Below, in pieces: positions 1-64,000 of a DNA stretch of 64,000 nucleotides. The notes beneath the pieces are model-generated. The model saw nothing but the letters and a program-made list of their open reading frames with translations. It had not been told where the DNA came from and did no database searches. A program made the translations under genes and the position numbers. Location of the stretch: contig JAJSPD010000021.1 of the NCBI GenBank assembly GCA_021307315.1, positions 434,001 through 498,000 on the forward strand, in the 5' to 3' direction. Origin of the DNA: Bisporella sp. PMI_857 (lineage: Eukaryota > Ascomycota > Leotiomycetes > Helotiales > Helotiaceae). Within the stretch, counting starts at the first letter, position 1. Each line of letters starts with the position of its first letter.

Positions 1-672
1 AACTCCAAGCTGGATGATAAGCAGAGAGATTATGTCCAGGAGCCAACAAGGCTGCTCCATCCGAAGCCGACCGATTCCTACCATGACCTTTTGCCTTTCC
101 AAGTGTCCTCAACTTGTATATACTCCCCGGAATATCCAACAAGGAATCTCCAGCTTCCACATTAGATGACGTATCTTGGCCCTTATGCTTCTCCCAAAAT
201 TCCTCCAAAACTTTCGTCTTCGAGGCATCGCCAATAAGCTCACTAATCCTGTCAGCACTTCTATCCTTACAATTAAATACCAATGAACTCACATTGCAAT
301 CCCCTTTAACGCCTCCGCATGTTTCCAGCCCCTTCCAAGACGTCCATAACTCAACGGCACTAACACACCAACAGCGCCCATCCGCGCATTCCTCTGCTCC
401 TCCTCCGCCTCCGCACTCACGAACGCGCTCAGACCCGCATACTCCCCATGCACAAAATACACCAGATCCTCTTTCACCGTATGCAGTCCGCTAGGCAAGG
501 ACTTATATTCAACGACGCCGTCAAGGGTGATGCCGGCGAGGGAGCGTTTCCATGTGACAGTGTAGCCGGCTTTGATGTCGAAGTGGATGAGGAAGAGCGC
601 GGAGATGGGAGGGAGATCGGCGGGCGAGAGGTCTAAATTGATCGGCCCTTGGCCTCGTCGGACAGCGGCCAT
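1..672 (-). CDS. DENN/LCHN-type conserved protein (DUF4484, Anr2-like), 3' part outside window
   Basis: N-terminal part of a conserved fungal protein of the LCHN/DENND11 type (DUF4484; yeast Anr2). The family is tied to membrane traffic by distant DENN similarity; exact role unknown. Two exons are visible: 293-672 and 1-248, joined across a 44-nt intron (249-292, GTGAGT..ACAG) that keeps the frame. Exon 1 holds the family's hallmark start (FLIHFDIKAGY, then VVEYKSLPSGLH and GVLVPLSYGRLGR); exon 2 ends in LSAYHPAW, also typical. The first true ATG is at 672 (MAAVRRGQG); longer readings need a TTG start. The rest of the gene lies left of base 1. No lesion seen. It is a good syntenic left anchor for the accessory block. 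Confidence 0.88.
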
Positions 673-1440
673 TGTGCGTAGGATGCGAGGGACATTGGAC
701 GTCAAGGCAAGGAGATCTGACAGGTTGCCTGGACCGGCTGTCAAGGTGTCGTGTTGGAACGGAACGGGTGTGGCATGTGGGGTTCATGGCGCCAAGAATT
801 TAGTCAAGAGTTCAGTCAACATGTTGCAGGTATCAGATAATAGGTATTCTTCTATATATAAATGCCAGGCTTCTACAGTAGACAGTCAAAAATGGTTCTC
901 AGACTAAAATTGGAACATGAATTTGAATACACTTAATCTGATGCACATATATTGTAAGGCTACGATAACCCTTTGACAATCCTCTGTGTGCTTGAAATGG
1001 CCCTCTTCTACATGACCGAAAGATATAATGAGAAATTACTTTGGGAAATGCGATTCGACACTATGACAGGGTATTCCAAAGTCATGACCTCCTTTACGCA
1101 ATCTGATAACCAGTCCATGTCATACATTTGTCAGTCTCTAACGATCCTCTCGAGCCTCCTAGCCCAATTCTTCCTACAATTAATCGCCACAAAGTTCAAC
1201 CTGCTCTACCTCGCCTTGCTTATCTTGATTATCTTCCAGAATATCGCCATTAAAATGGCCAGGCTCACCATATCACACTGGCTGAAAGTCCTCGTCCGCC
1301 TTGGTCTAATTCTCATTTCAGAGTTGGTCATCCCAAGTCCTAAACTCATCATCAGGGTAATAATCCATCGTCGATAGAGTAAGGCTGTCTTCACAGTAAT
1401 CCTCCATTCCTCTGAGGACCTTTCCTCCCCTTAAAATAAT
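673..1440. other. Intergenic, promoter side of the DENN gene
   Basis: No recognisable gene. A TATA-like stretch (tctatatataaa) lies near 850-861 on the plus strand. A 134-codon open frame at 973-1377 has no start context or recognisable domain. Confidence 0.4.
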
Positions 1441-2143
1441 GCTTTGTCAAAAAACAACTTCGAGCCACCGTTTGTGACTCTCGATAATGTTCTCTTCGCT
1501 ATGAACTTTATATTGGCCCAATTCGAAGCAGGAAACAAGGCATATAAGAACGAGCTTATAATGGCACGGATGTATAACTCCGGCTGGGGGAAATTGGACA
1601 GCTTTACCGACTAATCGCCAGTCTATGTTGCCGCGATTGTTCTTCAATTTTCACATAAATGGAATACATTCAAGAGAATTGGAACAAGGAGTGGGTTGAA
1701 TCTTCAAAGAAGCTGATGGAGACGCTTTAAGGTGAATGCAAACCTGTCGAGCTACCTGTTCCCCAGCTTCAAACACTATCGATACTAACGAATGAATTAT
1801 CGAACTGAAGGAATAAGCATCCACATCCAATACTTCTTACAGACGAATAGGAACGTTTATTGCAACTCCGGACGGTTTTGCGGTTTCACAAGTACACTTG
1901 CTTGGTAGTTAGAGGACACATAATAAAAGAGCTTTACTCAGCTCGTGCAAAATGGCTGTAGACATACTATCACTTCCTGCAACGTCAGCCGAACCCGAAA
2001 GACTTTATAGCGTAAAGATGACTATTACAGATCGCCGAGATCGGCTTGGAAGTGATGTGATTGAAGCGTTAAAGCATTTGAAGGCATGGTTTGAAATACG
2101 AGATATTCAGGGCGACCATATTTTAATAGTAGCAGTTGAATAA
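1441..2143 (+). mobile_element. hAT-family transposase relic
   Basis: Degraded 3' part of a hAT superfamily DNA-transposon transposase. Around 1486-1610 the plus strand reads LDNVLFAMNFILAQFEAG then MARMYNSGWGKLD, and about 1660-1715, after a frameshift, YIQENWNKEWVESSKKLM. The last block (1952-2143) is the hAT C-terminal dimerisation domain: ILSLPATSAEPERL then DRRDRLGSDVIEALKHLK. Stops and frame changes separate the pieces, so it cannot make an enzyme. The N-terminal BED finger and catalytic core are not seen. Confidence 0.85.
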
Positions 2144-2300
2144 TAAGGAATGTATTGGATGTATTATTCCGCTGGCAATACGGTACAATATCGACCAATT
2201 CAATATTGGCTAATACAATACTCACCACTCAACAATACAATAATATTGCGAAGCGATCATATTGCCAATATGTATTGTTTATCTTATTAGCAACACTATT
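2144..2300. repeat. AT-rich tract with repeated AATA/TATTG motifs behind the hAT relic
   Basis: Immediately 3' of the transposase relic the sequence is filled with short repeats of caata/aataca and their complements (for example gcaatacggtacaata, ctaatacaatactc, acaatacaataatatt). hAT elements often carry subterminal repeats of this kind that bind transposase, so this may be the element's right end. I could not fix a terminal inverted repeat or target duplication. Confidence 0.45.
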
Positions 2301-2565
2301 GACATAACCAATTAATCAAGCTGTCTACGTTATCATTATACCTAAATATTTTAAATTCTTTACACGTACTAGAAATATTTAGGCGCTTGGCCATTTCTTC
2401 TAACAGTGCGAAGGCTTCGTGCGATAGCACTCTCGTATTTAGGGAAAATGCTTTTCTGTTTGAAAAACTGATCATACTGCCAAGACTCTCCACGTTTTCA
2501 ATGAACATTACAATTTAACATTAACAAGACTTCACTTATATTTTGAACTCAGGAGCTGTGAAATG

Positions 2566-3886
2566 GACGACGTCGAAATGCTGCAGCCAAGACTTCTATT
2601 ACCTGCGATGGTGGCAAAGCTCTTAAGGTGCACTGTGCGAGTAAGATTTGCTCCCTAGCATCCTCTCTCCCTTGTCACATAGTATTATTGATTCATGAAC
2701 AGAAGCGGAGAGCCTCAATTCCGAATCCTGCACGAGTTGTACCGTGAAACCAACATGCCTAGCATAACGAGGATACGCCAGACTAATTGTTGAACTCAAG
2801 AAACGCAAGATACCATGCCATTGGTAATGCCATTCCATAGTTTTGTGGCAGCGCCAACGTTGATTGCAGTACATTTTAACCACATCCACACGTTGTATCC
2901 TTTACTAGATCGAAAGGGATTTGAAGAGAAAGTCGCCAGTACGCAACACAGCTACCACCTCCAAGTTGATCCCTCCTTTTCGGCCCTGTACCATGCTGTG
3001 GTTGCCCTTAGGTGCCAGTATCAAGATGGTGGACCCTTCTATCCTGGAAAAGGGATGTTATGGAAGATCTATCAAACTTCTCTGGGGCTGCTTTCCGAGG
3101 TTAGAGGGACTACTAAATGTTCAAGTGGATTTACTCAATCAATCAACTTCTGTTTCGTGACTAATAAAGCAAAGACTTTTACTGCAGTAGCGCGACTATG
3201 CTATCTAAACTATTATACACTTCAGCTGATATCAAACCACAGGCTATTTTTGCTCATAAACCATCCCGTCTCTAGATTGGGAACATGTTAACTAGTGAGG
3301 CAGCTAGGATGGCTCATTTTGTTGGTTTAATAAACCAACTTGTTGTGGTGAGAATGAGATCGTGTATCACCGCACCTTTCTGGGAATCTACATCCTTGAG
3401 AAGACGGTGCCTTTTGCCTGTGGCAAAAGCTTCTGTAATATTCCCATACCCAGTCCAGCAGGAGCCAAAATTTGCTAGGTGTTTTAGGTCCTAGCTGATT
3501 ATGATATCTGTTCTCCAGTTCCTGAAGCCTCCGATGCAGTCTTCCAAGGTTTTGATTGGGTTTTTACTATGGCTCGCTTTAGTCGCCTGTTGTCCAGAGC
3601 GTATGAGATGTTTTTCTCAATCAGCGCAACTTTGAATTCAACCGAGGCATCTTAAACTGTTATTGAGACTACAAACAATCATCTTGAACGCTGGAGGAAG
3701 TCTATTGCCGAAGGTTTTCTATCGGGTGACATCCTTCCAATTGACACTTTTTGGACCCTTTTCCATTAGGCGGTCGGGTTAAGAGTGCAGTATTACTATT
3801 ACAGTACTGTTATCACCTTATCTCAGATGTCTCTGTGCCTCATAGGGCCGACCATTAATTACCTGGAGCTCCGCAAGTAAGTCTTG
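2566..3886 (+). pseudogene. Broken Zn2Cys6 (fungal_trans) transcription factor
   Basis: Remains of a fungal zinc-cluster regulator. Near 2568-2640 a degenerate DNA-binding region is visible (RRRNAAAKT..CDGGK..C). From 2850 the middle-homology (fungal_trans) domain can be followed in three frames: FNHIHTLYPLLDRKGFEEK, VDPSFSALYHAVVALRCQYQ, then SEAARMAHFVG near 3294, YHRTFWGIYILEK near 3365, and GFDWVFTMARFSRLLSRAYEM near 3553, ending ..ERWRKSIAEGF and LRVQYYYYSTVI near 3790. Stops (for example the TAA at about 3653) and frame changes separate the blocks. A decayed pathway regulator fits the other broken cluster genes nearby, but its targets are unknown. Confidence 0.82.
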
Positions 3887-4727
3887 AATATCATCTATTG
3901 GGGGCAAGAATGAGCCTCGCCAAGATATTCTCTTCGTGCCAAGTCCTAGAGACCCAGCACCTTGGTTGAAACACAGGTTAAAGATGGAGGTTGGTATTTC
4001 AGGTGTCTGGATAATGGCGATGTAGCCTGTAGGCAATCATTGAAGCATCGGCCCTCGTGTAGCCCACAGTGGTAGCTTATAGGGTTTATGAACCTATAAT
4101 TACAGACTACGTACCACTGTAAACTAAGCATTCGATTCTTGTTCACTATCGTAGGCTACAAGAAGGGCTGGGCCTTACCGTACTCTTGGACCTCCAAAAG
4201 ATCGCCGGATCAATGGACAAAATAATCAACCTTTTGGTCAATTCGAAAGGTTTGATGATACACCTATTGCATTTATGAAACCCATATTACTGGTCAAATG
4301 GGGACAAAATAGGTCGATTTATTGATAAATCGCGATCCGGCACGCCTCACCTCTCCAGGGGCTAGCCATTTTCGAGAGGATTTGACCTTGTTAGTGGAAA
4401 GGTACACTGGGCGGCAAGCGTGAGCTCTATTAGCAATCTATGCACATTTAGCCAAAAACGCCTCGCCATGTCTTATTATGGACGTGGTGGTAATTTGGTG
4501 GCACCGCACTATTGGGTTCAGGTCGTCAAATAAGGCTGTCACGACTCTTACCGTCCATGTTCGCAATGCCCTCTATATAAAAATACCTGCACAACCCGTC
4601 TTTCACTTTATGCTAGCTAGGCTCACAAGAACGATCTGAAGTCAAGATCCACGCTCCCATCTTCAATCTACAGCTTGAAACTGCTCTTTCTCCTAGAAGC
4701 TCATGGTGTGAGCTAGCTGCTCCCACA
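3887..4727. promoter_or_regulatory. Upstream region of the GPI-protein gene with TATA box
   Basis: No coding frame recognised. A TATA box (tatataaaa, 4575-4583) sits about 150 bases before the ATG at 4728. A decoy ATG at 4703 is followed by a stop after two codons. Confidence 0.45.
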
Positions 4728-5418
4728 ATGATCCTTTCTCAACTTCTTATCTCTACGGGATGTCTCCTCATCGCGTTCTCCCATGCGCTGGAGGATAGCT
4801 CAGCCCAATTAGCGACGCCTAAAGACCTCAAGAAGAGGTATACGCTTTCATGTGAGGTATGTACCGCGTGAGCATGCATCCCTTCCTCTTGTGTACACTA
4901 CCAGCTCTTCCATCAGGCAATTGCTAAGTACCCCGTGAAGTGCCATACCATCAAGTTCGACTCCGGGTCGTGTAAAGGCTGTACCATGACTGGGCTTGGC
5001 ATGGGTAGCTGCAACGAGCCATATCACTGCGCCAGTTGCAGTACGGCGCTAAAATACTGCGAGAGTAGTCCAGGGTGTTCGTTCGATGAAGCGGAATTCT
5101 TGGGCTGTGTTGATAACTTGGGAAGTAAGTGCAATAACCCCTCGCTGTATGGACCAATGCAAGAAGATAGAGGAGTCTTCCTGTTTGCTGATAGGGCTGG
5201 CATTGGCAGGCGGTTCGGAAAATTCCTCGAGTTCGAAGTTGACGAGCTCAATAAGCAGCAGCCACCCGACGGGCGTTCCGGTTGGTTTGAGTACCAGTAC
5301 AATTTCCAGTGCCGTTACAACCGCCACGGCGAAGCAGAATGGCGCTGATAGGTTGGTGTCGGAAAATGGATTGGCGAGGTTGTTGGCACTTGTCCTTTCC
5401 ATAGTCCTCGCTCCTTAA
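4728..5418 (+). CDS. Small secreted cysteine-rich protein, probably GPI-anchored
   Basis: Predicted 181-residue secreted protein from three exons: 4728-4856, 4917-5124 and 5210-5418. Intron 1 is GTATGT..CAG (60 nt); intron 2 is GTAAGT..GGCAG (85 nt) with a CTGAT branch site about 17 nt before its end. Residues 1-20 form a signal peptide (MILSQLLISTGCLLIAFSHA). A compact domain with ten Cys follows (VKCHTIKFDSGSCKGC.., ..CASCSTALKYC..), then a Ser/Thr-rich linker and a hydrophobic C-terminus (ARLLALVLSIVLAP) typical of a GPI signal. Without intron 2 the frame runs into a hydrophilic tail with no anchor, so the spliced form is preferred. No family recognised; a cell-wall protein or effector-like role is inference. 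It is the only intact gene in the first 14 kb of the accessory block. Confidence 0.68.
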
Positions 5419-7316
5419 AGAGTCTAAGTATTGGGGTTAATACTGACAGAACAAGACCATCTATTTGTTGCTGAGTACCTGCTCGTTGCGGTTGTTGAGG
5501 CTGTTGGGAAAGGCAATTCTCGCATTGGTCGTGTTCGGTATCTCTTAGATTGAGCGCTTCGTCTAACACTACAACTAAAATGGCGCCCCTGCGATGAGTT
5601 TCTAATATGGGTATCTCTTGTAACATATCCTCACTCTCATATCCATATCCTACCAACGCTTGGAGACCATCAGAGTTATTAGGGCTGTGTCTACCAAGTC
5701 ATATCATCACCTTTCAACTACCAAATTCCCCTCTCATGCCTCCCTTGCCGCTCTCTCGAATGATGAGTGATATCAAATACGTGGAGCTTAGCCTCTCCCA
5801 TGACTTCACACCCATAGATACAACCCCAGGCCAACTAAAACTCGCCGCAACGTTGAACGGAGCTGCCGCCATAGCTCATCTGCATCGGGATTGAGAAGGC
5901 ACTGCCTTTCTTCACCGTCCATATGCGTGCCGAGGAATACAGCCATGCTAAGATTTCCCAGAAACACTGATATGAGAGTTTGATGTCGGTTAATGGCTAC
6001 TCAGATTTTATTATAGCTTACATACTGTACAAGTCCCACCTTTATGAGGCATACAAATGCGGCTCATGATGCTAATATCTATCCTATTACTCCTCAACCA
6101 GAGAGCTTATCGCCTTGTTAAACGCTTTGATCATCCCATCATACATTATACCATTGTCGCGGCACGTTCCGGTGAAGATTGCTCCATGTTGAATGATATA
6201 TAAGGCGCAATAGTAATTCGGTAAGAAGCATGTGCTTTTTGCTATTTGACACTCCATCTCTAATCGGAAACAGAACGTTTCGGAGGTCCCTAGCCAGCGG
6301 TTTACCGCTTCAAATTCTGGTGCAAATTGCGCGAGGATGTTCTCAGACCTATTTCTGTTCATATCGCCCACTTTGTTGTGGGCAATTTGTGTGTACGTTC
6401 CGTAAACCAATCTCGGAGGCTGTTTGCCTTATCCGCTTTTTGATCCTCAGTTTATTTCCCAATATATATTGTAAAAATAAACTTTTGTTTAAAACGCCAT
6501 TTTTTTTAGCATTAAATTTTTTATTAAAAACTGTATTTTAAAACTTAAAATATTAAATCTTAGCAAATATATATTATCTTTCATATTGTGACAGGCTAAT
6601 AGCAACTTGCTCAATTGACTATTACTGCTATATTACAAGAGATCAACGTAAGGAGAGAAAAAGGGGTAGCTACAAGAGAAAGAAGCTATATAGCTCACCC
6701 GTTGCGGGTCGTACTAAGCCATAATTGGCCCGTTACTGCAAGGGTAACAAGGGGCAATCCTCAACGAGAGCTGGCACGTGAATAGGTTACGTGCAGTCCG
6801 AGTATGCCCACGGGTCTAGCTTGAGCTGGTCCTTTTGCTTTTGAAAAATGAAGAGCATGTCCTGAGTAGTATGGTTTGGCTGAGCGTTTCAACTGCACGG
6901 GTTGTAGCGTATCCGGAAGGTAATCCTGATAAGAGGAACCAAAAAGACGCTGTTTGTTGAAGGCTAAATCTTCTTCATTTTCTGGTGATTATCCGTGTTA
7001 ATAGTGTTCATTCAAGCTGTTGCTGGCCAGCAAGTATAATTGAAATATATAGAAAGCACGAGGGTGATTTCTTCAAAGCGAGACGGCTCCCGTTTTGCAC
7101 CCAACCAATCTTCGGGTTTGTTCTTAAGGGAAATTATACCATGTTATGCCGCTGGTCTTCAATCTAACCTATTTCTCGTTACCTTTATCCACTCAATGGC
7201 TTCTTTTTTTTTATTGAGATTAGTTTCTCTAATCCATGGCATTAGCGAGACTATTAATCGCTTAACTTGTTACAAGTAGAAGCATGAAATTGGCTAGTTC
7301 GCAAGTTTAGTTGTTT
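5419..7316. other. Gene-free stretch with low-complexity AT tract
   Basis: No gene supported. 6460-6560 is extremely AT-rich. 6600-6830 is more GC-balanced and looks repeat-derived (it starts tgtgacaggc at 6585, LTR-like), but I could not find a matching end or target duplication. A 107-codon minus frame (6087-6410) reads protein-like at its end, with no recognised family. Confidence 0.35.
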
Positions 7317-7563
7317 TGTAACAACTCAAGGCGAACAGGGATCTCGATCCGTGGATCTCAGTAGAAGGACTAAAAGGTACGAAAAAGGTATGAACGGCTA
7401 TCAATTGTTATAACGAAAAGAGCAGGCTACAAATGGAAGAAAGGAAGGAAAACAGTGCTTTATATACAGGAGACTGGCCAGGGGCCAGTGTAAGTGAGTC
7501 GGCCCTGTCGTGTCAGGGGCCGAGACCTAGGGCCATAAGCGAGGTTGTGCCAGGGCCGTGACA
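7317..7563. mobile_element. Solo LTR with 5-bp target-site duplication
   Basis: A 247-bp element begins TGTAACAACTC and ends GGGCCGTGACA, so the tips form a short imperfect inverted repeat (TGTAAC/TGTCAC) with the TG..CA ends of LTRs. It is flanked by a perfect direct repeat, tgttt at 7312-7316 and tgttt at 7564-7568. An internal TATA motif (tttatata, near 7460) fits an LTR promoter. No internal retroelement sequence or second LTR is adjacent, so this is a solo LTR left by recombination. Short LTRs of this sort are common in Copia-type elements; that assignment is inference. Confidence 0.85.
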
Positions 7564-8029
7564 TGTTTTCCAATTGCTTTGAATTCGATAATGATTACTT
7601 GTACTACTTTATTCTGATACAATAGAGCTTGAAAAGAATGATTTGCATTTTTTGTTTGGTTTGCACTGTTTATTATGTACACTCATGTTATATGCCAATG
7701 ATTAAGTAACTTGAATCAAACTTGATTCTTATTCTCGCTGTTACTTTGCCCTAATATTCAACACAAAATATCACCAACCACTGCCTACGCTTTCCAGCAC
7801 TGTCATTTACCAGTCTTACCACCCTGGGAAGAGTATGGTGACGAAACGGTGGTAACGTCCGCCAAGTTACAACGATCCACTTTGGTGTATGTGGGGTGAA
7901 TTTATAGTTGGCAATAAGTTTCGACTATATCACCCACCCACCAATCAGGCTCCTAGGCTTGTGCTGCCATTTCCTCATGCTTTCTCTTGCCTTTCAAATC
8001 ATTAAACGTCAATACGAATATCAAATATC

Positions 8030-8975
8030 ATGTCCAATTTCTTAAAAAAGCCCAATTGCGGCCTGGTGCCTATGCAGCGACACTGACCTTCAAGCCCGAC
8101 ACGGAAGAGATCGACCTTGTTACGCTTGAGAAACACGTCGTCCGTCTGGGCCAAGCAGGGCTCTCAGGGATTACCTCTCTGTGATCCAGCGGAGAAGCAG
8201 CACACCTCAGAAATTCTGAGCGCAGTGACGTAATTCGGATCGAACGCCAAAGCTTCAACGATGCCGGATTCGAGCAGCTTCCAGTCATCGTAGGTGCATC
8301 TGCACACTCCGTCTTCGAGACAATTAAGCTCTGTCACGAAGCCACCACTTCTGGGGCAGACTATGTTCTTGTACTTCTACCCTCCTATTACAAGGCTGCG
8401 ATGACTGAAGACGCCATCTTCAACTTCTACGAGGCCGTTGCGGCCGCATCGCCTTTTCCCTTGATCCTCTACAGCTTTACTGCTGTGGTAGCGGGCATCA
8501 ATATGAGCTCTGACTTGCTGATCCGCATTTCTAAAGCCTGTAAGAATGTTATTGGCACCAAATTCACCTGTAGTGACACAGACAAACTGGCCCGAGTTGC
8601 GCGAGCAATGGATGCAGTGAAGCCGGGATATCAAGGTTCAGGATATTAGGCTGTTGCTGGATTGGTCGACTTCGCGCTTCAAGCTCTTGTAGTTGGTGGG
8701 TCAGGCGTTATTGCCGGAGGAGGAAATGTTACCCCAAAGGCATGCGTGAACGTATTTTAAGCTCTTCACAGAAAAGAAGCTCGATGAAGCTTCAGCAGCG
8801 CAAACCTTACTCTCTGAAAGAGACTGGGCTCATACAAGTGTAGGTATAGGTGCTACTAAATCTGTATTGCAGCATTATTTTAGCTACGGAAGTGTTCCTC
8901 GACTTCCTTTATGTGGGATTGCGCAGGGCACAGCAACTTTGTTAATCAGAGCTATAGAATCTCTAATAAAGTTAG
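8030..8975 (+). pseudogene. Broken dihydrodipicolinate synthase (DapA)-family aldolase
   Basis: Single-exon relic of the DHDPS/N-acetylneuraminate-lyase family, class I aldolases that use a Schiff-base Lys. Recognisable blocks: PGAYAATLTFKPDTEEIDL near 8062, PVIVGASAHSVFETIKLCHE near 8281, YVLVLLPSYYKAAMTEDAI near 8362, IGTKFTCSDTDKLARVARA near 8551 (Schiff-base Lys region, GTKFTC), and ALVVGGSGVIAGGGNVTPKAC near 8683. Breaks: a frameshift after the ATG at 8030, TGA at 8182-8184, TAG at 8647-8649, and one extra T near 8757 that makes a TAA; the C-terminal part resumes in another frame (TEKKLDEASAAQTLLSERD). Fungal members are mostly catabolic hydroxy-acid aldolases rather than lysine genes, so a role in a lost sugar-acid or amino-acid pathway is possible. 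Confidence 0.88.
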
Positions 8976-10371
8976 AGAATAGCCTCTAAAAACTTTAGTT
9001 AGACGAGCTATTGCGTTTTATTTATATGCAGTTAATAGTAGTCGGTAGTAGCTACAGCTCCTAAGATCTTACAAATATGACAAGACGGGCATTGCAGAAC
9101 TTAAATAGTTTAAATAGATGCCTTGTCTAGAATAGATGCAAAGCCACACAATATATATAGTATAAAGCCTTTTTGAGAAGTCAGCTAGGTATTTGTTGAT
9201 AGCTTGCAAAGCTATGGCGCTGTTATTTGTGAAGTGTACACTAGAGGCACAATGTAGACAATAATTTCATATTCAGACGACCCATAAAGCGACAGTATGA
9301 AGCTTCGAGGTTCCATGCTATTTTCAGATTATAACCACAAGAAGTGACCTTAAAGTCAAAGTGGACTTTCCTGCTTAATTTTTGAAGGGGAAATATTTAA
9401 CCGGATTACATTTAATTAAGGCATATTTCCTTGTTAAGAGTAAAACAGCAAAAGTTCACGTTTTTACACTTTATCATTTTGTATTATTACTAAAATAACG
9501 ACAAACTAAGAAGCAAAACATAAAAAGAATTTTCAGGTAATTGCAAGCATTTTTTATATATGAACTTTAACTGTAAAATTACTATTTCGCTGGACAAGGC
9601 GAGAACGTATGGGCTAGTACTGTACTAATGAGCAATCTCGGATAATCTCACGAAGATCCTGCCCCCAGCCCATTGTAGTAAGAAGTTCGAGGTCAGCCGA
9701 ACAAGTGGTGTTTCCTGGATGTTTCTGAGGATATTGACTTACGATTTGTGGAATTTCTCTTCTTTGAACGTGCACATCCAGACTCACTAGCTTCATCTCA
9801 TCATGTGATTTGGCAGCATCAACTCACACAGCCTTCAAATCCACCTAGATTAGGCATAAGAGCCATACCGGTTTATCCCGTGATTTATTTATGAGAGCAC
9901 TAAGAACGAAAGTATTTACTGAGAAATTCCGTCGTTTGCGCTGGGTGCGTGGTTATCTATAAATATATCGATTTCCACACACGGCAGGACGAACTGTTAT
10001 GTATGACCATCTGTCTTACTTCCTGACAGAGCTAGAAATTAACAGATGCAGTGCAATTCCGTGGAAAATGCGGCTAGTTGGAGGCGAAGCACCTGTCCCC
10101 TTCTGTGCTATTCTCCGTCTTTCATCTGCTACGCCATTGTGCCTCCCACACATTTGCGCCTGCCAATCAGATTTAATCTTTCAGTAGGTCAGTCTCCGAT
10201 ATAGGAGCGAGCTTTTGAAGATTTATGGATTGTCTACATATAAAGGACCAGCCGGTGAAACTTGTGTACAACAGCCCAATGCTCACTATTGACCATTGCA
10301 TGCAGCTAGCAACCACCCCCATACAAACGGCAAGAGCGATTACGATTGATCTAATTCAATTAAGGCAAAAC
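8976..10371. other. AT-rich intergenic stretch
   Basis: No gene recognised. Short open frames at 9614-9796 (minus) and 9999-10187 (plus) carry no known motif. Confidence 0.35.
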
Positions 10372-11679
10372 ATGTCGTACCGTTTTAAAATAGTGGTATT
10401 TGCGGGCGATAATTGTGGCCCTGAGATGATGAATGAAGCACTGAAGGCTTCAACTCCAAATTCGTTTGGCCCTTTCGTTGCAGAAACATTTGTACGCGCT
10501 CAAGCCTATCATCTTAAGGTCCTTAAAACAGTTGAAAATCATCACCCAGCCATCAAATTTGATTTCGAAGACCACTTATTGGGAGGGGTAAGTCACACAG
10601 CGAATTTTCGCTAAACCAGACCTCTACGTGGTAGTATAATTAATGATTCTTCAGGCCTCTATTGATGCTACAGGTTCGCCTCTTGAAGAAGAAGCCATAA
10701 CTGCGGCAAAGAATGCCGATGCCGTACTCTTGGGAGCCATTGGCGGCCCTGTAAGTTCACTTTGATAAATCCCCAATATCCGTATCGGGTACTCTATGAT
10801 CGATATAGACACACTAGTTGAATGAAAGGCATCTCTAGAAATGGGGCACCGGCATGATACGCCCTCCTTCGGCTTCGCAAAGAGATGGATGCATTTGGAA
10901 ACTTAAGACCTTGCAACTTTGGGCCACGCAAAGAGCCCGGCGAGTCTTTATCATATGCAGAGGACGTGGACCAATACACACGTGAGCAAATCGAGCGGGT
11001 GACAAGGCTGGCTGGTTATTTGGCCATTCAACACAATCCGCCACTGCCAGTCTGGAGCCTCGACAAGGCCAACGTGCTTGCGGCAACGAGTAGACTATGG
11101 AGAAGTGTGGTGAGTCAGACACTCGAGAAGGAGTTTCCAAAGATCAAATTTGGCCACCACCTAATCGATTCGGCCGCCACACTGATGATAAAGCGCCCGA
11201 CGGCCCTAAATGGTGTGGTGTTGACAAGCAACCTTTTTGGAGAAATAGTCTCTGACGAAGCCAGTGTCATCCCGGGCAGTCTCGGTCTCTTGCCCAGGGC
11301 AAGTCTATGCTCGATACCGAGTAGCGACAGCGATGGCAGGGTTAAAGGCATCTATGAGCCGGTCCACGGTAAAGAATGCTCTTCCCAATCAAGGGACTTC
11401 ACATTTAATTACAAACGAACACTGACATCTCCATTAGGCTCAGCACCAGATATTGTCAGTATGAACCTGGTCAACCCCATAGGCACCATTCTTTCGGCAA
11501 CCATGATGCTGAGGTACTCACTCGCGTTGCCTTTGAAAGCTGATACAATTGAGGGGACTGCCCTCGGAGCACTAAACTCTGGTGTGAGGACTGCCAATAT
11601 TGGAGGGACGTCGAGCACGACTCAAATGTCTGATGCCATTATTGGAGAGCTGGAGAAGCTGTTGCAGAGCGGCAAATGA
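10372..11679 (+). pseudogene. 3-isopropylmalate dehydrogenase (leucine pathway) paralogue, core deleted
   Basis: The family oxidises 3-isopropylmalate with NAD in leucine synthesis; cluster-borne copies also serve as resistance or precursor enzymes. Exons: 10372-10587, 10655-10750, 10839-11368 and 11438-11679, with clean GT..AG introns. Typical blocks remain: [72 protein letters not shown] and the C-terminal NPIGTIL and GVRTANIGG. Two lesions: a short deletion with frame change at about 10868 (after MIRPP), and loss of about 38 residues at 10920, fusing RPCNF to FGPRKEP. The second removes the VRELTGGIYFG block with a substrate-binding Arg and the catalytic Tyr. Exon 1 also carries about 23 extra residues after NEALK. 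It cannot be active. Confidence 0.88.
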
Positions 11680-12181
11680 GTTAGATGTGCTGAGTTTGTA
11701 AACATAATGAGAGAATCTGGACTACCCTATCAAATATTCTGTCCCATCTTGAGCGTATCATTCCCTTTAGCCGGCATATTGAAGCTGGGGCATCACTCCC
11801 GCTAGTCAGATTGTACAGAAAGTTCTACGAAGGTAGATCTTGTCATCTGAAATGCAAGCTTGGCACGACCACCATTTTATTAATATTGTGGAACCGCATG
11901 CGTCCAAAACTGGTAATTCTAGTTCTATCTTTGTCCTTTCTCCACTGCTCCACAAATAAATTATTTATCCCCACTCCACCAAATATGTCACTTACTCCAC
12001 ATCGATCAGTTCCACCCCTCACAAAAAACAAACCCCTCTCAGCCCATCGAACATTCATATACCTATTCTACCGTATTCTGAAGTGGCCTATGACTCTTGA
12101 TTTAAAATTGGTACAACAGCTCATCATGCCATCGAACATCAATCCACAGCTAGGAATTTGAAGTCTCACAGTCTGATTTTC
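11680..12181. other. Intergenic between leuB-like relic and P450
   Basis: No recognised gene; probable promoter region of the P450 at 12182. Confidence 0.4.
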
Positions 12182-14145
12182 ATGATATTAACCATGCTGT
12201 CATTCCTCACTACAACCCTATATGCGCGCCATTCAGAATTCTGGCAAAATGCGTCCACATCGTTGATGAGCCTCAGAGTACTGGCTGCGGTGGTCCTAAT
12301 TGCAACTCTCAGACTATGGTACGTCATATACCGGGCAATTACTTCTCCACTGCTTGACGTTCCAAGGCCATTTTTAGCTCGGTTCACGAGGCTATGGAAA
12401 TTGTATACAATCTACCGCGGGAGGTTCGAGAAAGTCAACATAAGTCTGCATCAAAAGTACGGTGAGTCGGCCGGATAGTGTTTCAGTCAATCAGTCCATG
12501 GCACATATTATATATAATACTTACTTTGTTTCTCAGGCCCGGTTGTCCGGATCGCTCCTAATGAGTACAGCCTCGACGACCCCGAGGCCGTAAGTATAAT
12601 CTACGGGATTGGGGGCGACTTTAGAAAGGTAAATAGGCACCCTATTCTACCCTAGTCTGACCTTGGTAAGGTCTTCTTGCTTTCTATAAATCTGGTTATT
12701 ACTATTACCGTCTAACCCCCAAGTTATAGAGTCACTGGTATATTGCAAGTGGTAACCCTGATCCTAATGGCCCGCAAGACCTCTTCTCGATTCGTGACCC
12801 AAAAAATCATGCCAGCATGTGCTGGCTAGTAGCAAGTTTGTACTCGATGTCAAATCTGGTCAAGCTGGAGCCATACGTTGACCACTGCTCTGAGGTATTG
12901 AAACGTAAATTCGAGTAGTTTTCCAGGTCTGGAGTTCCTGTTGATATGGCACACTGGTTACAATGCTATGCATTTGATGTGATTGGAGAGATTGCAGTCA
13001 GTTCGCAGTTGTATACAACACCTACAATACCACTTTATTTCAGGAGGTCATGCTTACGAGTCTTCATCCTAGGTTGCAAAGCCTTTTGGATTCATGGGAA
13101 ACGGCGATGACATTAATGGCATCATGGCATCCGTATCGCAGTATCTCTTTTACGCTGCCCACGTAGGTATCTACTCAGAATGGCACCGCACCGCTTCTTG
13201 GATATCATCATATATATCCTCAGGTAAAGGTCGAGGAGCCATGACAGCTTTTACTAACAATTGCGTCAATGAAAAACTTTCTGAGAAAGAATCTGAACAT
13301 TCGTTGGCGCAATGCAATTTCCTCAACAGTCTTATGGCGCAACACAAGGCAGACCCAGAAAAAATAACTATGATTATGGTGACCGGTACATGCAGAGTTA
13401 ATATCGGTGCGGGTTCTGACACGACTTCGATTAGCCTGAGCTCGGTCATATACAACCTTTGTCGGAATCCAGGAGCCATGCAATCCTTACGGGATAAGAT
13501 CGACGGAAAAGCAGCGGTTGGTGAGATCTCTGATCCTGTGACTTTTCAAGAGGCGCAGAAGATGCCATATTTGCAGGCTGTCATCAAGGAGGCTATACGA
13601 GTACATCCTGCTACAGGACTACCACTCGGCAGAGTAGTCCCTAGGGGGGGAAAGCTTATCGCCGGTCGCATGTTTCCAGAGGACGTAAGCCATACACATC
13701 TTGACCAAAGTTAGTTCTTTGATTCATGATATGAATCATAACAGACGGTTGTGGGAATTAACTCGTGGGTTGCCCATGCCAACAAGGAAGTATTTGGATC
13801 AGATGCCTCATCCTTCCGTCCGGAGCAGTGGCTGGAGGACCCTGAGAGATCAAAAGGGATAGAGAAGTACTTCTTCACGGTATGCCACGTTGCGCTGAGC
13901 CTAGTTTCGTTTCAACTACCATGAGGAATGAGAAATGTTAATATTCGTGTGTTTAGTTTGGCATAGGCTTTCGTACTTGCATTGGAAAGAACATTAGTCT
14001 CTTGGAAATGACCAAAATGGTTCCACAGCTGATCAGAAACTTTGATATTATGCTTGACAACGATGGTTGGCATACAAGGAACTCTTGGTTTGCGAAGCCA
14101 TATGATTTCCAATGTCGGGTAGCTCCAAGATTGAATAAAGGTTGA
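12182..14145 (+). pseudogene. Cytochrome P450 (pisatin-demethylase-like), single nonsense codon
   Basis: Membrane-anchored fungal P450 of the pisatin-demethylase type. Six exons: 12182-12461, 12537-12628, 12730-12996, 13073-13684, 13745-13879 and 13957-14145, adding to 525 codons, the usual family length. N-terminal hydrophobic anchor; GPVVRIAPNEYSLDDPEAV; oxygen-binding I-helix NIGAGSDTTSI; K-helix EAIR; heme loop FGIGFRTCIGK. The only clear break is TAG at 12916-12918 (codon 187), in LKRKFE*FSRSG where the family has Glu. Intron 3 has a weak GTCAGT donor. All catalytic motifs survive, so inactivation is recent or a sequencing matter. The ORF start upstream of the ATG at 12182 would need TTG. 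The substrate is unknown; neighbours suggest a tailoring or detoxifying role. Confidence 0.86.
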
Positions 14146-14935
14146 TTAGTTTTTACGTCAACAGCTAGTTAGGTCTGGAAGCTGTAGATTAGAATTTTGG
14201 ACACCAAGTCGATAGCTAGTACACCCAGTATTCGGTGTGAGATACACACTATGAATATTAGTGTCTTCAGGGATCATAGTGAGATAACGCTCTGCCGTCC
14301 AAATTTACTGTATTTGATCACAGGGTAAGCATAAAAGCTTACGGCCCTACCGAATTCTGACCTATATCTTTCGAATTGGAGCAGATATCTACCAGGTTGG
14401 TCTGTTTCTCTCACCAATTCATTAAGTACGAGTTACCTGCCATTTTGTAGTCTACGACGCCAAGACCATCCATGTTAACCATACTGAGCAATCAGAGAAA
14501 TTAGCTGGAGTTGACCCTTGCTGGCGTGGTGGGAAAAAAAAATCCTTTTGAAAGATTGTGTTATATCGACCTTTGAAATGAAGATTAAAAGTGATGATAA
14601 TAGTACTTCAGATCTATCCAAGGTGACATCACATACATCCTACCGCATCCTCACAAGATGGTTGTTGAAAAGTACTAAAGAACCTGCATAAACCTGATCA
14701 ATAAACGCCAGCTAGTTACCTGATAGACACCTACAATTCTTAGAATAATATGGACACTATAACTAGCGAGGACTTTGAGACTATATATAAGGTATAAGGT
14801 GGTACACGCCACTTTAAAGGAGTAATTCAGCTGATTTAGAATTCTGAATACATAGCCTCTTACCCAAGATCTCTAAGTTTGCAACAAGGACCTTCTAGAT
14901 CAATGTGTCACGCGGGCTAGGCATACCTGCAAAGC
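14146..14935. other. Intergenic between convergent P450 and hydrolase
   Basis: 3' flanks of two converging genes. No coding frame or repeat recognised. Confidence 0.4.
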
Positions 14936-15958
14936 CTATTCATTTATTCCTTCAATACTAGTGAAAGGGAGCTTAGCTGGAAAGAGACTTGCCCGGTGCC
15001 TCGTGTACCATTCTAAATCATGTGCCATAATGATTTCAGTTCGTTGCAGACCTTCGCTGACGCTGTTTGTAAGTTGCCTAATTCTTCTAATAGTCTCCTC
15101 AGCCTTTGGCTTGTCCAAATGTATGCAGTGAGTATATCCTCCATCATCTTCCCAAGTTGCAACAGCTCTTTCTCCGCTGAGTAACCGCGTGTCGTGGCAA
15201 GCATCTCCACCCAGGTAAACCCAGTTTTGAGGTCCAATGCGACACAGGAGATTTATATGTCCCGGCAGATGTCCAGGACTATCAATTATATAAATTGAAC
15301 CGTCACTAAGCAGGTCCATGCCAAAAGGAAATGGACCAATAGGAGCCCACCTAAGGCTAAGGGTATTACCAGTCTTGAGAGCGACGTTCACCGATTGACC
15401 TTCGGAGGCCGTGGGTAGCTCAATAGTGCGGCCGTCTGGTAGTATATCTGGCTGGAAATGTTGGTGGGATGCAATACCCCCAAGGCCGCGCTGAAGGATA
15501 TTTAGTGATCCGCTGCCTAAGACAAAGGTAGCCTGCTTAAAATCTTCCGGATCTCCATGGTGGTCGTAATGGACGTGACTTAATAACACAATATCAATGT
15601 CAGTTGCGGCACTTAATCCTCCCTCGGACAGCTTCACAGCAATACTTGGTCCTAGCGTAAAGGGTTCGCGGTTTTCGAGGTGCTTCTGTTGTTGCAATGT
15701 GTAATCCTGAGACCGCGAACGCAACCCCAGGTCAAACATCAATCGAACTGGTGATTTTTGTTGAGTTTTAACTTCTTTAAATCCCGGATGCGTGATAAGA
15801 AATGCTAGCGAGGGAACGGTTTTCTTTGCTTCTGGCTCGCTAGGATATACAAAGAATTTTTCAGGCAGTGTGATGAAGCCTCCAGCGAGGGCTGAGACGG
15901 ATACATAGTCCTGATCCAAAACTGGCTGAGGGAGGGCCATTTTGCTGGCTCCTATCAT
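14936..15958 (-). CDS. Metallo-beta-lactamase-fold hydrolase
   Basis: Intact 340-residue single-exon enzyme; ATG at 15958, TAA end. The metal-binding motif H-x-H-x-D-H is present in LLSHVHYDHHGD (about residues 126-137), with further ligands expected in SPGHLPGH, GGDACHD and MAHD. Fungal proteins of this architecture include lactonases and thioesterase-like hydrolases of polyketide clusters, and quorum-quenching-type lactonases; the sequence alone does not choose between them. No signal peptide, so cytosolic. It sits between two P450 genes that are broken, and is the one intact enzyme of this sub-block, so it may keep a detoxifying role on its own. Confidence 0.88.
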   Translation of the reverse strand: MIGASKMALPQPVLDQDYVSVSALAGGFITLPEKFFVYPSEPEAKKTVPSLAFLITHPGFKEVKTQQKSPVRLMFDLGLRSRSQDYTLQQQKHLENREPFTLGPSIAVKLSEGGLSAATDIDIVLLSHVHYDHHGDPEDFKQATFVLGSGSLNILQRGLGGIASHQHFQPDILPDGRTIELPTASEGQSVNVALKTGNTLSLRWAPIGPFPFGMDLLSDGSIYIIDSPGHLPGHINLLCRIGPQNWVYLGGDACHDTRLLSGERAVATWEDDGGYTHCIHLDKPKAEETIRRIRQLTNSVSEGLQRTEIIMAHDLEWYTRHRASLFPAKLPFTSIEGINE

Positions 15959-16576
15959 GTCATGAAAATTGGGAATGGTTTGCGAGAAGGAACAGATTGA
16001 TAGGGGCAGGAATCGTATGTTCTTGAAATTATGCTTGCAAGTGTCGATGCTAATATAGCCGTTAAATACCCCACATACAGTACTGACTTATAAGTCTTCG
16101 CAGAACACCAGATCTGTCTTGGCAGTCATATGACGCGCTTCCCACCTAGCCTTTTAGGCTTTTCCGCTTTAGATTCTTATATTGTATCCGACCAGCAAGT
16201 TCGTATGGGGCTGTCTTGACGAATTCTATCTACTTAGTTAATTACCTTTTATCAATAACTTTACAACCACTTATTGATTTGATTTGCAATTCAATAACAA
16301 AAAAGGTCTTTATTGTGTGCATTATTTTAAACTTAGTATTTAATATGCTATCTTTTTTGCTTTAGTTATTGTCGTAACGTTATATACTATTCGTAATCTA
16401 CTTAATAAATTGCTGACGAAAACATTTTGAGCTTTAACTAAAGATTTTTTGGGCCGTTGGTGGCTACTTTTCTTTTTTCCAGCCTTGGCCGAAATACCGC
16501 CGCACATAGGGTACGGGTCAGGCATTTTGCAGTCTGTGGTGAGAGTTCTTTTCTAGTATTCAATGTCTCAAGCGAC
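15959..16576. other. AT-rich spacer between MBL gene and second P450
   Basis: Promoter side of the MBL gene and 3' flank of the P450; the 16250-16440 segment is strongly AT-rich. No gene seen. Confidence 0.35.
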
Positions 16577-18420
16577 TCAGTACCGAACAGTTGTAGCTGC
16601 AGCGCAATCACGCTCGATAAGGGCCGCGTGTGCCGCACTTCGAACTTTGATGTTGACGTCAAATGGTGCTTGTTTTTTTGTCAACTGCGGAATGTTCGTT
16701 GTGTCAAATTGGATGAGCCTGAAATCATGTTAGCGGTTTCCGCAACATAAATGACATGTGGTTTAGAGCAGTATAGTGAAAATAAACCGTTGGAGAGTAT
16801 ATATTGCTCACCTTGTCCTCAGTAAAGTCGAAGCAGTAAAGCAGTCTTGCTGCGGCAATCCAGACGTTCATCTCTCCGACGTTCCAGCCAACACAAACAC
16901 GTCGCCCTAGACTGATTAGCAAAGAGTACTGCCTGTGACACGCTATGATAATTCAGTTGCTGGGACATGGAACCTTACCAGGTCCAAAAGCCCAGTGACC
17001 CTTCAAACTGTTGTTTAAACCATCATTCAGGAAGCGTTCAGGGTAGAACCTCTCCGGCTCAGGATATTCTTTAGGATCGAGGGCAATTGCCCAGACATTC
17101 CAGACAAATACCGTGTCCTTGGGGAATCTATAGCCCTCGAACTCGTCATCTTTGGTCAAGCTAGTTGGAGCGCCAATTTCCGCAATATTCGGCCTCCAAC
17201 GGAAGATTTCTTTGACGGTGGCGGTAATGTACGGTAAACTTTCCTTATCATTCCAGCCTGGGAGGCGTTCAGCATTCGATCCGCAAACAGCATCCAGTTG
17301 CTCTCGTTCTCGGGCAACCCAGTCAGGATATGTAGCAGCGCCAACAATCATTTGTCAATTGACACTCTAGAGGTATCACTTCCGGCCACGATTAAGGTTC
17401 CCAGAACGAACAGCTTCTGTGTCTCGTTAAAATAGTCATTATCACTCAGTTTAAGGAAATCCACCGCGAAACAGTCTCGTTGTCTTCCTTGTTCAAGTCC
17501 TGTCCGTACGGCATCGAGTTGCTTTTTGTATACCTTAATTTAACTTGCCAGATTGGTCATTCCTCTCTTTGTGAAGGCAGGTTCATAGAAGGCCATATTC
17601 TGAGACCGGGCACGAGAATAGAGGAACAGCGACTTACGCTCTTGTGATTTCAAACATCTTCCGTCCTCGCGGGCGCCACCATTGCAACGCCGCGGGAAGT
17701 TGAGCCAAAATTGGGAAACCGTCGACAATATTAGCTCCAGGTTGCTGTTGCTCTAAGAACATCTCCACCGTCTCGAATAAGTCCACCACCTCAGGGCCGT
17801 CAAGCATTGAACGGACACCAAATACCACACTCATGATTATCGAATTCGCGTATCCTTGTCGGGATTGTAGAGATAGTCATATAAAAGATGCTTTGACTCG
17901 AGATCTTGGAAGGGACGGAAGACATCCTTCTGGCGAGTGCTCAGGATTTGATGCATAATCTTTCGTGTGGCTCGCCAGCGATTATTATACGGCATGAGAA
18001 CAATGCGAGACCCTCCCGACATGATGTCCTGGGTCATGGGGAATGGTGGCCGGGAAGAGTAAATTGCAGCTCGTCTTTCCATCAGTTCTGTCACGACCCG
18101 AGACGAGTTAAGGAAGACCCAGGTGCTTCCACCAAATTTTACAGTAAACCTAAGAAGAGAGATATTAGTACGGAGTCTAGGCTTCAGTTCATGGGGTGTG
18201 CAGTTAGAAAATCACACATTTCGCCATATTTCTCTGCTAACGCTTTGGCCCAAGGTCCCTGTTGGGTTGGCGGGACCTGGAGTGCATTTCCAAATATTGG
18301 GACGCCCGGAACTCGAGGCGGAAGTTTGTATTTCGAGCTTCCGCCACTGAAAATCAAACACGATGCCAAGGAGATGGCAAGAAGGCCTGAAATCGATAAG
18401 TACAAAGTCTGCTGGTCCAT
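16577..18420 (-). pseudogene. Second cytochrome P450, multiple lesions
   Basis: Microsomal P450 of a different family from the one at 12.2 kb. ATG at 18420 (MDQQTLYLSISG, hydrophobic anchor, then PPRVPGVPIFGN). An intron (GTGTGA..TTAG) leads to FTVKFGGSTWVFLNSS. Later blocks: SIIMSVVFGVRS, FVLGTLIVAGSDTSRVSI (I-helix region), VKEIFRWRP (ExxR), PERFYPERFLN, and the heme loop FGPG/RRVCVGWN across an intron; the end is KVRSAAHAALIERD. Breaks: deletion plus frame change at about 17838 (NPDKDT joined to YANSI), TAA at about 17540, one base missing near 17351 (before MIVGAATYPDW), and one extra T near 16708. It is clearly dead. No substrate can be named. Confidence 0.87.
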
Positions 18421-20439
18421 TTCTGTAAGAGCTCCGGAATCTAGCTTGTTGGGAGAAATAGTATTTCGGAGATATGCACACAAATAGCATGAGTTGACTA
18501 TTTGAAATATCAAGTACATTAGATCGAGAATCTAAGATGCAATACCGAGCAACAAGGAAATACTTATGGGCCATGACTGTCCCTGTTTGGGTATGGTACA
18601 GTTGTGTGGGGGTATATTACCATATTCAGATTACAGCGCCGAAAACCTCAGGCCGACTTGTTTTTAGTGGACGCTTTTTGACTCTGTAAAAATTAAAACG
18701 CTTATAATTTTATCAACTTTAATCTTATCACTTTAGTTATAGTTGCAAACAAAATAAAATACTAAAGTTATTATTTCACGTAATAAACTGTATGCTTACG
18801 CTTTTATTTGCAGTATAAAGAAGTAAAAGGCCGGGGGAAAAGGCTGATTTTAACATACTTGAATTTCCTTACCAAAAGCTTAACATCTGGAAAACGCTTT
18901 GTTTATAATTGAATGTTCACTGTACAAGTATTATGCCCTTTATATGCTAAAAAAGCAGGCGTATAATAAGTCTAAACTACTAAGAAACTGTAAATGTGTG
19001 TTATAGTATATAGAAATGCGTGGTGTTGGGATAAACAATGATTTATTGGCAAAACAAACGATGTGCACTAGTTACCGCTGACAATTTGGAAACTCAACTT
19101 GAATATAGTAGTAATGATCTGGGGCATTTTTGCACCTATGTAAGTAGGCTCACCGTAATGAGGCATGTGGCAACTACGGTGGGAATAGAACCTTGCAGAT
19201 CTGGAACCAAGGACCCCGAAAGCTGCCTTTACAACTGACGCAATAGGGCTTATGAGATCCGCTCCAGGGAGCGTAGGAGAGCATATATGGGGCACTATGT
19301 ACCACTCTAGACATGGTGATTGAGTCAATCTGAGGACCTTCATATATTCCCTACCCTTCGCCAGACATTTGCACTGTACCCTGTATCTTTCTAACTATGT
19401 ATAAAGCACTTCTAGGCAACTCCTACACCTTATATAGCTGGAAAAGTTTCTTCCAAAACCCCAAGATTTCTTCAAAACTCTTCCAGAATTCGATTTAATT
19501 CGACATTCACTCGATTTTCGAGGAGCCAAACAGCCTTTGCCTGCACTCAGTAGTAAGGGATGTTTGTATAACTTTCGTGCCCAATCTTGCCACTTTAAGC
19601 TGTCGGAAAAGAGTTCAGACTTCTCAGATAATAATCAGGCTGTAGCTTGAATTTCTGGTGACATGAGACTCGCTTGTTTATTTGAGCGACTCGTTCAAGT
19701 TGGGGGCACCAAAGTCTTATTTATATGGAACAACGAAGTTGTGACTTAGCATGTTATGACCCTTTGCCATAATTTCCTTTTCGCAGAAACATTGTCTTTT
19801 AATCTTGCACCCTGGGAAGTGAATTAGTATGCGCACTAAAACATTCCAGACTTGAATGCTTCCATTGGAGCCCGAGGACATACAATCGCCAGATGGGGAT
19901 ATTTTTACAGCATTGCATAAATCTATGCAACTGTGTGCTCTAATGGCGAAGGAAATTATATTTACAACGTACGAATAAGCACGTTACTCCTAAGTTGCAT
20001 GCCATTTGGAATGCACATACACCTGCAGAATTAAGGCTCAGATCTCTATTTGAGTGAGATGAAAAATGCTTATTACAGCTCAAAGCATTCCAAGACATCC
20101 CACTACAGTAGGCCCACAGAGCGCGGGGAAAGATTAAAGGAATAATGCGTGGTAATATAGATATAGATGTAGTATTTCCAATCGAAGAAGTTCGTGTATC
20201 AATATAACGCGCTGTTTTAAGACCCAGAAAAAGCAGATGCAAGCATCTTATTGAAATTGATGCAGTACAACGGGAGCGATGCACAGTTGGGGGATTGGGA
20301 TTGGTGGGCTGATGCATACTTATGTGTATATTAACTCAGAACTGTCTGAGTTACCAACAGTGGTTCATTGATTCATCTAAAAATCGCCTAAGAAGAAGTC
20401 AAAGTGCTATGCAATGCTGAGGCAAATATCTGCCTGCTA
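18421..20439. other. 2-kb gene-free stretch
   Basis: AT-rich, no recognisable gene. Small open frames (for example 19940-20317, minus, 125 codons) show no motif and poor coding character. Confidence 0.35.
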
Positions 20440-21333
20440 CTATTGCAATTTCAAGTCATCCAAAAAGTCACGCGTTGCCTTGATACATGCATCTGCAGCC
20501 TCCACAAATATCTCATGACCAGGAGCCTCAATGGTGACAACCTTGACATTGGGGGCCTGAGATGCTTGCCATTCAATTTCAGCCTTGGGGACGACCGCGC
20601 TACTTGTTGGGGCCAGAATCAGGTATGGACAATCGATGTCTTTGATGACTTGGCGGGAATTCAGTTTCGTAAGGAAGATGACATAGCCCGCTAGACCTTC
20701 ACTTGTTGTTTTGCCGGCTTCCGTCAGAAGCCATTCCGTGTAGGCTGCATCGTGTGTTAGGAGGGTCCGAGGGGTTTTCGATAGAGCTTCGTTCCAGCCT
20801 CGTGTACCAAGATTCATGATTGCTTCTGGCTATGAATTCTCTCCTACAGTGAAAATTTGGATGGCTGATGCAGGCAGATATGATGGCGATGAGCAGGTAA
20901 TAAGCGCAGATACACGATCTGGATTCTTGGCAGCTAGGTAGTGTCCAACCTCACCAGAGGTCGCCTCCCCAAAGAAGATGACCTTCTGGATACCCAGCTG
21001 GTTAAGCATATCCACAATCTCATCCAAGATGACATCGATATCATATCCATAGCCACCTTCGTACAGGTTGTTCTCTTGGTCCGACCAAGGCGAGTGTCTC
21101 TTTGGGAACGATGACTTCCCCTGGCCTCGCGAGACGCGACGGATCACGATATAGTCACGAGCAAAGTGCGGTACCCAGTGGTACCACATCTCGCTCGTCC
21201 TGGCACATCCGTAATTGAACATAATGACCGGTTTCTGCGAGGCTGGAAGCCAAGGGTCCGTAAAATCGTCCAGATGGTAGTGGGAGACTAGCCCATTGGG
21301 GTGAGTGATGAAATAGCCTTGCTTGCGATCCAT
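20440..21333 (-). pseudogene. Alpha/beta hydrolase with amber stop and missing nucleophile
   Basis: Single-exon alpha/beta-hydrolase-fold protein related to 3-oxoadipate enol-lactonase-like enzymes. Start ATG at 21333 (MDRKQGYFITHPNGLVS); an upstream reading would need TTG. Oxyanion region FNYGCARTSEMWYHWVP; nucleophile elbow VIFFGEATSGEVG; C-terminal His motif EAPGHEIFVE. Two oddities. In-frame TAG at 20830-20832 splits the 297-codon frame at GENS*PEAI, where relatives usually have Trp. And the elbow reads G-E-A-T-S-G, whereas the family has G-E-S-T-S-G, so the catalytic Ser appears to be Ala. Even with readthrough it would probably not be a normal hydrolase. Either a decayed gene or, before the stop arose, a non-catalytic variant. 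Confidence 0.84.
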
Positions 21334-23583
21334 AGGTTTACACAAAAAAGTAGATGAGCCAGTGGCTTTGCTATAGCTCGGGAGGCGTTGTTTGATTTTG
21401 AGATACCTCTTTTCGTAACAATAAAGGCTCCACGCGTTGGCTCCTCTACTTCCTGAAAGACGAAAGTCTCAAATTTTATATTCCAAATAAAAATTATACC
21501 ATGTTTTCTTCTTTGCCTTTCGGAGCATCTACTTTGCTACCTACCAATCCATTTCAGGTGAAGGTGGGGTAAATATGAAATGCTTCACTAAGGCGTCCCC
21601 TCACCTCACAACTTTGCTTTCATTATTGGCCCAAGGCAGCCAGTTTTGCTTGCTTTGGAGTGTTGAGATTTTTGGCCAAGAAACACAAGATCTTGAAGGT
21701 CTGTATTGTGTACCTGTCTTATTAATCGCCTTTAGCAAAGTTTGGTCACAGGGATGAGATATGGGCATAACACACAGCAGCCGCACGCCACAAGTACCCT
21801 AGAGAAACACTGATTACCCCACATTGGAAAATAGTGGGTCAAAACCTGTCAACTAACAGCCAAACTGGTGTCCCCTGAATGGAATGGGATGGTCTGTTTA
21901 TTGAACTTTCAAGCTTGGGGCTGCGATTCGAAATTTTGGACCTAGTCTTGCATGTACAAAATTTCTATTCATGGCAGGCCCTAGAAGAAATACAGCGCAT
22001 CGTGCTTTGGTCCTTTACGGAAGACACTGATCTCCGGAAAACCAAACCTTGATAGATGCACTTCCTGAGACCGCACGACGTAATGGACAAAAATATATTC
22101 TGGAGTTGAGGTATCGCTAAACATCACTGCATGAGCCAATCCGGAGTGAAGGTATTTGTATTCAAGGGTACCAGCAGTTAAGATTCAAGGCCCTGCGGCA
22201 CATATTTTAATGCAGCGAGTTTCCAAGCTTGTCAAAATAAAATAACAAGTTTGGTTTTTTTAACAACAAGCCCTATAAAGACGCGCTGTGAATATTGCAT
22301 TCAAGGTTTAAATCAAAGATTTTAATTGAATAACAAGTTTACACGACTCACAAAAAAGCTGTAACAAGTCAGTTGACAAGCTGTACAGATATACACTCAT
22401 ATAGGCTAATACAGCGGTAGAGATAGTGGAATTACATGCTATTGTGAATCAGAGTTCCTGATTAGCGAATGGGCCTCTAGAGCTATAGCGCCACCTAGGT
22501 GATACAGACTGTATAGGTCAATACAGCTGTAGAATAATAGGAATCACCTATTGTAGTTATACCAATAAGCAGTACAGTTGTAGAGATTTAAATCCCAAAA
22601 ATTATTGGCTGTAGTGGCAGAGCGTGATCCGGAGCAAGTGCGGGAACTGGGAGCGAAGTTCTAAAGTACATACTAGGATTTAAAGGTCCGGTTCTAGTAG
22701 GAGATGCGGTAAGAGGTGTAATGAAGATCCCCTATAAGGCTAGTTTAGAGAGGGTATATGATGGAAAAGTTCTTAATTTATACCGGATCTAAGATTTGGT
22801 TGCCGTGAGAAAACGAGAGCCCAGAATTTCGGAAGGAATAGGAGTAGATGTGGTTCTATACGTAACCTCTTACCAAAACATCGCGAGCTGATCCAACGCT
22901 AAAGAAGTAATTCTAGTGTATGTAACTTTTTTGATCTACTCTTATTGGCTGTAAGCTGTACTGCTTATAACCAATACCGCGAAATTTTAGCCTGCTACAA
23001 AATATTTATCTCGCCCCCTTGACCTGCTTTTCGCTCCCAGACTTGCAAACAGCTAAAGCATTGGAGATGACCGAACTCGAACTGCTGACCTTTTCTAATT
23101 CAAGATTTTTGGTGACCTGACATTACTTGCTGCCTCTAGAGTTCCTTATTTATTATTTTGAACCCCTTTATTTTAGCGAGACTTGGCATTGGTCATTTCA
23201 AACTCTGCTGGCATATGCCATATTTCGAATATTTGGTTTATTCCGGGTCAAAAGTATGACTACGTATGTAATTCTTAGCAAATGGTCTTTACTGCATAGT
23301 ATTCTACATTCCGGTTCATGAATCTCTCAGGTATGCCATTTTCAGCAACTTCTGACCTCCCGATCTCTCTGACCTCTAATACAGTCAATCTAATAATTAC
23401 TTCCGGGAACTTTTGGGGCCATAGGATAGTAGGATAATATGGCTAGACTATCTTACCATTCAGGAGTCTATCTATTATTATTTTTCCCAATGCGGGCGCA
23501 GAACAAGGGTTAGCATTTGTGCCCACCTCATCCTTCTCTACCCGCCAAAATATCTTTCTCTCATACAAACATGAGCTGACTTG
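21334..23583. other. AT-rich stretch with probable transposon debris
   Basis: No intact gene. 22300-22980 is repeat-like: repeated (a)atacag(c/t) motifs and a 13-bp inverted repeat, ataagcagtacag at 22565-22577 and its complement at 22956-22968. Between them broken frames read KVLNLYRI and RKREPRISEG, not assigned. Confidence 0.35.
22565..22968. repeat. 13-bp inverted repeat pair bounding about 400 bp
   Basis: ataagcagtacag (22565-22577) recurs as its exact reverse complement, ctgtactgcttat (22956-22968). Flanks share further partial complementarity (accaat..gtagag and ccaatacc). Could be the ends of a small non-autonomous element. No target duplication identified. Confidence 0.4.
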
Positions 23584-24760
23584 TTAAGCGGCAGCGACAC
23601 CAACTGCAACGCCAAATAGATTCGCATGGCGCATAGTGAGGCTCAAAATAGTGATGAGAGCGCCGCCAGCGATAGCAAGGATATAAGTCGTACTGATGGG
23701 CACTTACGATTGCATTGGTAGCGGAGCTGGATGTCTGGGGACAGGCTCTGCACGAGGCCAGAGTGGATACTTAAGATGGCGGCTTGAATATCAGCAGACT
23801 GGATGTTAGGGAGAATCTTCTGGATCTTGTCCTGGATATTGTTGAGTAGAATGGCATTGGCAACGGCTAAGGCGACAATAATACCCACAAACTGGGCCTG
23901 TGTAATGAAGCCGATAGCAGATGGGATATTTTCCGGGCTGACAACGGCTTGGGTGACTGAAAAGGACGCTTGGAGGACCACTCCAACCTCAGCACCTAGT
24001 ACCATTGTATAGCCGTATACTTGGCTTGTGGAGGCGTCTAGGTCGATAGTGCACACGAGAGCGGAGCTAATCGCTATGAAAATGCTACCTACCAAGTACT
24101 TAGCATATAGTAGCTTGACTTAGCTATAGAGCACCGCTGACAGAGCTAAAAACCGCCATGACAATAATATAGGGAGGCAGCCGCACACCAGCGTCGAGCG
24201 CGTTGTCGTTGCGAGTGAACTGGAAGAGAATGGGCACCATATAGATGGGAACAAATGCGCACGCCCCGGCTGCCGCTGTGATGCTGAAGAGGATAAGTAT
24301 TGTGTGGGATTGGAAGAACTGCGCAAGAATAATATGCCGTGACAGTGTGGTAAAGATATAACAAACAAAGCAATAATACGCTCGGAGCTCCACGGATATG
24401 TGATGCCGCCTCAATTAATAGCCAAGATGAATGATGTCAGAGCCACGGCTTGCAGCACGATCCCACTGTAATCCACCTCAACCGCCCGTTCCTTGACCCG
24501 ACGCTCCAGGACGGGGATCCTTGCTAGGTAGCAGGAATATATAGAGACAGCACCGATCAAGAGGTTGATATAAAATGCCTATCGCTAGCCGACTGAGGAC
24601 TGGCTGACGACGCTGCCGACAACCGAGCAAACACGATGCCGAGGCACCAAGGTATATCCCGTCCCGAAAACATATACTAGGTGTTCGTCCATCGTGGTGA
24701 TCATTGCAATATTCGCCATAAGTCCGTTGTAGAGAATTATTTATGCCTGCCCAAATCCAC
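23584..24760 (-). pseudogene. Broken 14-TM MFS drug/toxin exporter (DHA2 type)
   Basis: Relic of a DHA2-type H+ antiporter like the efflux pumps found in fungal toxin clusters. In minus-strand order: HLVYVFGTGYTL near 24690, AFYINLLIGA near 24570, VEVDYSGIVLQAVALTSFILA near 24450, HTILILFSITAAAGACAFVP near 24290, DLDASTSQVYGYTMVLGAEVG near 24030, SPENIPSAIGFITQAQFVGI near 23940, and the end TTYILAIAGGALITILSL and LFGVAVGVAAA near 23590. Several frame changes and stops separate these; the N-terminal third is missing. It is oriented as the P450 and hydrolase genes upstream, as expected of a cluster exporter. Confidence 0.85.
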
Positions 24761-25217
24761 CGCCTACTGACTAAAGCATCTTCTACACTTGTTTAGGTTT
24801 GGCGGTTATATATTAGGCTTAACTCCGATAATATATAAAGGAACTATCTTTTGTACTTATATGCATATTCCTTTCTTCCAATTATATAATATCGGAATTC
24901 GCTTTGGTTGAGTGGTGGGAGATGATATTCGGCACGTGGCTTGTGACCAGCGTGTGACAGCGACCAACCCTTTAATCTAAATCCAACATTAACGCCAACA
25001 GGCATCTGCTCATACATCAATTTTACCATCTTCGAAGTTTAGCTTTTATCTGTCTTTGTCTCGTCCATTAGTTCAGTATCTAAGCATTGGTTTCACTGTA
25101 CTAGCTACGTAAAACTGTTCGCCTACAATCCACAGCTTATGCTGATTGAACCTATCCTCCATCCAACCTCCACTGTTTCATTCTACATACTCTATTGTTA
25201 TTCCAGTTCTCTTGGCA
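24761..25217. other. Intergenic, divergent promoter region
   Basis: No gene recognised between the exporter relic and the small gene at 25218. Confidence 0.4.
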
Positions 25218-26077
25218 ATGGATACTCCAAATCAATTGCTAGATCCTGGCGCACGTCAAGGACATATAGGTGGTGGCTCAGCACAGCGATCACCTCCAAA
25301 TCGCCGTACCATATTCTTCTTCAACACCATTTCCATACGAGGCTGGCCTTCACGGGGTGGATTAATTGTTCTGCATTGGGTGACAGCTCTCGACTTCGAA
25401 TTCCTAGGATTCGACGCAGTCAATCCTCCCCTTCGTCGCGACTCAAATCAGGACGCTGAAGACGAGTTCTGTCAAAGGCTCCTGCTACTTGGCGCAAAAA
25501 AGGTATGATAGCCGAGACCGTTATCGATTTATTTGTGGCGTCGAGGAAGAATCGCGACCACACATCATGGCGTTGGAGAATGAAGAGGAAGGTGCACATG
25601 TGCCGTCAACTATGGAGCGGCGGTGGATTAGTGTTGGCTATCCCAGCGGTCCCAAAGGTGGGTTGTGGGTATCTGAATATGATACAACCATGTATGGTAT
25701 GCAGGAGCAATACAACCTAGTTCCACCTTCTGCCGTAAGTACCAAAATGCCTGGGCAGAGTTCTCCGAGATTCCGAGGGCTGGTCTGTCATGGAATCATG
25801 GGGCTCAACGGCTTGCATATCTCTGGAATGACCACTGATCAAAGTTGCTCTTTTTGTTCAAGTTCTCCGTGATTGCTAAACTGACTCTGGACTATTCACA
25901 GGTTCAGGTGCTGCTGGCCAAGACCATGAACGAGAAATGTGAGGTGTTGAAGAGCTTGGGTGCAAAATTCTATGCTGCGTTGAGGATTATGACGGTCCGT
26001 CGTGCTTGAGAGCATGGAAAGAGAAAAAGAACGGAGAATTTGGGCCTCTGGTACGGACACGGTATGTGGAAGACTAG
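25218..26077 (+). pseudogene. Conserved fungal protein of unknown function, two one-base frameshifts
   Basis: About 215-residue protein without a named domain. ATG at 25218 (MDTPNQLLDPGARQGHIGG); blocks RGGLIVLHWVTALDFEFLGF, ERRWISVGYPSGPKGGLWVSEYD, MNEKCEVLKSLGAKFY and, after the second shift, EKKNGEFGPLVRTRYVED then TAG at 26075-26077. One intron, 25735-25901 (GTAAGT..CACAG). The frame slips at an A6 run near 25495 (LLLLGAKK to RYDSRDRYRF) and again near 25985 (FYAAL to EDYDGPS; one G missing). Aromatic and acidic composition suggests a small soluble protein. Both slips are single bases, so the gene may be intact if they are sequencing errors. Confidence 0.7.
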
Positions 26078-26624
26078 CAGTAGAGAGTTAGCACATCTCT
26101 TTTCTGTCTCAATATGCCGTATCCGCATAGTACTTTTGTTTTCGGTAGCTCGCCTTTCAACTAGTAAGAGGTAGGAAAGTTTTCAGCGCTAATAGAGATC
26201 TGTTTTTCTCTCTCTAAGATAATATCATGGTAATATTCCTGAAGGCATCTTTAACGTAGCCCTCTTAGTAGATCCACTCAATCCCCAAAGATTACGTGCC
26301 TCAAATTCCCTGCAACTCCACGACTCTCACACTTTTCATAACCATGTCTTCCCTATACACCTCATTCCTGGATGCTCTCTGAAGCTATTTGAAATGGCAC
26401 TGAGGCTAAGTGTCTTCAGGCCCGATCCCTTCAAACTATATAGCTCTCAATATAATAGCTAATGCCGCTATAACAACTACCCTTCTCTTTCTTCACAGAT
26501 ACATGTATGTAGTCGTTGGTTATCTCCTATCACGAAAATATCTTTCTCGCTAGTTATCAACTGGAAAGCGGATCGCGAGGTTGCAAATTTCCATCATTCG
26601 TGTCACAGTTACTCCTCGGAGGCC
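26078..26624. other. Intergenic between convergent genes
   Basis: 3' flanks; nothing recognised. Confidence 0.4.
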
Positions 26625-28687
26625 CTATTCCAAATGAGGTCCAGGTGATTTCGGATTTGGTCTCGGTCCTGAAGCGGGATCTGACTTGGGACCTGGCTTG
26701 TGAGGTTTGGGTTCTGGAGCTGGTGTATTGTCGCCATTTATCTTGTAAAAATAGGTTCCACAGCCGACATCAACACTTGCGGTGGTTGCCATATTCTATA
26801 AGGTTAAATATACATTAGCATTCACCCGCTGACGGTTATATACAACCTTTGTACACTATAACTTCAGACGACTGGATACGACTTACATTTTGTTGGCCAC
26901 CTCCATGCCCACAAGGCGATAATGCCATGCGTTTATATGCTTCATTGCAAACACTACTGCAGGTTCTACTTCCACTAACAGGTGTCCAATCAAGTTCAAA
27001 ATTATACGCTGTATAAGAACCTAGATTAGGAGGAGGTGTTCTTCTAAGGCGCCGACGACGGCCTGGTGACTTTTGTTTGCCGGAAGAGTCGACATTCCAC
27101 AACAACTTAGTCTTCTGGGATTTGCCTACTGTGTCGCAGAAGCCGCCGAATACACTCCCTGCAGTACCTGTGAAGATGTTATACGGTACGCCACTAACAA
27201 TATTTAAGTCGCATTTTGGCGAGGAAGTTGAGCCAGCTGGAGGTGTGACTGCAATAGCCGCCTGCGCGCCGCCATACTTATCTCCACATCCTCCGTAACG
27301 AGGGCTATCAGGAGGGTTTTTCTCACGCCCATCTATCAATTCTCCGTCCTGGATATCCGTGGAGGTTGCGGCAGTAGGCGAGGAGGTCTTCAAATCCTCA
27401 TCTGATTTGGTATTACCATACAGTGGTTCCTTGTGGGTTATCGAATCCCGTGGGTTTCCATATACCTTTTTTGATCCCGGACTAGGATCACTAGGGTACA
27501 TGCCGATTTGGTCTTGCAAATATATTGCAAGCGCAAAATATGCATAGTTATCTGCATTCCGCTGTGCGTAATAGCCCGACCATTTAGCAGCGGAAGGGCG
27601 CCAATTTCTTATCATTTTGGCGGCGTAGGGGCTGTAACCCATGTGCCAGTCGAGTTCCTTTCCGTCGGCGTACTGAACCTCAAGATCCGAAACATATGGG
27701 CTTTTCGAGTCAGCCTTATTTCCAGCGTTCATGAACCAGTCCAGATGAGTTATTTCATGAAAAAAACAGCGAGCTCTGTTGTTCCATTTCGCTAAATCAC
27801 GCTTGTTAGCAACAGAAAGTTTCTTCCCCTGAGTGATTGCATCGCTGAAGGTTGGTAAATTGAAAAAATTGGTGCAAAAGGTGATTCGGTTATATTTCTG
27901 CTTTGGATCGTATTTATTTGGAGCGGTATCACTAAATGCTTCTGACTTCCTCTCACCCCGACCAACAGGCAGTTCACCAGTTGCAGGGCAGTTACCATTC
28001 TTTGGGGGGAGTCTTTGGCATCACCACACACATCCGATGGGTCGGTACTTTTCTCCCCTTTAATGCCGTCGCTGCATCTGACCTATAATTTCGTAATCTT
28101 TGCTAATATTTTTGTATAAGACTCAAAAATGTACCTCAATCCAGAGAACCTGCCACCAGGTCCATGGGTGCGTTGGAAACGGCCTCATCCATGGATAGTT
28201 GTATATTTGTTGTGACGCAGCAAATATTTCCGTAATCAAGCACTCGTTAGCTACTCCTCACAAGACACTTATTTCAGGGTTTTTATATGGTGGCTCACGT
28301 TGTATTTCTGCCCGACGCTCGTCGGAGAGCTTATTACGTCCACTTTTAGGGCCTCAGAAGTCGCTGTCCGCATCTCCATTCCAATCTATTTTATTCCACA
28401 ATTTTGGCTGCTGGGCTAGTGTGTAAAAGTCGTCATAAGCATCCGAAATTGCTTGTTTTTCACCACTCTTGCAGCCTTTCCATCCATACAGGTGTGTGCC
28501 TCTGATATTCTCAATGGTGGGATTAGCGCCGTCGGCTGTCGTGAGGGAAGGGTATGGTGGAAATAGACCTTTAGAGAAATCTGGTGCCTCGGTCATGATT
28601 TGGGATAAAGTAATATTTGGGTTTGCAGTCGTCATTGTGTACAGAGAAAGGAAGCAAAGCCACTTTGAAATGGCTCCAGTAAAACAT
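26625..28687 (-). pseudogene. Zincin metallopeptidase with Pro-rich tail, broken
   Basis: Fungal metallopeptidase of the zincin class. The zinc motif HExxH occurs as FFHEITHLDWFMN near 27745, followed by YADGKELDWHMGYSPYAAKM (third ligand region). N-terminal exon (from about 28635): MTTANPNITLSQ, YGWKGCKSGEKQAISDAYDD. A hydrophobic start (MFYWSHFKVALLPF) at 28687 lies one frame away and may be the true signal peptide. C-terminal intron 26796-26886 leads to TASVDVGCGTYFYKINGD and a tail of K-P-x-P repeats ending TAG at 26625-26627. Lesions: TGA at 28354-28356 where Trp is expected (SDF*GPKSG), and a one-base loss in a C6 run at about 28004-28009. Other family motifs and introns are intact, so loss is recent. 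Likely an extracellular protease. Confidence 0.78.
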
Positions 28688-29714
28688 CCTGAAAACCAGT
28701 GTATGTGAAAGCAGCAAGAATCTTCACTACAATATTGACTGAAGAAGAAAAATGATATCTAGAATCTACAAAAACCTCAACAGAGGGATATTTATATCTG
28801 GCAAGGCAAGGCATGCACAATTTGGTAAGTCTAGGTGTCTATTTAGGTCTACAGCGGAATCCCATACATAATATCATACCAACTCACTGAGTAATACCTT
28901 TGGGGCTCGGTATACTGTGCTATGCTTCACCTAAATCCATCTTAAATGGAATCCTCCAAACATGAGCAAAAACTGAACCAACACAATACAAAGGATTACC
29001 CAGAAAACCCATCACCAAAACCTGAAAGTAGCGCAATGTTCCACCTAACCTTAAACTATAAGGAAAAACAATCCCGTTCTGGGCATAATTTTCCCCTTTG
29101 GGCACTGGTTCGACGCTTCAGGCAATGCTAGATTGCAAATGTTGGTTACCGACACAGCCCGCTAGCTCAGCAAGGTGTGCAGTGCAGGAGCTTGAAGCCA
29201 CCCAACAAGTATATTTATGGCGGGGCTGGGATAGAAATGTGCCAGCCTCTCTTGGCTTGTTAAAGGGTAACTTTAATTTGTTGCATTGTCACAACAAGCT
29301 TGAAGGGTATAGAAAGTGGCCTACTCCTTACTAAAAGCAGTTGCAAGAAAATGTCACATGCATTGATGTAGGACCTGCAAGACTCCAAAAAGTAGCAAAT
29401 TTGAGGAAAATCGATGACCGGAGAGTATCTTTTTTTGTAGTCTGCAGGGCCTTTAAAGATTCTGGTCCTTTAGCAGCGTTCTCTTAAAAAAATCGTATGG
29501 TCATTCAAAATGGGACATGAGTACTAGACCATAATTCAAGGTCTAGTAGTCTTGGCGACTTTCAACCTTTATTGAACTAGCTTTATGTTGTTTGAATTAT
29601 TTACCTAACTCCTCGAGGTTTGTGGCTCACCAGCGCGACCCAAGGCCTTGGCTTAGCTACAAAGGGCTTTTGATCAAGAGCACCTAGTTTCTATCAAGTC
29701 ACTGCTTCGCTCAT
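28688..29714. other. Gene-free spacer
   Basis: No gene. A run near 29156 (gcccgctagctcagc) looks like a tRNA start but no fold follows. Confidence 0.4.
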
Positions 29715-31368
29715 TTAGTTTAGAAGGCTAATTCTTCCAGCGGCCAGTTTTACAAATATCTCATTACACCGTGCAGGACCCATCATTCCTAAGGTCGCAC
29801 AAGCACGTGTTCGCCGCCGACTTTCGTACTCACTGTCCGTGATATTGCCACAGCGGCCATGTGGGCCAAAAGCATAAGTCTGCTTCTCCAGCCATGGGAC
29901 ATGTCCGTTGCAGAAGGTCACCCATTTGTTACGGATGCTTTGCTGAACCGCCGCTACAGCTGCATTTTCTGTGAAATCAAGCCTTCCAAAAAGCATAGTG
30001 AGCTCGACTGCATGATGTGCTCTGCTTGATGACTGCCATGGGTTGGCCTGATCAAAGACATAGTCATAGACAGTTTTTCCAGCTTGACGATATGCGGCTT
30101 TAATTGCCATAACTGGATATGCGAATCTGACATCGTTGATAAAATCCAGTGCCCCGAGTTTGCATGCTGTTGGCCTGTCTATAATAATGTTGTACAGCCG
30201 CTTTAGCTCCTGAGTGTTGTCAATATCCGAGTCGAAGCATGCTTCGATTTCAGCAGCAGTCATAGCTTCAACACCATTGCGCCATATGACGGACTCATAT
30301 TCGACATCTCCTACCAGAAGTTCTTCGACGTGACTCATTCGAGTTTCCCAGCCTTGTAGATCTTCGGTCAGCTGCAACCACATAGAGACAATTTTTGACT
30401 CTATGAGTGCGCCGAGTAGCTTTTGCACTGGGGCGCTGGCGAGAGACAAGCCATCTTTGGCTAGTATTTCTTCTAGATGGCCGCACATTGCATCGCCACG
30501 ACTCATGTCCTGCGGTGGTGAGAGATAAAGAGATCCGGATTGCAGGATCGCTCTTTGCACGGGGGCACCTGTAATCATATGAGCGTGGACGTAAACAGCG
30601 CCTGCACTTTCTCCACCCAAGGTCATATTATTCTATATGTATAAAGATGCGTCAGTGTAAGAAAACTAGCTTGTAGCAGAGCAGCGCTGACCGGATCTCC
30701 GCCAAAGAGTTCGATATTCTTGGCGACCCATTCAACCGCCAGCCGCTGATCTTTGAGCGCGAGATTCTTGCTTCCATGTCCATTTCCGAATGCAAAGATG
30801 TTTAGCCTGTAGTTGACAAATACCAAAATCATGGGCTCGCCTTCTTTGATAGAATTTGCCACAAATGGAACCGTATCAGCACATGGTGAGGATGCCGGCA
30901 TAAAGGTCATAACCTGCGAGCCTCCTGAGCAGCGTCAGACGCGAGTCTATTTACTCTACATACTGGGGATGACTAGCCATGAATCCAGATCAAGACTGGC
31001 AGTCTCCTGGAAGGCGTTGCTGGTACTGTGATATCCAAGTTCAAGCAACCGAACTCATCTTGCTGCAAAGGCGGCTCCTGGGCTTTGATGCTTTCTGGTA
31101 TGCGCAAGAGATGATGAAAGTCTGTAGAAACTTGTGGACATATCGGTCTGAATTCCGTTGTGTTAGCAGAGGTCCAGTGCGTAGATGTTTGGAGGCCGTC
31201 TGAGGAAAACCCTCACCCATATTTTGTACAGTCAACTTTGTCAGTCAAATTATCATACGAGATGGCTTCAGGATTTGCAAATCTTGAAGGAATTCTACCA
31301 TACGGAATTCCTCTGAATTGCTGCACCTTCTGGCCATCGAAAATTTCCACAGCAGGCTGGAAGTGCAT
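29715..31368 (-). CDS. Carboxylesterase type B (esterase 1)
   Basis: 490-residue alpha/beta-hydrolase carboxylesterase (cholinesterase/lipase family). Exons on the minus strand: 31217-31368, 30978-31147, 30692-30924 and 29715-30632; frames join exactly. N-terminus VEIFDGQKVQQFRGIPYGR; CLNLDITVPA; LPVLIWIHG; FVNYRLNIFAFG; nucleophile GGESAGAVYVHAH (Ser in G-E-S-A-G); catalytic His probably in SSSRAHHAVEL. No signal peptide, so probably intracellular. Intron 2 (30925-30977) needs a GC donor (GCTAGT) instead of GT; the GT alternatives break the frame (IHG* next codon TAG). If that donor does not splice, the gene is dead. It lies head to head with esterase 2, whose ATG is 469 bp away. Confidence 0.83.
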
Positions 31369-31837
31369 AACAAAGGATCCGCCCTGAGGCATGCTGAACT
31401 AACTTTACTACGATATCAATGAGATTTCGTACGATTTTAGGGTGACATGGGGATCGGGCAGATATGGGCAAAGATGGTGTAATGCAGAGTAGTCCTTGGT
31501 TTTCTGCACATTTGCTCGGACAACATGAAGTCGTACAAAGAGAATACAGAAGGATCAGAACAACACGAATAGTTTTTTTGTATTCATTCAATACTGTCTG
31601 TGCTTGCTGCCTTTATGTGAGGTTGAGCAAAAGAGACCCCACATCCTAACTGTAAGGGTACCCCGTAGATTCCCCCACCCAACTTATTAATGACAGCTGA
31701 TTGTGCAACCTTCGTACTGCCCGCCAGGCTTTCTCCACGTGATGATTTGCAGTGTATAAGAATTACATCGCGCAGAGGCATCATCGAACTTTGTATAGAT
31801 TCTTGCGATCCAAGTGTTCACATTCCACCGACACAAC
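31369..31837. promoter_or_regulatory. Shared divergent promoter of the two carboxylesterases
   Basis: 469 bp separate the two start codons (31368 minus, 31838 plus). No other gene fits here, so both promoters must lie in or near this segment. A short TATA-like motif is not obvious; regulator sites cannot be named. Confidence 0.55.
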
Positions 31838-33641
31838 ATGTCTTCCACAAACCTTCCGACTCGGGGGTTCTTAGGGCACGATGGAATTATCCAGTATCTC
31901 GGTATCAAATACGCTACCCTCAAGAACGCCTTTTCAGATGCACAAATTTTTGACTATCATGACCTCGAGAGCTTAAATGCTACAACTTACGGGTATGTAA
32001 AATTCTCTAACCTCTTTCAGGTGCACATGGAAGGATTCAAGCAGCTCAAAGGTTGACATACAGGATTCTAGGCCATCTGCTATTTTGGCACCTGATGCTT
32101 GCAACACCGAATTCGGCCTGATTCAGAAGTCTTTGCCTATTACTGAAGCTCCCCAATCGGAGACCGAGTGTCTCAATTTAAACATCACGGCGCCGGTAGA
32201 GACCTTAAGCGAATCCTCTGCACTTCCTGTTTTCGTCTTCATTCATGGCGGCGGCTTCGGGACTGGCTCGAATTCATGGCCACAATACGATCAGGGGAGA
32301 ATTATCCAGCTATCCCGAGACATGCGCACTCCGGTTGTTGGAGTTGGGATTAAGTATTTTCCCCAATATCTTCTTGGTAATAACAACTAATTACTATAGC
32401 TACCGATTAGGTCCATCCGGCTTCATGACTTCAAAAGAGCTGCAGGATCACGGATTCAGTGCCAATAACGGTCTAAGTGACCAATTAGTGGCGTTACGTT
32501 GGATCCAGAAACATATTGCTCTATTTGGTGGAGATCCTAAAAAGGTCACATGTATTGGCGAAAGCGCTGGAGGAGGTAAGCTGTACCACAAATACATCTC
32601 ATTGCAGAATTATACGCTGATGAGTGCAGTCTCTGTCATGCACCAGATTGAGATGAATGGAATCGATCTTCCTTTTCAACAAGTTGTGAACATGAGTGGA
32701 ACTCCTCTGATGCTGAAACCTCTGTCTCCAGTCATTGCCGAGAGTATCTACCAGACTGTCACGAGTATCCTCGGACTTGGTAATCTTCCAGGGGAAGAAC
32801 GCGTCACAGCTTTGACCGCAATTCCGGCCGCCGAACTACTATCCAAACTCCCACCGGGTCTTCCATTCATGCCAGTGCTAGATGGGCACGTTCTCAAAAA
32901 TGAGATCAGCTTTGCACAACTGCAAGATGGAACGGGACCCAGTCAATCACCAAACATCAACTTGCTTATCGGTAGTTGTGACATGGATGTAAGTAGAGTT
33001 GGCTTGGAAACTTCCTTCCTTACGGTACCATTAGCACTGTTGACTCAGTCGTCCTTTAGTCTAGCATCTTCGGAATCATGTTGGCCGCAAGAAAGAGTGG
33101 TTCACTTGAGCGCTTCAAGAAGATACTCAATGAAGCAGAGCCAAAATACGCGTCAGAACTCATGGCAGCCTATCATATCCAAGATGGCATGAGTGACGAC
33201 GAGGCGTGGCCATTAATTATGAACTTCGCGAATGACATCTCTTTCCATGCTACGGCAGAAGCGTACGCTGCTGCTTGGCCATCACCAACATACAGGTATC
33301 GATTTCGAGAACCAAACCCATGGGAAGGCCCTTGGGAAGGCCACTCAACCCATGTTCTGGACATTGCGTACCTGTTTCTGAATTACACTGAGCATCTAAC
33401 GCCGTCCCAGGAAGAGGTGGCCGTCCAATTCGCCACAGACTTGATTCACTTCATCAATCAAAACGCGCCGTTTCAAAAATTTGAACAAGGACAAAGATAT
33501 GTCAAGGAGTACATCTCAAAGGACGGTGAAGTTATAACCAAAGATAGGTCGAAAGAAGAGGCTGCTTTTTGGCCAGTGTTATTTTCTCGCATTGGATACG
33601 ATAGTCTCCTGGGTGTGTGGGGAAGATTTATGGGCAGCTAG
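31838..33641 (+). CDS. Carboxylesterase type B (esterase 2)
   Basis: 517-residue carboxylesterase from five exons: 31838-31992, 32072-32353, 32400-32575, 32630-32988 and 33060-33641; all four junctions keep frame with GT..AG borders. Blocks: IIQYLGIKYAT, ETECLNLNITAP, LPVFVFIHGGGFGTGSNSWP (oxyanion hole HGGGF), GINYRLGPSGFM across intron 2, HIALFGGDPKKVTCIGESAGG (nucleophile Ser), MSGTPLMLKPL, and a C-terminal His block EGHSTHVLDIAYLF. No signal peptide. It differs strongly from esterase 1 at the N-terminus and in introns, so the pair is not a recent duplication. TAG at 33639-33641 ends it. The SDR 570 bp downstream has the same orientation; joint action on an ester and the released alcohol is possible but unproven. 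Confidence 0.9.
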
Positions 33642-34212
33642 ACAGCGGATGAAGTAACATTCTCTAATGCCCACATTAATGACTCGTTTACCTGCTGGCC
33701 GTCTGGTTCAAAATACATGCTTGCAACCGCGACTATGAAGGCATTTTTGCACCAGTTCGGTTGATAGAGATCCAAAAACGTCAAACACGTGCAAGCCGGT
33801 CCCATTCTCCCCTCTTCATAATGAGGGCCATGGTGTAAGAAGAGAAGGTGTGGGGTAAGCAAGAGAAAATGGCAGCCCAGCACCATTCCTTTTTTTTTGG
33901 GCAAGTCATTACCCCACCTTGTGACACCTATGGTAGGAACCCAGATTCAGGAACAAATGGGAGAACCCCACATAGCCCCTCATTTTCGAGCTTTACCCGG
34001 AGCATTAAACCTCGCTACGTGAAACAGGGGTTGGTCGTAAACGAGAGATGTACGCAAATATGAGCTACAACAAGGAGCCGGCCAAAGATGAGGAATGATA
34101 TTATTGAATTCGGTGGAAAGTTGAGGCTTTTTATCTTTGCTGCTTCGTACATATCTCGTGTTAGTCCATTCGGCGAAACCTACAGCAAGTTACCAGATTA
34201 TCTATTGCCAGT
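33642..34212. other. Intergenic, SDR promoter region
   Basis: No gene seen; 5' region of the SDR. Confidence 0.4.
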
Positions 34213-35362
34213 ATGACTACGTATGACGTAGATGACGTCGAGTTTACAGCTCTGAAACGGAAGACTATTCTCATAACCGGATGTGCAACTGGTATTGGAA
34301 GATCGGCAGTTGATCTTGCATACCGTAAGTTCTCAGCCATTCCTGAGCATGTCACTTCGCTCTGCTTCACAATATATATATTGGAAATAAAAAATCGCTG
34401 AATTCCATCTCGCAGAAAATGGAGCAAACCTGATTCTCGGAGATGTTCAAGAGAAAGAAGGTCAAGAGCTAGCAACTAAGCTTGGAGAGTGAGTATTATC
34501 ATGGTTCCCGAGAACTGCTGCCGGCTGACTCCCCTCCAGGCGCGCCTTGTTCCGTAAATGTGACGTGTCCATCTGGGACGACGTGCTAGAGCTGTTCCAG
34601 GCCGGGCAGATCCAATATGGCGGCATCGATGTGGTGCTCGCCAATGCAGGCGTGAATGAAATCGGCAATCTGTTCGAAGACGGCATTGACACCGCAACAG
34701 GCAAACTCGAGGCGCCAAACCTCGCAACGCTAAATATCAACCTTCTGGGTGTACTTTACACGGCTAAGTGCGCGGTGCATTACTTCATGAAACAGGAGGG
34801 AAAGCCGTGCCAGCTTGTGCTAACAGGGAGCGCGGCCTGGTAAGTTGCTATACGCATGTTGCAGATGTGCTGGACATGTAAAAGGCGACCGAATAGCGAG
34901 CTGACGTGGTGAAAAATATAGCTTCCTGGACACCCCGCCGCTGTATACGTATTCTGTAAGCAAAGCAGGTGTGATGGGCCTGATGCGCGGGCTACGGACT
35001 CAGCTCCCCAAAAACAATAACGTGACGGTTAATATGGTAGCGCCGTGGATGACGAGTGAGTCTCTGCTGATGCCGCCTCCCGAACTACACCGGCCCGCGG
35101 AAGTTAACGTGATCCAGAAACCCCCATGCTCTTGCCGGAGTTTCTAAATGTCTGGGGAGAACTTCCCGCCAACGAACCGATTGGCGTCGCTAGGGCGCTT
35201 CTATTACCCGCAGTTCGGCCAGAGCTGAACGGGAAGTCATTCTTCGTCGCGGGGTATGAGATTGTGGATTTTGAAGAGGGTTTAGAGAGGACAAGGCCAG
35301 AGTGGATGGGAGTACAGCTAAGTGAGCATGTGGATGAAGGACAAAGGAGGATTCTGCCGTGA
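34213..35362 (+). CDS. Short-chain dehydrogenase/reductase
   Basis: 287-residue NAD(P)-dependent oxidoreductase of the classical SDR family, nearest in look to fungal 15-hydroxyprostaglandin-dehydrogenase-like proteins. Exons: 34213-34324, 34416-34488, 34540-34839, 34922-35055 and 35118-35362. Cofactor motif TGCATGIG (residues about 23-30); DVVLANAG; active-site Ser before CFLDTPPLY; YTYSVSKAG (Tyr-x-x-x-Lys); VAPWMT then GVARALLLPAVRPELNGKSF. The last intron (GTGAGT..CCAG, 62 nt) is needed: without it the frame ends early and the conserved C-terminus is lost. All catalytic residues are present, so it should be active. Oxidises or reduces a small alcohol or ketone, substrate unknown. Flanked by esterase 2 and the broken homogentisate dioxygenase. 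Confidence 0.9.
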
Positions 35363-35768
35363 AAAAAAAAAAGTTTGAACGGACAGAGGCGGGTATTTCG
35401 ATCGTTGATTTAATTTCCCACTACCTCTGGCCGCGTTACATTATGCCTACATATAGGAGGTTCTCCATACCTTACACCAGCTTGAAATTGTTACATCCAG
35501 CATCTGTACCATTCATCTCCTTAGCGATGGCTAAAACTTTCAGAACACAAACAGGTCACTATATGTGCATCAAGATCATCCGCGCAGTATGTCTCTGTAA
35601 CACAGATTAATGAGCGAAGTACAGAAAATTGATAGGGTATGATATATATACGTTCAACAAGGCACGGCGAAGAAGGAATCAAGAATACTCGAACCATACC
35701 CTTACAGATATACGCAGCAGGTAGATACTCAATTCAAATCATACTACAACTCTGTGGTGCAACCCTGG
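35363..35768. other. Intergenic between convergent SDR and dioxygenase genes
   Basis: 3' flanks; nothing recognised. Confidence 0.4.
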
Positions 35769-37506
35769 TTATTGATTACCATTCCGATTTGCCTTGGTGA
35801 GGCGGAGAGCCAACAGCTTCTTAACTTCCCCTTCGTGCTTCGAGAAGTTATCTGTCCAGTTTTTAAGTAATTAATCAGGTACGAGGAAACCAGGACGTCA
35901 TCCTATACCAACGAGGTTATCCCACATCTTAGGATCATGTTCCCGCTTCCTGTTGCTATTCCAAGCATAGTCCGTAATAGTGAATGGCCTTGAACTCTCA
36001 AACACGAAGGCAATTGCGCCTTTGGATATGACCATTACGGGTGACTCATTCTCAGTTGCAGCCTTGAATTGCTAGTAGGCAACACCGTGCGGCACCATCC
36101 CACACTCATATGATGCGCCACCAGGCAAGAAATCGTCAGAGCGACCTCCGTACTCGCCATATAGGAGACCCATGAACTCCGATGCTACGTTGCGGTGGTA
36201 GTAAGGTGGTCTGTATGTGTGCGAGGCTGCATCCCACCGAGGCGAGAAGATGAGAAAGTCGGCAAGTGGAGCGGCCGGGTCGCGAGAGCGTGCCGTCAGA
36301 ACACAGAAAATGCTAGGGTCAATGTGGTCCACGGAGATAGATCCCACATTAACAAACTTTGTGAGACCATACTTGTAGGGGACCTGGAAATTCGTGTCAA
36401 CGCTCCAATAACGTGACCACTGCAGCTCTAGAGAGACTCACATAATTTCCGTGCCAGGCGACCACATCAAGCGGACTGTGCTGTTGAGTGCTCTGGAAGA
36501 ACTTTCCCCCTAGCTTGTAGATGACACTCCAGCTCTCTTGCTTAATCTCGTAATGGGCGGTTGGATGGAAGAAATCTCTAGCGTTGGCGAGGCCATTGGC
36601 ACCAAGTGGTCCCAATTCTGGCAGCTCAAAGTTGCTTCCCCAGATCTCAAGGATATAGCCATGGGATGGTCCATCTGGAACGGCGACCTTGAATTTCTGG
36701 CCTCGCTGGATGACCACGATTTCGCCCGGCTGCACGAATAGCATACCAAATTCGGTTTGGATGTCAAGAGTACCCTGTTGGGGACAGGTGAGGAAGTCAC
36801 CGTCAGAGTTACAAAAGCACTATTCTTCATATTCGAATTCGCAACGTAGATGTGCGTGGCGATGCCCTCGCGAAGGGTTGGGTCTCCGGATCCGGCAATT
36901 GTCTTCAAGCCGGCGACGAAATCAACGTCATTCCCAGCGGGGATTTCAAATGGGAGCCACGCGAGCTGAGTTGGGGATATGTGGACCCTGCTATTGATAG
37001 GTAGGAAGTTTGATTCGGTGTCGGGGTTATCTGGAAGGTCAGCCTGTGGATTGTCAATTGCGGACACGAATATTGAAGTCAAGTACGATCACAAATCCCT
37101 AATGAGCCACCGAAGGTCGTGCACGATAGAGCCATGCCTTTTTTTTTAAGTGTCTAGGCGCTACAAATGCAGAAGCGATCATTTGCTCGGCATAGAGACC
37201 AAATCGAACGTTTCTCGGGCTGTTCTGTCCCTGTGGCGGAGTACCTGGAACTGCTTCAGATGCGAAACTAAAACATATTAGCGTAGCGTCCGGAAAGAGT
37301 GATTCTCAGCGATAGTAATACGTATTGTTGAAGCCAGATTGATACTAAAGAAGGTTAGGGATCACTTTGAGAGAAACAAATACAAAAAGTACCTCATACG
37401 GGTCATTCTTTCTAGTCCCAAAAGACGGCACCGCTCCATCTTTCTGGGTCTCTGCCCAGTGAAAGATATCTTGGTATTCTGACGAGTTGGCGAGTTTTAC
37501 ATGCAT
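35769..37506 (-). pseudogene. hmgA-like: Homogentisate 1,2-dioxygenase, two amber codons and a frameshift
   Basis: Fe(II) ring-cleaving enzyme of Phe/Tyr and phenylacetate breakdown (homogentisate to maleylacetoacetate). ATG at 37506; first exons 37393-37506, 37322-37344, 37093-37267, then from 37043, with further introns after HGNY (GTGAGT) and after DNLV (GTATAG). Family blocks: [102 protein letters not shown] at 35769-35771. The iron ligands (His of YYHRN, Glu of SEFMG, His of VPHGV) are kept. Lesions: TAG 37099-37101 (SVAH*GF), one base lost near 36811 (FV/NSDGDF), TAG 36072-36074 (GVAY*QFK, Glu expected). Probably a second, cluster-borne copy. Confidence 0.9.
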
Positions 37507-40500
37507 ATTGAGTGAAAGCAATGGTGATTTTTGGATAGTAAAGGGGGCTCAAGGTAAAATGATGGATGCTTGACAAATCTAAGGAAGCTGTAAAACAAAA
37601 TTGAAATTGTGTATTCATGCACATTTTGAAGCTATAAAACGCGGAACCGCCATTATAGATTTGACGGTGGGTTGTTCATATCTGTGTGGGGATGGCACTT
37701 TTTGGTCGGACAACGCTTGTGGGGGGAAGGCCAAATGAGGCAATTGCACTGCTTCTGGTCAGTATCTTTCGTAGCCTTCACTCACTATTAACTAATTGGG
37801 AATTTCAAATTGGCTAAAGTCAACATGGCTTGTGGGTTGACGCCTCACCTACCCTCCACGCCCTTCTGAACTTTCCAGCCCTGACAGAGTGGTTATCGCT
37901 TTCTGGGGAGCCCAGGAGTCAGTAAGCTATTGATGGTTTTGTGAAAATTGAACGGTTTGCGTTTCACCAACTAGAGAATGCGAAAGTTACGAGTAAAAGC
38001 TAAAAAAAATAATGTACGTTTTTCGAATTCATCCTCCTTTGGTCAACCTGCAGATAGTATATTGTAACTAGATTATCCATGCTGCAAATCTTGTTAAAAT
38101 GTTTTTTCTTTAAAACCCTTTTTTTTTTTCGCAATGTTAATACTTTTTAGCTCAACTTCCCCCCTCCCGAGATCAAACCTCACCGCATAAGTATCTTGAA
38201 GTTTTCCTTAAAAGCGCAACCTTGTCTTTTTTCTATACTTTCAACTAGTGAAAAACCGCTGGGTACATACAATAAATAAATCTTGTATCAATTTCAAGTA
38301 TTATAATCACCTCGCAAACTGACTTGAGTATAATACTAAAAGCCATTTAGAAATTTTTTGATTAACATTCTTATTTTTATTTATTTTTGCCTATCACACA
38401 AGCTTATACAAGTTGGACCTCGTGAGTCATGTGGATTCTCAGCACGTGACCAGCAGCCTCACATATATATACCTCAAGCACACAGGCTTGGCATCAGGAT
38501 ATTTTACAATACTTCTTTTCATGTTTTCTTTTCTTTCCTTAGCTTTATATTCTCAATTGTAGCAATCCTTTCGAATTGCATATCCATTGCTTCCGCGGTG
38601 ATATCGACTCAAACATTGAGTATTGTTTAAACTCAACTTGATATTGTTTTTTATAAGACCCTAAGTTTTTATTGTTTTGTCTTGGTTGTCATTTTAGTAT
38701 GTTTTTTATTGTATTTAATCGCATGTAAGATATTGAACAAGACGTGAATGCAGCATGTAGACTAAGCAAATCCCCGACCCTTGAGGCGAAGCTCGATGAC
38801 TAGGTTGGGGGGAAAGGGTGATTCTCGCAAGACGTTCGACCGTGGCTGGATCGTCACCTAGACCAAGATCAGTTACAGCTTTCTGAAGCTATCCTAAGAT
38901 ATGTGGAATTTGATGTACCCCGATCATCACTGTGAATATCAATTGAAACGACAACTATGGAGGTTTCGCATGCTATGCTTACCTATTGCCTTGTTAACGG
39001 GACATTTTCGTTGAAGCTGGCAAGGGGTTGTTTGAAGCCAGTTCCTAGGACCTGTGTTTCCATCAAATCAGCTGATTCTAATACTTTTGCAATGTTTATG
39101 TGGTCTTACATTATTGACCTTTTCTGATGTTCCTTTATATGTTTATTGTGAAATTGTAATTATTTTCTCGCTAAGGGACTGACAGCTCATCTTTTTATGG
39201 ATAACCTTTATTTAAGGAGGTGATGGTGAGATAGTTTCCCCTTAGGACGCCTAAAATACTTTCGAGGTCGATGCAAATATCTCGGCGTACTGGAGTATAT
39301 ATGACCATATCAGAACTGTTGAGATTGCCAGCGAGTATTCCATTTCTAGTAATTAACCACTCTCGGCCTCTTTCATCGCCTAGAGTAGTTGTAAGCATGA
39401 AGCTACTATTTCTAGTCTACATTTCTACTCTCTTCATTCATTCTTTCAGTCTCATGGATATGAAAACAACCTAGGTCCTGATCAGTGTCCTTATTATTAG
39501 ACTAATACAGCCTAAAGTCTCAAATGGTTTCAATGACGGAGTTGTACATTTTCTGGACTTCATCTCATCTAGTACTGACAAAACCTTATACAAATTTTCT
39601 GCAACTTGGACTATAGTCTTCGGGTGCTTGGACTGGCCGTAATCGGGCCGTCCCGCATGCATTATGCACAACTCCTTACTATTCAGTTGTGCTACACTGA
39701 TGTTGAGTCTAGATGTTAGCCAGCATGGAGCTTGTACAAGGTACAAAGCTACACAGAATACGTGGTTGAAAACCATGCAAAAGAAAATACTCCGGCGTAC
39801 CGAAGTAGCTGGGTTACCTCGCACCAAGATATCGGGGATATTTTGAATTCGTTACAGGCCAGATCTAATAAGGGCGAGCTCTGTTCAAAGCTAATGAAAG
39901 TGCATCATATAGCTGGCGCCTTTGCAATGAAGCTCGAGTTCTCGCTCGTATTCTTGTTTCCATGACCCGATGTGATGGTTGCTCAGCTGCGCCATCATTT
40001 CTCACGCGGGATCGAGCTTTGCAAAGTTCTGCTTGATGGGCTTATAAGCGATTTAATATGAATGGCATATTCTATTGGCAAATCTGTGTCATCGCCGATG
40101 CGGCATGGAGATATGATATATGTTGCATGGCTGAGTTAGAGCGGGGATGAGTAAGACCATTGGTACCAAGTGCTCTTTGCATGTGTTTGAAGGATGTCTT
40201 TATGAAGGACCTTCGTGTCTTTATACACGGTATGAGACACATTTACACAACTCAGTCATGGTTGGCGACCGAGAATGGTGTAGAAGCTCGTATGCTTTCC
40301 CAGTGCACCACAATTGCAAATCCGGGGTAAGTTGCACCCACCAGAGTTTGAGCGCTCCAGCTACCAGTTTGACTGCTGGGCGTTACATTGCGCTAATTGT
40401 TCCCGGAAACTTGGAGATTAGATGGTTTACCAATTCATACAACATCGAATGGTACTGGTTACGGCTTGCAGTCCCCAGAATCCAGGTACTCGAGTCAGCC

Positions 40501-42112
40501 ACTCTCTGTGATTGTGTTGATGGGACACGCGTGACACCTTAGCCTGACTCTTGTAGGGTCAAGTGCTTGCCTATGCAATGGCTTTGTTTGGAGCGCTTGT
40601 TTGTCTCAAGCTTCATAATGATGTGGTGTTCGCGCTCTACCCGACTGAACTACTTTGCTCACCAAGTCTATTTAACTAACCCATCTGCGCACTTGTCCTA
40701 GAGTGCTGTCTTACTCCGGTAGCGGTGTAGGGAAATCAACCAAAGCATTGTATATGCAATTTGATGGCCAACTGTGGTTCCTTGTCGACAGCGTTACCCT
40801 TACCGAGCCTTACCTTACCTTGCCCCTACAGAAGTGGCGTCCACTACATCGGATAGGCGCACATCCCCTCCTTTTTTTTTTCTTATCATTTTCACGTGTG
40901 GCAGTCCCTGTACGGAGGCAGACCTAAAGGTTTTTTTTTTCCAGGCGGGCGGAACCGGGGATTTGGATTACAAGTCCATTTTGTTGGTACTATAATGATG
41001 ACGGTGAGATGAAGGGTTTTACTACATTCAAGCTTCACTTATATCCTTCACTCATTGTTATTATTATTATTCTTATTATTATTTCTTCTCTGAATTGTGT
41101 GGAGGACAATCTGTCAATACAAAACCTACCCCTGGTTCATCAGCCTTTACTACCAATACACTATCTATCATCCCCCGCTTGGTGCTTCCTTCAGGCTTTA
41201 GGGTCCGACTCCCGACAACGGCTCGGCCAGCTATTTGAATCAAAACTTCCAACGGTACAAGTACCATTTTTCACGTCGCGTTCAAGATTCCCTGCCAATA
41301 TTAGCAGCGGATATCCTGATTCTACTTGATTGTTGAACGGGAAGCCGCTGTGGTCGAAAATCTTCTGTACATATTCCTCTAGTCGCGTCAATTGTCGACT
41401 TCCTGCTTGCACGCACATTGAGAACCCCGCACCCATCAGCACCGAATTTACCAGCCAGAGTCGCGTTTTCTCCTGGACATTGTGGCTGGTCAACCCATTG
41501 GCTTAGATATGCTGGAGCCGGATGGCCAGAACAACAATGGTGAGCAGATTCTTTTTCTCTACTTCGTTCCTGTCATCGCCATTGATCCAAGTTCTTGATA
41601 CGTCTACTTTATGGGGAAGGATCGACAGACTGTGACACCGAGATGGTCGTCTGCAGAGGACATGATCACCACATCAGTCGCCATAGGACCCCTCTTTTGT
41701 TCATTTTCAATACATTAATCAGAAATATGACGAGTAACATGAAGTGCTGGCAGGCGTCGATCAATATATCGAAAGAGGGAGAGGCCGCAACCAGAACCTA
41801 CCTAGCGAACTCCTCATTCCGAAGAACCGAAGTACTGGTAACCTGCTCGCTCATGGCACAACAGGAGGAGATAGGTCAAGGATACGATTCTCATTCGATG
41901 CAGGTATGGTGGCGGAGCAACTTGATTCCATGTCAAGGTCAGTGTTGCCCTAACTCGAAATCGAGTCGACCACGGATCGATCTGGAGAGTGGGTTGGCAG
42001 GAAACGTCGTTCTGTTAGGAGGAGATTGTCTAAGTCAATGTCTCGAACTGTTTGGCATATAGTACGATGAAAAATACATCGCTAATAGACTCGATTTGAC
42101 AGATCTCCCATT
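37507..42112. other. 4.6-kb gene-free region before the PAS kinase
   Basis: No domain recognised on either strand. AT-rich and T-rich runs (38100-38130, 38350-38400). Open frames of 60-155 codons (39471-39827 minus, 40147-40542 plus, 41595-42062 plus) lack motifs and look incidental. A TTATTA microsatellite lies near 41057-41083. The last 1 kb probably holds the promoter and a long leader of the kinase gene. Confidence 0.45.
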
Positions 42113-45100
42113 ATGACAGAGCATGAGCATGGGCTGGGAGCGTCCGGACTGAGGCGGATACGACAGCAACCAGCTATTTCTGAATCTTCCTCACGGAATC
42201 CATCCGTAGGGCCACGGTCGGGATCTATGAATCTCACCACATTCCCAAGCCGGTCTGCCTCTCTAGCCCTTGCTTCGGGCCCTTCCTCACCATCATTAAA
42301 CTATGGTGAAGATCTCACACGCTTTCCTTCCGAATCTCTGCACTCTTTCTCATTTGCACATCAATCCGAAGAGTTTATACATAATCGCCAGAACGTGTTG
42401 AAGAGGTCCGTGGAATTCATGACACAGAAATTAGGATGGGGAACAGCCAACAATGCAGGAATTGCCAGCGCGCAAGCACGAGTGAGTGGTGATCAAGAGA
42501 TGCAAGGCATGCTAGAGCTATTAGCCAGGGCGCAACTGGTCGGAGCAAACAATATTGCAGGCTACGGTCAATCACACCTCCTGGGACCCTTAACTGGTCC
42601 AACTACAGCAGAGGAACCCAATCTGTTTGACAAAAGTTTTGTACCACGATCGCAGAGTCCTGAGCTTTTTGAGAGCCCTAGCTCCTCGCCCACAACAATT
42701 AGGAAACCTACCACACCCAATGTTCCACCAACTGAGACAAATTCGAAGGACACAGGATCCAATTTACCAGTCACTGCTGAGGCAGAGGCATCTATCGAAA
42801 ATCCCCCTAATGAAAGCCAACCCCCCGTTGTAACGGCTCCTCCCACCGCAAGACGGCAAAGTTTAAGAAGAACGTACACCGACACTGGCCCGCTCTCACT
42901 TCAAAACAAGCTTATGGATACACTGGCGCAACCTTTCATAGCTGGCGATAAATTTCATGATCAGTTATCATCGCCTACCATACCTGGAACCGGTCCTTCA
43001 TTTGTAGTTTCTACATCTCATCCATTAGGCCCGGCAGTGCATGGCCATTCGAGTCGATGGGCTCCGGCGGCACAAGCCATATTCACAACCGAGTGCACTT
43101 CACCCTATACCATCCTAGCAGCGAACGACCTTGCATGCCTTGTTTTTGGTGTTACCAAAGCCGAAGTGCGGAAGGTGGGGATACTGGAAGTGGTTCAGAA
43201 AGAGAGAAGGTCATGGCTGGAGGAAAAGATAGGGTCTTCGGGGATTAGCTCAGAACCGTCCAAGCAGACTTCTCGATTACCTGGCGGCCACAGTGCACAG
43301 CCAAGCCCTACTTCAAGCACTTCTTCACTGTTGGGAAGAGCCGGTGTGACTGCCCATCTCCTCAACAAGCCCAATTCTCGTCAGTCCAAGCAGATGCAAC
43401 AACAACAACCAACGCGTCGAGCACAGTCGGATGATGGCGCAGGTTCAAGCATTGTAGCCAGGTCGAAGGCAGCTAAAGTTGGACTAAATCACCCAGGAAA
43501 TGCATCACGAGGAGTCTTACTTTGTGGCGATGTAGTCCCGATTCAGAAACGAAATGGCGCCACTGGAGCAGCCAGTTTGTGGGTGAAGGAGAAAAGAGGC
43601 GGGTTAATATGGGTTCTGGAGGAGATTCATGAAGACGTTGCGGTGCTGAGTTTTGATGATGATGCGCTACTCACCAAATTTACTGGATCACCAGAACCAA
43701 TCTGGGGTGATAATATTACCCAGATTGGTGTAGATGTTGGAAAGTTATTACCAAGAATATCCCGGCAAGGCATCGACGGAAGAAGTGGGGAGATCGATTA
43801 CGCAGAAGTCACCAAACGAAGATACTATACAGCTAGAAACTCCGGTCGTGTCAATATTCCATGTATAGTTGATAGAGTTCCAGGTGGAACCGATCTCAGA
43901 GTATCCAGTTTTCCACATATTGCCGGCATCATGGTACTCTCCGCAAAAACGCTTGCAATTACAAGCTCTAACTCAGTATTCTCCGCTGCACTGTTCGGAC
44001 AGGAAAAACCTGATGGTCGGCCGATAACTGACCTTATTCCTGACTTCGACCGCATTCTTAACTTCCTCAAGGAGGAGGAAGGCACCTCTCTCGTGGAGGG
44101 TATTGTGATTCCAGAGCACAGTTTTCGGCGTGCTAGAGCTCATATGGCAGTACAAGACGGTAAGGTCGAGGCTGCTGCATACTTTTTGCGACCAGATGGT
44201 CTGCCAGCCAGGCACCGGGATGGATCAGAGATCAAGATTGATGCTCAACTCAGAGTGGTCAAATCGGAAAAACCTGGCCCTGTGTTTGACGAAAATGTTA
44301 TAGAGGAGATAAGCGACGAGGACGAAGATTCACGTATAGTGAAGTCAGAAACTCAAAGTGAGCTTGTATATGCACTTTGGATCACATATTCGAGGCAGAT
44401 TCATGCCAATAATGACCATCTTGGAGCCGCATCGCCATATATGTCGGGCGCTCAGACGCCATTACACCAACCTTCACCAGGACAGCCAGATGTGGCTAGT
44501 CCTATGGAGATGGACTCAGATGAACCTAAAAAGGAGCAATCCCATGCTTCTCTCCTTACAACCCAATTGAAGGCGGCTGCTAAAAAGACTATTGCTAAGG
44601 TTACTAGACATGAGATGGCACCGCCTCCAAAACCAGAGAAACTTAAGGAGACTGGTCCACCGCCTGGTGTTGTGGAGGCGGTTCCAAAGAAAGTGATCGA
44701 TGACTTCACGATACTTGAAGAGATGGGGCAAGGTGCTTATGGTCAAGTAAAGCTTGCACGATATAAGAAAAATGGCAACAAGAAAGTTGTGCTTAAGTAT
44801 GTTACAAAGCGACGCATTCTTGTTGATACATGGACTCGAGATCGGAGATTGGGAACGGTTCCGCTCGAGATTCACGTTCTAGATTATTTACGACGAGATG
44901 GCCTGAAGCATGCCAATATTGTTGAGATGGCGGATTTCTTCGAAGATGATATCAACTATTACATTGAGATGGTACCTCACGGCTTGCCCGGCATGGACCT
45001 CTTTGACTATATTGAGCTCCGTGTTAATATGGAAGAAAACGAGTGCCGAAGTATATTCGTTCAGGTTGCCAATGCGATCCACCATCTTCACACGAAAGCA

Positions 45101-45552
45101 CTTGTGGTTCATCGGGATATTAAAGATGAGAACGTGGTCCTGGATGGTGAGGGCAGTATCAAGCTCATAGACTTTGGTAGCGCTGCATATATCAAGAATG
45201 GCCCGTTTGATGTGTTTGTTGGAACTATTGGTAAAGTCCTCTCTGTCCTTCACACACAGTCTCTAACTCAATCCCAGATTATGCAGCTCCTGAAGTCCTT
45301 GCTGGCAAGCCTTATAGAGGAAAGGAGCAAGACGTATGGGCGCTTGGTATACTGCTATATACGATTGTTTACAAGGAAAATCCATTTTACAGCATAGATG
45401 AGATTATGGATCGCGATCTAAGAGTGCCTTACATCATGAGTGAGGACAGTATTGACCTCATTCGCCTCATGCTAGATAGGGATTTGGAGTCCCGAATCAC
45501 CATCGAGAAGGTCATAGAGCATCCTTGGTGTTTAGCACATCAGGATGATTGA
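42113..45552 (+). CDS. PSK1-like: PAS-domain serine/threonine kinase (Psk1/Psk2-like)
   Basis: 1130-residue kinase. Exon 1 42113-45230, intron 45231-45277 (GTAAAG..CCCAG, 47 nt), exon 2 45278-45552, TGA end. Long Ser/Pro-rich N-terminus; PAS-like segment around residues 310-385 (SPYTILAANDLACLVFGVT); second PAS-like segment around 600-670 (GIMVLSAKTLAITSSN); acidic linker; kinase domain from about residue 861: GQGAYGQVKLARY (Gly loop), VVLKYV (ATP Lys), HRDIKDENVVL (catalytic loop), DFGSAAY, then YAAPEVLAG in exon 2. Yeast PAS kinases link nutrient state to glycogen synthesis and translation. The ATG at 42113 is the first in frame; a further 5' exon cannot be excluded. Intact housekeeping-type gene and a likely right border of the accessory block. 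Confidence 0.93.
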
Positions 45553-46247
45553 GGGTTATTGAGGAGCGAAATGAAGAAAGTGTTTGGAGCTGCCAAGGGT
45601 TGGAGCAAGAAGAGATGAGTCCCAAGGTTTGCTTTGCGAGACAGTGCCTGAGTTCGGGCGCCGAAGAACATTAGAGTTTAAGCGTCATGAGAAATGAGGA
45701 GATGATACCCAAGAGCATTTTCATTTTAGCATAAGAGGATTGGAAGGAGCATTATGGGAGGAGGATCGTGGGGACGATGCATATATATAGCTCAACCGAG
45801 GTATATTATATCAGTGATAAAGCAAATCTACTTCCGGCTTTATTTTCACTTTGTAACACCGCAGCTCACTCTCATTTGTTCAACTCGAATACAAATATCA
45901 CAAGTGAAGCGTCTCGCTTAGGTCAGGGCTGCCCCTTTTCTACCCATAGCATGAAATCTTAAGGATATCTACGTATCTGCGCAAATTACTTATCGACGGA
46001 TATCCAGTTCTCAATAGGTTACGGCTATACATTGAATTCAATTCTAATCACAAATATAAAAATATAGAAGGTAATTTAATTAACTTTTAATGGTTGACTT
46101 TCATCGCAGTTTCATATTTTGAGGAAGACCTACCAATTTTTCCATCTTATATTTTGACTCGCATTTCTACCCACCTGGTTCCTTCATCTTTCGGCCCCTT
46201 CTATGTTCCCCCGATTCCTTAGCTCATGCCTCATCTCAACAACCATC
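45553..46247. other. Intergenic
   Basis: 3' flank of the kinase and of the membrane-protein gene; AT-rich at 46020-46090. No gene. Confidence 0.4.
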
Positions 46248-46778
46248 TCAAGATGCTCCCATCCCAACATAGCCCTTCGCCCTCTCCCAGCCTCTTCTGA
46301 CCGCACCCCGCGTCTCGTCGCCCAATATCAGTATCACGAGCGTAACCTCAATCTGAAGGACGATTGTGATAATCACGAGACGGTGAAGCACGAACACGCC
46401 GAGCAGGACCTGTATGACTACCGACAGCACCGCGTAGATGAGCAGCAGGAGGTCCCGGATCACCGTCTCGTTGCGTGTGCGTGCTGGGATTTTGGCCCGG
46501 GTTTGGGTTTGGGCTTGGGCCTCGGGGTCTTCTGTTCGAGCGGGTGCACGACTTGGAGGCACGTCGTTGATCCCGCGTGGATTGTCGTCCATCCCCATTA
46601 TCGTGTCGTTGGAAGAGATAGAGTCGACACGAGCTATGGTAGTTAGGTCTGAGAAGGTGTTTGCGGCTTGTGCTGTGGGATTCTCTGGGGTAAATATTTG
46701 TGGTGGTGGGCGTGGTGTTGAAGGGATGGGTGTTGCCGTCATCTTGGGGCTGGGTTGAGGCGCTGACAGGTTCGTCAT
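46248..46778 (-). CDS. Small membrane protein of unknown function
   Basis: 176 residues, single exon, ATG at 46778. The first 100 residues are Pro/Thr/Ser-rich and polar (PIPSTPRPPPQIFTPENP); residues about 109-155 form two hydrophobic stretches (RDLLLLIYAVLSVVIQVLLG and VIITIVLQIEVTLVILILG); the end is basic (RRGWERAKGY). This fits a small tail-anchored or two-pass membrane protein. No family recognised. GC-richer third positions and the clean hydrophobic pattern argue for a real gene; the frame on the opposite strand looks incidental. Confidence 0.55.
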   Translation of the reverse strand: MTNLSAPQPSPKMTATPIPSTPRPPPQIFTPENPTAQAANTFSDLTTIARVDSISSNDTIMGMDDNPRGINDVPPSRAPARTEDPEAQAQTQTRAKIPARTRNETVIRDLLLLIYAVLSVVIQVLLGVFVLHRLVIITIVLQIEVTLVILILGDETRGAVRRGWERAKGYVGMGAS

Positions 46779-47929
46779 GTTAGCTATTTCGTAGGTTAGG
46801 TTTAGTGTTCCTTGACCCGTATCTGAGCTGGCGATGATGTCTAGGCGAGATGGTTGCGGAGTTGTGGTGAGCGTGGAGAGGATCTAGAAGAGGGATTGAT
46901 TTTATAGATCAGGTAGATATTGTTCTTGCAGTTGTTCATGTTATTGTCTGCATCTAAGATAAATGCATAAAATCTGTTCAGTAAGAAAGCGGGAAGTTTC
47001 TTGGTATGGTTGAAAGGGAAAAATCAAGTTCGGTTCTTCTGTGGCTCATTTCTTTGCCATGGAGCGTAGCGAAGATTGCACAAATGAACACCTTTGAAGA
47101 ATTGAAGATGTGGAGTTCCGCTTTTCATAAGCTCAACCTCAGCTAATACAAGACCGGCTATATGAAAAAAAAATCACTTTTAGCAAACATAAACTATATG
47201 TTATTCGTGTACATGCATATTTCATATATTCGAGCATGCTATTGTCACAACATTTTAAGCACGAAAATTCCGAAAAGAGGCTTTGATATTACATGTATCC
47301 AGGTATCTGGTATATTGAATGGCCATGTAACCCAAGAGCAACAACTAGTTATACATGTAAATGGCGATTATCCAATGACCGTCACCGATACATGATAAGA
47401 ATAAACACAGATTCGTCGGATATTTATCTCTTTCAGGAAAGGCAGGAAAGGGAAACACTGGGCTTTGTCCGTGTTGAAGTAAGTGGATACAAGATCTACC
47501 TTGGTAGGACCATACGCCGTATATGTATAGATCTTTCAGCACCCTCTAGATAGAATCAATCAAATAACCCATCTCTCACTTAGCCTTTTGTTTCTATAAG
47601 CAATATTAAATTACCGAGTCATTCGCAAATATATCGCAGCAGCCTGTGTAGTGAAAGAAAAGCAGAAGGACATCGCGGACCACAAAGAAACCTAAATGTA
47701 GATCAAAGAACTGAAGGATTTGTACAATTACCATTGGCCAAAAGCTATTCCTGAACAATGCTACAACGGTCTGAACAATGTCCTATTGGCCTATAAGTAG
47801 GCATGGTACCCTCCTAATGCGAGTTCTCCAACTTAGATCCCACGACCCAAGAGCCTGAATCACGACGGACCGTAAAAGATCCCCATCTGCTTAAGGCATC
47901 AATCCAATCTAAGCATTCGCTCAGTCAAA
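46779..47929. other. Intergenic between divergent genes
   Basis: Shared upstream region of the membrane-protein gene and the HMG-box gene; nothing recognised. Confidence 0.4.
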
Positions 47930-49087
47930 ATGGCGCCTGAGAACTTCTGTTCTTGCCCGATGCACATGAATCCAGATCCCGATTGTATAGATTGCGCATT
48001 CTTCCCGTCTGACCACTACCCACTAACTAGCAATGAGCAGAACTCGGAGATAACTGTCATAACTAGCGGTTTCACCAATCCGTTCGCATCAGCTCCGACC
48101 TTTCTCGATATATCTATGGCTGATGCACAGATGCGAGCCCCTACATCGGAGGTATCGCCCATGACACTCACACAAGCACCCATGCTTTTTGAGTCTGCCA
48201 ATCCTGCTAACACGCAACGACCACCAATATACCGCCAATTACCACCCCTATCCTATTCATCATACCACATCGCTCAAGATTGGTCCCCTTTCCCAGGTAT
48301 TAATAACGAAATACCAGAGAATGGTGATGACGACGGTGACTACCCTGAGCAACTGGCACTTTCGGACAACGAATCCTGTTCTCATAAGCTAAAGCGTAAG
48401 CTGGCGGCAGAATTTGAGGAGGACATCAAGCAGCCTTCACAGAAACAGAAGATTTCCCAATCCGAGGAGCCAATAGAGCTAGACAAATCACTAAGCAAGA
48501 TAGCAAAAAACCAGAGATATACTCCAGTGGTTGTTGATCTTGAGGCATTCGTCAACAGATCTTCCAAAGAGCGACAAGAGGAGGTTAAGCGGGGGAAAAC
48601 GCCTGGCAAAGTTGGCCGACCGATGAACTCATTCATGCTCTACCGCAAGCCCTACCGACATATAGCAGACACTATGAGTGAGCAAAGAAACAATCGGACA
48701 ATCTCACAAATCATTGGTCACAGCTGGCAAGTAGAATCCAAAGAAGTTAAAGACCGGTTTGCCGCATTGGCGAAGACCAATATGCAAAGCCACAAGAATG
48801 CTTTTCCAGGATACAAATTCCAATCCAGTTCAGACGAAAAGACCAAGCGTAAGTCTTCAAATCCATCATCCACAGACGAATCCTCTAATGATGAGCCCTC
48901 TCCCTCCAAAGGTAGACCATTGAAACTGAATAAGAACCCAGCTGCTCCAAAGGCTGCCGACATCATGGATGAGTCTTCTGAAAAAGATACTACTGAGGCC
49001 GAAGTTCCTACTTTACCCAGAAAGAAGGTGGGTGTGGTCCGAAAGGATGTTATCTATGAAGATGAGTCCTCTGAGGACGATTCCTAG
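47930..49087 (+). CDS. HMG-box protein (possible amber-interrupted C-terminus)
   Basis: 385-residue nuclear protein, single exon, ATG at 47930. The N-terminus has a short Cys-rich start (CSCPMHMNPDPDCIDC); an acidic and Pro-rich middle follows; the HMG box spans about residues 225-295 (GRPMNSFMLYRKPYRHIAD, then RTISQIIGHSWQVES and MQSHKNAFPGYKF), the sequence-specific (MATA_HMG) type. The C-terminus is Ser/Asp/Glu-rich. The frame ends TAG (49085-49087), but stays open for another 18 codons (DDEAYRRPAKATTPTQMR, TAA at 49142-49144) in the same acidic style, so the TAG may be a recent truncation or a readthrough site. The lost tail is short and outside the DNA-binding domain, so function is probably kept. 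Could regulate development or mating; targets unknown. Confidence 0.85.
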   Translation: MAPENFCSCPMHMNPDPDCIDCAFFPSDHYPLTSNEQNSEITVITSGFTNPFASAPTFLDISMADAQMRAPTSEVSPMTLTQAPMLFESANPANTQRPPIYRQLPPLSYSSYHIAQDWSPFPGINNEIPENGDDDGDYPEQLALSDNESCSHKLKRKLAAEFEEDIKQPSQKQKISQSEEPIELDKSLSKIAKNQRYTPVVVDLEAFVNRSSKERQEEVKRGKTPGKVGRPMNSFMLYRKPYRHIADTMSEQRNNRTISQIIGHSWQVESKEVKDRFAALAKTNMQSHKNAFPGYKFQSSSDEKTKRKSSNPSSTDESSNDEPSPSKGRPLKLNKNPAAPKAADIMDESSEKDTTEAEVPTLPRKKVGVVRKDVIYEDESSEDDS

Positions 49088-49526
49088 GATGACGAAGCCT
49101 ATCGGAGACCAGCCAAAGCAACAACGCCGACTCAAATGCGGTAAAGAGATTGCATGTAAGCACCGCAAGAGAACTCAAACACAGATCCGATCTCCAGTAG
49201 TTAGATCATTCCTGTATGAGGAGTATTGACTCGCCAACTAAACCCCAAAGGTAAGAGCCGAGCCTGTGCTACCCGAATCCTTCAAGGATTATATAGAGTA
49301 ATATTTCTATTGGCGTTGATCTTCTGTTGAGGAGCTGTCAATATCGCTAGTACCGTGTAGACTTAAATGATATTCCCAATACTTCATTCCACCTAAATGA
49401 GTTTCCCATATTCAGGTGACAAATTTTTTAGGCTCTCGAATCGTTGAAGTATCATGATAGCCTTCTTTGAAGCTACATTTTTCAGGATTTCTATATTTAT
49501 AATGACGCCACATTATATCATTAAGC
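49088..49526. other. Intergenic between convergent genes
   Basis: Holds the possible 18-codon extension of the HMG gene, then AT-rich spacer. Confidence 0.4.
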
Positions 49527-51325
49527 TTATCTTTTGCGTATATGTACTTCGCGATATATGCCTGCTCCTGTGCCTATGATAAGCAAGACCGCGTTGAACA
49601 ACGCCATCATGTAAAACGGCGCCCCAGTAGAAAGCCTATCGAATAGATAGCCGCCAAGCTTGGTGAGCAAAAGAATAGCAGCACCACCTGAAAGACTGTA
49701 TACACCTGCGATAGAGCCTTTGAGGTGATTTCTTGAAACCGGTCCTGTGGATGAACCAGTTATCAACGGTGCTGTCTCCGAGACTCCATCAGATTGTACC
49801 ACGTTCGCATTTCCGAGTTGGGAGGAGAGGTTATAACCACCGTCATCCCCCAACACACCTCGACCTAGGAGACCCAGACTGCATACAATGGCTCCAATCT
49901 GACTGATTCCAATCAGCGCTACAACAACAAGTACAGCGAGACCACCACCTCGCCCATCGATATCCTTCATCTCCGGGCTAACAAGCCTTGCAAAAGCTAT
50001 ATATCCAATTATGCCAAACAAGCTGGCTGCGAGAAGCGGCATATTGAATCTGCGATAACGGTCTGACAGATAGCCAAATATTGGTGCACAAAGAAGAGCG
50101 ATCAATTGTGAAACTCCTGTCAACTCAGCAGATAACACATATGCCGCTCTGCATTCCTTTTTAAGCTCAGGTGAAGGGTCGTTTGGAGAGCCCTGGCAAA
50201 ACCCATTACGAATGAAATAAGCGTTGACATAAAGAGGAATGAATAGGGAAATACCCACAGAAGAAGCACGAGCGACGAACCCTCCTAGATAACCGAGGCC
50301 AATTTGAGCATCCTTGACCCCCAAGATGGTTGAGTCAATCAAGAGTCTCCAGTATGGGAGGAATGGTGCTCTTGTTGCTTCTTGAGCCTCGTTTTGAGGA
50401 GCTGCCTCGTAGCCTTGGGATGACGATGTGCTTCTAAAGAGCAAGCGCCATCCCTTGCCTTCTTCACCTTGCAGACCTTGCAGGCCGAAAAAGCAGAGAC
50501 CGGCCACCACGAGGGCTACTCCTCCAACGATATAGAAACTGTCCGCTACTGCTTGTGCTTGGGTGATGCCCTCTATATGTGAAAATCGTGCAGGCAGAGG
50601 AAGAAATATCGTCAAAGCAACCAGTGCTCCACAGCCAGTAAAGACGCCTACAAGACCAGCTAGTTTGGGGGGGCTGGAAGAGGATTTCTTGCTGTTCGTG
50701 TTGCTCTGCCGAGGTTTCGCGTATGTCGATGGTGTGATGGTAGCCTCAGAGTCAAGTGAAGCCGCAATACTAGTCCGGACACCTTGTAGCGCATCAATAT
50801 CCTCTTCTATAGCCCTACTCGTATTATCCTCGTTCCTGCTCTTCCCAGTCATAGAAGGTAGAATGGCTGTCACCATGGTAGCTCTGCGAAAAATTAAGCA
50901 ATTAGCAAGCTGCTCACAATTCCAGAAACTGGCGTAGCTCACGTAGCAGCGCCACCAACGCTAAATAGCATTCGTGCCAACAGTAATTGAGGGTACACAT
51001 TTCGGGCCTGCACGAAGAGCAGAAGTGACAATCCTACAATTGTGTACCCTAGTACGCAGACGATGCGAACGCCCAACCTGTCGGAAAGAATACCCCATAA
51101 TGGACACGCAAAGAGTGCAACTAGTTCGTCCACAAATCCCAATGTGCCAACAAGATCTCCAACTCCATCTTTCACACCGATCAAATCGGTGATCACGAAC
51201 GATACACCGCTGTTGAGGAAGACGAGGAAGGATATCGAAAACAAGCAGACAGCAAAGAGATATGCACACGCCTGCGTCGTAGTTGTGGCTGAAGCAAACG
51301 GAAGGTATCTAGTTATGGCACCCAT
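49527..51325 (-). CDS. MFS transporter, vacuolar-type (Ycr023c-like)
   Basis: 579-residue 12-TM major-facilitator transporter. Exon 1 50943-51325, intron 50884-50942 (GTGAGC..CGCAG, 59 nt), exon 2 49527-50883. ATG at 51325 (MGAITRYLPF) has a good context (caccATGG); a longer reading would start at TTG. MFS signature between TM2 and TM3: PLWGILSDRLGVRIV; second copy in the C-half: APIFGYLSDRYRRFN. Long polar loops at residues about 145-190 and 490-520. The arrangement resembles the yeast Ycr023c group of putative vacuolar transporters. Substrate unknown. No lesions, so probably a core gene outside the decayed block. Confidence 0.88.
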
Positions 51326-52772
51326 GGTGTGTCTTCGAAGGCCAATGTGCTTGCTGGAGAGCGCAATTGTCAGACTCAATTGACAGCAAAAGTCGTGGTT
51401 TATTGATTTAAGCTTTGAGGCTTTTCGCTATTATTCCGGGGCCCCATAACTATCACTTTGCCACATTATTTCGGCAAGTGATAGACGACCTGACCCTTCC
51501 CCATATTAATGATTTTCTGTCACCAATCGTCGAATGTTTATGGAGCGTGCACGTAAAACAAATAACACCTAAAGAAAACAATTACATTAAAAAAAGATAT
51601 CGCCAATCATATAAAACAAAAACGTGCCATTTTGACTTTGAAATTCGATCGAATATTACGACGCCGAAGATTTTATTTTGCTGGCCTGTGATAACTTACC
51701 TTCGAGTAGGGTTTAGTGCGAGGGAATGGTTCTAAGTATGGCTTGCCTTATTATCGGGGCCATAGAATATTGCGTTGGCGATAATTACTAGCTGAAATTG
51801 CTCTTCAGTTAAGCCTTTTTATCCAGCTCTTTGAACTTGGTTTCCCACCTCGTTTCGTTACTCGTTCTATCGAAAATGGCAACAGCAACGATTGCAAACT
51901 AAGAAGGTAATGTTGTTAAAGACCAAAACGCAACTGCTTCTGGTCAAAGTGCTAATTTACCTTATATTCTCGCTTCAGCAAGTTCCAAAATAAAGCGAAG
52001 CTATGCAAAAATTGGCTACCCACAATACCTTAAACATCGTTCCTAGTAGATAGCTTAAGAGCTTCAATATATGATGGAGAAAGGTAATTAGTCTATCTCT
52101 ACCTTGGTGCGATGGGGAAATCCTACCTTTCCATCCAGTCGAAACAGAGAATTTCGGTAATTCAGCAACTTCTAACTATCTTAAAAACACTAACACATCA
52201 GAAGAATTTAATAACATAGGCTACTCCTAATTCCCAGAATACTTTCCAATCTTCATGCAGCAGGTTAGTTATTATTAGGAGATTAGACTTCAATGTTAAT
52301 CATAGTATTAGAATTTGATAGTTTCATCTCCACCGGGGTGCTTCCGTTTGAGTTGCATATCAAGGGTCCGAAGATCGTCCACAAGGTAACCCCGCCGGTA
52401 AGAGGCAATGGGATTACAGAATGAATGAAGCGATTAATTGATGAGAAATAGTTTCTTTGTCAACAATCCGGCGGCATTGGATTTTGCTCTTCAGGACTTT
52501 GCCTGTAGCAAAGACAACCGGAGTTCGGGAGAATGGCGTAAACGAAGTCCCCTCCTCACTAATCGTTACCCAGGAGTTCGAAAGAGGGTTACAAAGTCCG
52601 CCATAAGCAGCTTTACTTTTAGAACTTCCCTTACTTGTACCGGTTTTTGGAATGAGCCAAACTAAATTTCCCCGGCAAGATATTTCATTGCCAAACCGCG
52701 ACAAATTTCTAAACCTCTTAACACAAGATTTAATCCCTCTCCAAGTTCCTTTAAAAATCCAAAGTAATAAAA
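51326..52772. other. Gene-free, AT-rich
   Basis: Promoter of the MFS gene and spacer before the MFS relic. No gene recognised. Confidence 0.4.
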
Positions 52773-54480
52773 ATGGAATTGCAAACTGCAACAACGCAAG
52801 CTACTGAGTCTCAAACCATCAAACCAGCTGGTGAAAGTACACCTGAAGGCACCGCGGTCGAACAGTCCTTCGAGAACGAAAGGGGATTCGAGAAAGAACT
52901 TAACATTGTTTCCGAGAAAAGTCTCAATGATGAAAAAAGTGAACCAGCTGGTGCTGCTGAGTTAGCGGAAGAATGGCTTCAAGGCACAAAACTGGTTATG
53001 GTTATGATTAGTTTGATTTTTGGCTCGTTTCTCATGTTGCTTGATACTTCGATAATTTCTACGGTCAGTCTTGTTGAGATATCCCCAAAGAAACCTATGA
53101 GAACTTGGAGTTTGCTTTTAGGGTTGATTTCGGTATCGATTTCTAATAAAAGTTTCTCGAGTATAGGCTATCCCGCGTATCACGACTCAGTTCCATTCTT
53201 TGGACGATGTTGGTTGGTATGGTGCTTCGTATCAACTTTCCAGGTATGTATTTTCTCCTGATAATGGATATTTAACTCTTGATGCTTTGCTAATTTGCGT
53301 CAGTGCCGCTCTTCAACCGCTGACTGGAAAATTGTATACGCATTTCGGAGGAAAGGTATGTTCAAATATCCGTACTAAATTCGCATAAGGATTGCCCTAA
53401 CGATGTTTTCCACAGTGGACATTTCTTACATTCTTCGCTCTCTTTGAGATGGGTTCTTTGCTTTGCGGATTAGCTAGCTCTTCAATCATGTTGATCATTG
53501 GGCGAGCGGTTGCCGGAATAGGCGCTTCAAGTGTCCAAAACGGTGCTTTCACAATTGTTGCTCAGAGTGTTCCCATGCAGAAACGACCACCATTGGCGGG
53601 GCTAGTAATAGGTCTTTCACAGCTTGGCCTCGTAATGGGTCCTTTGACTGGAGGAGCACTCACAGAATTCACTACATGGTGATGGTGTGAGTAAACGACT
53701 CTGCCTACTTGGCTTTGTCAAATACTGACTTCAACAGGCTTTTACATCAATTTGCCGGTCGGTGCTCTTATTACTGTTTTGCTCATATTCATCCGCATCC
53801 CAGGAACTTCGAGCATTCCAACCTGGTGTACCGTCGTCAGCGATCTCGACCTTATTGGCTTCACACTTTTCGCACCAGCCATGATCCAGTTGCTTCTCGC
53901 ACTGCAATATGGAGGGAGCCAGTTTGCCTGGAGTAGCGCTACTGTCGTCGGGCTGTTCTGCAGTGCAATCTGCACATTCGTCGTCTTCCTGTCATGGGAA
54001 TCTCACAAAGGAGATGGAGCCATGATCCCTTTCTCTATCATAGGCAAACGGATGGTCTATTCCGCTTGTATCGTCTTCGGCCTTCTACTTAGTGCCGCTT
54101 ACATTGTCTTATACTACATTCCGATTTTCTTCCAGGCTGTAGGCGGCGCTATGAATCAGGTGGTTTAGGGCTAGTGGAGCGGAAACTCGGGCTCCTGAGT
54201 GGTGTTTATCTCTTGCCAAGTATTCTATTACAACTATCTGGTGCAATTGTTGCTGGAGGGGTTAGCATGTAACAAAAGCTTCCATCATCCATAGACCGAG
54301 CATACTAGGCAATTTTTTAACCCAGAAAAAAAACTAATGCCCCACCAGTTCCCAAAATCGGCTATTTCACCCCCTTCGCCATAGCCGGCGGTGCCCTCTG
54401 CGCCATCGCCAGCGGCCTCTTCTCGACCTTTGACGTATCAATCTAAACGGGCAAATGGATGGGATATCAAATTCTCTTTG
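52773..54480 (+). pseudogene. Broken 14-TM MFS exporter (DHA2 type), second copy
   Basis: ATG at 52773; acidic N-terminus, then MISLIFGSFLMLLDTSIIST (motif-C region). Introns after IIST, after YQLS and after HFGGK splice cleanly, giving [43 protein letters not shown] and QLGLVMGPLTGGALTEFTTW. Here a TGA (53680-53682) replaces the Arg codon of the conserved TWRWCFYINLP; CGA to TGA is a single C-to-T change. The C-half continues (FYINLPVGALITVLL.., VYSACIVFGLLL) until stops near 54166, then fragments SGVYLLPSILLQLSGAIVAGG and GYFTPFAIAGGALCAIASGL, with a stop in DVSI*TGKWMGYQ. The last TM helices are missing. Likely an old cluster exporter paired with the regulator fragment downstream. Confidence 0.85.
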
Positions 54481-54539
54481 TATATCTTCTTTTGTTTCAC
54501 CTTCTACTCTTTAAATCCAATACTAGCTAATTATTCAGT

Positions 54540-55451
54540 ATTTCGTCCTTCGTACAAAAAATCGTTTCTCTCCGCTGGACTCCGCATATGGATGAATGCC
54601 TTCAATCCCTGAGTGCTAATCCAGAAAGTCCAAATGATAAAACGTTGGTTCAACAAGTTAGATTACAATTAATAGTCGAGAAAGTGAGCCATTGGCAGGA
54701 AGAGATAACAGAAAATACTGAGCATACAAGAGCTCCTCCGTCTTTCTACATCCAAGCACTCAAATCGCAGGTTCAAGAAATCAGAACGCAAAATTCTTTT
54801 TAATTTCAATCAAGTCGTATGTTTTCTCAAAAGACCTTATTGTTGTCTCAAATTGACACTACGGCAGAGGTACTACTTGCCCATCTCTACAGCACAAATC
54901 TAGCCATCAACAAGACCGCACTTTCCACGCTACCAATCATTACAAAAAATTCCAGCTTTCAGCAACTGGAATGCCTTTACTCATGCCTCGATTCGATCAA
55001 ATCTTGGTTCGATGTCTTCTTTAGAATTCCACCCGGCGACTATATAGGATTTCCATTTTCCATCTTCTCTCAACTGTCTCACTGTCTGATCACACTCTAC
55101 AAACTTTCATCGCTAGATGATCCTTCCTGGCCAAAGGCGGAAGTCCGAAAGACGGCCGACATCCTCTCGATTCTAGATATGGCAATTAATAATTTGGCTC
55201 AAGTTTCTTCGCTTGCAGGATTGGATAGAAGTAATTTTGGTGAAGACATATTCACGAGAACTGCTATGAGGTTCAGGTCTATAAGAGTTGGATGGGAGGC
55301 AACGCTAGATGCTGATGTTGTGGCGGCTACTGGTGCGGCAAGGTCAACTGTTGATGCGAATCCCCCCTATGACTTTTCAGTGGAGTTTCCCGAAAGTGAA
55401 TGGCCGGCGGATGACTGGCTCACGGACATACTTATGTCTATGAGGACCTAA
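54540..55451 (+). pseudogene. C-terminal fragment of a Zn2Cys6 transcription factor
   Basis: Coding material starts abruptly (VQKIVSLRWTPHMDECLQSL near 54556, then NPESPNDKTLVQQVRLQL and FYIQALKSQVQEIR) and continues from 54880 (LLAHLYSTNLAINK, ECLYSCLDSIKSWFDVFFRI, ADILSILDMAINNLAQVSSL) to TAA at 55451. This is the end of the regulatory region of fungal zinc-cluster factors, including the acidic last residues (EWPADDWLTDILMSMRT). The N-terminal zinc cluster is absent: upstream sequence is the MFS relic. The part between 54795 and 54880 contains a stop or a missed intron. Truncated regulator fused by deletion to the exporter relic is the simplest reading. Confidence 0.78.
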
Positions 55452-56544
55452 TAGGTTACTTCCCTCCCCATGGTCAGTAGCTAGTCAAATGGAAAATTGC
55501 CTAATTTTCCGCTGCTCAACCGGCTTCATTCTTGTTGTATTAGATGAGTACAGGGTTGGAGGAAGCTTTTTTTTTTCCAGCACCAAGTGTAAAGAACATT
55601 GTTAAATAAGGATCCCCCTCCATGCTATTCCTTTTCACAACAATAGGTAGCTTAAAATCTCCCTGTTGCCTTATAAAGCTCTCCCTTGTGGCGATCTAAG
55701 CCTGATTATGTGCCATAATTCCATCACATCATGAGGCGCACTTGTCTGTTTCAGGCTCAAGTTCCTTTTGATCGGTTCGGATTCTTCCACATAATGATAA
55801 AGGAGCATGCATCCTGACCATTCCTTGTCGCATTACCTCTTCAACTCACCTAATCCAATCACAAATTTCGGACTTTTCCGTGGTCAATCAGCTCAGCAAT
55901 AAGAAACTGCAGGCCCTTGCTTGGAGCTCTTTGCTTTGTTGCTTCTCGTTGATAAATCAATGCTCCTCGGATCTCAATTGAAGATCATGTAGTCATCAAA
56001 CAATATCCTCAAACATGGATTTCAATTCCTTGCGCTGATTAAAGTATCCCTGATTAAAGTACGACTACATCTAATATCGAGGAACTTTTCGGCTTAAGCC
56101 TCTTATTTGATGCTAAGGGTATCCTACGTTTTAATACCAATTGAATATAAAAGGTATGACAGCGATGGTCGGCATATTTAGCGCTAGATTATATAAGAGC
56201 CGTGAAGGTTGCAATGGTAAACAACGGGCACCTATTTTAAGAACGAAACATCAGTGCGCCATCATCTAAACATCTCTACTGTTATCAATGACTGGACTAA
56301 GGAGGATGAGGCTATGAATTGGATGTGATGGCGGGGAGTAAAGTCCTGGATTTAAGTCCTGGACTTAAGTCCTACATATGCTCCCACGGCTCCGGTGCAT
56401 TTGGGTGACTGATTCAGATCAGACGGACGGAAGAATTGCACCGAGCCCGAATCAAGCATTTTACAAATGGGAACCTTTCCATCTACAAATATATATACAT
56501 CTAATTTATCAATATCCCATAACGAAGCCTTCAAAGTCACGAAA
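55452..56544. other. Intergenic with a short tandem repeat
   Basis: No gene. 56341-56375 holds three near-identical copies of a 13-nt unit (aagtcctgg[a/c]ttt type). A TATA-like tatatatac lies at 56490-56500, before the phosphatase start. Confidence 0.45.
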
Positions 56545-57513
56545 ATGCATACTAACAGCCTCTCCTCGGATCTGTCAGCTCTCATCCAGTCTCCTATTCG
56601 TGAGCAACTACCTGATGATGTAGTGAAAGAAGTCCTGTCATCTTTTCCATTCGTGCCTATCCCGATGGCTCTCAACCTTCGCACCATGTCATCTCCAAAT
56701 CTGGCTGCCAATATATTGTTTCGCTCCGGATGCTTATCGCACCTGTCCCCTGAATCCCTCTCCCTTCTGAAGTCGGATCTGAAAATCACGACCATATTTG
56801 ACCTCCGCTCTCGAAAGGAACGCAAGAAAGCGCCATCACCAGACATCGAAGGCATCGAGACAGTTTGGGTGCCTAGCACAACTGATATCGATGCTGGTCC
56901 CATTTGCGTGGGATCCACAGAAGTTACAGTCAAGGGCATCTTACAAGATGTCAAACCTGGCGATTTTGTAGCCAATAATGGAGACAATGGATATATCACT
57001 GCGTATAACAATCTCCTTCAAACTCATAGGCAGGCTTATAGAGGTGTATTCAACCGATTACGAGATGGAGAAGGGGGCGTGCTCTTCCACTGCACTGCAG
57101 GCAAAGATCGAACTGGCGTACTGGCTGCGCTCATTCATGCGCTTGTTGAGACTCCCAGAGAAGCAATTGCAAATGACTATGGTCTGACCAGAATCGGTAT
57201 CGAACCGTTCCGTGAGAGACTTTTAAGGTCGCTCTTAGAGCAGATGGGGAGAGGAGGTGAGCCAGTAGACATAGATCAACTCATCGAAGAGCCTGGGATG
57301 GAGACAATGTGTGGGGTCCGGGCACCATCCATTCTGGCCTTCTTAGATTCTTTGAATAGTAGGTATGGAAATTCTGGACAGATTATCGGGAGCGGGAAGT
57401 ATGTTGGCGTGAAAGGATATTTGATTACGGAGCTAGACTTAAGCGTGGATGATTTGGAACAAATCAAGAAAAAGCTTGCTGGGAGCAAGGAAATCCCTGT
57501 AACCTACTCTTAG
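56545..57513 (+). CDS. Tyrosine/serine protein phosphatase-like protein
   Basis: Single-exon phosphatase of the Y_phosphatase3 (IphP-like) type. The C-x5-R active site is HCTAGKDRTG (about residue 187 from the chosen start), preceded by the family blocks NILFRSG, IFDLRSRKERKK and FNRLRDGEGGVLF. I chose the ATG at 56545 (MHTNSLSSDLSALIQ), giving 322 residues; an in-frame ATG at 56467 would add 26 residues but covers the TATA-like tract. TAG at 57511-57513. Such proteins dephosphorylate proteins or phosphoinositides; the substrate is unknown here. No lesions. Confidence 0.88.
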   Translation: MHTNSLSSDLSALIQSPIREQLPDDVVKEVLSSFPFVPIPMALNLRTMSSPNLAANILFRSGCLSHLSPESLSLLKSDLKITTIFDLRSRKERKKAPSPDIEGIETVWVPSTTDIDAGPICVGSTEVTVKGILQDVKPGDFVANNGDNGYITAYNNLLQTHRQAYRGVFNRLRDGEGGVLFHCTAGKDRTGVLAALIHALVETPREAIANDYGLTRIGIEPFRERLLRSLLEQMGRGGEPVDIDQLIEEPGMETMCGVRAPSILAFLDSLNSRYGNSGQIIGSGKYVGVKGYLITELDLSVDDLEQIKKKLAGSKEIPVTYS

Positions 57514-58308
57514 AATACCTAGAGTTTAGGACTTGCCCGTTAATGCGAAAATACCCACTTAGTACAATTCAAAAGAGATGCGAGTTTTAATTGAAGATGT
57601 AAAGGCTAATTGCAAGAAAAGTCGCTTTCTATTCCTCATATTGAACTTCAAGTGCTGTATTTTCCGTGAGGAGCGTTAAATTAACCTCGGATAAATCTGG
57701 GAATGGTTGTTATTAAATATCTCCAAGGGTATGATTCTATTCTTGTTTGCTTAAATCTTTCTGATACAAATTTCCTTGATAGATCGAATTCTTGATGTGC
57801 TTACAATGAAGCGCAAAATGTGCCAAGTTATTTATACTGAGCAGCTTGAGCACGCACGGAGAACAATTGCCCTAGGTAATTTACCCAAAAGCTGGGTCGT
57901 CAAAGCCAAACGCAAGAATCGCAGGAGGTGAGGCGCGTGACCCACATCTTTCTCCGCCATCTGAGGACAAGGGCTAGAATAGCAACTCCGCCAGGTTTAT
58001 GGAGTGCAGAATGATGAACTGTATACTTCAGACGTGAGCTCATTCATTTCGTTGCACTAAATCGAACTACCATTTCCTGGTATGTCCAATGGGATAGGTA
58101 ATGGCGCACCCCACGCCATAATCCTTGTATACAGATGAAGATCACCCTTATGACATGCGTCTAAGAGAGGGCGTGCAGGGAAACCACGCAATTATTTAAG
58201 CAGTGGATATTTCTTTGAAGCATGAAATAGTCATAATGATTCATGTATAAATGCGCCAATATAGCGAGATATTAAATCAAGCGTATCGGTCTGTACTAAG
58301 CAAGTCAC
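57514..58308. other. Intergenic, promoter of sugar transporter
   Basis: No gene recognised. Confidence 0.4.
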
Positions 58309-59965
58309 ATGAGTAACAAACTTGTTTGCAGCACTTGTAAGCATTTCAACACGCCAATTTCTACACTTCCGAACATGGTACACAAACATATACCAAAATA
58401 TGTGTTCGCCTCCATTGCGGTGGCTCTCGGCGGGTTGCTAAATGGCTACGACACTGGGGCTATAGGAGCAATCACTACCATGAGTCAGTGGGAAGAAGTC
58501 GTCGGCAAACTTTCGCCATCCTTAATTGGTTCCACTGTATCTATCATCATGCTCGCTGGTGCAATACCTTCGGTTTTCGCGGGTAACCTGGCGGACAAAC
58601 ACGGCCGCATCAAGGTCATCTTAGCAGGGGCTATCATTTTTGGGATCGGAGCTATTGTCCAGGGTAGCTCAATGAGCCTACCTCAATTTCTGGTTGGTAG
58701 AGCATTCAGCGGTCTTGGTGAAGGCGTGTATCTCAGCACTATGGCAGTCTACATCTGCGAGATCGCTCCCATGAAGTATCGGGGCGTTCTCGCTGGCTTG
58801 CCGCAATTCGCTGCCACTGCTGGAGTATGCTTTGGATACTTCACATGTTATGGAACGGTCGGCTTTCCATCGAGCATTGCCTGGCGAATGCCGTATTTAA
58901 TCCAGGGCATCGTCACTACTATGCTTATTGCGAGCTGTCTAGTCTTGCCCGATTCGCCCAGGTGGCTGATGCTGCAGGGGAAGAGGGAGGAAGCACTTCA
59001 AGCTCTCACCCGTCTCGACTTTTCTCTTGATGAGGCGAATCGAGATTTCATGGGGACTTCCGAACAGCAGACAAGTCTATCGCTGTGGCAGAACATAACT
59101 ATCCTATTCAGGAGGGGCTATCGGGCGAGAACCATCTTGGCTTTATTTGTGCTTGGTATGGTCCAGCTTTCTGGTATTGATGGCGTTCTATATGTAAGAT
59201 ATTATGTGTACTAATTTTCAATACCATGCTGATCCGCCATAGTATGCACCAGTGCTGTTCTCCCAAGCCGGGCTGCCCTCGCAGACTGCCTCATTTCTAG
59301 CCTCCGGTCTATCAACCATCTTGATGTTGGCTATATCTATCCCTGCTTTCTTGCTAGCCGATAATTGGGGGCGACGCACCTCAGCCTTAACCGGCGGCTT
59401 CCTGCTCGCTGGTTGCATGTTATTGATAGGAAGTCTATACGCCTCCAACGCGGTCCATCCTTACGGAATTGCCAGATGGGTAGTTATAATTTCCGTCTTC
59501 ATCTTCGGCCTAGCCTATTGTGCAACATGGGGCATTGTTGGCAAGATTTATGCAACCGAGATCCAGCCTTCCAATACCCGCGCCGCTGCAAACTGTATAG
59601 CGCAGGGATTGGGCTTTTTCACAAACTGGCTCGTGGCTATTCTTACCCCTATACTACTCGACAAGTCTGCTTTTGGCGCTTACTTCCTCTTTGGCGGCCT
59701 GGCGCTAGGTACGACTGCTGTTCTGGCGGAGTACATGCCCGAGACTCGCGGCCGCTCTCTCGAAAATATTCAAGAGGCTTTTTCCCGGCCGGGCATCAAA
59801 AACGTTGCCAGCAATTTGAGAAGAAGGATAACGCGACAACTCAACCCGGCACTGGTTAACTCTTTAGGAATGGATACTTTTGGTGCTGCCACACCAGCAG
59901 CCGCAAATTCTTCAGCTGATGCTTTATCGACGGGTTTGAGGGTTGGCGTTGCGGCAGGCTTATGA
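58309..59965 (+). CDS. MFS sugar/polyol transporter
   Basis: 535-residue 12-TM transporter of the sugar-porter family. Exon 1 58309-59193, intron 59194-59242 (GTAAGA..CATAG, 49 nt), exon 2 59243-59965, TGA end. Signatures: LNGYDTGAIGA (TM1), GNLADKHGR (G-x-x-x-D-[KR]-x-GR), GLGEGVYLSTMAVYICEIAP, LPDSPRWLM (PESPR type), QLSGIDGVLYYAPVLF across the intron, and MPETRGRSLENIQE at the end. The first ATG is at 58309; a second in frame at 58375 (MVHKHIPKY) matches the usual start of such proteins and may be the real one. Sugar-porter members carry hexoses, pentoses, polyols or quinate; the substrate is not predictable. Intact. Confidence 0.92.
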
Positions 59966-60940
59966 GTCGTAAGTAGAAGATACATGCTACCATCTATCAT
60001 ACTCAAATATCATCGAAACCAATGATGCGGCCCAATGTCCACTAGGCACGAGAAATTCCTTACGCATATCCTCTAATTTATGATAATACATGATAAAGAA
60101 GGGTGACGGATTGCATCGAATCCATTGATGAAGACAATAAAATAAGGGTGACAAATTCAATTCTACAAACACTACACTCAGAACCGCCCATTATAGTAAC
60201 CAGATTTTCTCATTCTTTAACTATATTTGCTGAAATGTCACAAAAAAGAAAGAAAGAAAGAAATAGGTGTGTGCAGTGGCCTATTATGTAACTTCTAACA
60301 TACTTTCGCCTGCAGGATGGCAGATAATTTATTCTGACCAGTGATATAGCTGTTGGAAACCCAAAGCTGTGCCCTGCATACTATACTACTCACAATTCTT
60401 GAGTAGTTCAATGTCGAGAAGTTGGGGCCTATAGAATGAAGTCGGAAAAGGTTGGAATTGTTTGATCACGCGAACCTAGTTCCAGCCCTTTTTTTGAGGC
60501 AAGAGACAGGTTCTTGAAGTCATTTACTATATTTTCCATCTGTGTCAGGTCAAGCCTCTAAACAAAGCGGGTAGGTAATCTGGTACTCGATAATGCGAAT
60601 TCCAATTAACTAAGTGTGGAAACGGGTTCGGTCGTGCCTAGTGAAGTTGGTTGTATGGTTACAACGTTGATTATACCACCAGAATACGGACATCTAAAGT
60701 CCCAATTAGACTAGAACTCATAGCTACCATCTCGATCTAAATACATACCGAAAGAACCCCTCGTCCAATTCAAAGAATCTGTCATAGCAGGCCTCTTGAA
60801 TGTTTGCTTCAGAAATGAATGCCTTGGAATCGTTCACTCATTATTCTCGCTCTATTATTTCCCAAATATCCACTAATCAAACACACCCGCAACACTATTA
60901 CCACATCCAATTCAATGCCTCTTAAGATTCCAACCTCCAC
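59966..60940. other. Intergenic
   Basis: Contains a short GAAA repeat (60243-60265). No gene. Confidence 0.4.
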
Positions 60941-63896
60941 CTAAGCCCTTGTCTTACGCATCAACAGTAAAGGCACCTCCTCACCCTTATGCAGGCGTAA
61001 AAAGTGTTTTCGCACATTATCACGTCTCGATGAGTTATATACACACTTCAGGCACTGAATCGTCTTGCATTTCTCATGCACAGTTCTAATATGCCGCCGC
61101 AAGTTCACGCGTGCATCTTTGCCGGTATACAATTTCTTACAATCTGCGTAGTGACAATACACTTGTGGAAGACATGGAAAGTCCCCGCCAGAGCTAGAGG
61201 CAGGGGTTGCGGACAAGTGGTGATTATTGCTAGAGCTGGGGGAGGGATTTGAGAGTCTAATCTTAATTAGTGTCATGGTGGGTGAAAAGGGGGGGGGAGG
61301 GAGCATGCCTTTGTTTCTTTAACGGAGACGAGTCGCTCCCATACCACAAGGTAATAGGATGTTCGGTTTGGGCAATGTTAATTGTAACGAGGTTGACATT
61401 CTCATCATCTTGTTTTTTAAGATTTTGTATTGCCCACTTGAACTCAGTTGCTTCTGTTTTTTTGATGTACGTCATTGAGTAGTCTTCCTGGTCAATAGCA
61501 GAACATGGGTATATATGGTCCCATGTCATTCTATCGGAAGCACATAGGCATCGTTTCAGTGTGCTCGATACCAACGCGATAAATGATGTGTAATCACAAG
61601 CCAGATGCTGAAAGTCTATATCAGCATTATCATTGTGGACATGATGAACAACTCACGCGTCCAGTGGTGATAATATACCCTTCAATCTCTCTCACAGTTT
61701 GAAGTCGCCCAAGTCTAACGAAATTATCTGCCATAAACAGCACTGCATCAATTGACTCATCCGCCTTGCCCAAATCTACTCTAATTGGTGCAAGAACAAG
61801 CTTCGCGGCTCCATCAATGAACTCGTTGACTCCTTGAACGGGCCGAGCGTAGCTATCAATTTCGTGCTTCTTCTGACGAGAGGTGATTCCACAGCCAGAT
61901 AAGTGGAATAGAAGTTCTCCTAGGCTCGTGACAACTACGGCCGTCAGCATGGGTACGTTGGTGCTAAATGGAGAGATTGAAAGAGGAAGAAAGAAAGCAG
62001 AGTGATTAAATACATACACTTGATGAACTCTACTACGACTTGGAACATGATGGTCTCAATAAGACATTCTAGCAGAGACGGAACCGTAGGTACCCCGTCT
62101 ACTATTGGGGGTGACGAGTCTGTCTGGAAAAGCAACTCAGAGTCAGCTACCAAGCAAGAGGAGTTGTCTAATTGATTTGAATTGAGACTGTCAATGAAGT
62201 CATTAGAGGATAATATCCGTGCTCCGTGATCTGGCGGGTGTGTAGTTAAGACGACTTCTGGTGGACCTGTCGTTGACGTAATATCTGGCAGGTGCTTCTC
62301 AAACGTTGTGTCTATGTTATTTTCTAATTGTGGATCATTTAAATTCAAAAAATCTGCGAACATAAAGTCGTCATTCGTACTAGTTTCCTGCAAGAGCCCC
62401 GCGATATAGTCATGCAATCCGTAGTTGTCAGGCTGACTATCTAAGCCGTGGCAGGTGCCTGGATCCTCCAAAGCTGACTGCATACTGTTCTTAAAGTCGT
62501 AGCAGTCTGCAGCCTGCGTTCTTTCGAGGAAGTTAAGGTCCGAGGGTGTAATCATGCCATATGATAACATTGATGATGGAACATAGAGATGCCCAGCCGA
62601 GCCGTTGCAAGTCTGCCCAATATCCATCTTGTCCTGGTGCAGCTCTTGAGTCAGTATCGAAGTGATATCTTTCTTTGAATGTCCTTTGAAGAAGCAAATC
62701 TCAGGCCATAATATTTGGACAGCCTAGTCGTAGATTAGTCTATCCTTTTCTTTCTTGATAGCCAGTCGCCATCGATCAGTGTCAGTCAGAACCTGAACAC
62801 CTTCCATCCTACCATGGTTTTGGAGTAGCTTTGATACAACATAGGACAAACAAGTGAAAGCAAAGATTTCCTTTAAAGATCGAGGCGCTTGGCCATCAAG
62901 CACATCTCCAAAAGTGTTTATGCCTGCATCAAGCATTCCTTTAGGACTACCATACAATCGTCTCAACATTTTAATCCCTCGAGAGCTGTGGCTGCTAGTA
63001 AGTTTAAGGAATTTCATATAGTGAAGTCTAGATGATAAGCGTAGTTCCTGTAGTGTTGCCCATTGAGATTTCTGGGGAAGTTTCTTGGTAGTCATTGGTG
63101 GCTTGTTCATATAAGGCGGAGTCTCCTGTAAAAGAACTTCGGGTGTTGAAGATAGCGACATGCTCTCTCCATACTGCTGCGCCTCACAACTCTCCTCGTC
63201 GTATGCATGCTTCGGGGTTGGTCCATTTACAACGGGATTCGAGTGCTCTTGGGCCAGGTTCGGTATATGAGAACACTCGCTTTGTAGCTCTGGCAAGTCA
63301 CAATCCGTGTCTGAATAGTCAAATGAGATCTCACAGGAGGTGCCGTTGGCCTCAGTTAATGAAGGAAGCGTTGCATCAGGGAAGAGTTCATTCGAGTAAG
63401 GATAACTGAAATCAAAGCTGTGGACGAATGGCGATGGAGTTGAATATACAGGTGATATATCTGACTGCTGAGGACCCGTGTCCAATGACTTTTCGCTACC
63501 ATCGCAAATTGGCGAGGGTAGACTAACGGCGTTACGACGAACCCGACGTAAAGGTGAGCCCACTGACTCCTCGTTATCATTGTAGATTGGTGAGGGAAGA
63601 CTAAAAGAGTTACGTCGACGACGATGTAAGGGTGTCTCGACAGTCGGCTGGTCGAATGTATCCAGGTAGTTAACCCCAGCTTGAAGACCATCTATTTCAC
63701 AGCGAATCCTGTTGGCGCCAAACCTATATCCTTTGACATTGTTCTCTTCAGTTGGCCGTCCCCCGACAGGATAGACGCGGAATGACGCAAATTCAAATGG
63801 ACGAACTTTTGCCGCTGATCTGTAGCAGCTGCAGACAGCGTACTCACATCTCCCACATGTACTGTAAGTACGCAGAAAATGTGCACTTGAAACCAT
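60941..63896 (-). pseudogene. C2H2 zinc-finger regulator, amber codon and C9-tract frameshift
   Basis: Large DNA-binding protein. Exon 1 from about 63896 (MVSSAHFLRTYSTCGRC; earlier exons may lie beyond 64000) to 62020; exon 2 61658-61963; exon 3 60941-61607; introns GTGTAT..TTTAG and GTGAGT..TTCAG keep frame. Two near-identical repeats RRxRRN(S/A)xSLPSPI lie at about 63520-63620. The middle (LQELRLSSRLHYMKFLKLTS, EIFAFTCLSYVVSKLLQNH) is a conserved but unnamed region. The C-terminus has two fingers, YCHYADCKKLYTGKD..RRHIRTVH and QCLKCVYNSSR..VRKHFLRLH. Breaks: TAG 62724-62726 (RLIYD*AVQILWPE; reading continues in frame through 62627), and one base too many in a nine-C run at about 61289-61297 that separates exon 3 from the fingers. 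Both could be sequence errors; as written it is broken. Confidence 0.75.
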
Positions 63897-64000
63897 TGAG
63901 AAATACAGGGGATAGCGATTAAACCCTAGAGCATAGGCAAACCGTGTGATTGGGGCCCCCAAAAATTGGCATTCTCCACGGCGTAGTGAAAAGTGATGAG

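What the first reader, a model, noticed from the sequence alone, without database searches (positions are those of the whole stretch)
672..42113. 41-kb accessory block in mid-decay between two conserved genes
Between the intact DENN/LCHN gene and the intact PAS kinase I count ten broken genes (regulator, DapA-like, leuB-like, two P450s, alpha/beta hydrolase, MFS pump, small conserved protein, zincin, homogentisate dioxygenase), two transposon relics, and five intact genes (GPI protein, MBL hydrolase, two esterases, SDR). Regulator + P450s + hydrolases + exporter is the make-up of a biosynthetic or degradative cluster. Many members differ from working form by one to three changes, so decay is recent.
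Basis: partly seen in the sequence, partly recalled or inferred. Interest (0 to 1): 0.75.

Follow-up and report, generated by a model that had tools for sequence, protein, structure and literature searches.

The report
Recently silenced fungal metabolic gene cluster
In a cup-fungus genome, a 41-kilobase stretch of enzyme genes has lost most members to recent small mutations, and related gene groups, one intact and one also decaying, sit elsewhere in the same genome, so it looks like a once-working cluster, probably for breaking down aromatic compounds, that was switched off.

Summary
The window lies in Bisporella sp. PMI_857 (Leotiomycetes). Six of the ten 'broken' genes have a Pfam domain over cut-off and stops or frameshifts that normal introns do not explain: DapA-like, leuB-like, two P450s, alpha/beta hydrolase, second-type homogentisate dioxygenase (HGD2). 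The zincin-like gene and MFS pump are broken too, with weaker identification; regulator and small protein stay tentative. MBL, esterase 2 and SDR are open; esterase 1 has one GC splice donor. Nine other P450 genes of this genome show one frameshift in all, against 14 lesions in 11 block genes. No sign of RIP.

The cluster reading gains support within the genome. HGD2 and MBL paralogs lie together on contig C9, both broken. Relatives of P450#2, esterase 2 and a P450#1-type gene sit side by side on C270, no lesion seen. The hydrolase's only other hit lies about 2 kb from a P450 on C100. I read the block as a degradative-type cluster shut down recently under relaxed selection. Pathway, substrate and synteny in relatives are untested. 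A new member of a known kind.

The parts
1..672 (-).
   Evidence: open model starting at 672; the family was not tested with a library
1913..2140 (+). hAT transposase relic (C-terminal dimerisation region)
   Evidence: Pfam PF05699, 35.2 bits against cut-off 21.4
2794..3700 (+). possible regulator remnant, heavily eroded
   Evidence: by eye only; no Pfam family at E 0.1
4725..5418 (+). small secreted cysteine-rich, GPI-like protein, possibly open
   Evidence: by eye; poor gene-finder model
7317..7563 (.). solo LTR, target-site duplication TGTTT on both sides
   Evidence: 43 further matching places listed at 76-85% in the genome
8026..8989 (+). DapA-family gene, broken (2 stops, at least 1 frameshift)
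   Evidence: Pfam DHDPS 65.8 bits; two pieces collinear with chain 3qfe_A on either side of the first stop (the first piece at E 0.93 only)
10372..11679 (+). leuB-like (3-isopropylmalate dehydrogenase family) gene, broken
   Evidence: 69% of aligned columns to P0242 with frameshift and 33-residue gap (60% by BLAST of the piece)
12182..14145 (+). cytochrome P450 #1 (public name: putative pisatin demethylase), one stop, otherwise complete
   Evidence: 61% to P0122, 5 introns, single TAG at 12916-12918
14936..15958 (-). metallo-beta-lactamase-fold hydrolase, open, 340 aa
   Evidence: best hit other than itself 63%; Pfam hits below cut-off
16580..18421 (-). cytochrome P450 #2, two frameshifts
   Evidence: 66% to a model of the C270 paralog; read by eye
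20440..21333 (-). alpha/beta hydrolase (PcaD-like), one stop
   Evidence: Pfam 52.2 bits; NCBIfam pcaD E 1e-10, under its cut-off; open C100 paralog
23640..24750 (-). MFS transporter remnant, many lesions
25219..25990 (+). small protein, unclassified
26839..28635 (-). zincin-like metallopeptidase candidate, 1 stop and 1 frameshift
   Evidence: HEITH motif read by eye; no library hit
29715..31392 (-). carboxylesterase 1, open apart from a GC splice donor
   Evidence: Pfam 42.4 bits
31838..33641 (+). carboxylesterase 2, open, 526 aa model
34213..35362 (+). short-chain dehydrogenase, open, 287 aa model
   Evidence: Pfam adh_short 27.3 bits, cut-off 26.6
35829..37506 (-). homogentisate dioxygenase, second type (HGD2), 2 stops and 1 frameshift
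   Evidence: HgmA_N 184.4 bits
42113..45552 (+).
52773..54450 (+). MFS drug pump outside the block, also broken (family by eye)
   Evidence: in-frame stop within 53671-53687 and further disruption after 54.15 kb

Best explanation
The block is an accessory metabolic gene cluster of the degradative type in the Leotiomycete Bisporella sp. PMI_857. It has recently come out of use and is being dismantled by independent point mutations and small indels. Most likely mechanism while it worked: the P450s hydroxylate or demethylate an aromatic (plant- or lignin-like) compound; HGD2 opens a hydroquinone-type ring; the MBL-fold hydrolase, the PcaD-like hydrolase and the esterases open lactones and esters; the SDR and the DapA-like aldolase process the products; the MFS protein moves substrate or product. 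Once selection relaxed, the members picked up stops, frameshifts and small deletions one by one. Shown: the lesions, their rarity in control P450 genes, and paralogs of these families lying together at other loci. Inferred: one shared pathway, the aromatic substrate, and relaxed selection as the cause.
For: Lesions in otherwise well-kept genes: P450#1 has 5 introns and one stop; leuB-like, HGD, P450#2 and hydrolase checked against homologs or paralogs. Control: 8 own P450 genes without stop or frameshift in 11,694 coding nt, and a ninth with one frameshift (L037). No RIP signature in 32 of 32 two-kb windows. Linkage of paralogs: C9 carries the only other HGD2-type copy found (0-1.1 kb) and an MBL paralog 52% identical to the window's at 7.7-8.6 kb, plus a P450 at 10.6 kb that is 39% to the C270 relative of P450#2. 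C270:70.5-76.2 kb holds an esterase like esterase 2 (46% over residues 16-335), the P450#2 paralog (66%) and a P450#1-type gene, adjacent, with no stop or frameshift in the parts read. Esterase 2's two best other places in the genome (C101, C270) are 2 of the 3, among 41 esterase places outside C124 (merged by hand), that lie within 10 kb of a P450. The hydrolase's only other hit, on C100, lies about 2 kb from a P450. Degradative clusters with ring-opening dioxygenases are an established kind of locus (PMC10735191, passages).
Against: Some members do not fit one pathway (leuB-like, zincin-like, GPI protein, small protein). Decay depth is uneven (MFS and regulator far more eroded). An MFS pump outside the block is also broken. 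Colinearity in another species was not tested; the P. egyptiacum hint is 1 of 4 species. The C270 P450#1-type gene is only 39% to its best template, so not a close relative of P450#1, and the openness of the C270 P450#2 relative needs an unusually short 36-nt intron. Accessory genes tend to collect in the same regions anyway. The substrate is guessed from family names. Whether the open genes are kept by selection is undecided: the lesion heterogeneity test gives p = 0.18.
Confidence: 0.5

Rival explanations
1. An accessory-gene graveyard: a tolerant spot between two conserved genes where unrelated dispensable genes and transposons gathered and decay independently, without ever forming one pathway.
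For: Mixed gene content; uneven decay; a solo LTR and a hAT relic; a broken MFS outside the block; C9 also holds broken genes.
Against: Paralogs of the same families lie together on C9, C270, C101 and C100. For HGD2 the only other copy found sits about 7 kb from an MBL paralog of the window's MBL.
Confidence: 0.28
2. A dying biosynthetic (secondary-metabolite) cluster that lost its core gene; the leuB-like paralog would supply a chain-extended amino acid.
For: P450s, SDR, MFS, regulator remnant and a diverged leuB paralog (53% to the intact paralog of the same genome, P0301; 60% to Leu2A-named proteins of Ilyonectria). A leuB-type enzyme in a homotyrosine pathway of Helotiales is recalled, not looked up.
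Against: No PKS, NRPS or terpene synthase was recognised in the open frames that I read (the latter cut), though no targeted search for such genes was made. HGD2, PcaD-like and MBL families point to catabolism.
Confidence: 0.14
3. Artefact: most lesions are assembly errors or introns misread as lesions.
For: Three frameshifts lie in short homopolymer runs (HGD, zincin-like, DapA-like), and so does the one frameshift among the control P450 genes (L037).
Against: Seven in-frame stops by eye; an in-frame gap of 33 residues in leuB-like; PAS kinase and three other flank genes open; P450#1 stays broken unless a 30-nt intron removes residues that homologs keep.
Confidence: 0.05
4. RIP (repeat-induced point mutation) killed duplicated genes here.
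For: Diverged paralogs of several genes exist in the genome.
Against: RIP product and substrate indices are normal in 32 of 32 two-kb windows; lesions include indels; four DNA searches (window 1-29000 and 32201-42200) listed no close second copy. Searches did not list the window's own stretch either, so their sensitivity is limited.
Confidence: 0.02

Closest known systems
Fungal degradative gene clusters (DGCs) for plant aromatics (PMC10735191, passages seen; Gluck-Thaler and Slot 2018 only as cited there)
   Same: Enzymes, transporter and regulator remnant side by side; ring-opening dioxygenase, esterases, P450
   Different: The 13 core genes listed in the passage seen do not name homogentisate dioxygenase; here most members are broken
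Pseudogenised secondary-metabolite clusters, e.g. fusarielin-like cluster 4 of Aspergillus fumigatus (PMC5711037) and the dothistromin cluster of Cladosporium fulvum (PMC3895014), passages seen
   Same: Several genes of one cluster disabled, in A. fumigatus by independent frameshifts and stops
   Different: Those have known core genes and strain or species comparisons; here no core gene was recognised and only one genome was available
Canonical fungal homogentisate dioxygenase HmgA (open copy C216 of the same genome; type assigned from memory)
   Same: Same family (HgmA_N)
   Different: The window copy is a second type, 46% identical to the C216 copy, and broken
GAL pathway decay in Saccharomyces kudriavzevii (recalled)
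   Same: Parallel inactivation of several genes of one pathway
   Different: A known pathway in a well-sampled genus; not compared here

Membership tests
Pseudogene (per gene) | stop or frameshift inside a recognisable coding region, not removable by a normal intron | tested here: met
Decaying gene cluster | several neighbouring genes broken, above the genome's background | tested here: met
   14 lesions in 11 block genes (counts entered by hand) against 1 in 9 control P450 genes; the control covers one gene family only
Metabolic gene cluster | the same gene families linked at other loci or in other species | tested here: inconclusive
   pairs and trios linked within the genome; across species 1 of 4 species hints at it; the full set was not found together elsewhere
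Degradative gene cluster for aromatics | ring-opening dioxygenase gene plus accessory oxidative and hydrolytic enzyme genes at one locus | tested here: met
   HGD2, two P450s, hydrolase, esterases and SDR at one locus, HGD2 itself broken; the transporter is identified only weakly
Degradative gene cluster for aromatics | breakdown activity or co-induction by a substrate | not testable with these tools
   no expression data
Biosynthetic gene cluster | core synthase (PKS, NRPS, terpene cyclase, DMATS) | tested here: inconclusive
   none recognised in the open-frame lists; the listing was cut and no targeted family search was made
RIP-mutated DNA | high TpA/ApT, low (CpA+TpG)/(ApC+GpT) | tested here: not met
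   0 of 32 windows flagged
   no fungal genomes with coordinates at hand

The most novel reading that the evidence does not exclude
One fungal genome holds a family of related, HGD2/MBL/P450/esterase-based degradative clusters at several life stages: one intact (C270 set), one freshly shut down (this window), one further decayed (C9). They would be related catabolic clusters lost one after another after a change of lifestyle, with public gene models (two of two seen) papering over the losses by a tiny false intron or a truncated start.
Probability: 0.25. Interest if true: 0.6.

Novelty: new member of a known kind. Interest (0 to 1): 0.4.

Why it matters
If right, it gives a snapshot of a catabolic cluster being lost gene by gene, with intact relatives in the same genome to compare with. 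That would allow a test of whether gene loss in plant-associated fungi follows a pathway order. It also warns that automated gene models count dead genes as working: the public model of P450#1 removes its stop with a 30-nt 'intron', and that of the leuB-like gene is a 241-aa remnant.

Tried and rejected
RIP as cause: indices normal. Recent duplication with the block as the dispensable copy: DNA searches with window 1-9000, 9001-19000, 19001-29000 and 32201-42200 listed no close second copy; 29001-32200 was not searched, and searches did not list the window's own stretch, so they are weak negatives. Lesions as introns: excluded for P450#1 by homologs that keep the residues. Solved-structure search for the zincin-like protein: 0 hits. 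Third piece of the DapA-like gene against solved structures: 0 hits. Uneven lesion density as proof that the open genes are under selection: global test p = 0.18; the stronger figure (4 open genes receiving 0 of 14 lesions, p = 0.002) picks the genes after the fact and is not relied on. Lesion counts and gene lengths were entered by hand.

P450 control in full: 30 loci were cut out (several are pieces of one gene; two are the window's own P450#1) and compared, with the eight, to a fifth or sixth of the templates. Eight distinct loci with identity of at least 0.37 were clean. Re-running eight doubtful loci with all long templates: L037 (0.37-0.38) keeps a frameshift with its four best templates, and by eye it lies at a C-run, so I count it as broken or misassembled: 1 of 9. 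L028 (0.37 with one template) is clean with 3 of its 4 best templates. L023 is clean with 3 of 4, L035 with 3 of 4, L036 with 2 of 4, L024 with 2 of 4 and L040 with 1 of 4, all at 0.35 or less, too distant to judge; L038's call sits at the gene's end, where the frame is open. Further loci below 0.37 (L019, L021, L026, L027, L029, L032, L033, L039, L042, L002, L007, L008) were not counted; all but L008 show no stop or frameshift call there. The 20-nt minimum intron also allowed two implausible introns (20 and 27 nt).

P450#2 was not callable with P450#1-family templates and was judged by eye and against a gene-finder model of the C270 paralog; that model misses exon parts, so a third frameshift call near 17499 is probably a template artefact. 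Papers: PMC10734572, PMC12590662, PMC3895014, PMC5711037, PMC10735191 and PMC3510045 were seen as passages only; others only as search listings. One search ('degradative gene cluster', 'pseudogene', 'fungal') found 0 papers in the open library; that is all I can say about absence from print.
Full report
What was checked. The window is G000:C124:434001-498000 of a 55.6-Mb, 284-contig fungal assembly. Two public proteins identical to window frames name the host: Bisporella sp. PMI_857 (P0121; P0241), genus Bisporella, Helotiales, Leotiomycetes. I read the genes in three frames with attention to GT..AG introns, then used a spliced aligner that allows introns, frameshifts and stops where a template existed.

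Broken genes that stand. P450#1 (12182-14145, +) aligns to a Cadophora P450 at 61% with five introns and a single stop at 12916-12918. The public model hides that stop in a 30-nt intron (12905-12934), and homologs keep the residues this intron would remove. The leuB-like gene has a frameshift and a 33-residue in-frame gap against P0242; another leuB-family protein of the same genome, P0301, of full length (369 aa), is 53% identical over the piece searched. P450#2 has two frameshifts, also seen against a model of its paralog at 66% identity. HGD has two stops and one frameshift. The hydrolase has one stop, where a paralog on C100 reads on in one frame. The DapA-like gene has two stops and at least one frameshift; pieces on both sides of the first stop match the same solved protein in order, the first piece only weakly (E 0.93). 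The zincin-like gene and the MFS pump are broken, with weaker identification. The regulator and the small protein remain tentative.

Open genes. MBL (one 340-aa frame), esterase 2 and SDR. Esterase 1 depends on a GC splice donor. The GPI-like protein is undecided.

Is it more than background? In 8 other P450 genes of this genome no stop or frameshift was seen in 11,694 coding nt; a ninth, L037, has one frameshift at a C-run. The block has 14 lesions in 11 genes (MFS, regulator, small protein and GPI protein left out). More distant P450 loci could not be judged and are told under Tried and rejected. The flank genes modelled (phosphatase, sugar transporter, MFS at 49.5 kb; names by eye) and the PAS kinase are open. 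There is no RIP signature.

Did the genes belong together? Within this genome the families recur in company. C9: HGD2 at 0-1.1 kb (two frameshift calls) and an MBL paralog at 7.7-8.6 kb, 52% identical to the window's MBL, with four stops and two frameshifts against template P0002; a P450 at 10.6-11.9 kb shows no lesion in the part covered. C270: esterase, P450#2 paralog and P450#1-type gene side by side; no stop or frameshift in the parts read, though the P450#2 relative needs a 36-nt intron. Esterase 2's two best other places are C101 and C270; of 41 esterase places outside C124 (merged by hand from a capped list) only three lie within 10 kb of a P450, and these two are among them. The hydrolase's only other hit lies about 2 kb from a P450 on C100. 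These links are not the whole set, and accessory genes cluster in general, so I give the single-pathway reading about one in two.

How it likely worked. HGD2, the PcaD-like hydrolase, the lactonase-like MBL and the DapA-family protein (NCBIfam hits below their cut-offs) suggest breakdown of an aromatic ring after P450 oxidation. This is inference from family names; no substrate is known. The ordinary fungal HGD type is open on C216 (its type is from memory), so general tyrosine breakdown need not be lost.

Comparison with the known. Multi-gene inactivation within fungal clusters is known: A. fumigatus cluster 4 (PMC5711037) and dothistromin in C. fulvum (PMC3895014); pseudogenisation in lifestyle change is discussed in PMC3510045. 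Degradative clusters are known (PMC10735191); homogentisate dioxygenase is not among the 13 core genes listed in the passage seen. The finding is therefore a new member of a known kind, with some extra value from the related loci at different stages of decay in one genome.

Noticed in passing
window 7312-7568: Solo LTR of 247 bp (TG..CA ends) with target-site duplication TGTTT; 43 further matching places listed at 76-85% identity (521 candidates, 40 scored).
   Followed up: partly
window 52773-54450: MFS drug pump outside the block also carries a stop and further disruptions.
   Followed up: partly
G000 C9:1-8568 (L045, L061): Second locus with HGD2-type and MBL genes, both broken, plus a second MBL-like, an NmrA-like and a 3-hydroxyisobutyrate-dehydrogenase-like frame (names by eye).
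   Followed up: partly
P0121, P0241: Public gene models cover broken genes with a 30-nt intron or a truncated start.
   Followed up: yes
G000 C241 and C263: P450 and esterase hits recur with identical scores on both contigs in opposite order, as if one were a duplicate or haplotig of the other.
   Followed up: no
window 10438-10454 and 30968-30984: Two introns (leuB-like, esterase 1) seem to have GC instead of GT donors; these may be splice-site lesions or working GC-AG introns.
   Followed up: no
window 8029-8050: The likely start of the DapA-like gene appears out of frame with the rest across an A-run, a possible further frameshift.
   Followed up: no
L037 (G000 C135:494006-495325): A control P450 gene with a frameshift at a C-run, either a further dying gene or an assembly error.
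   Followed up: partly
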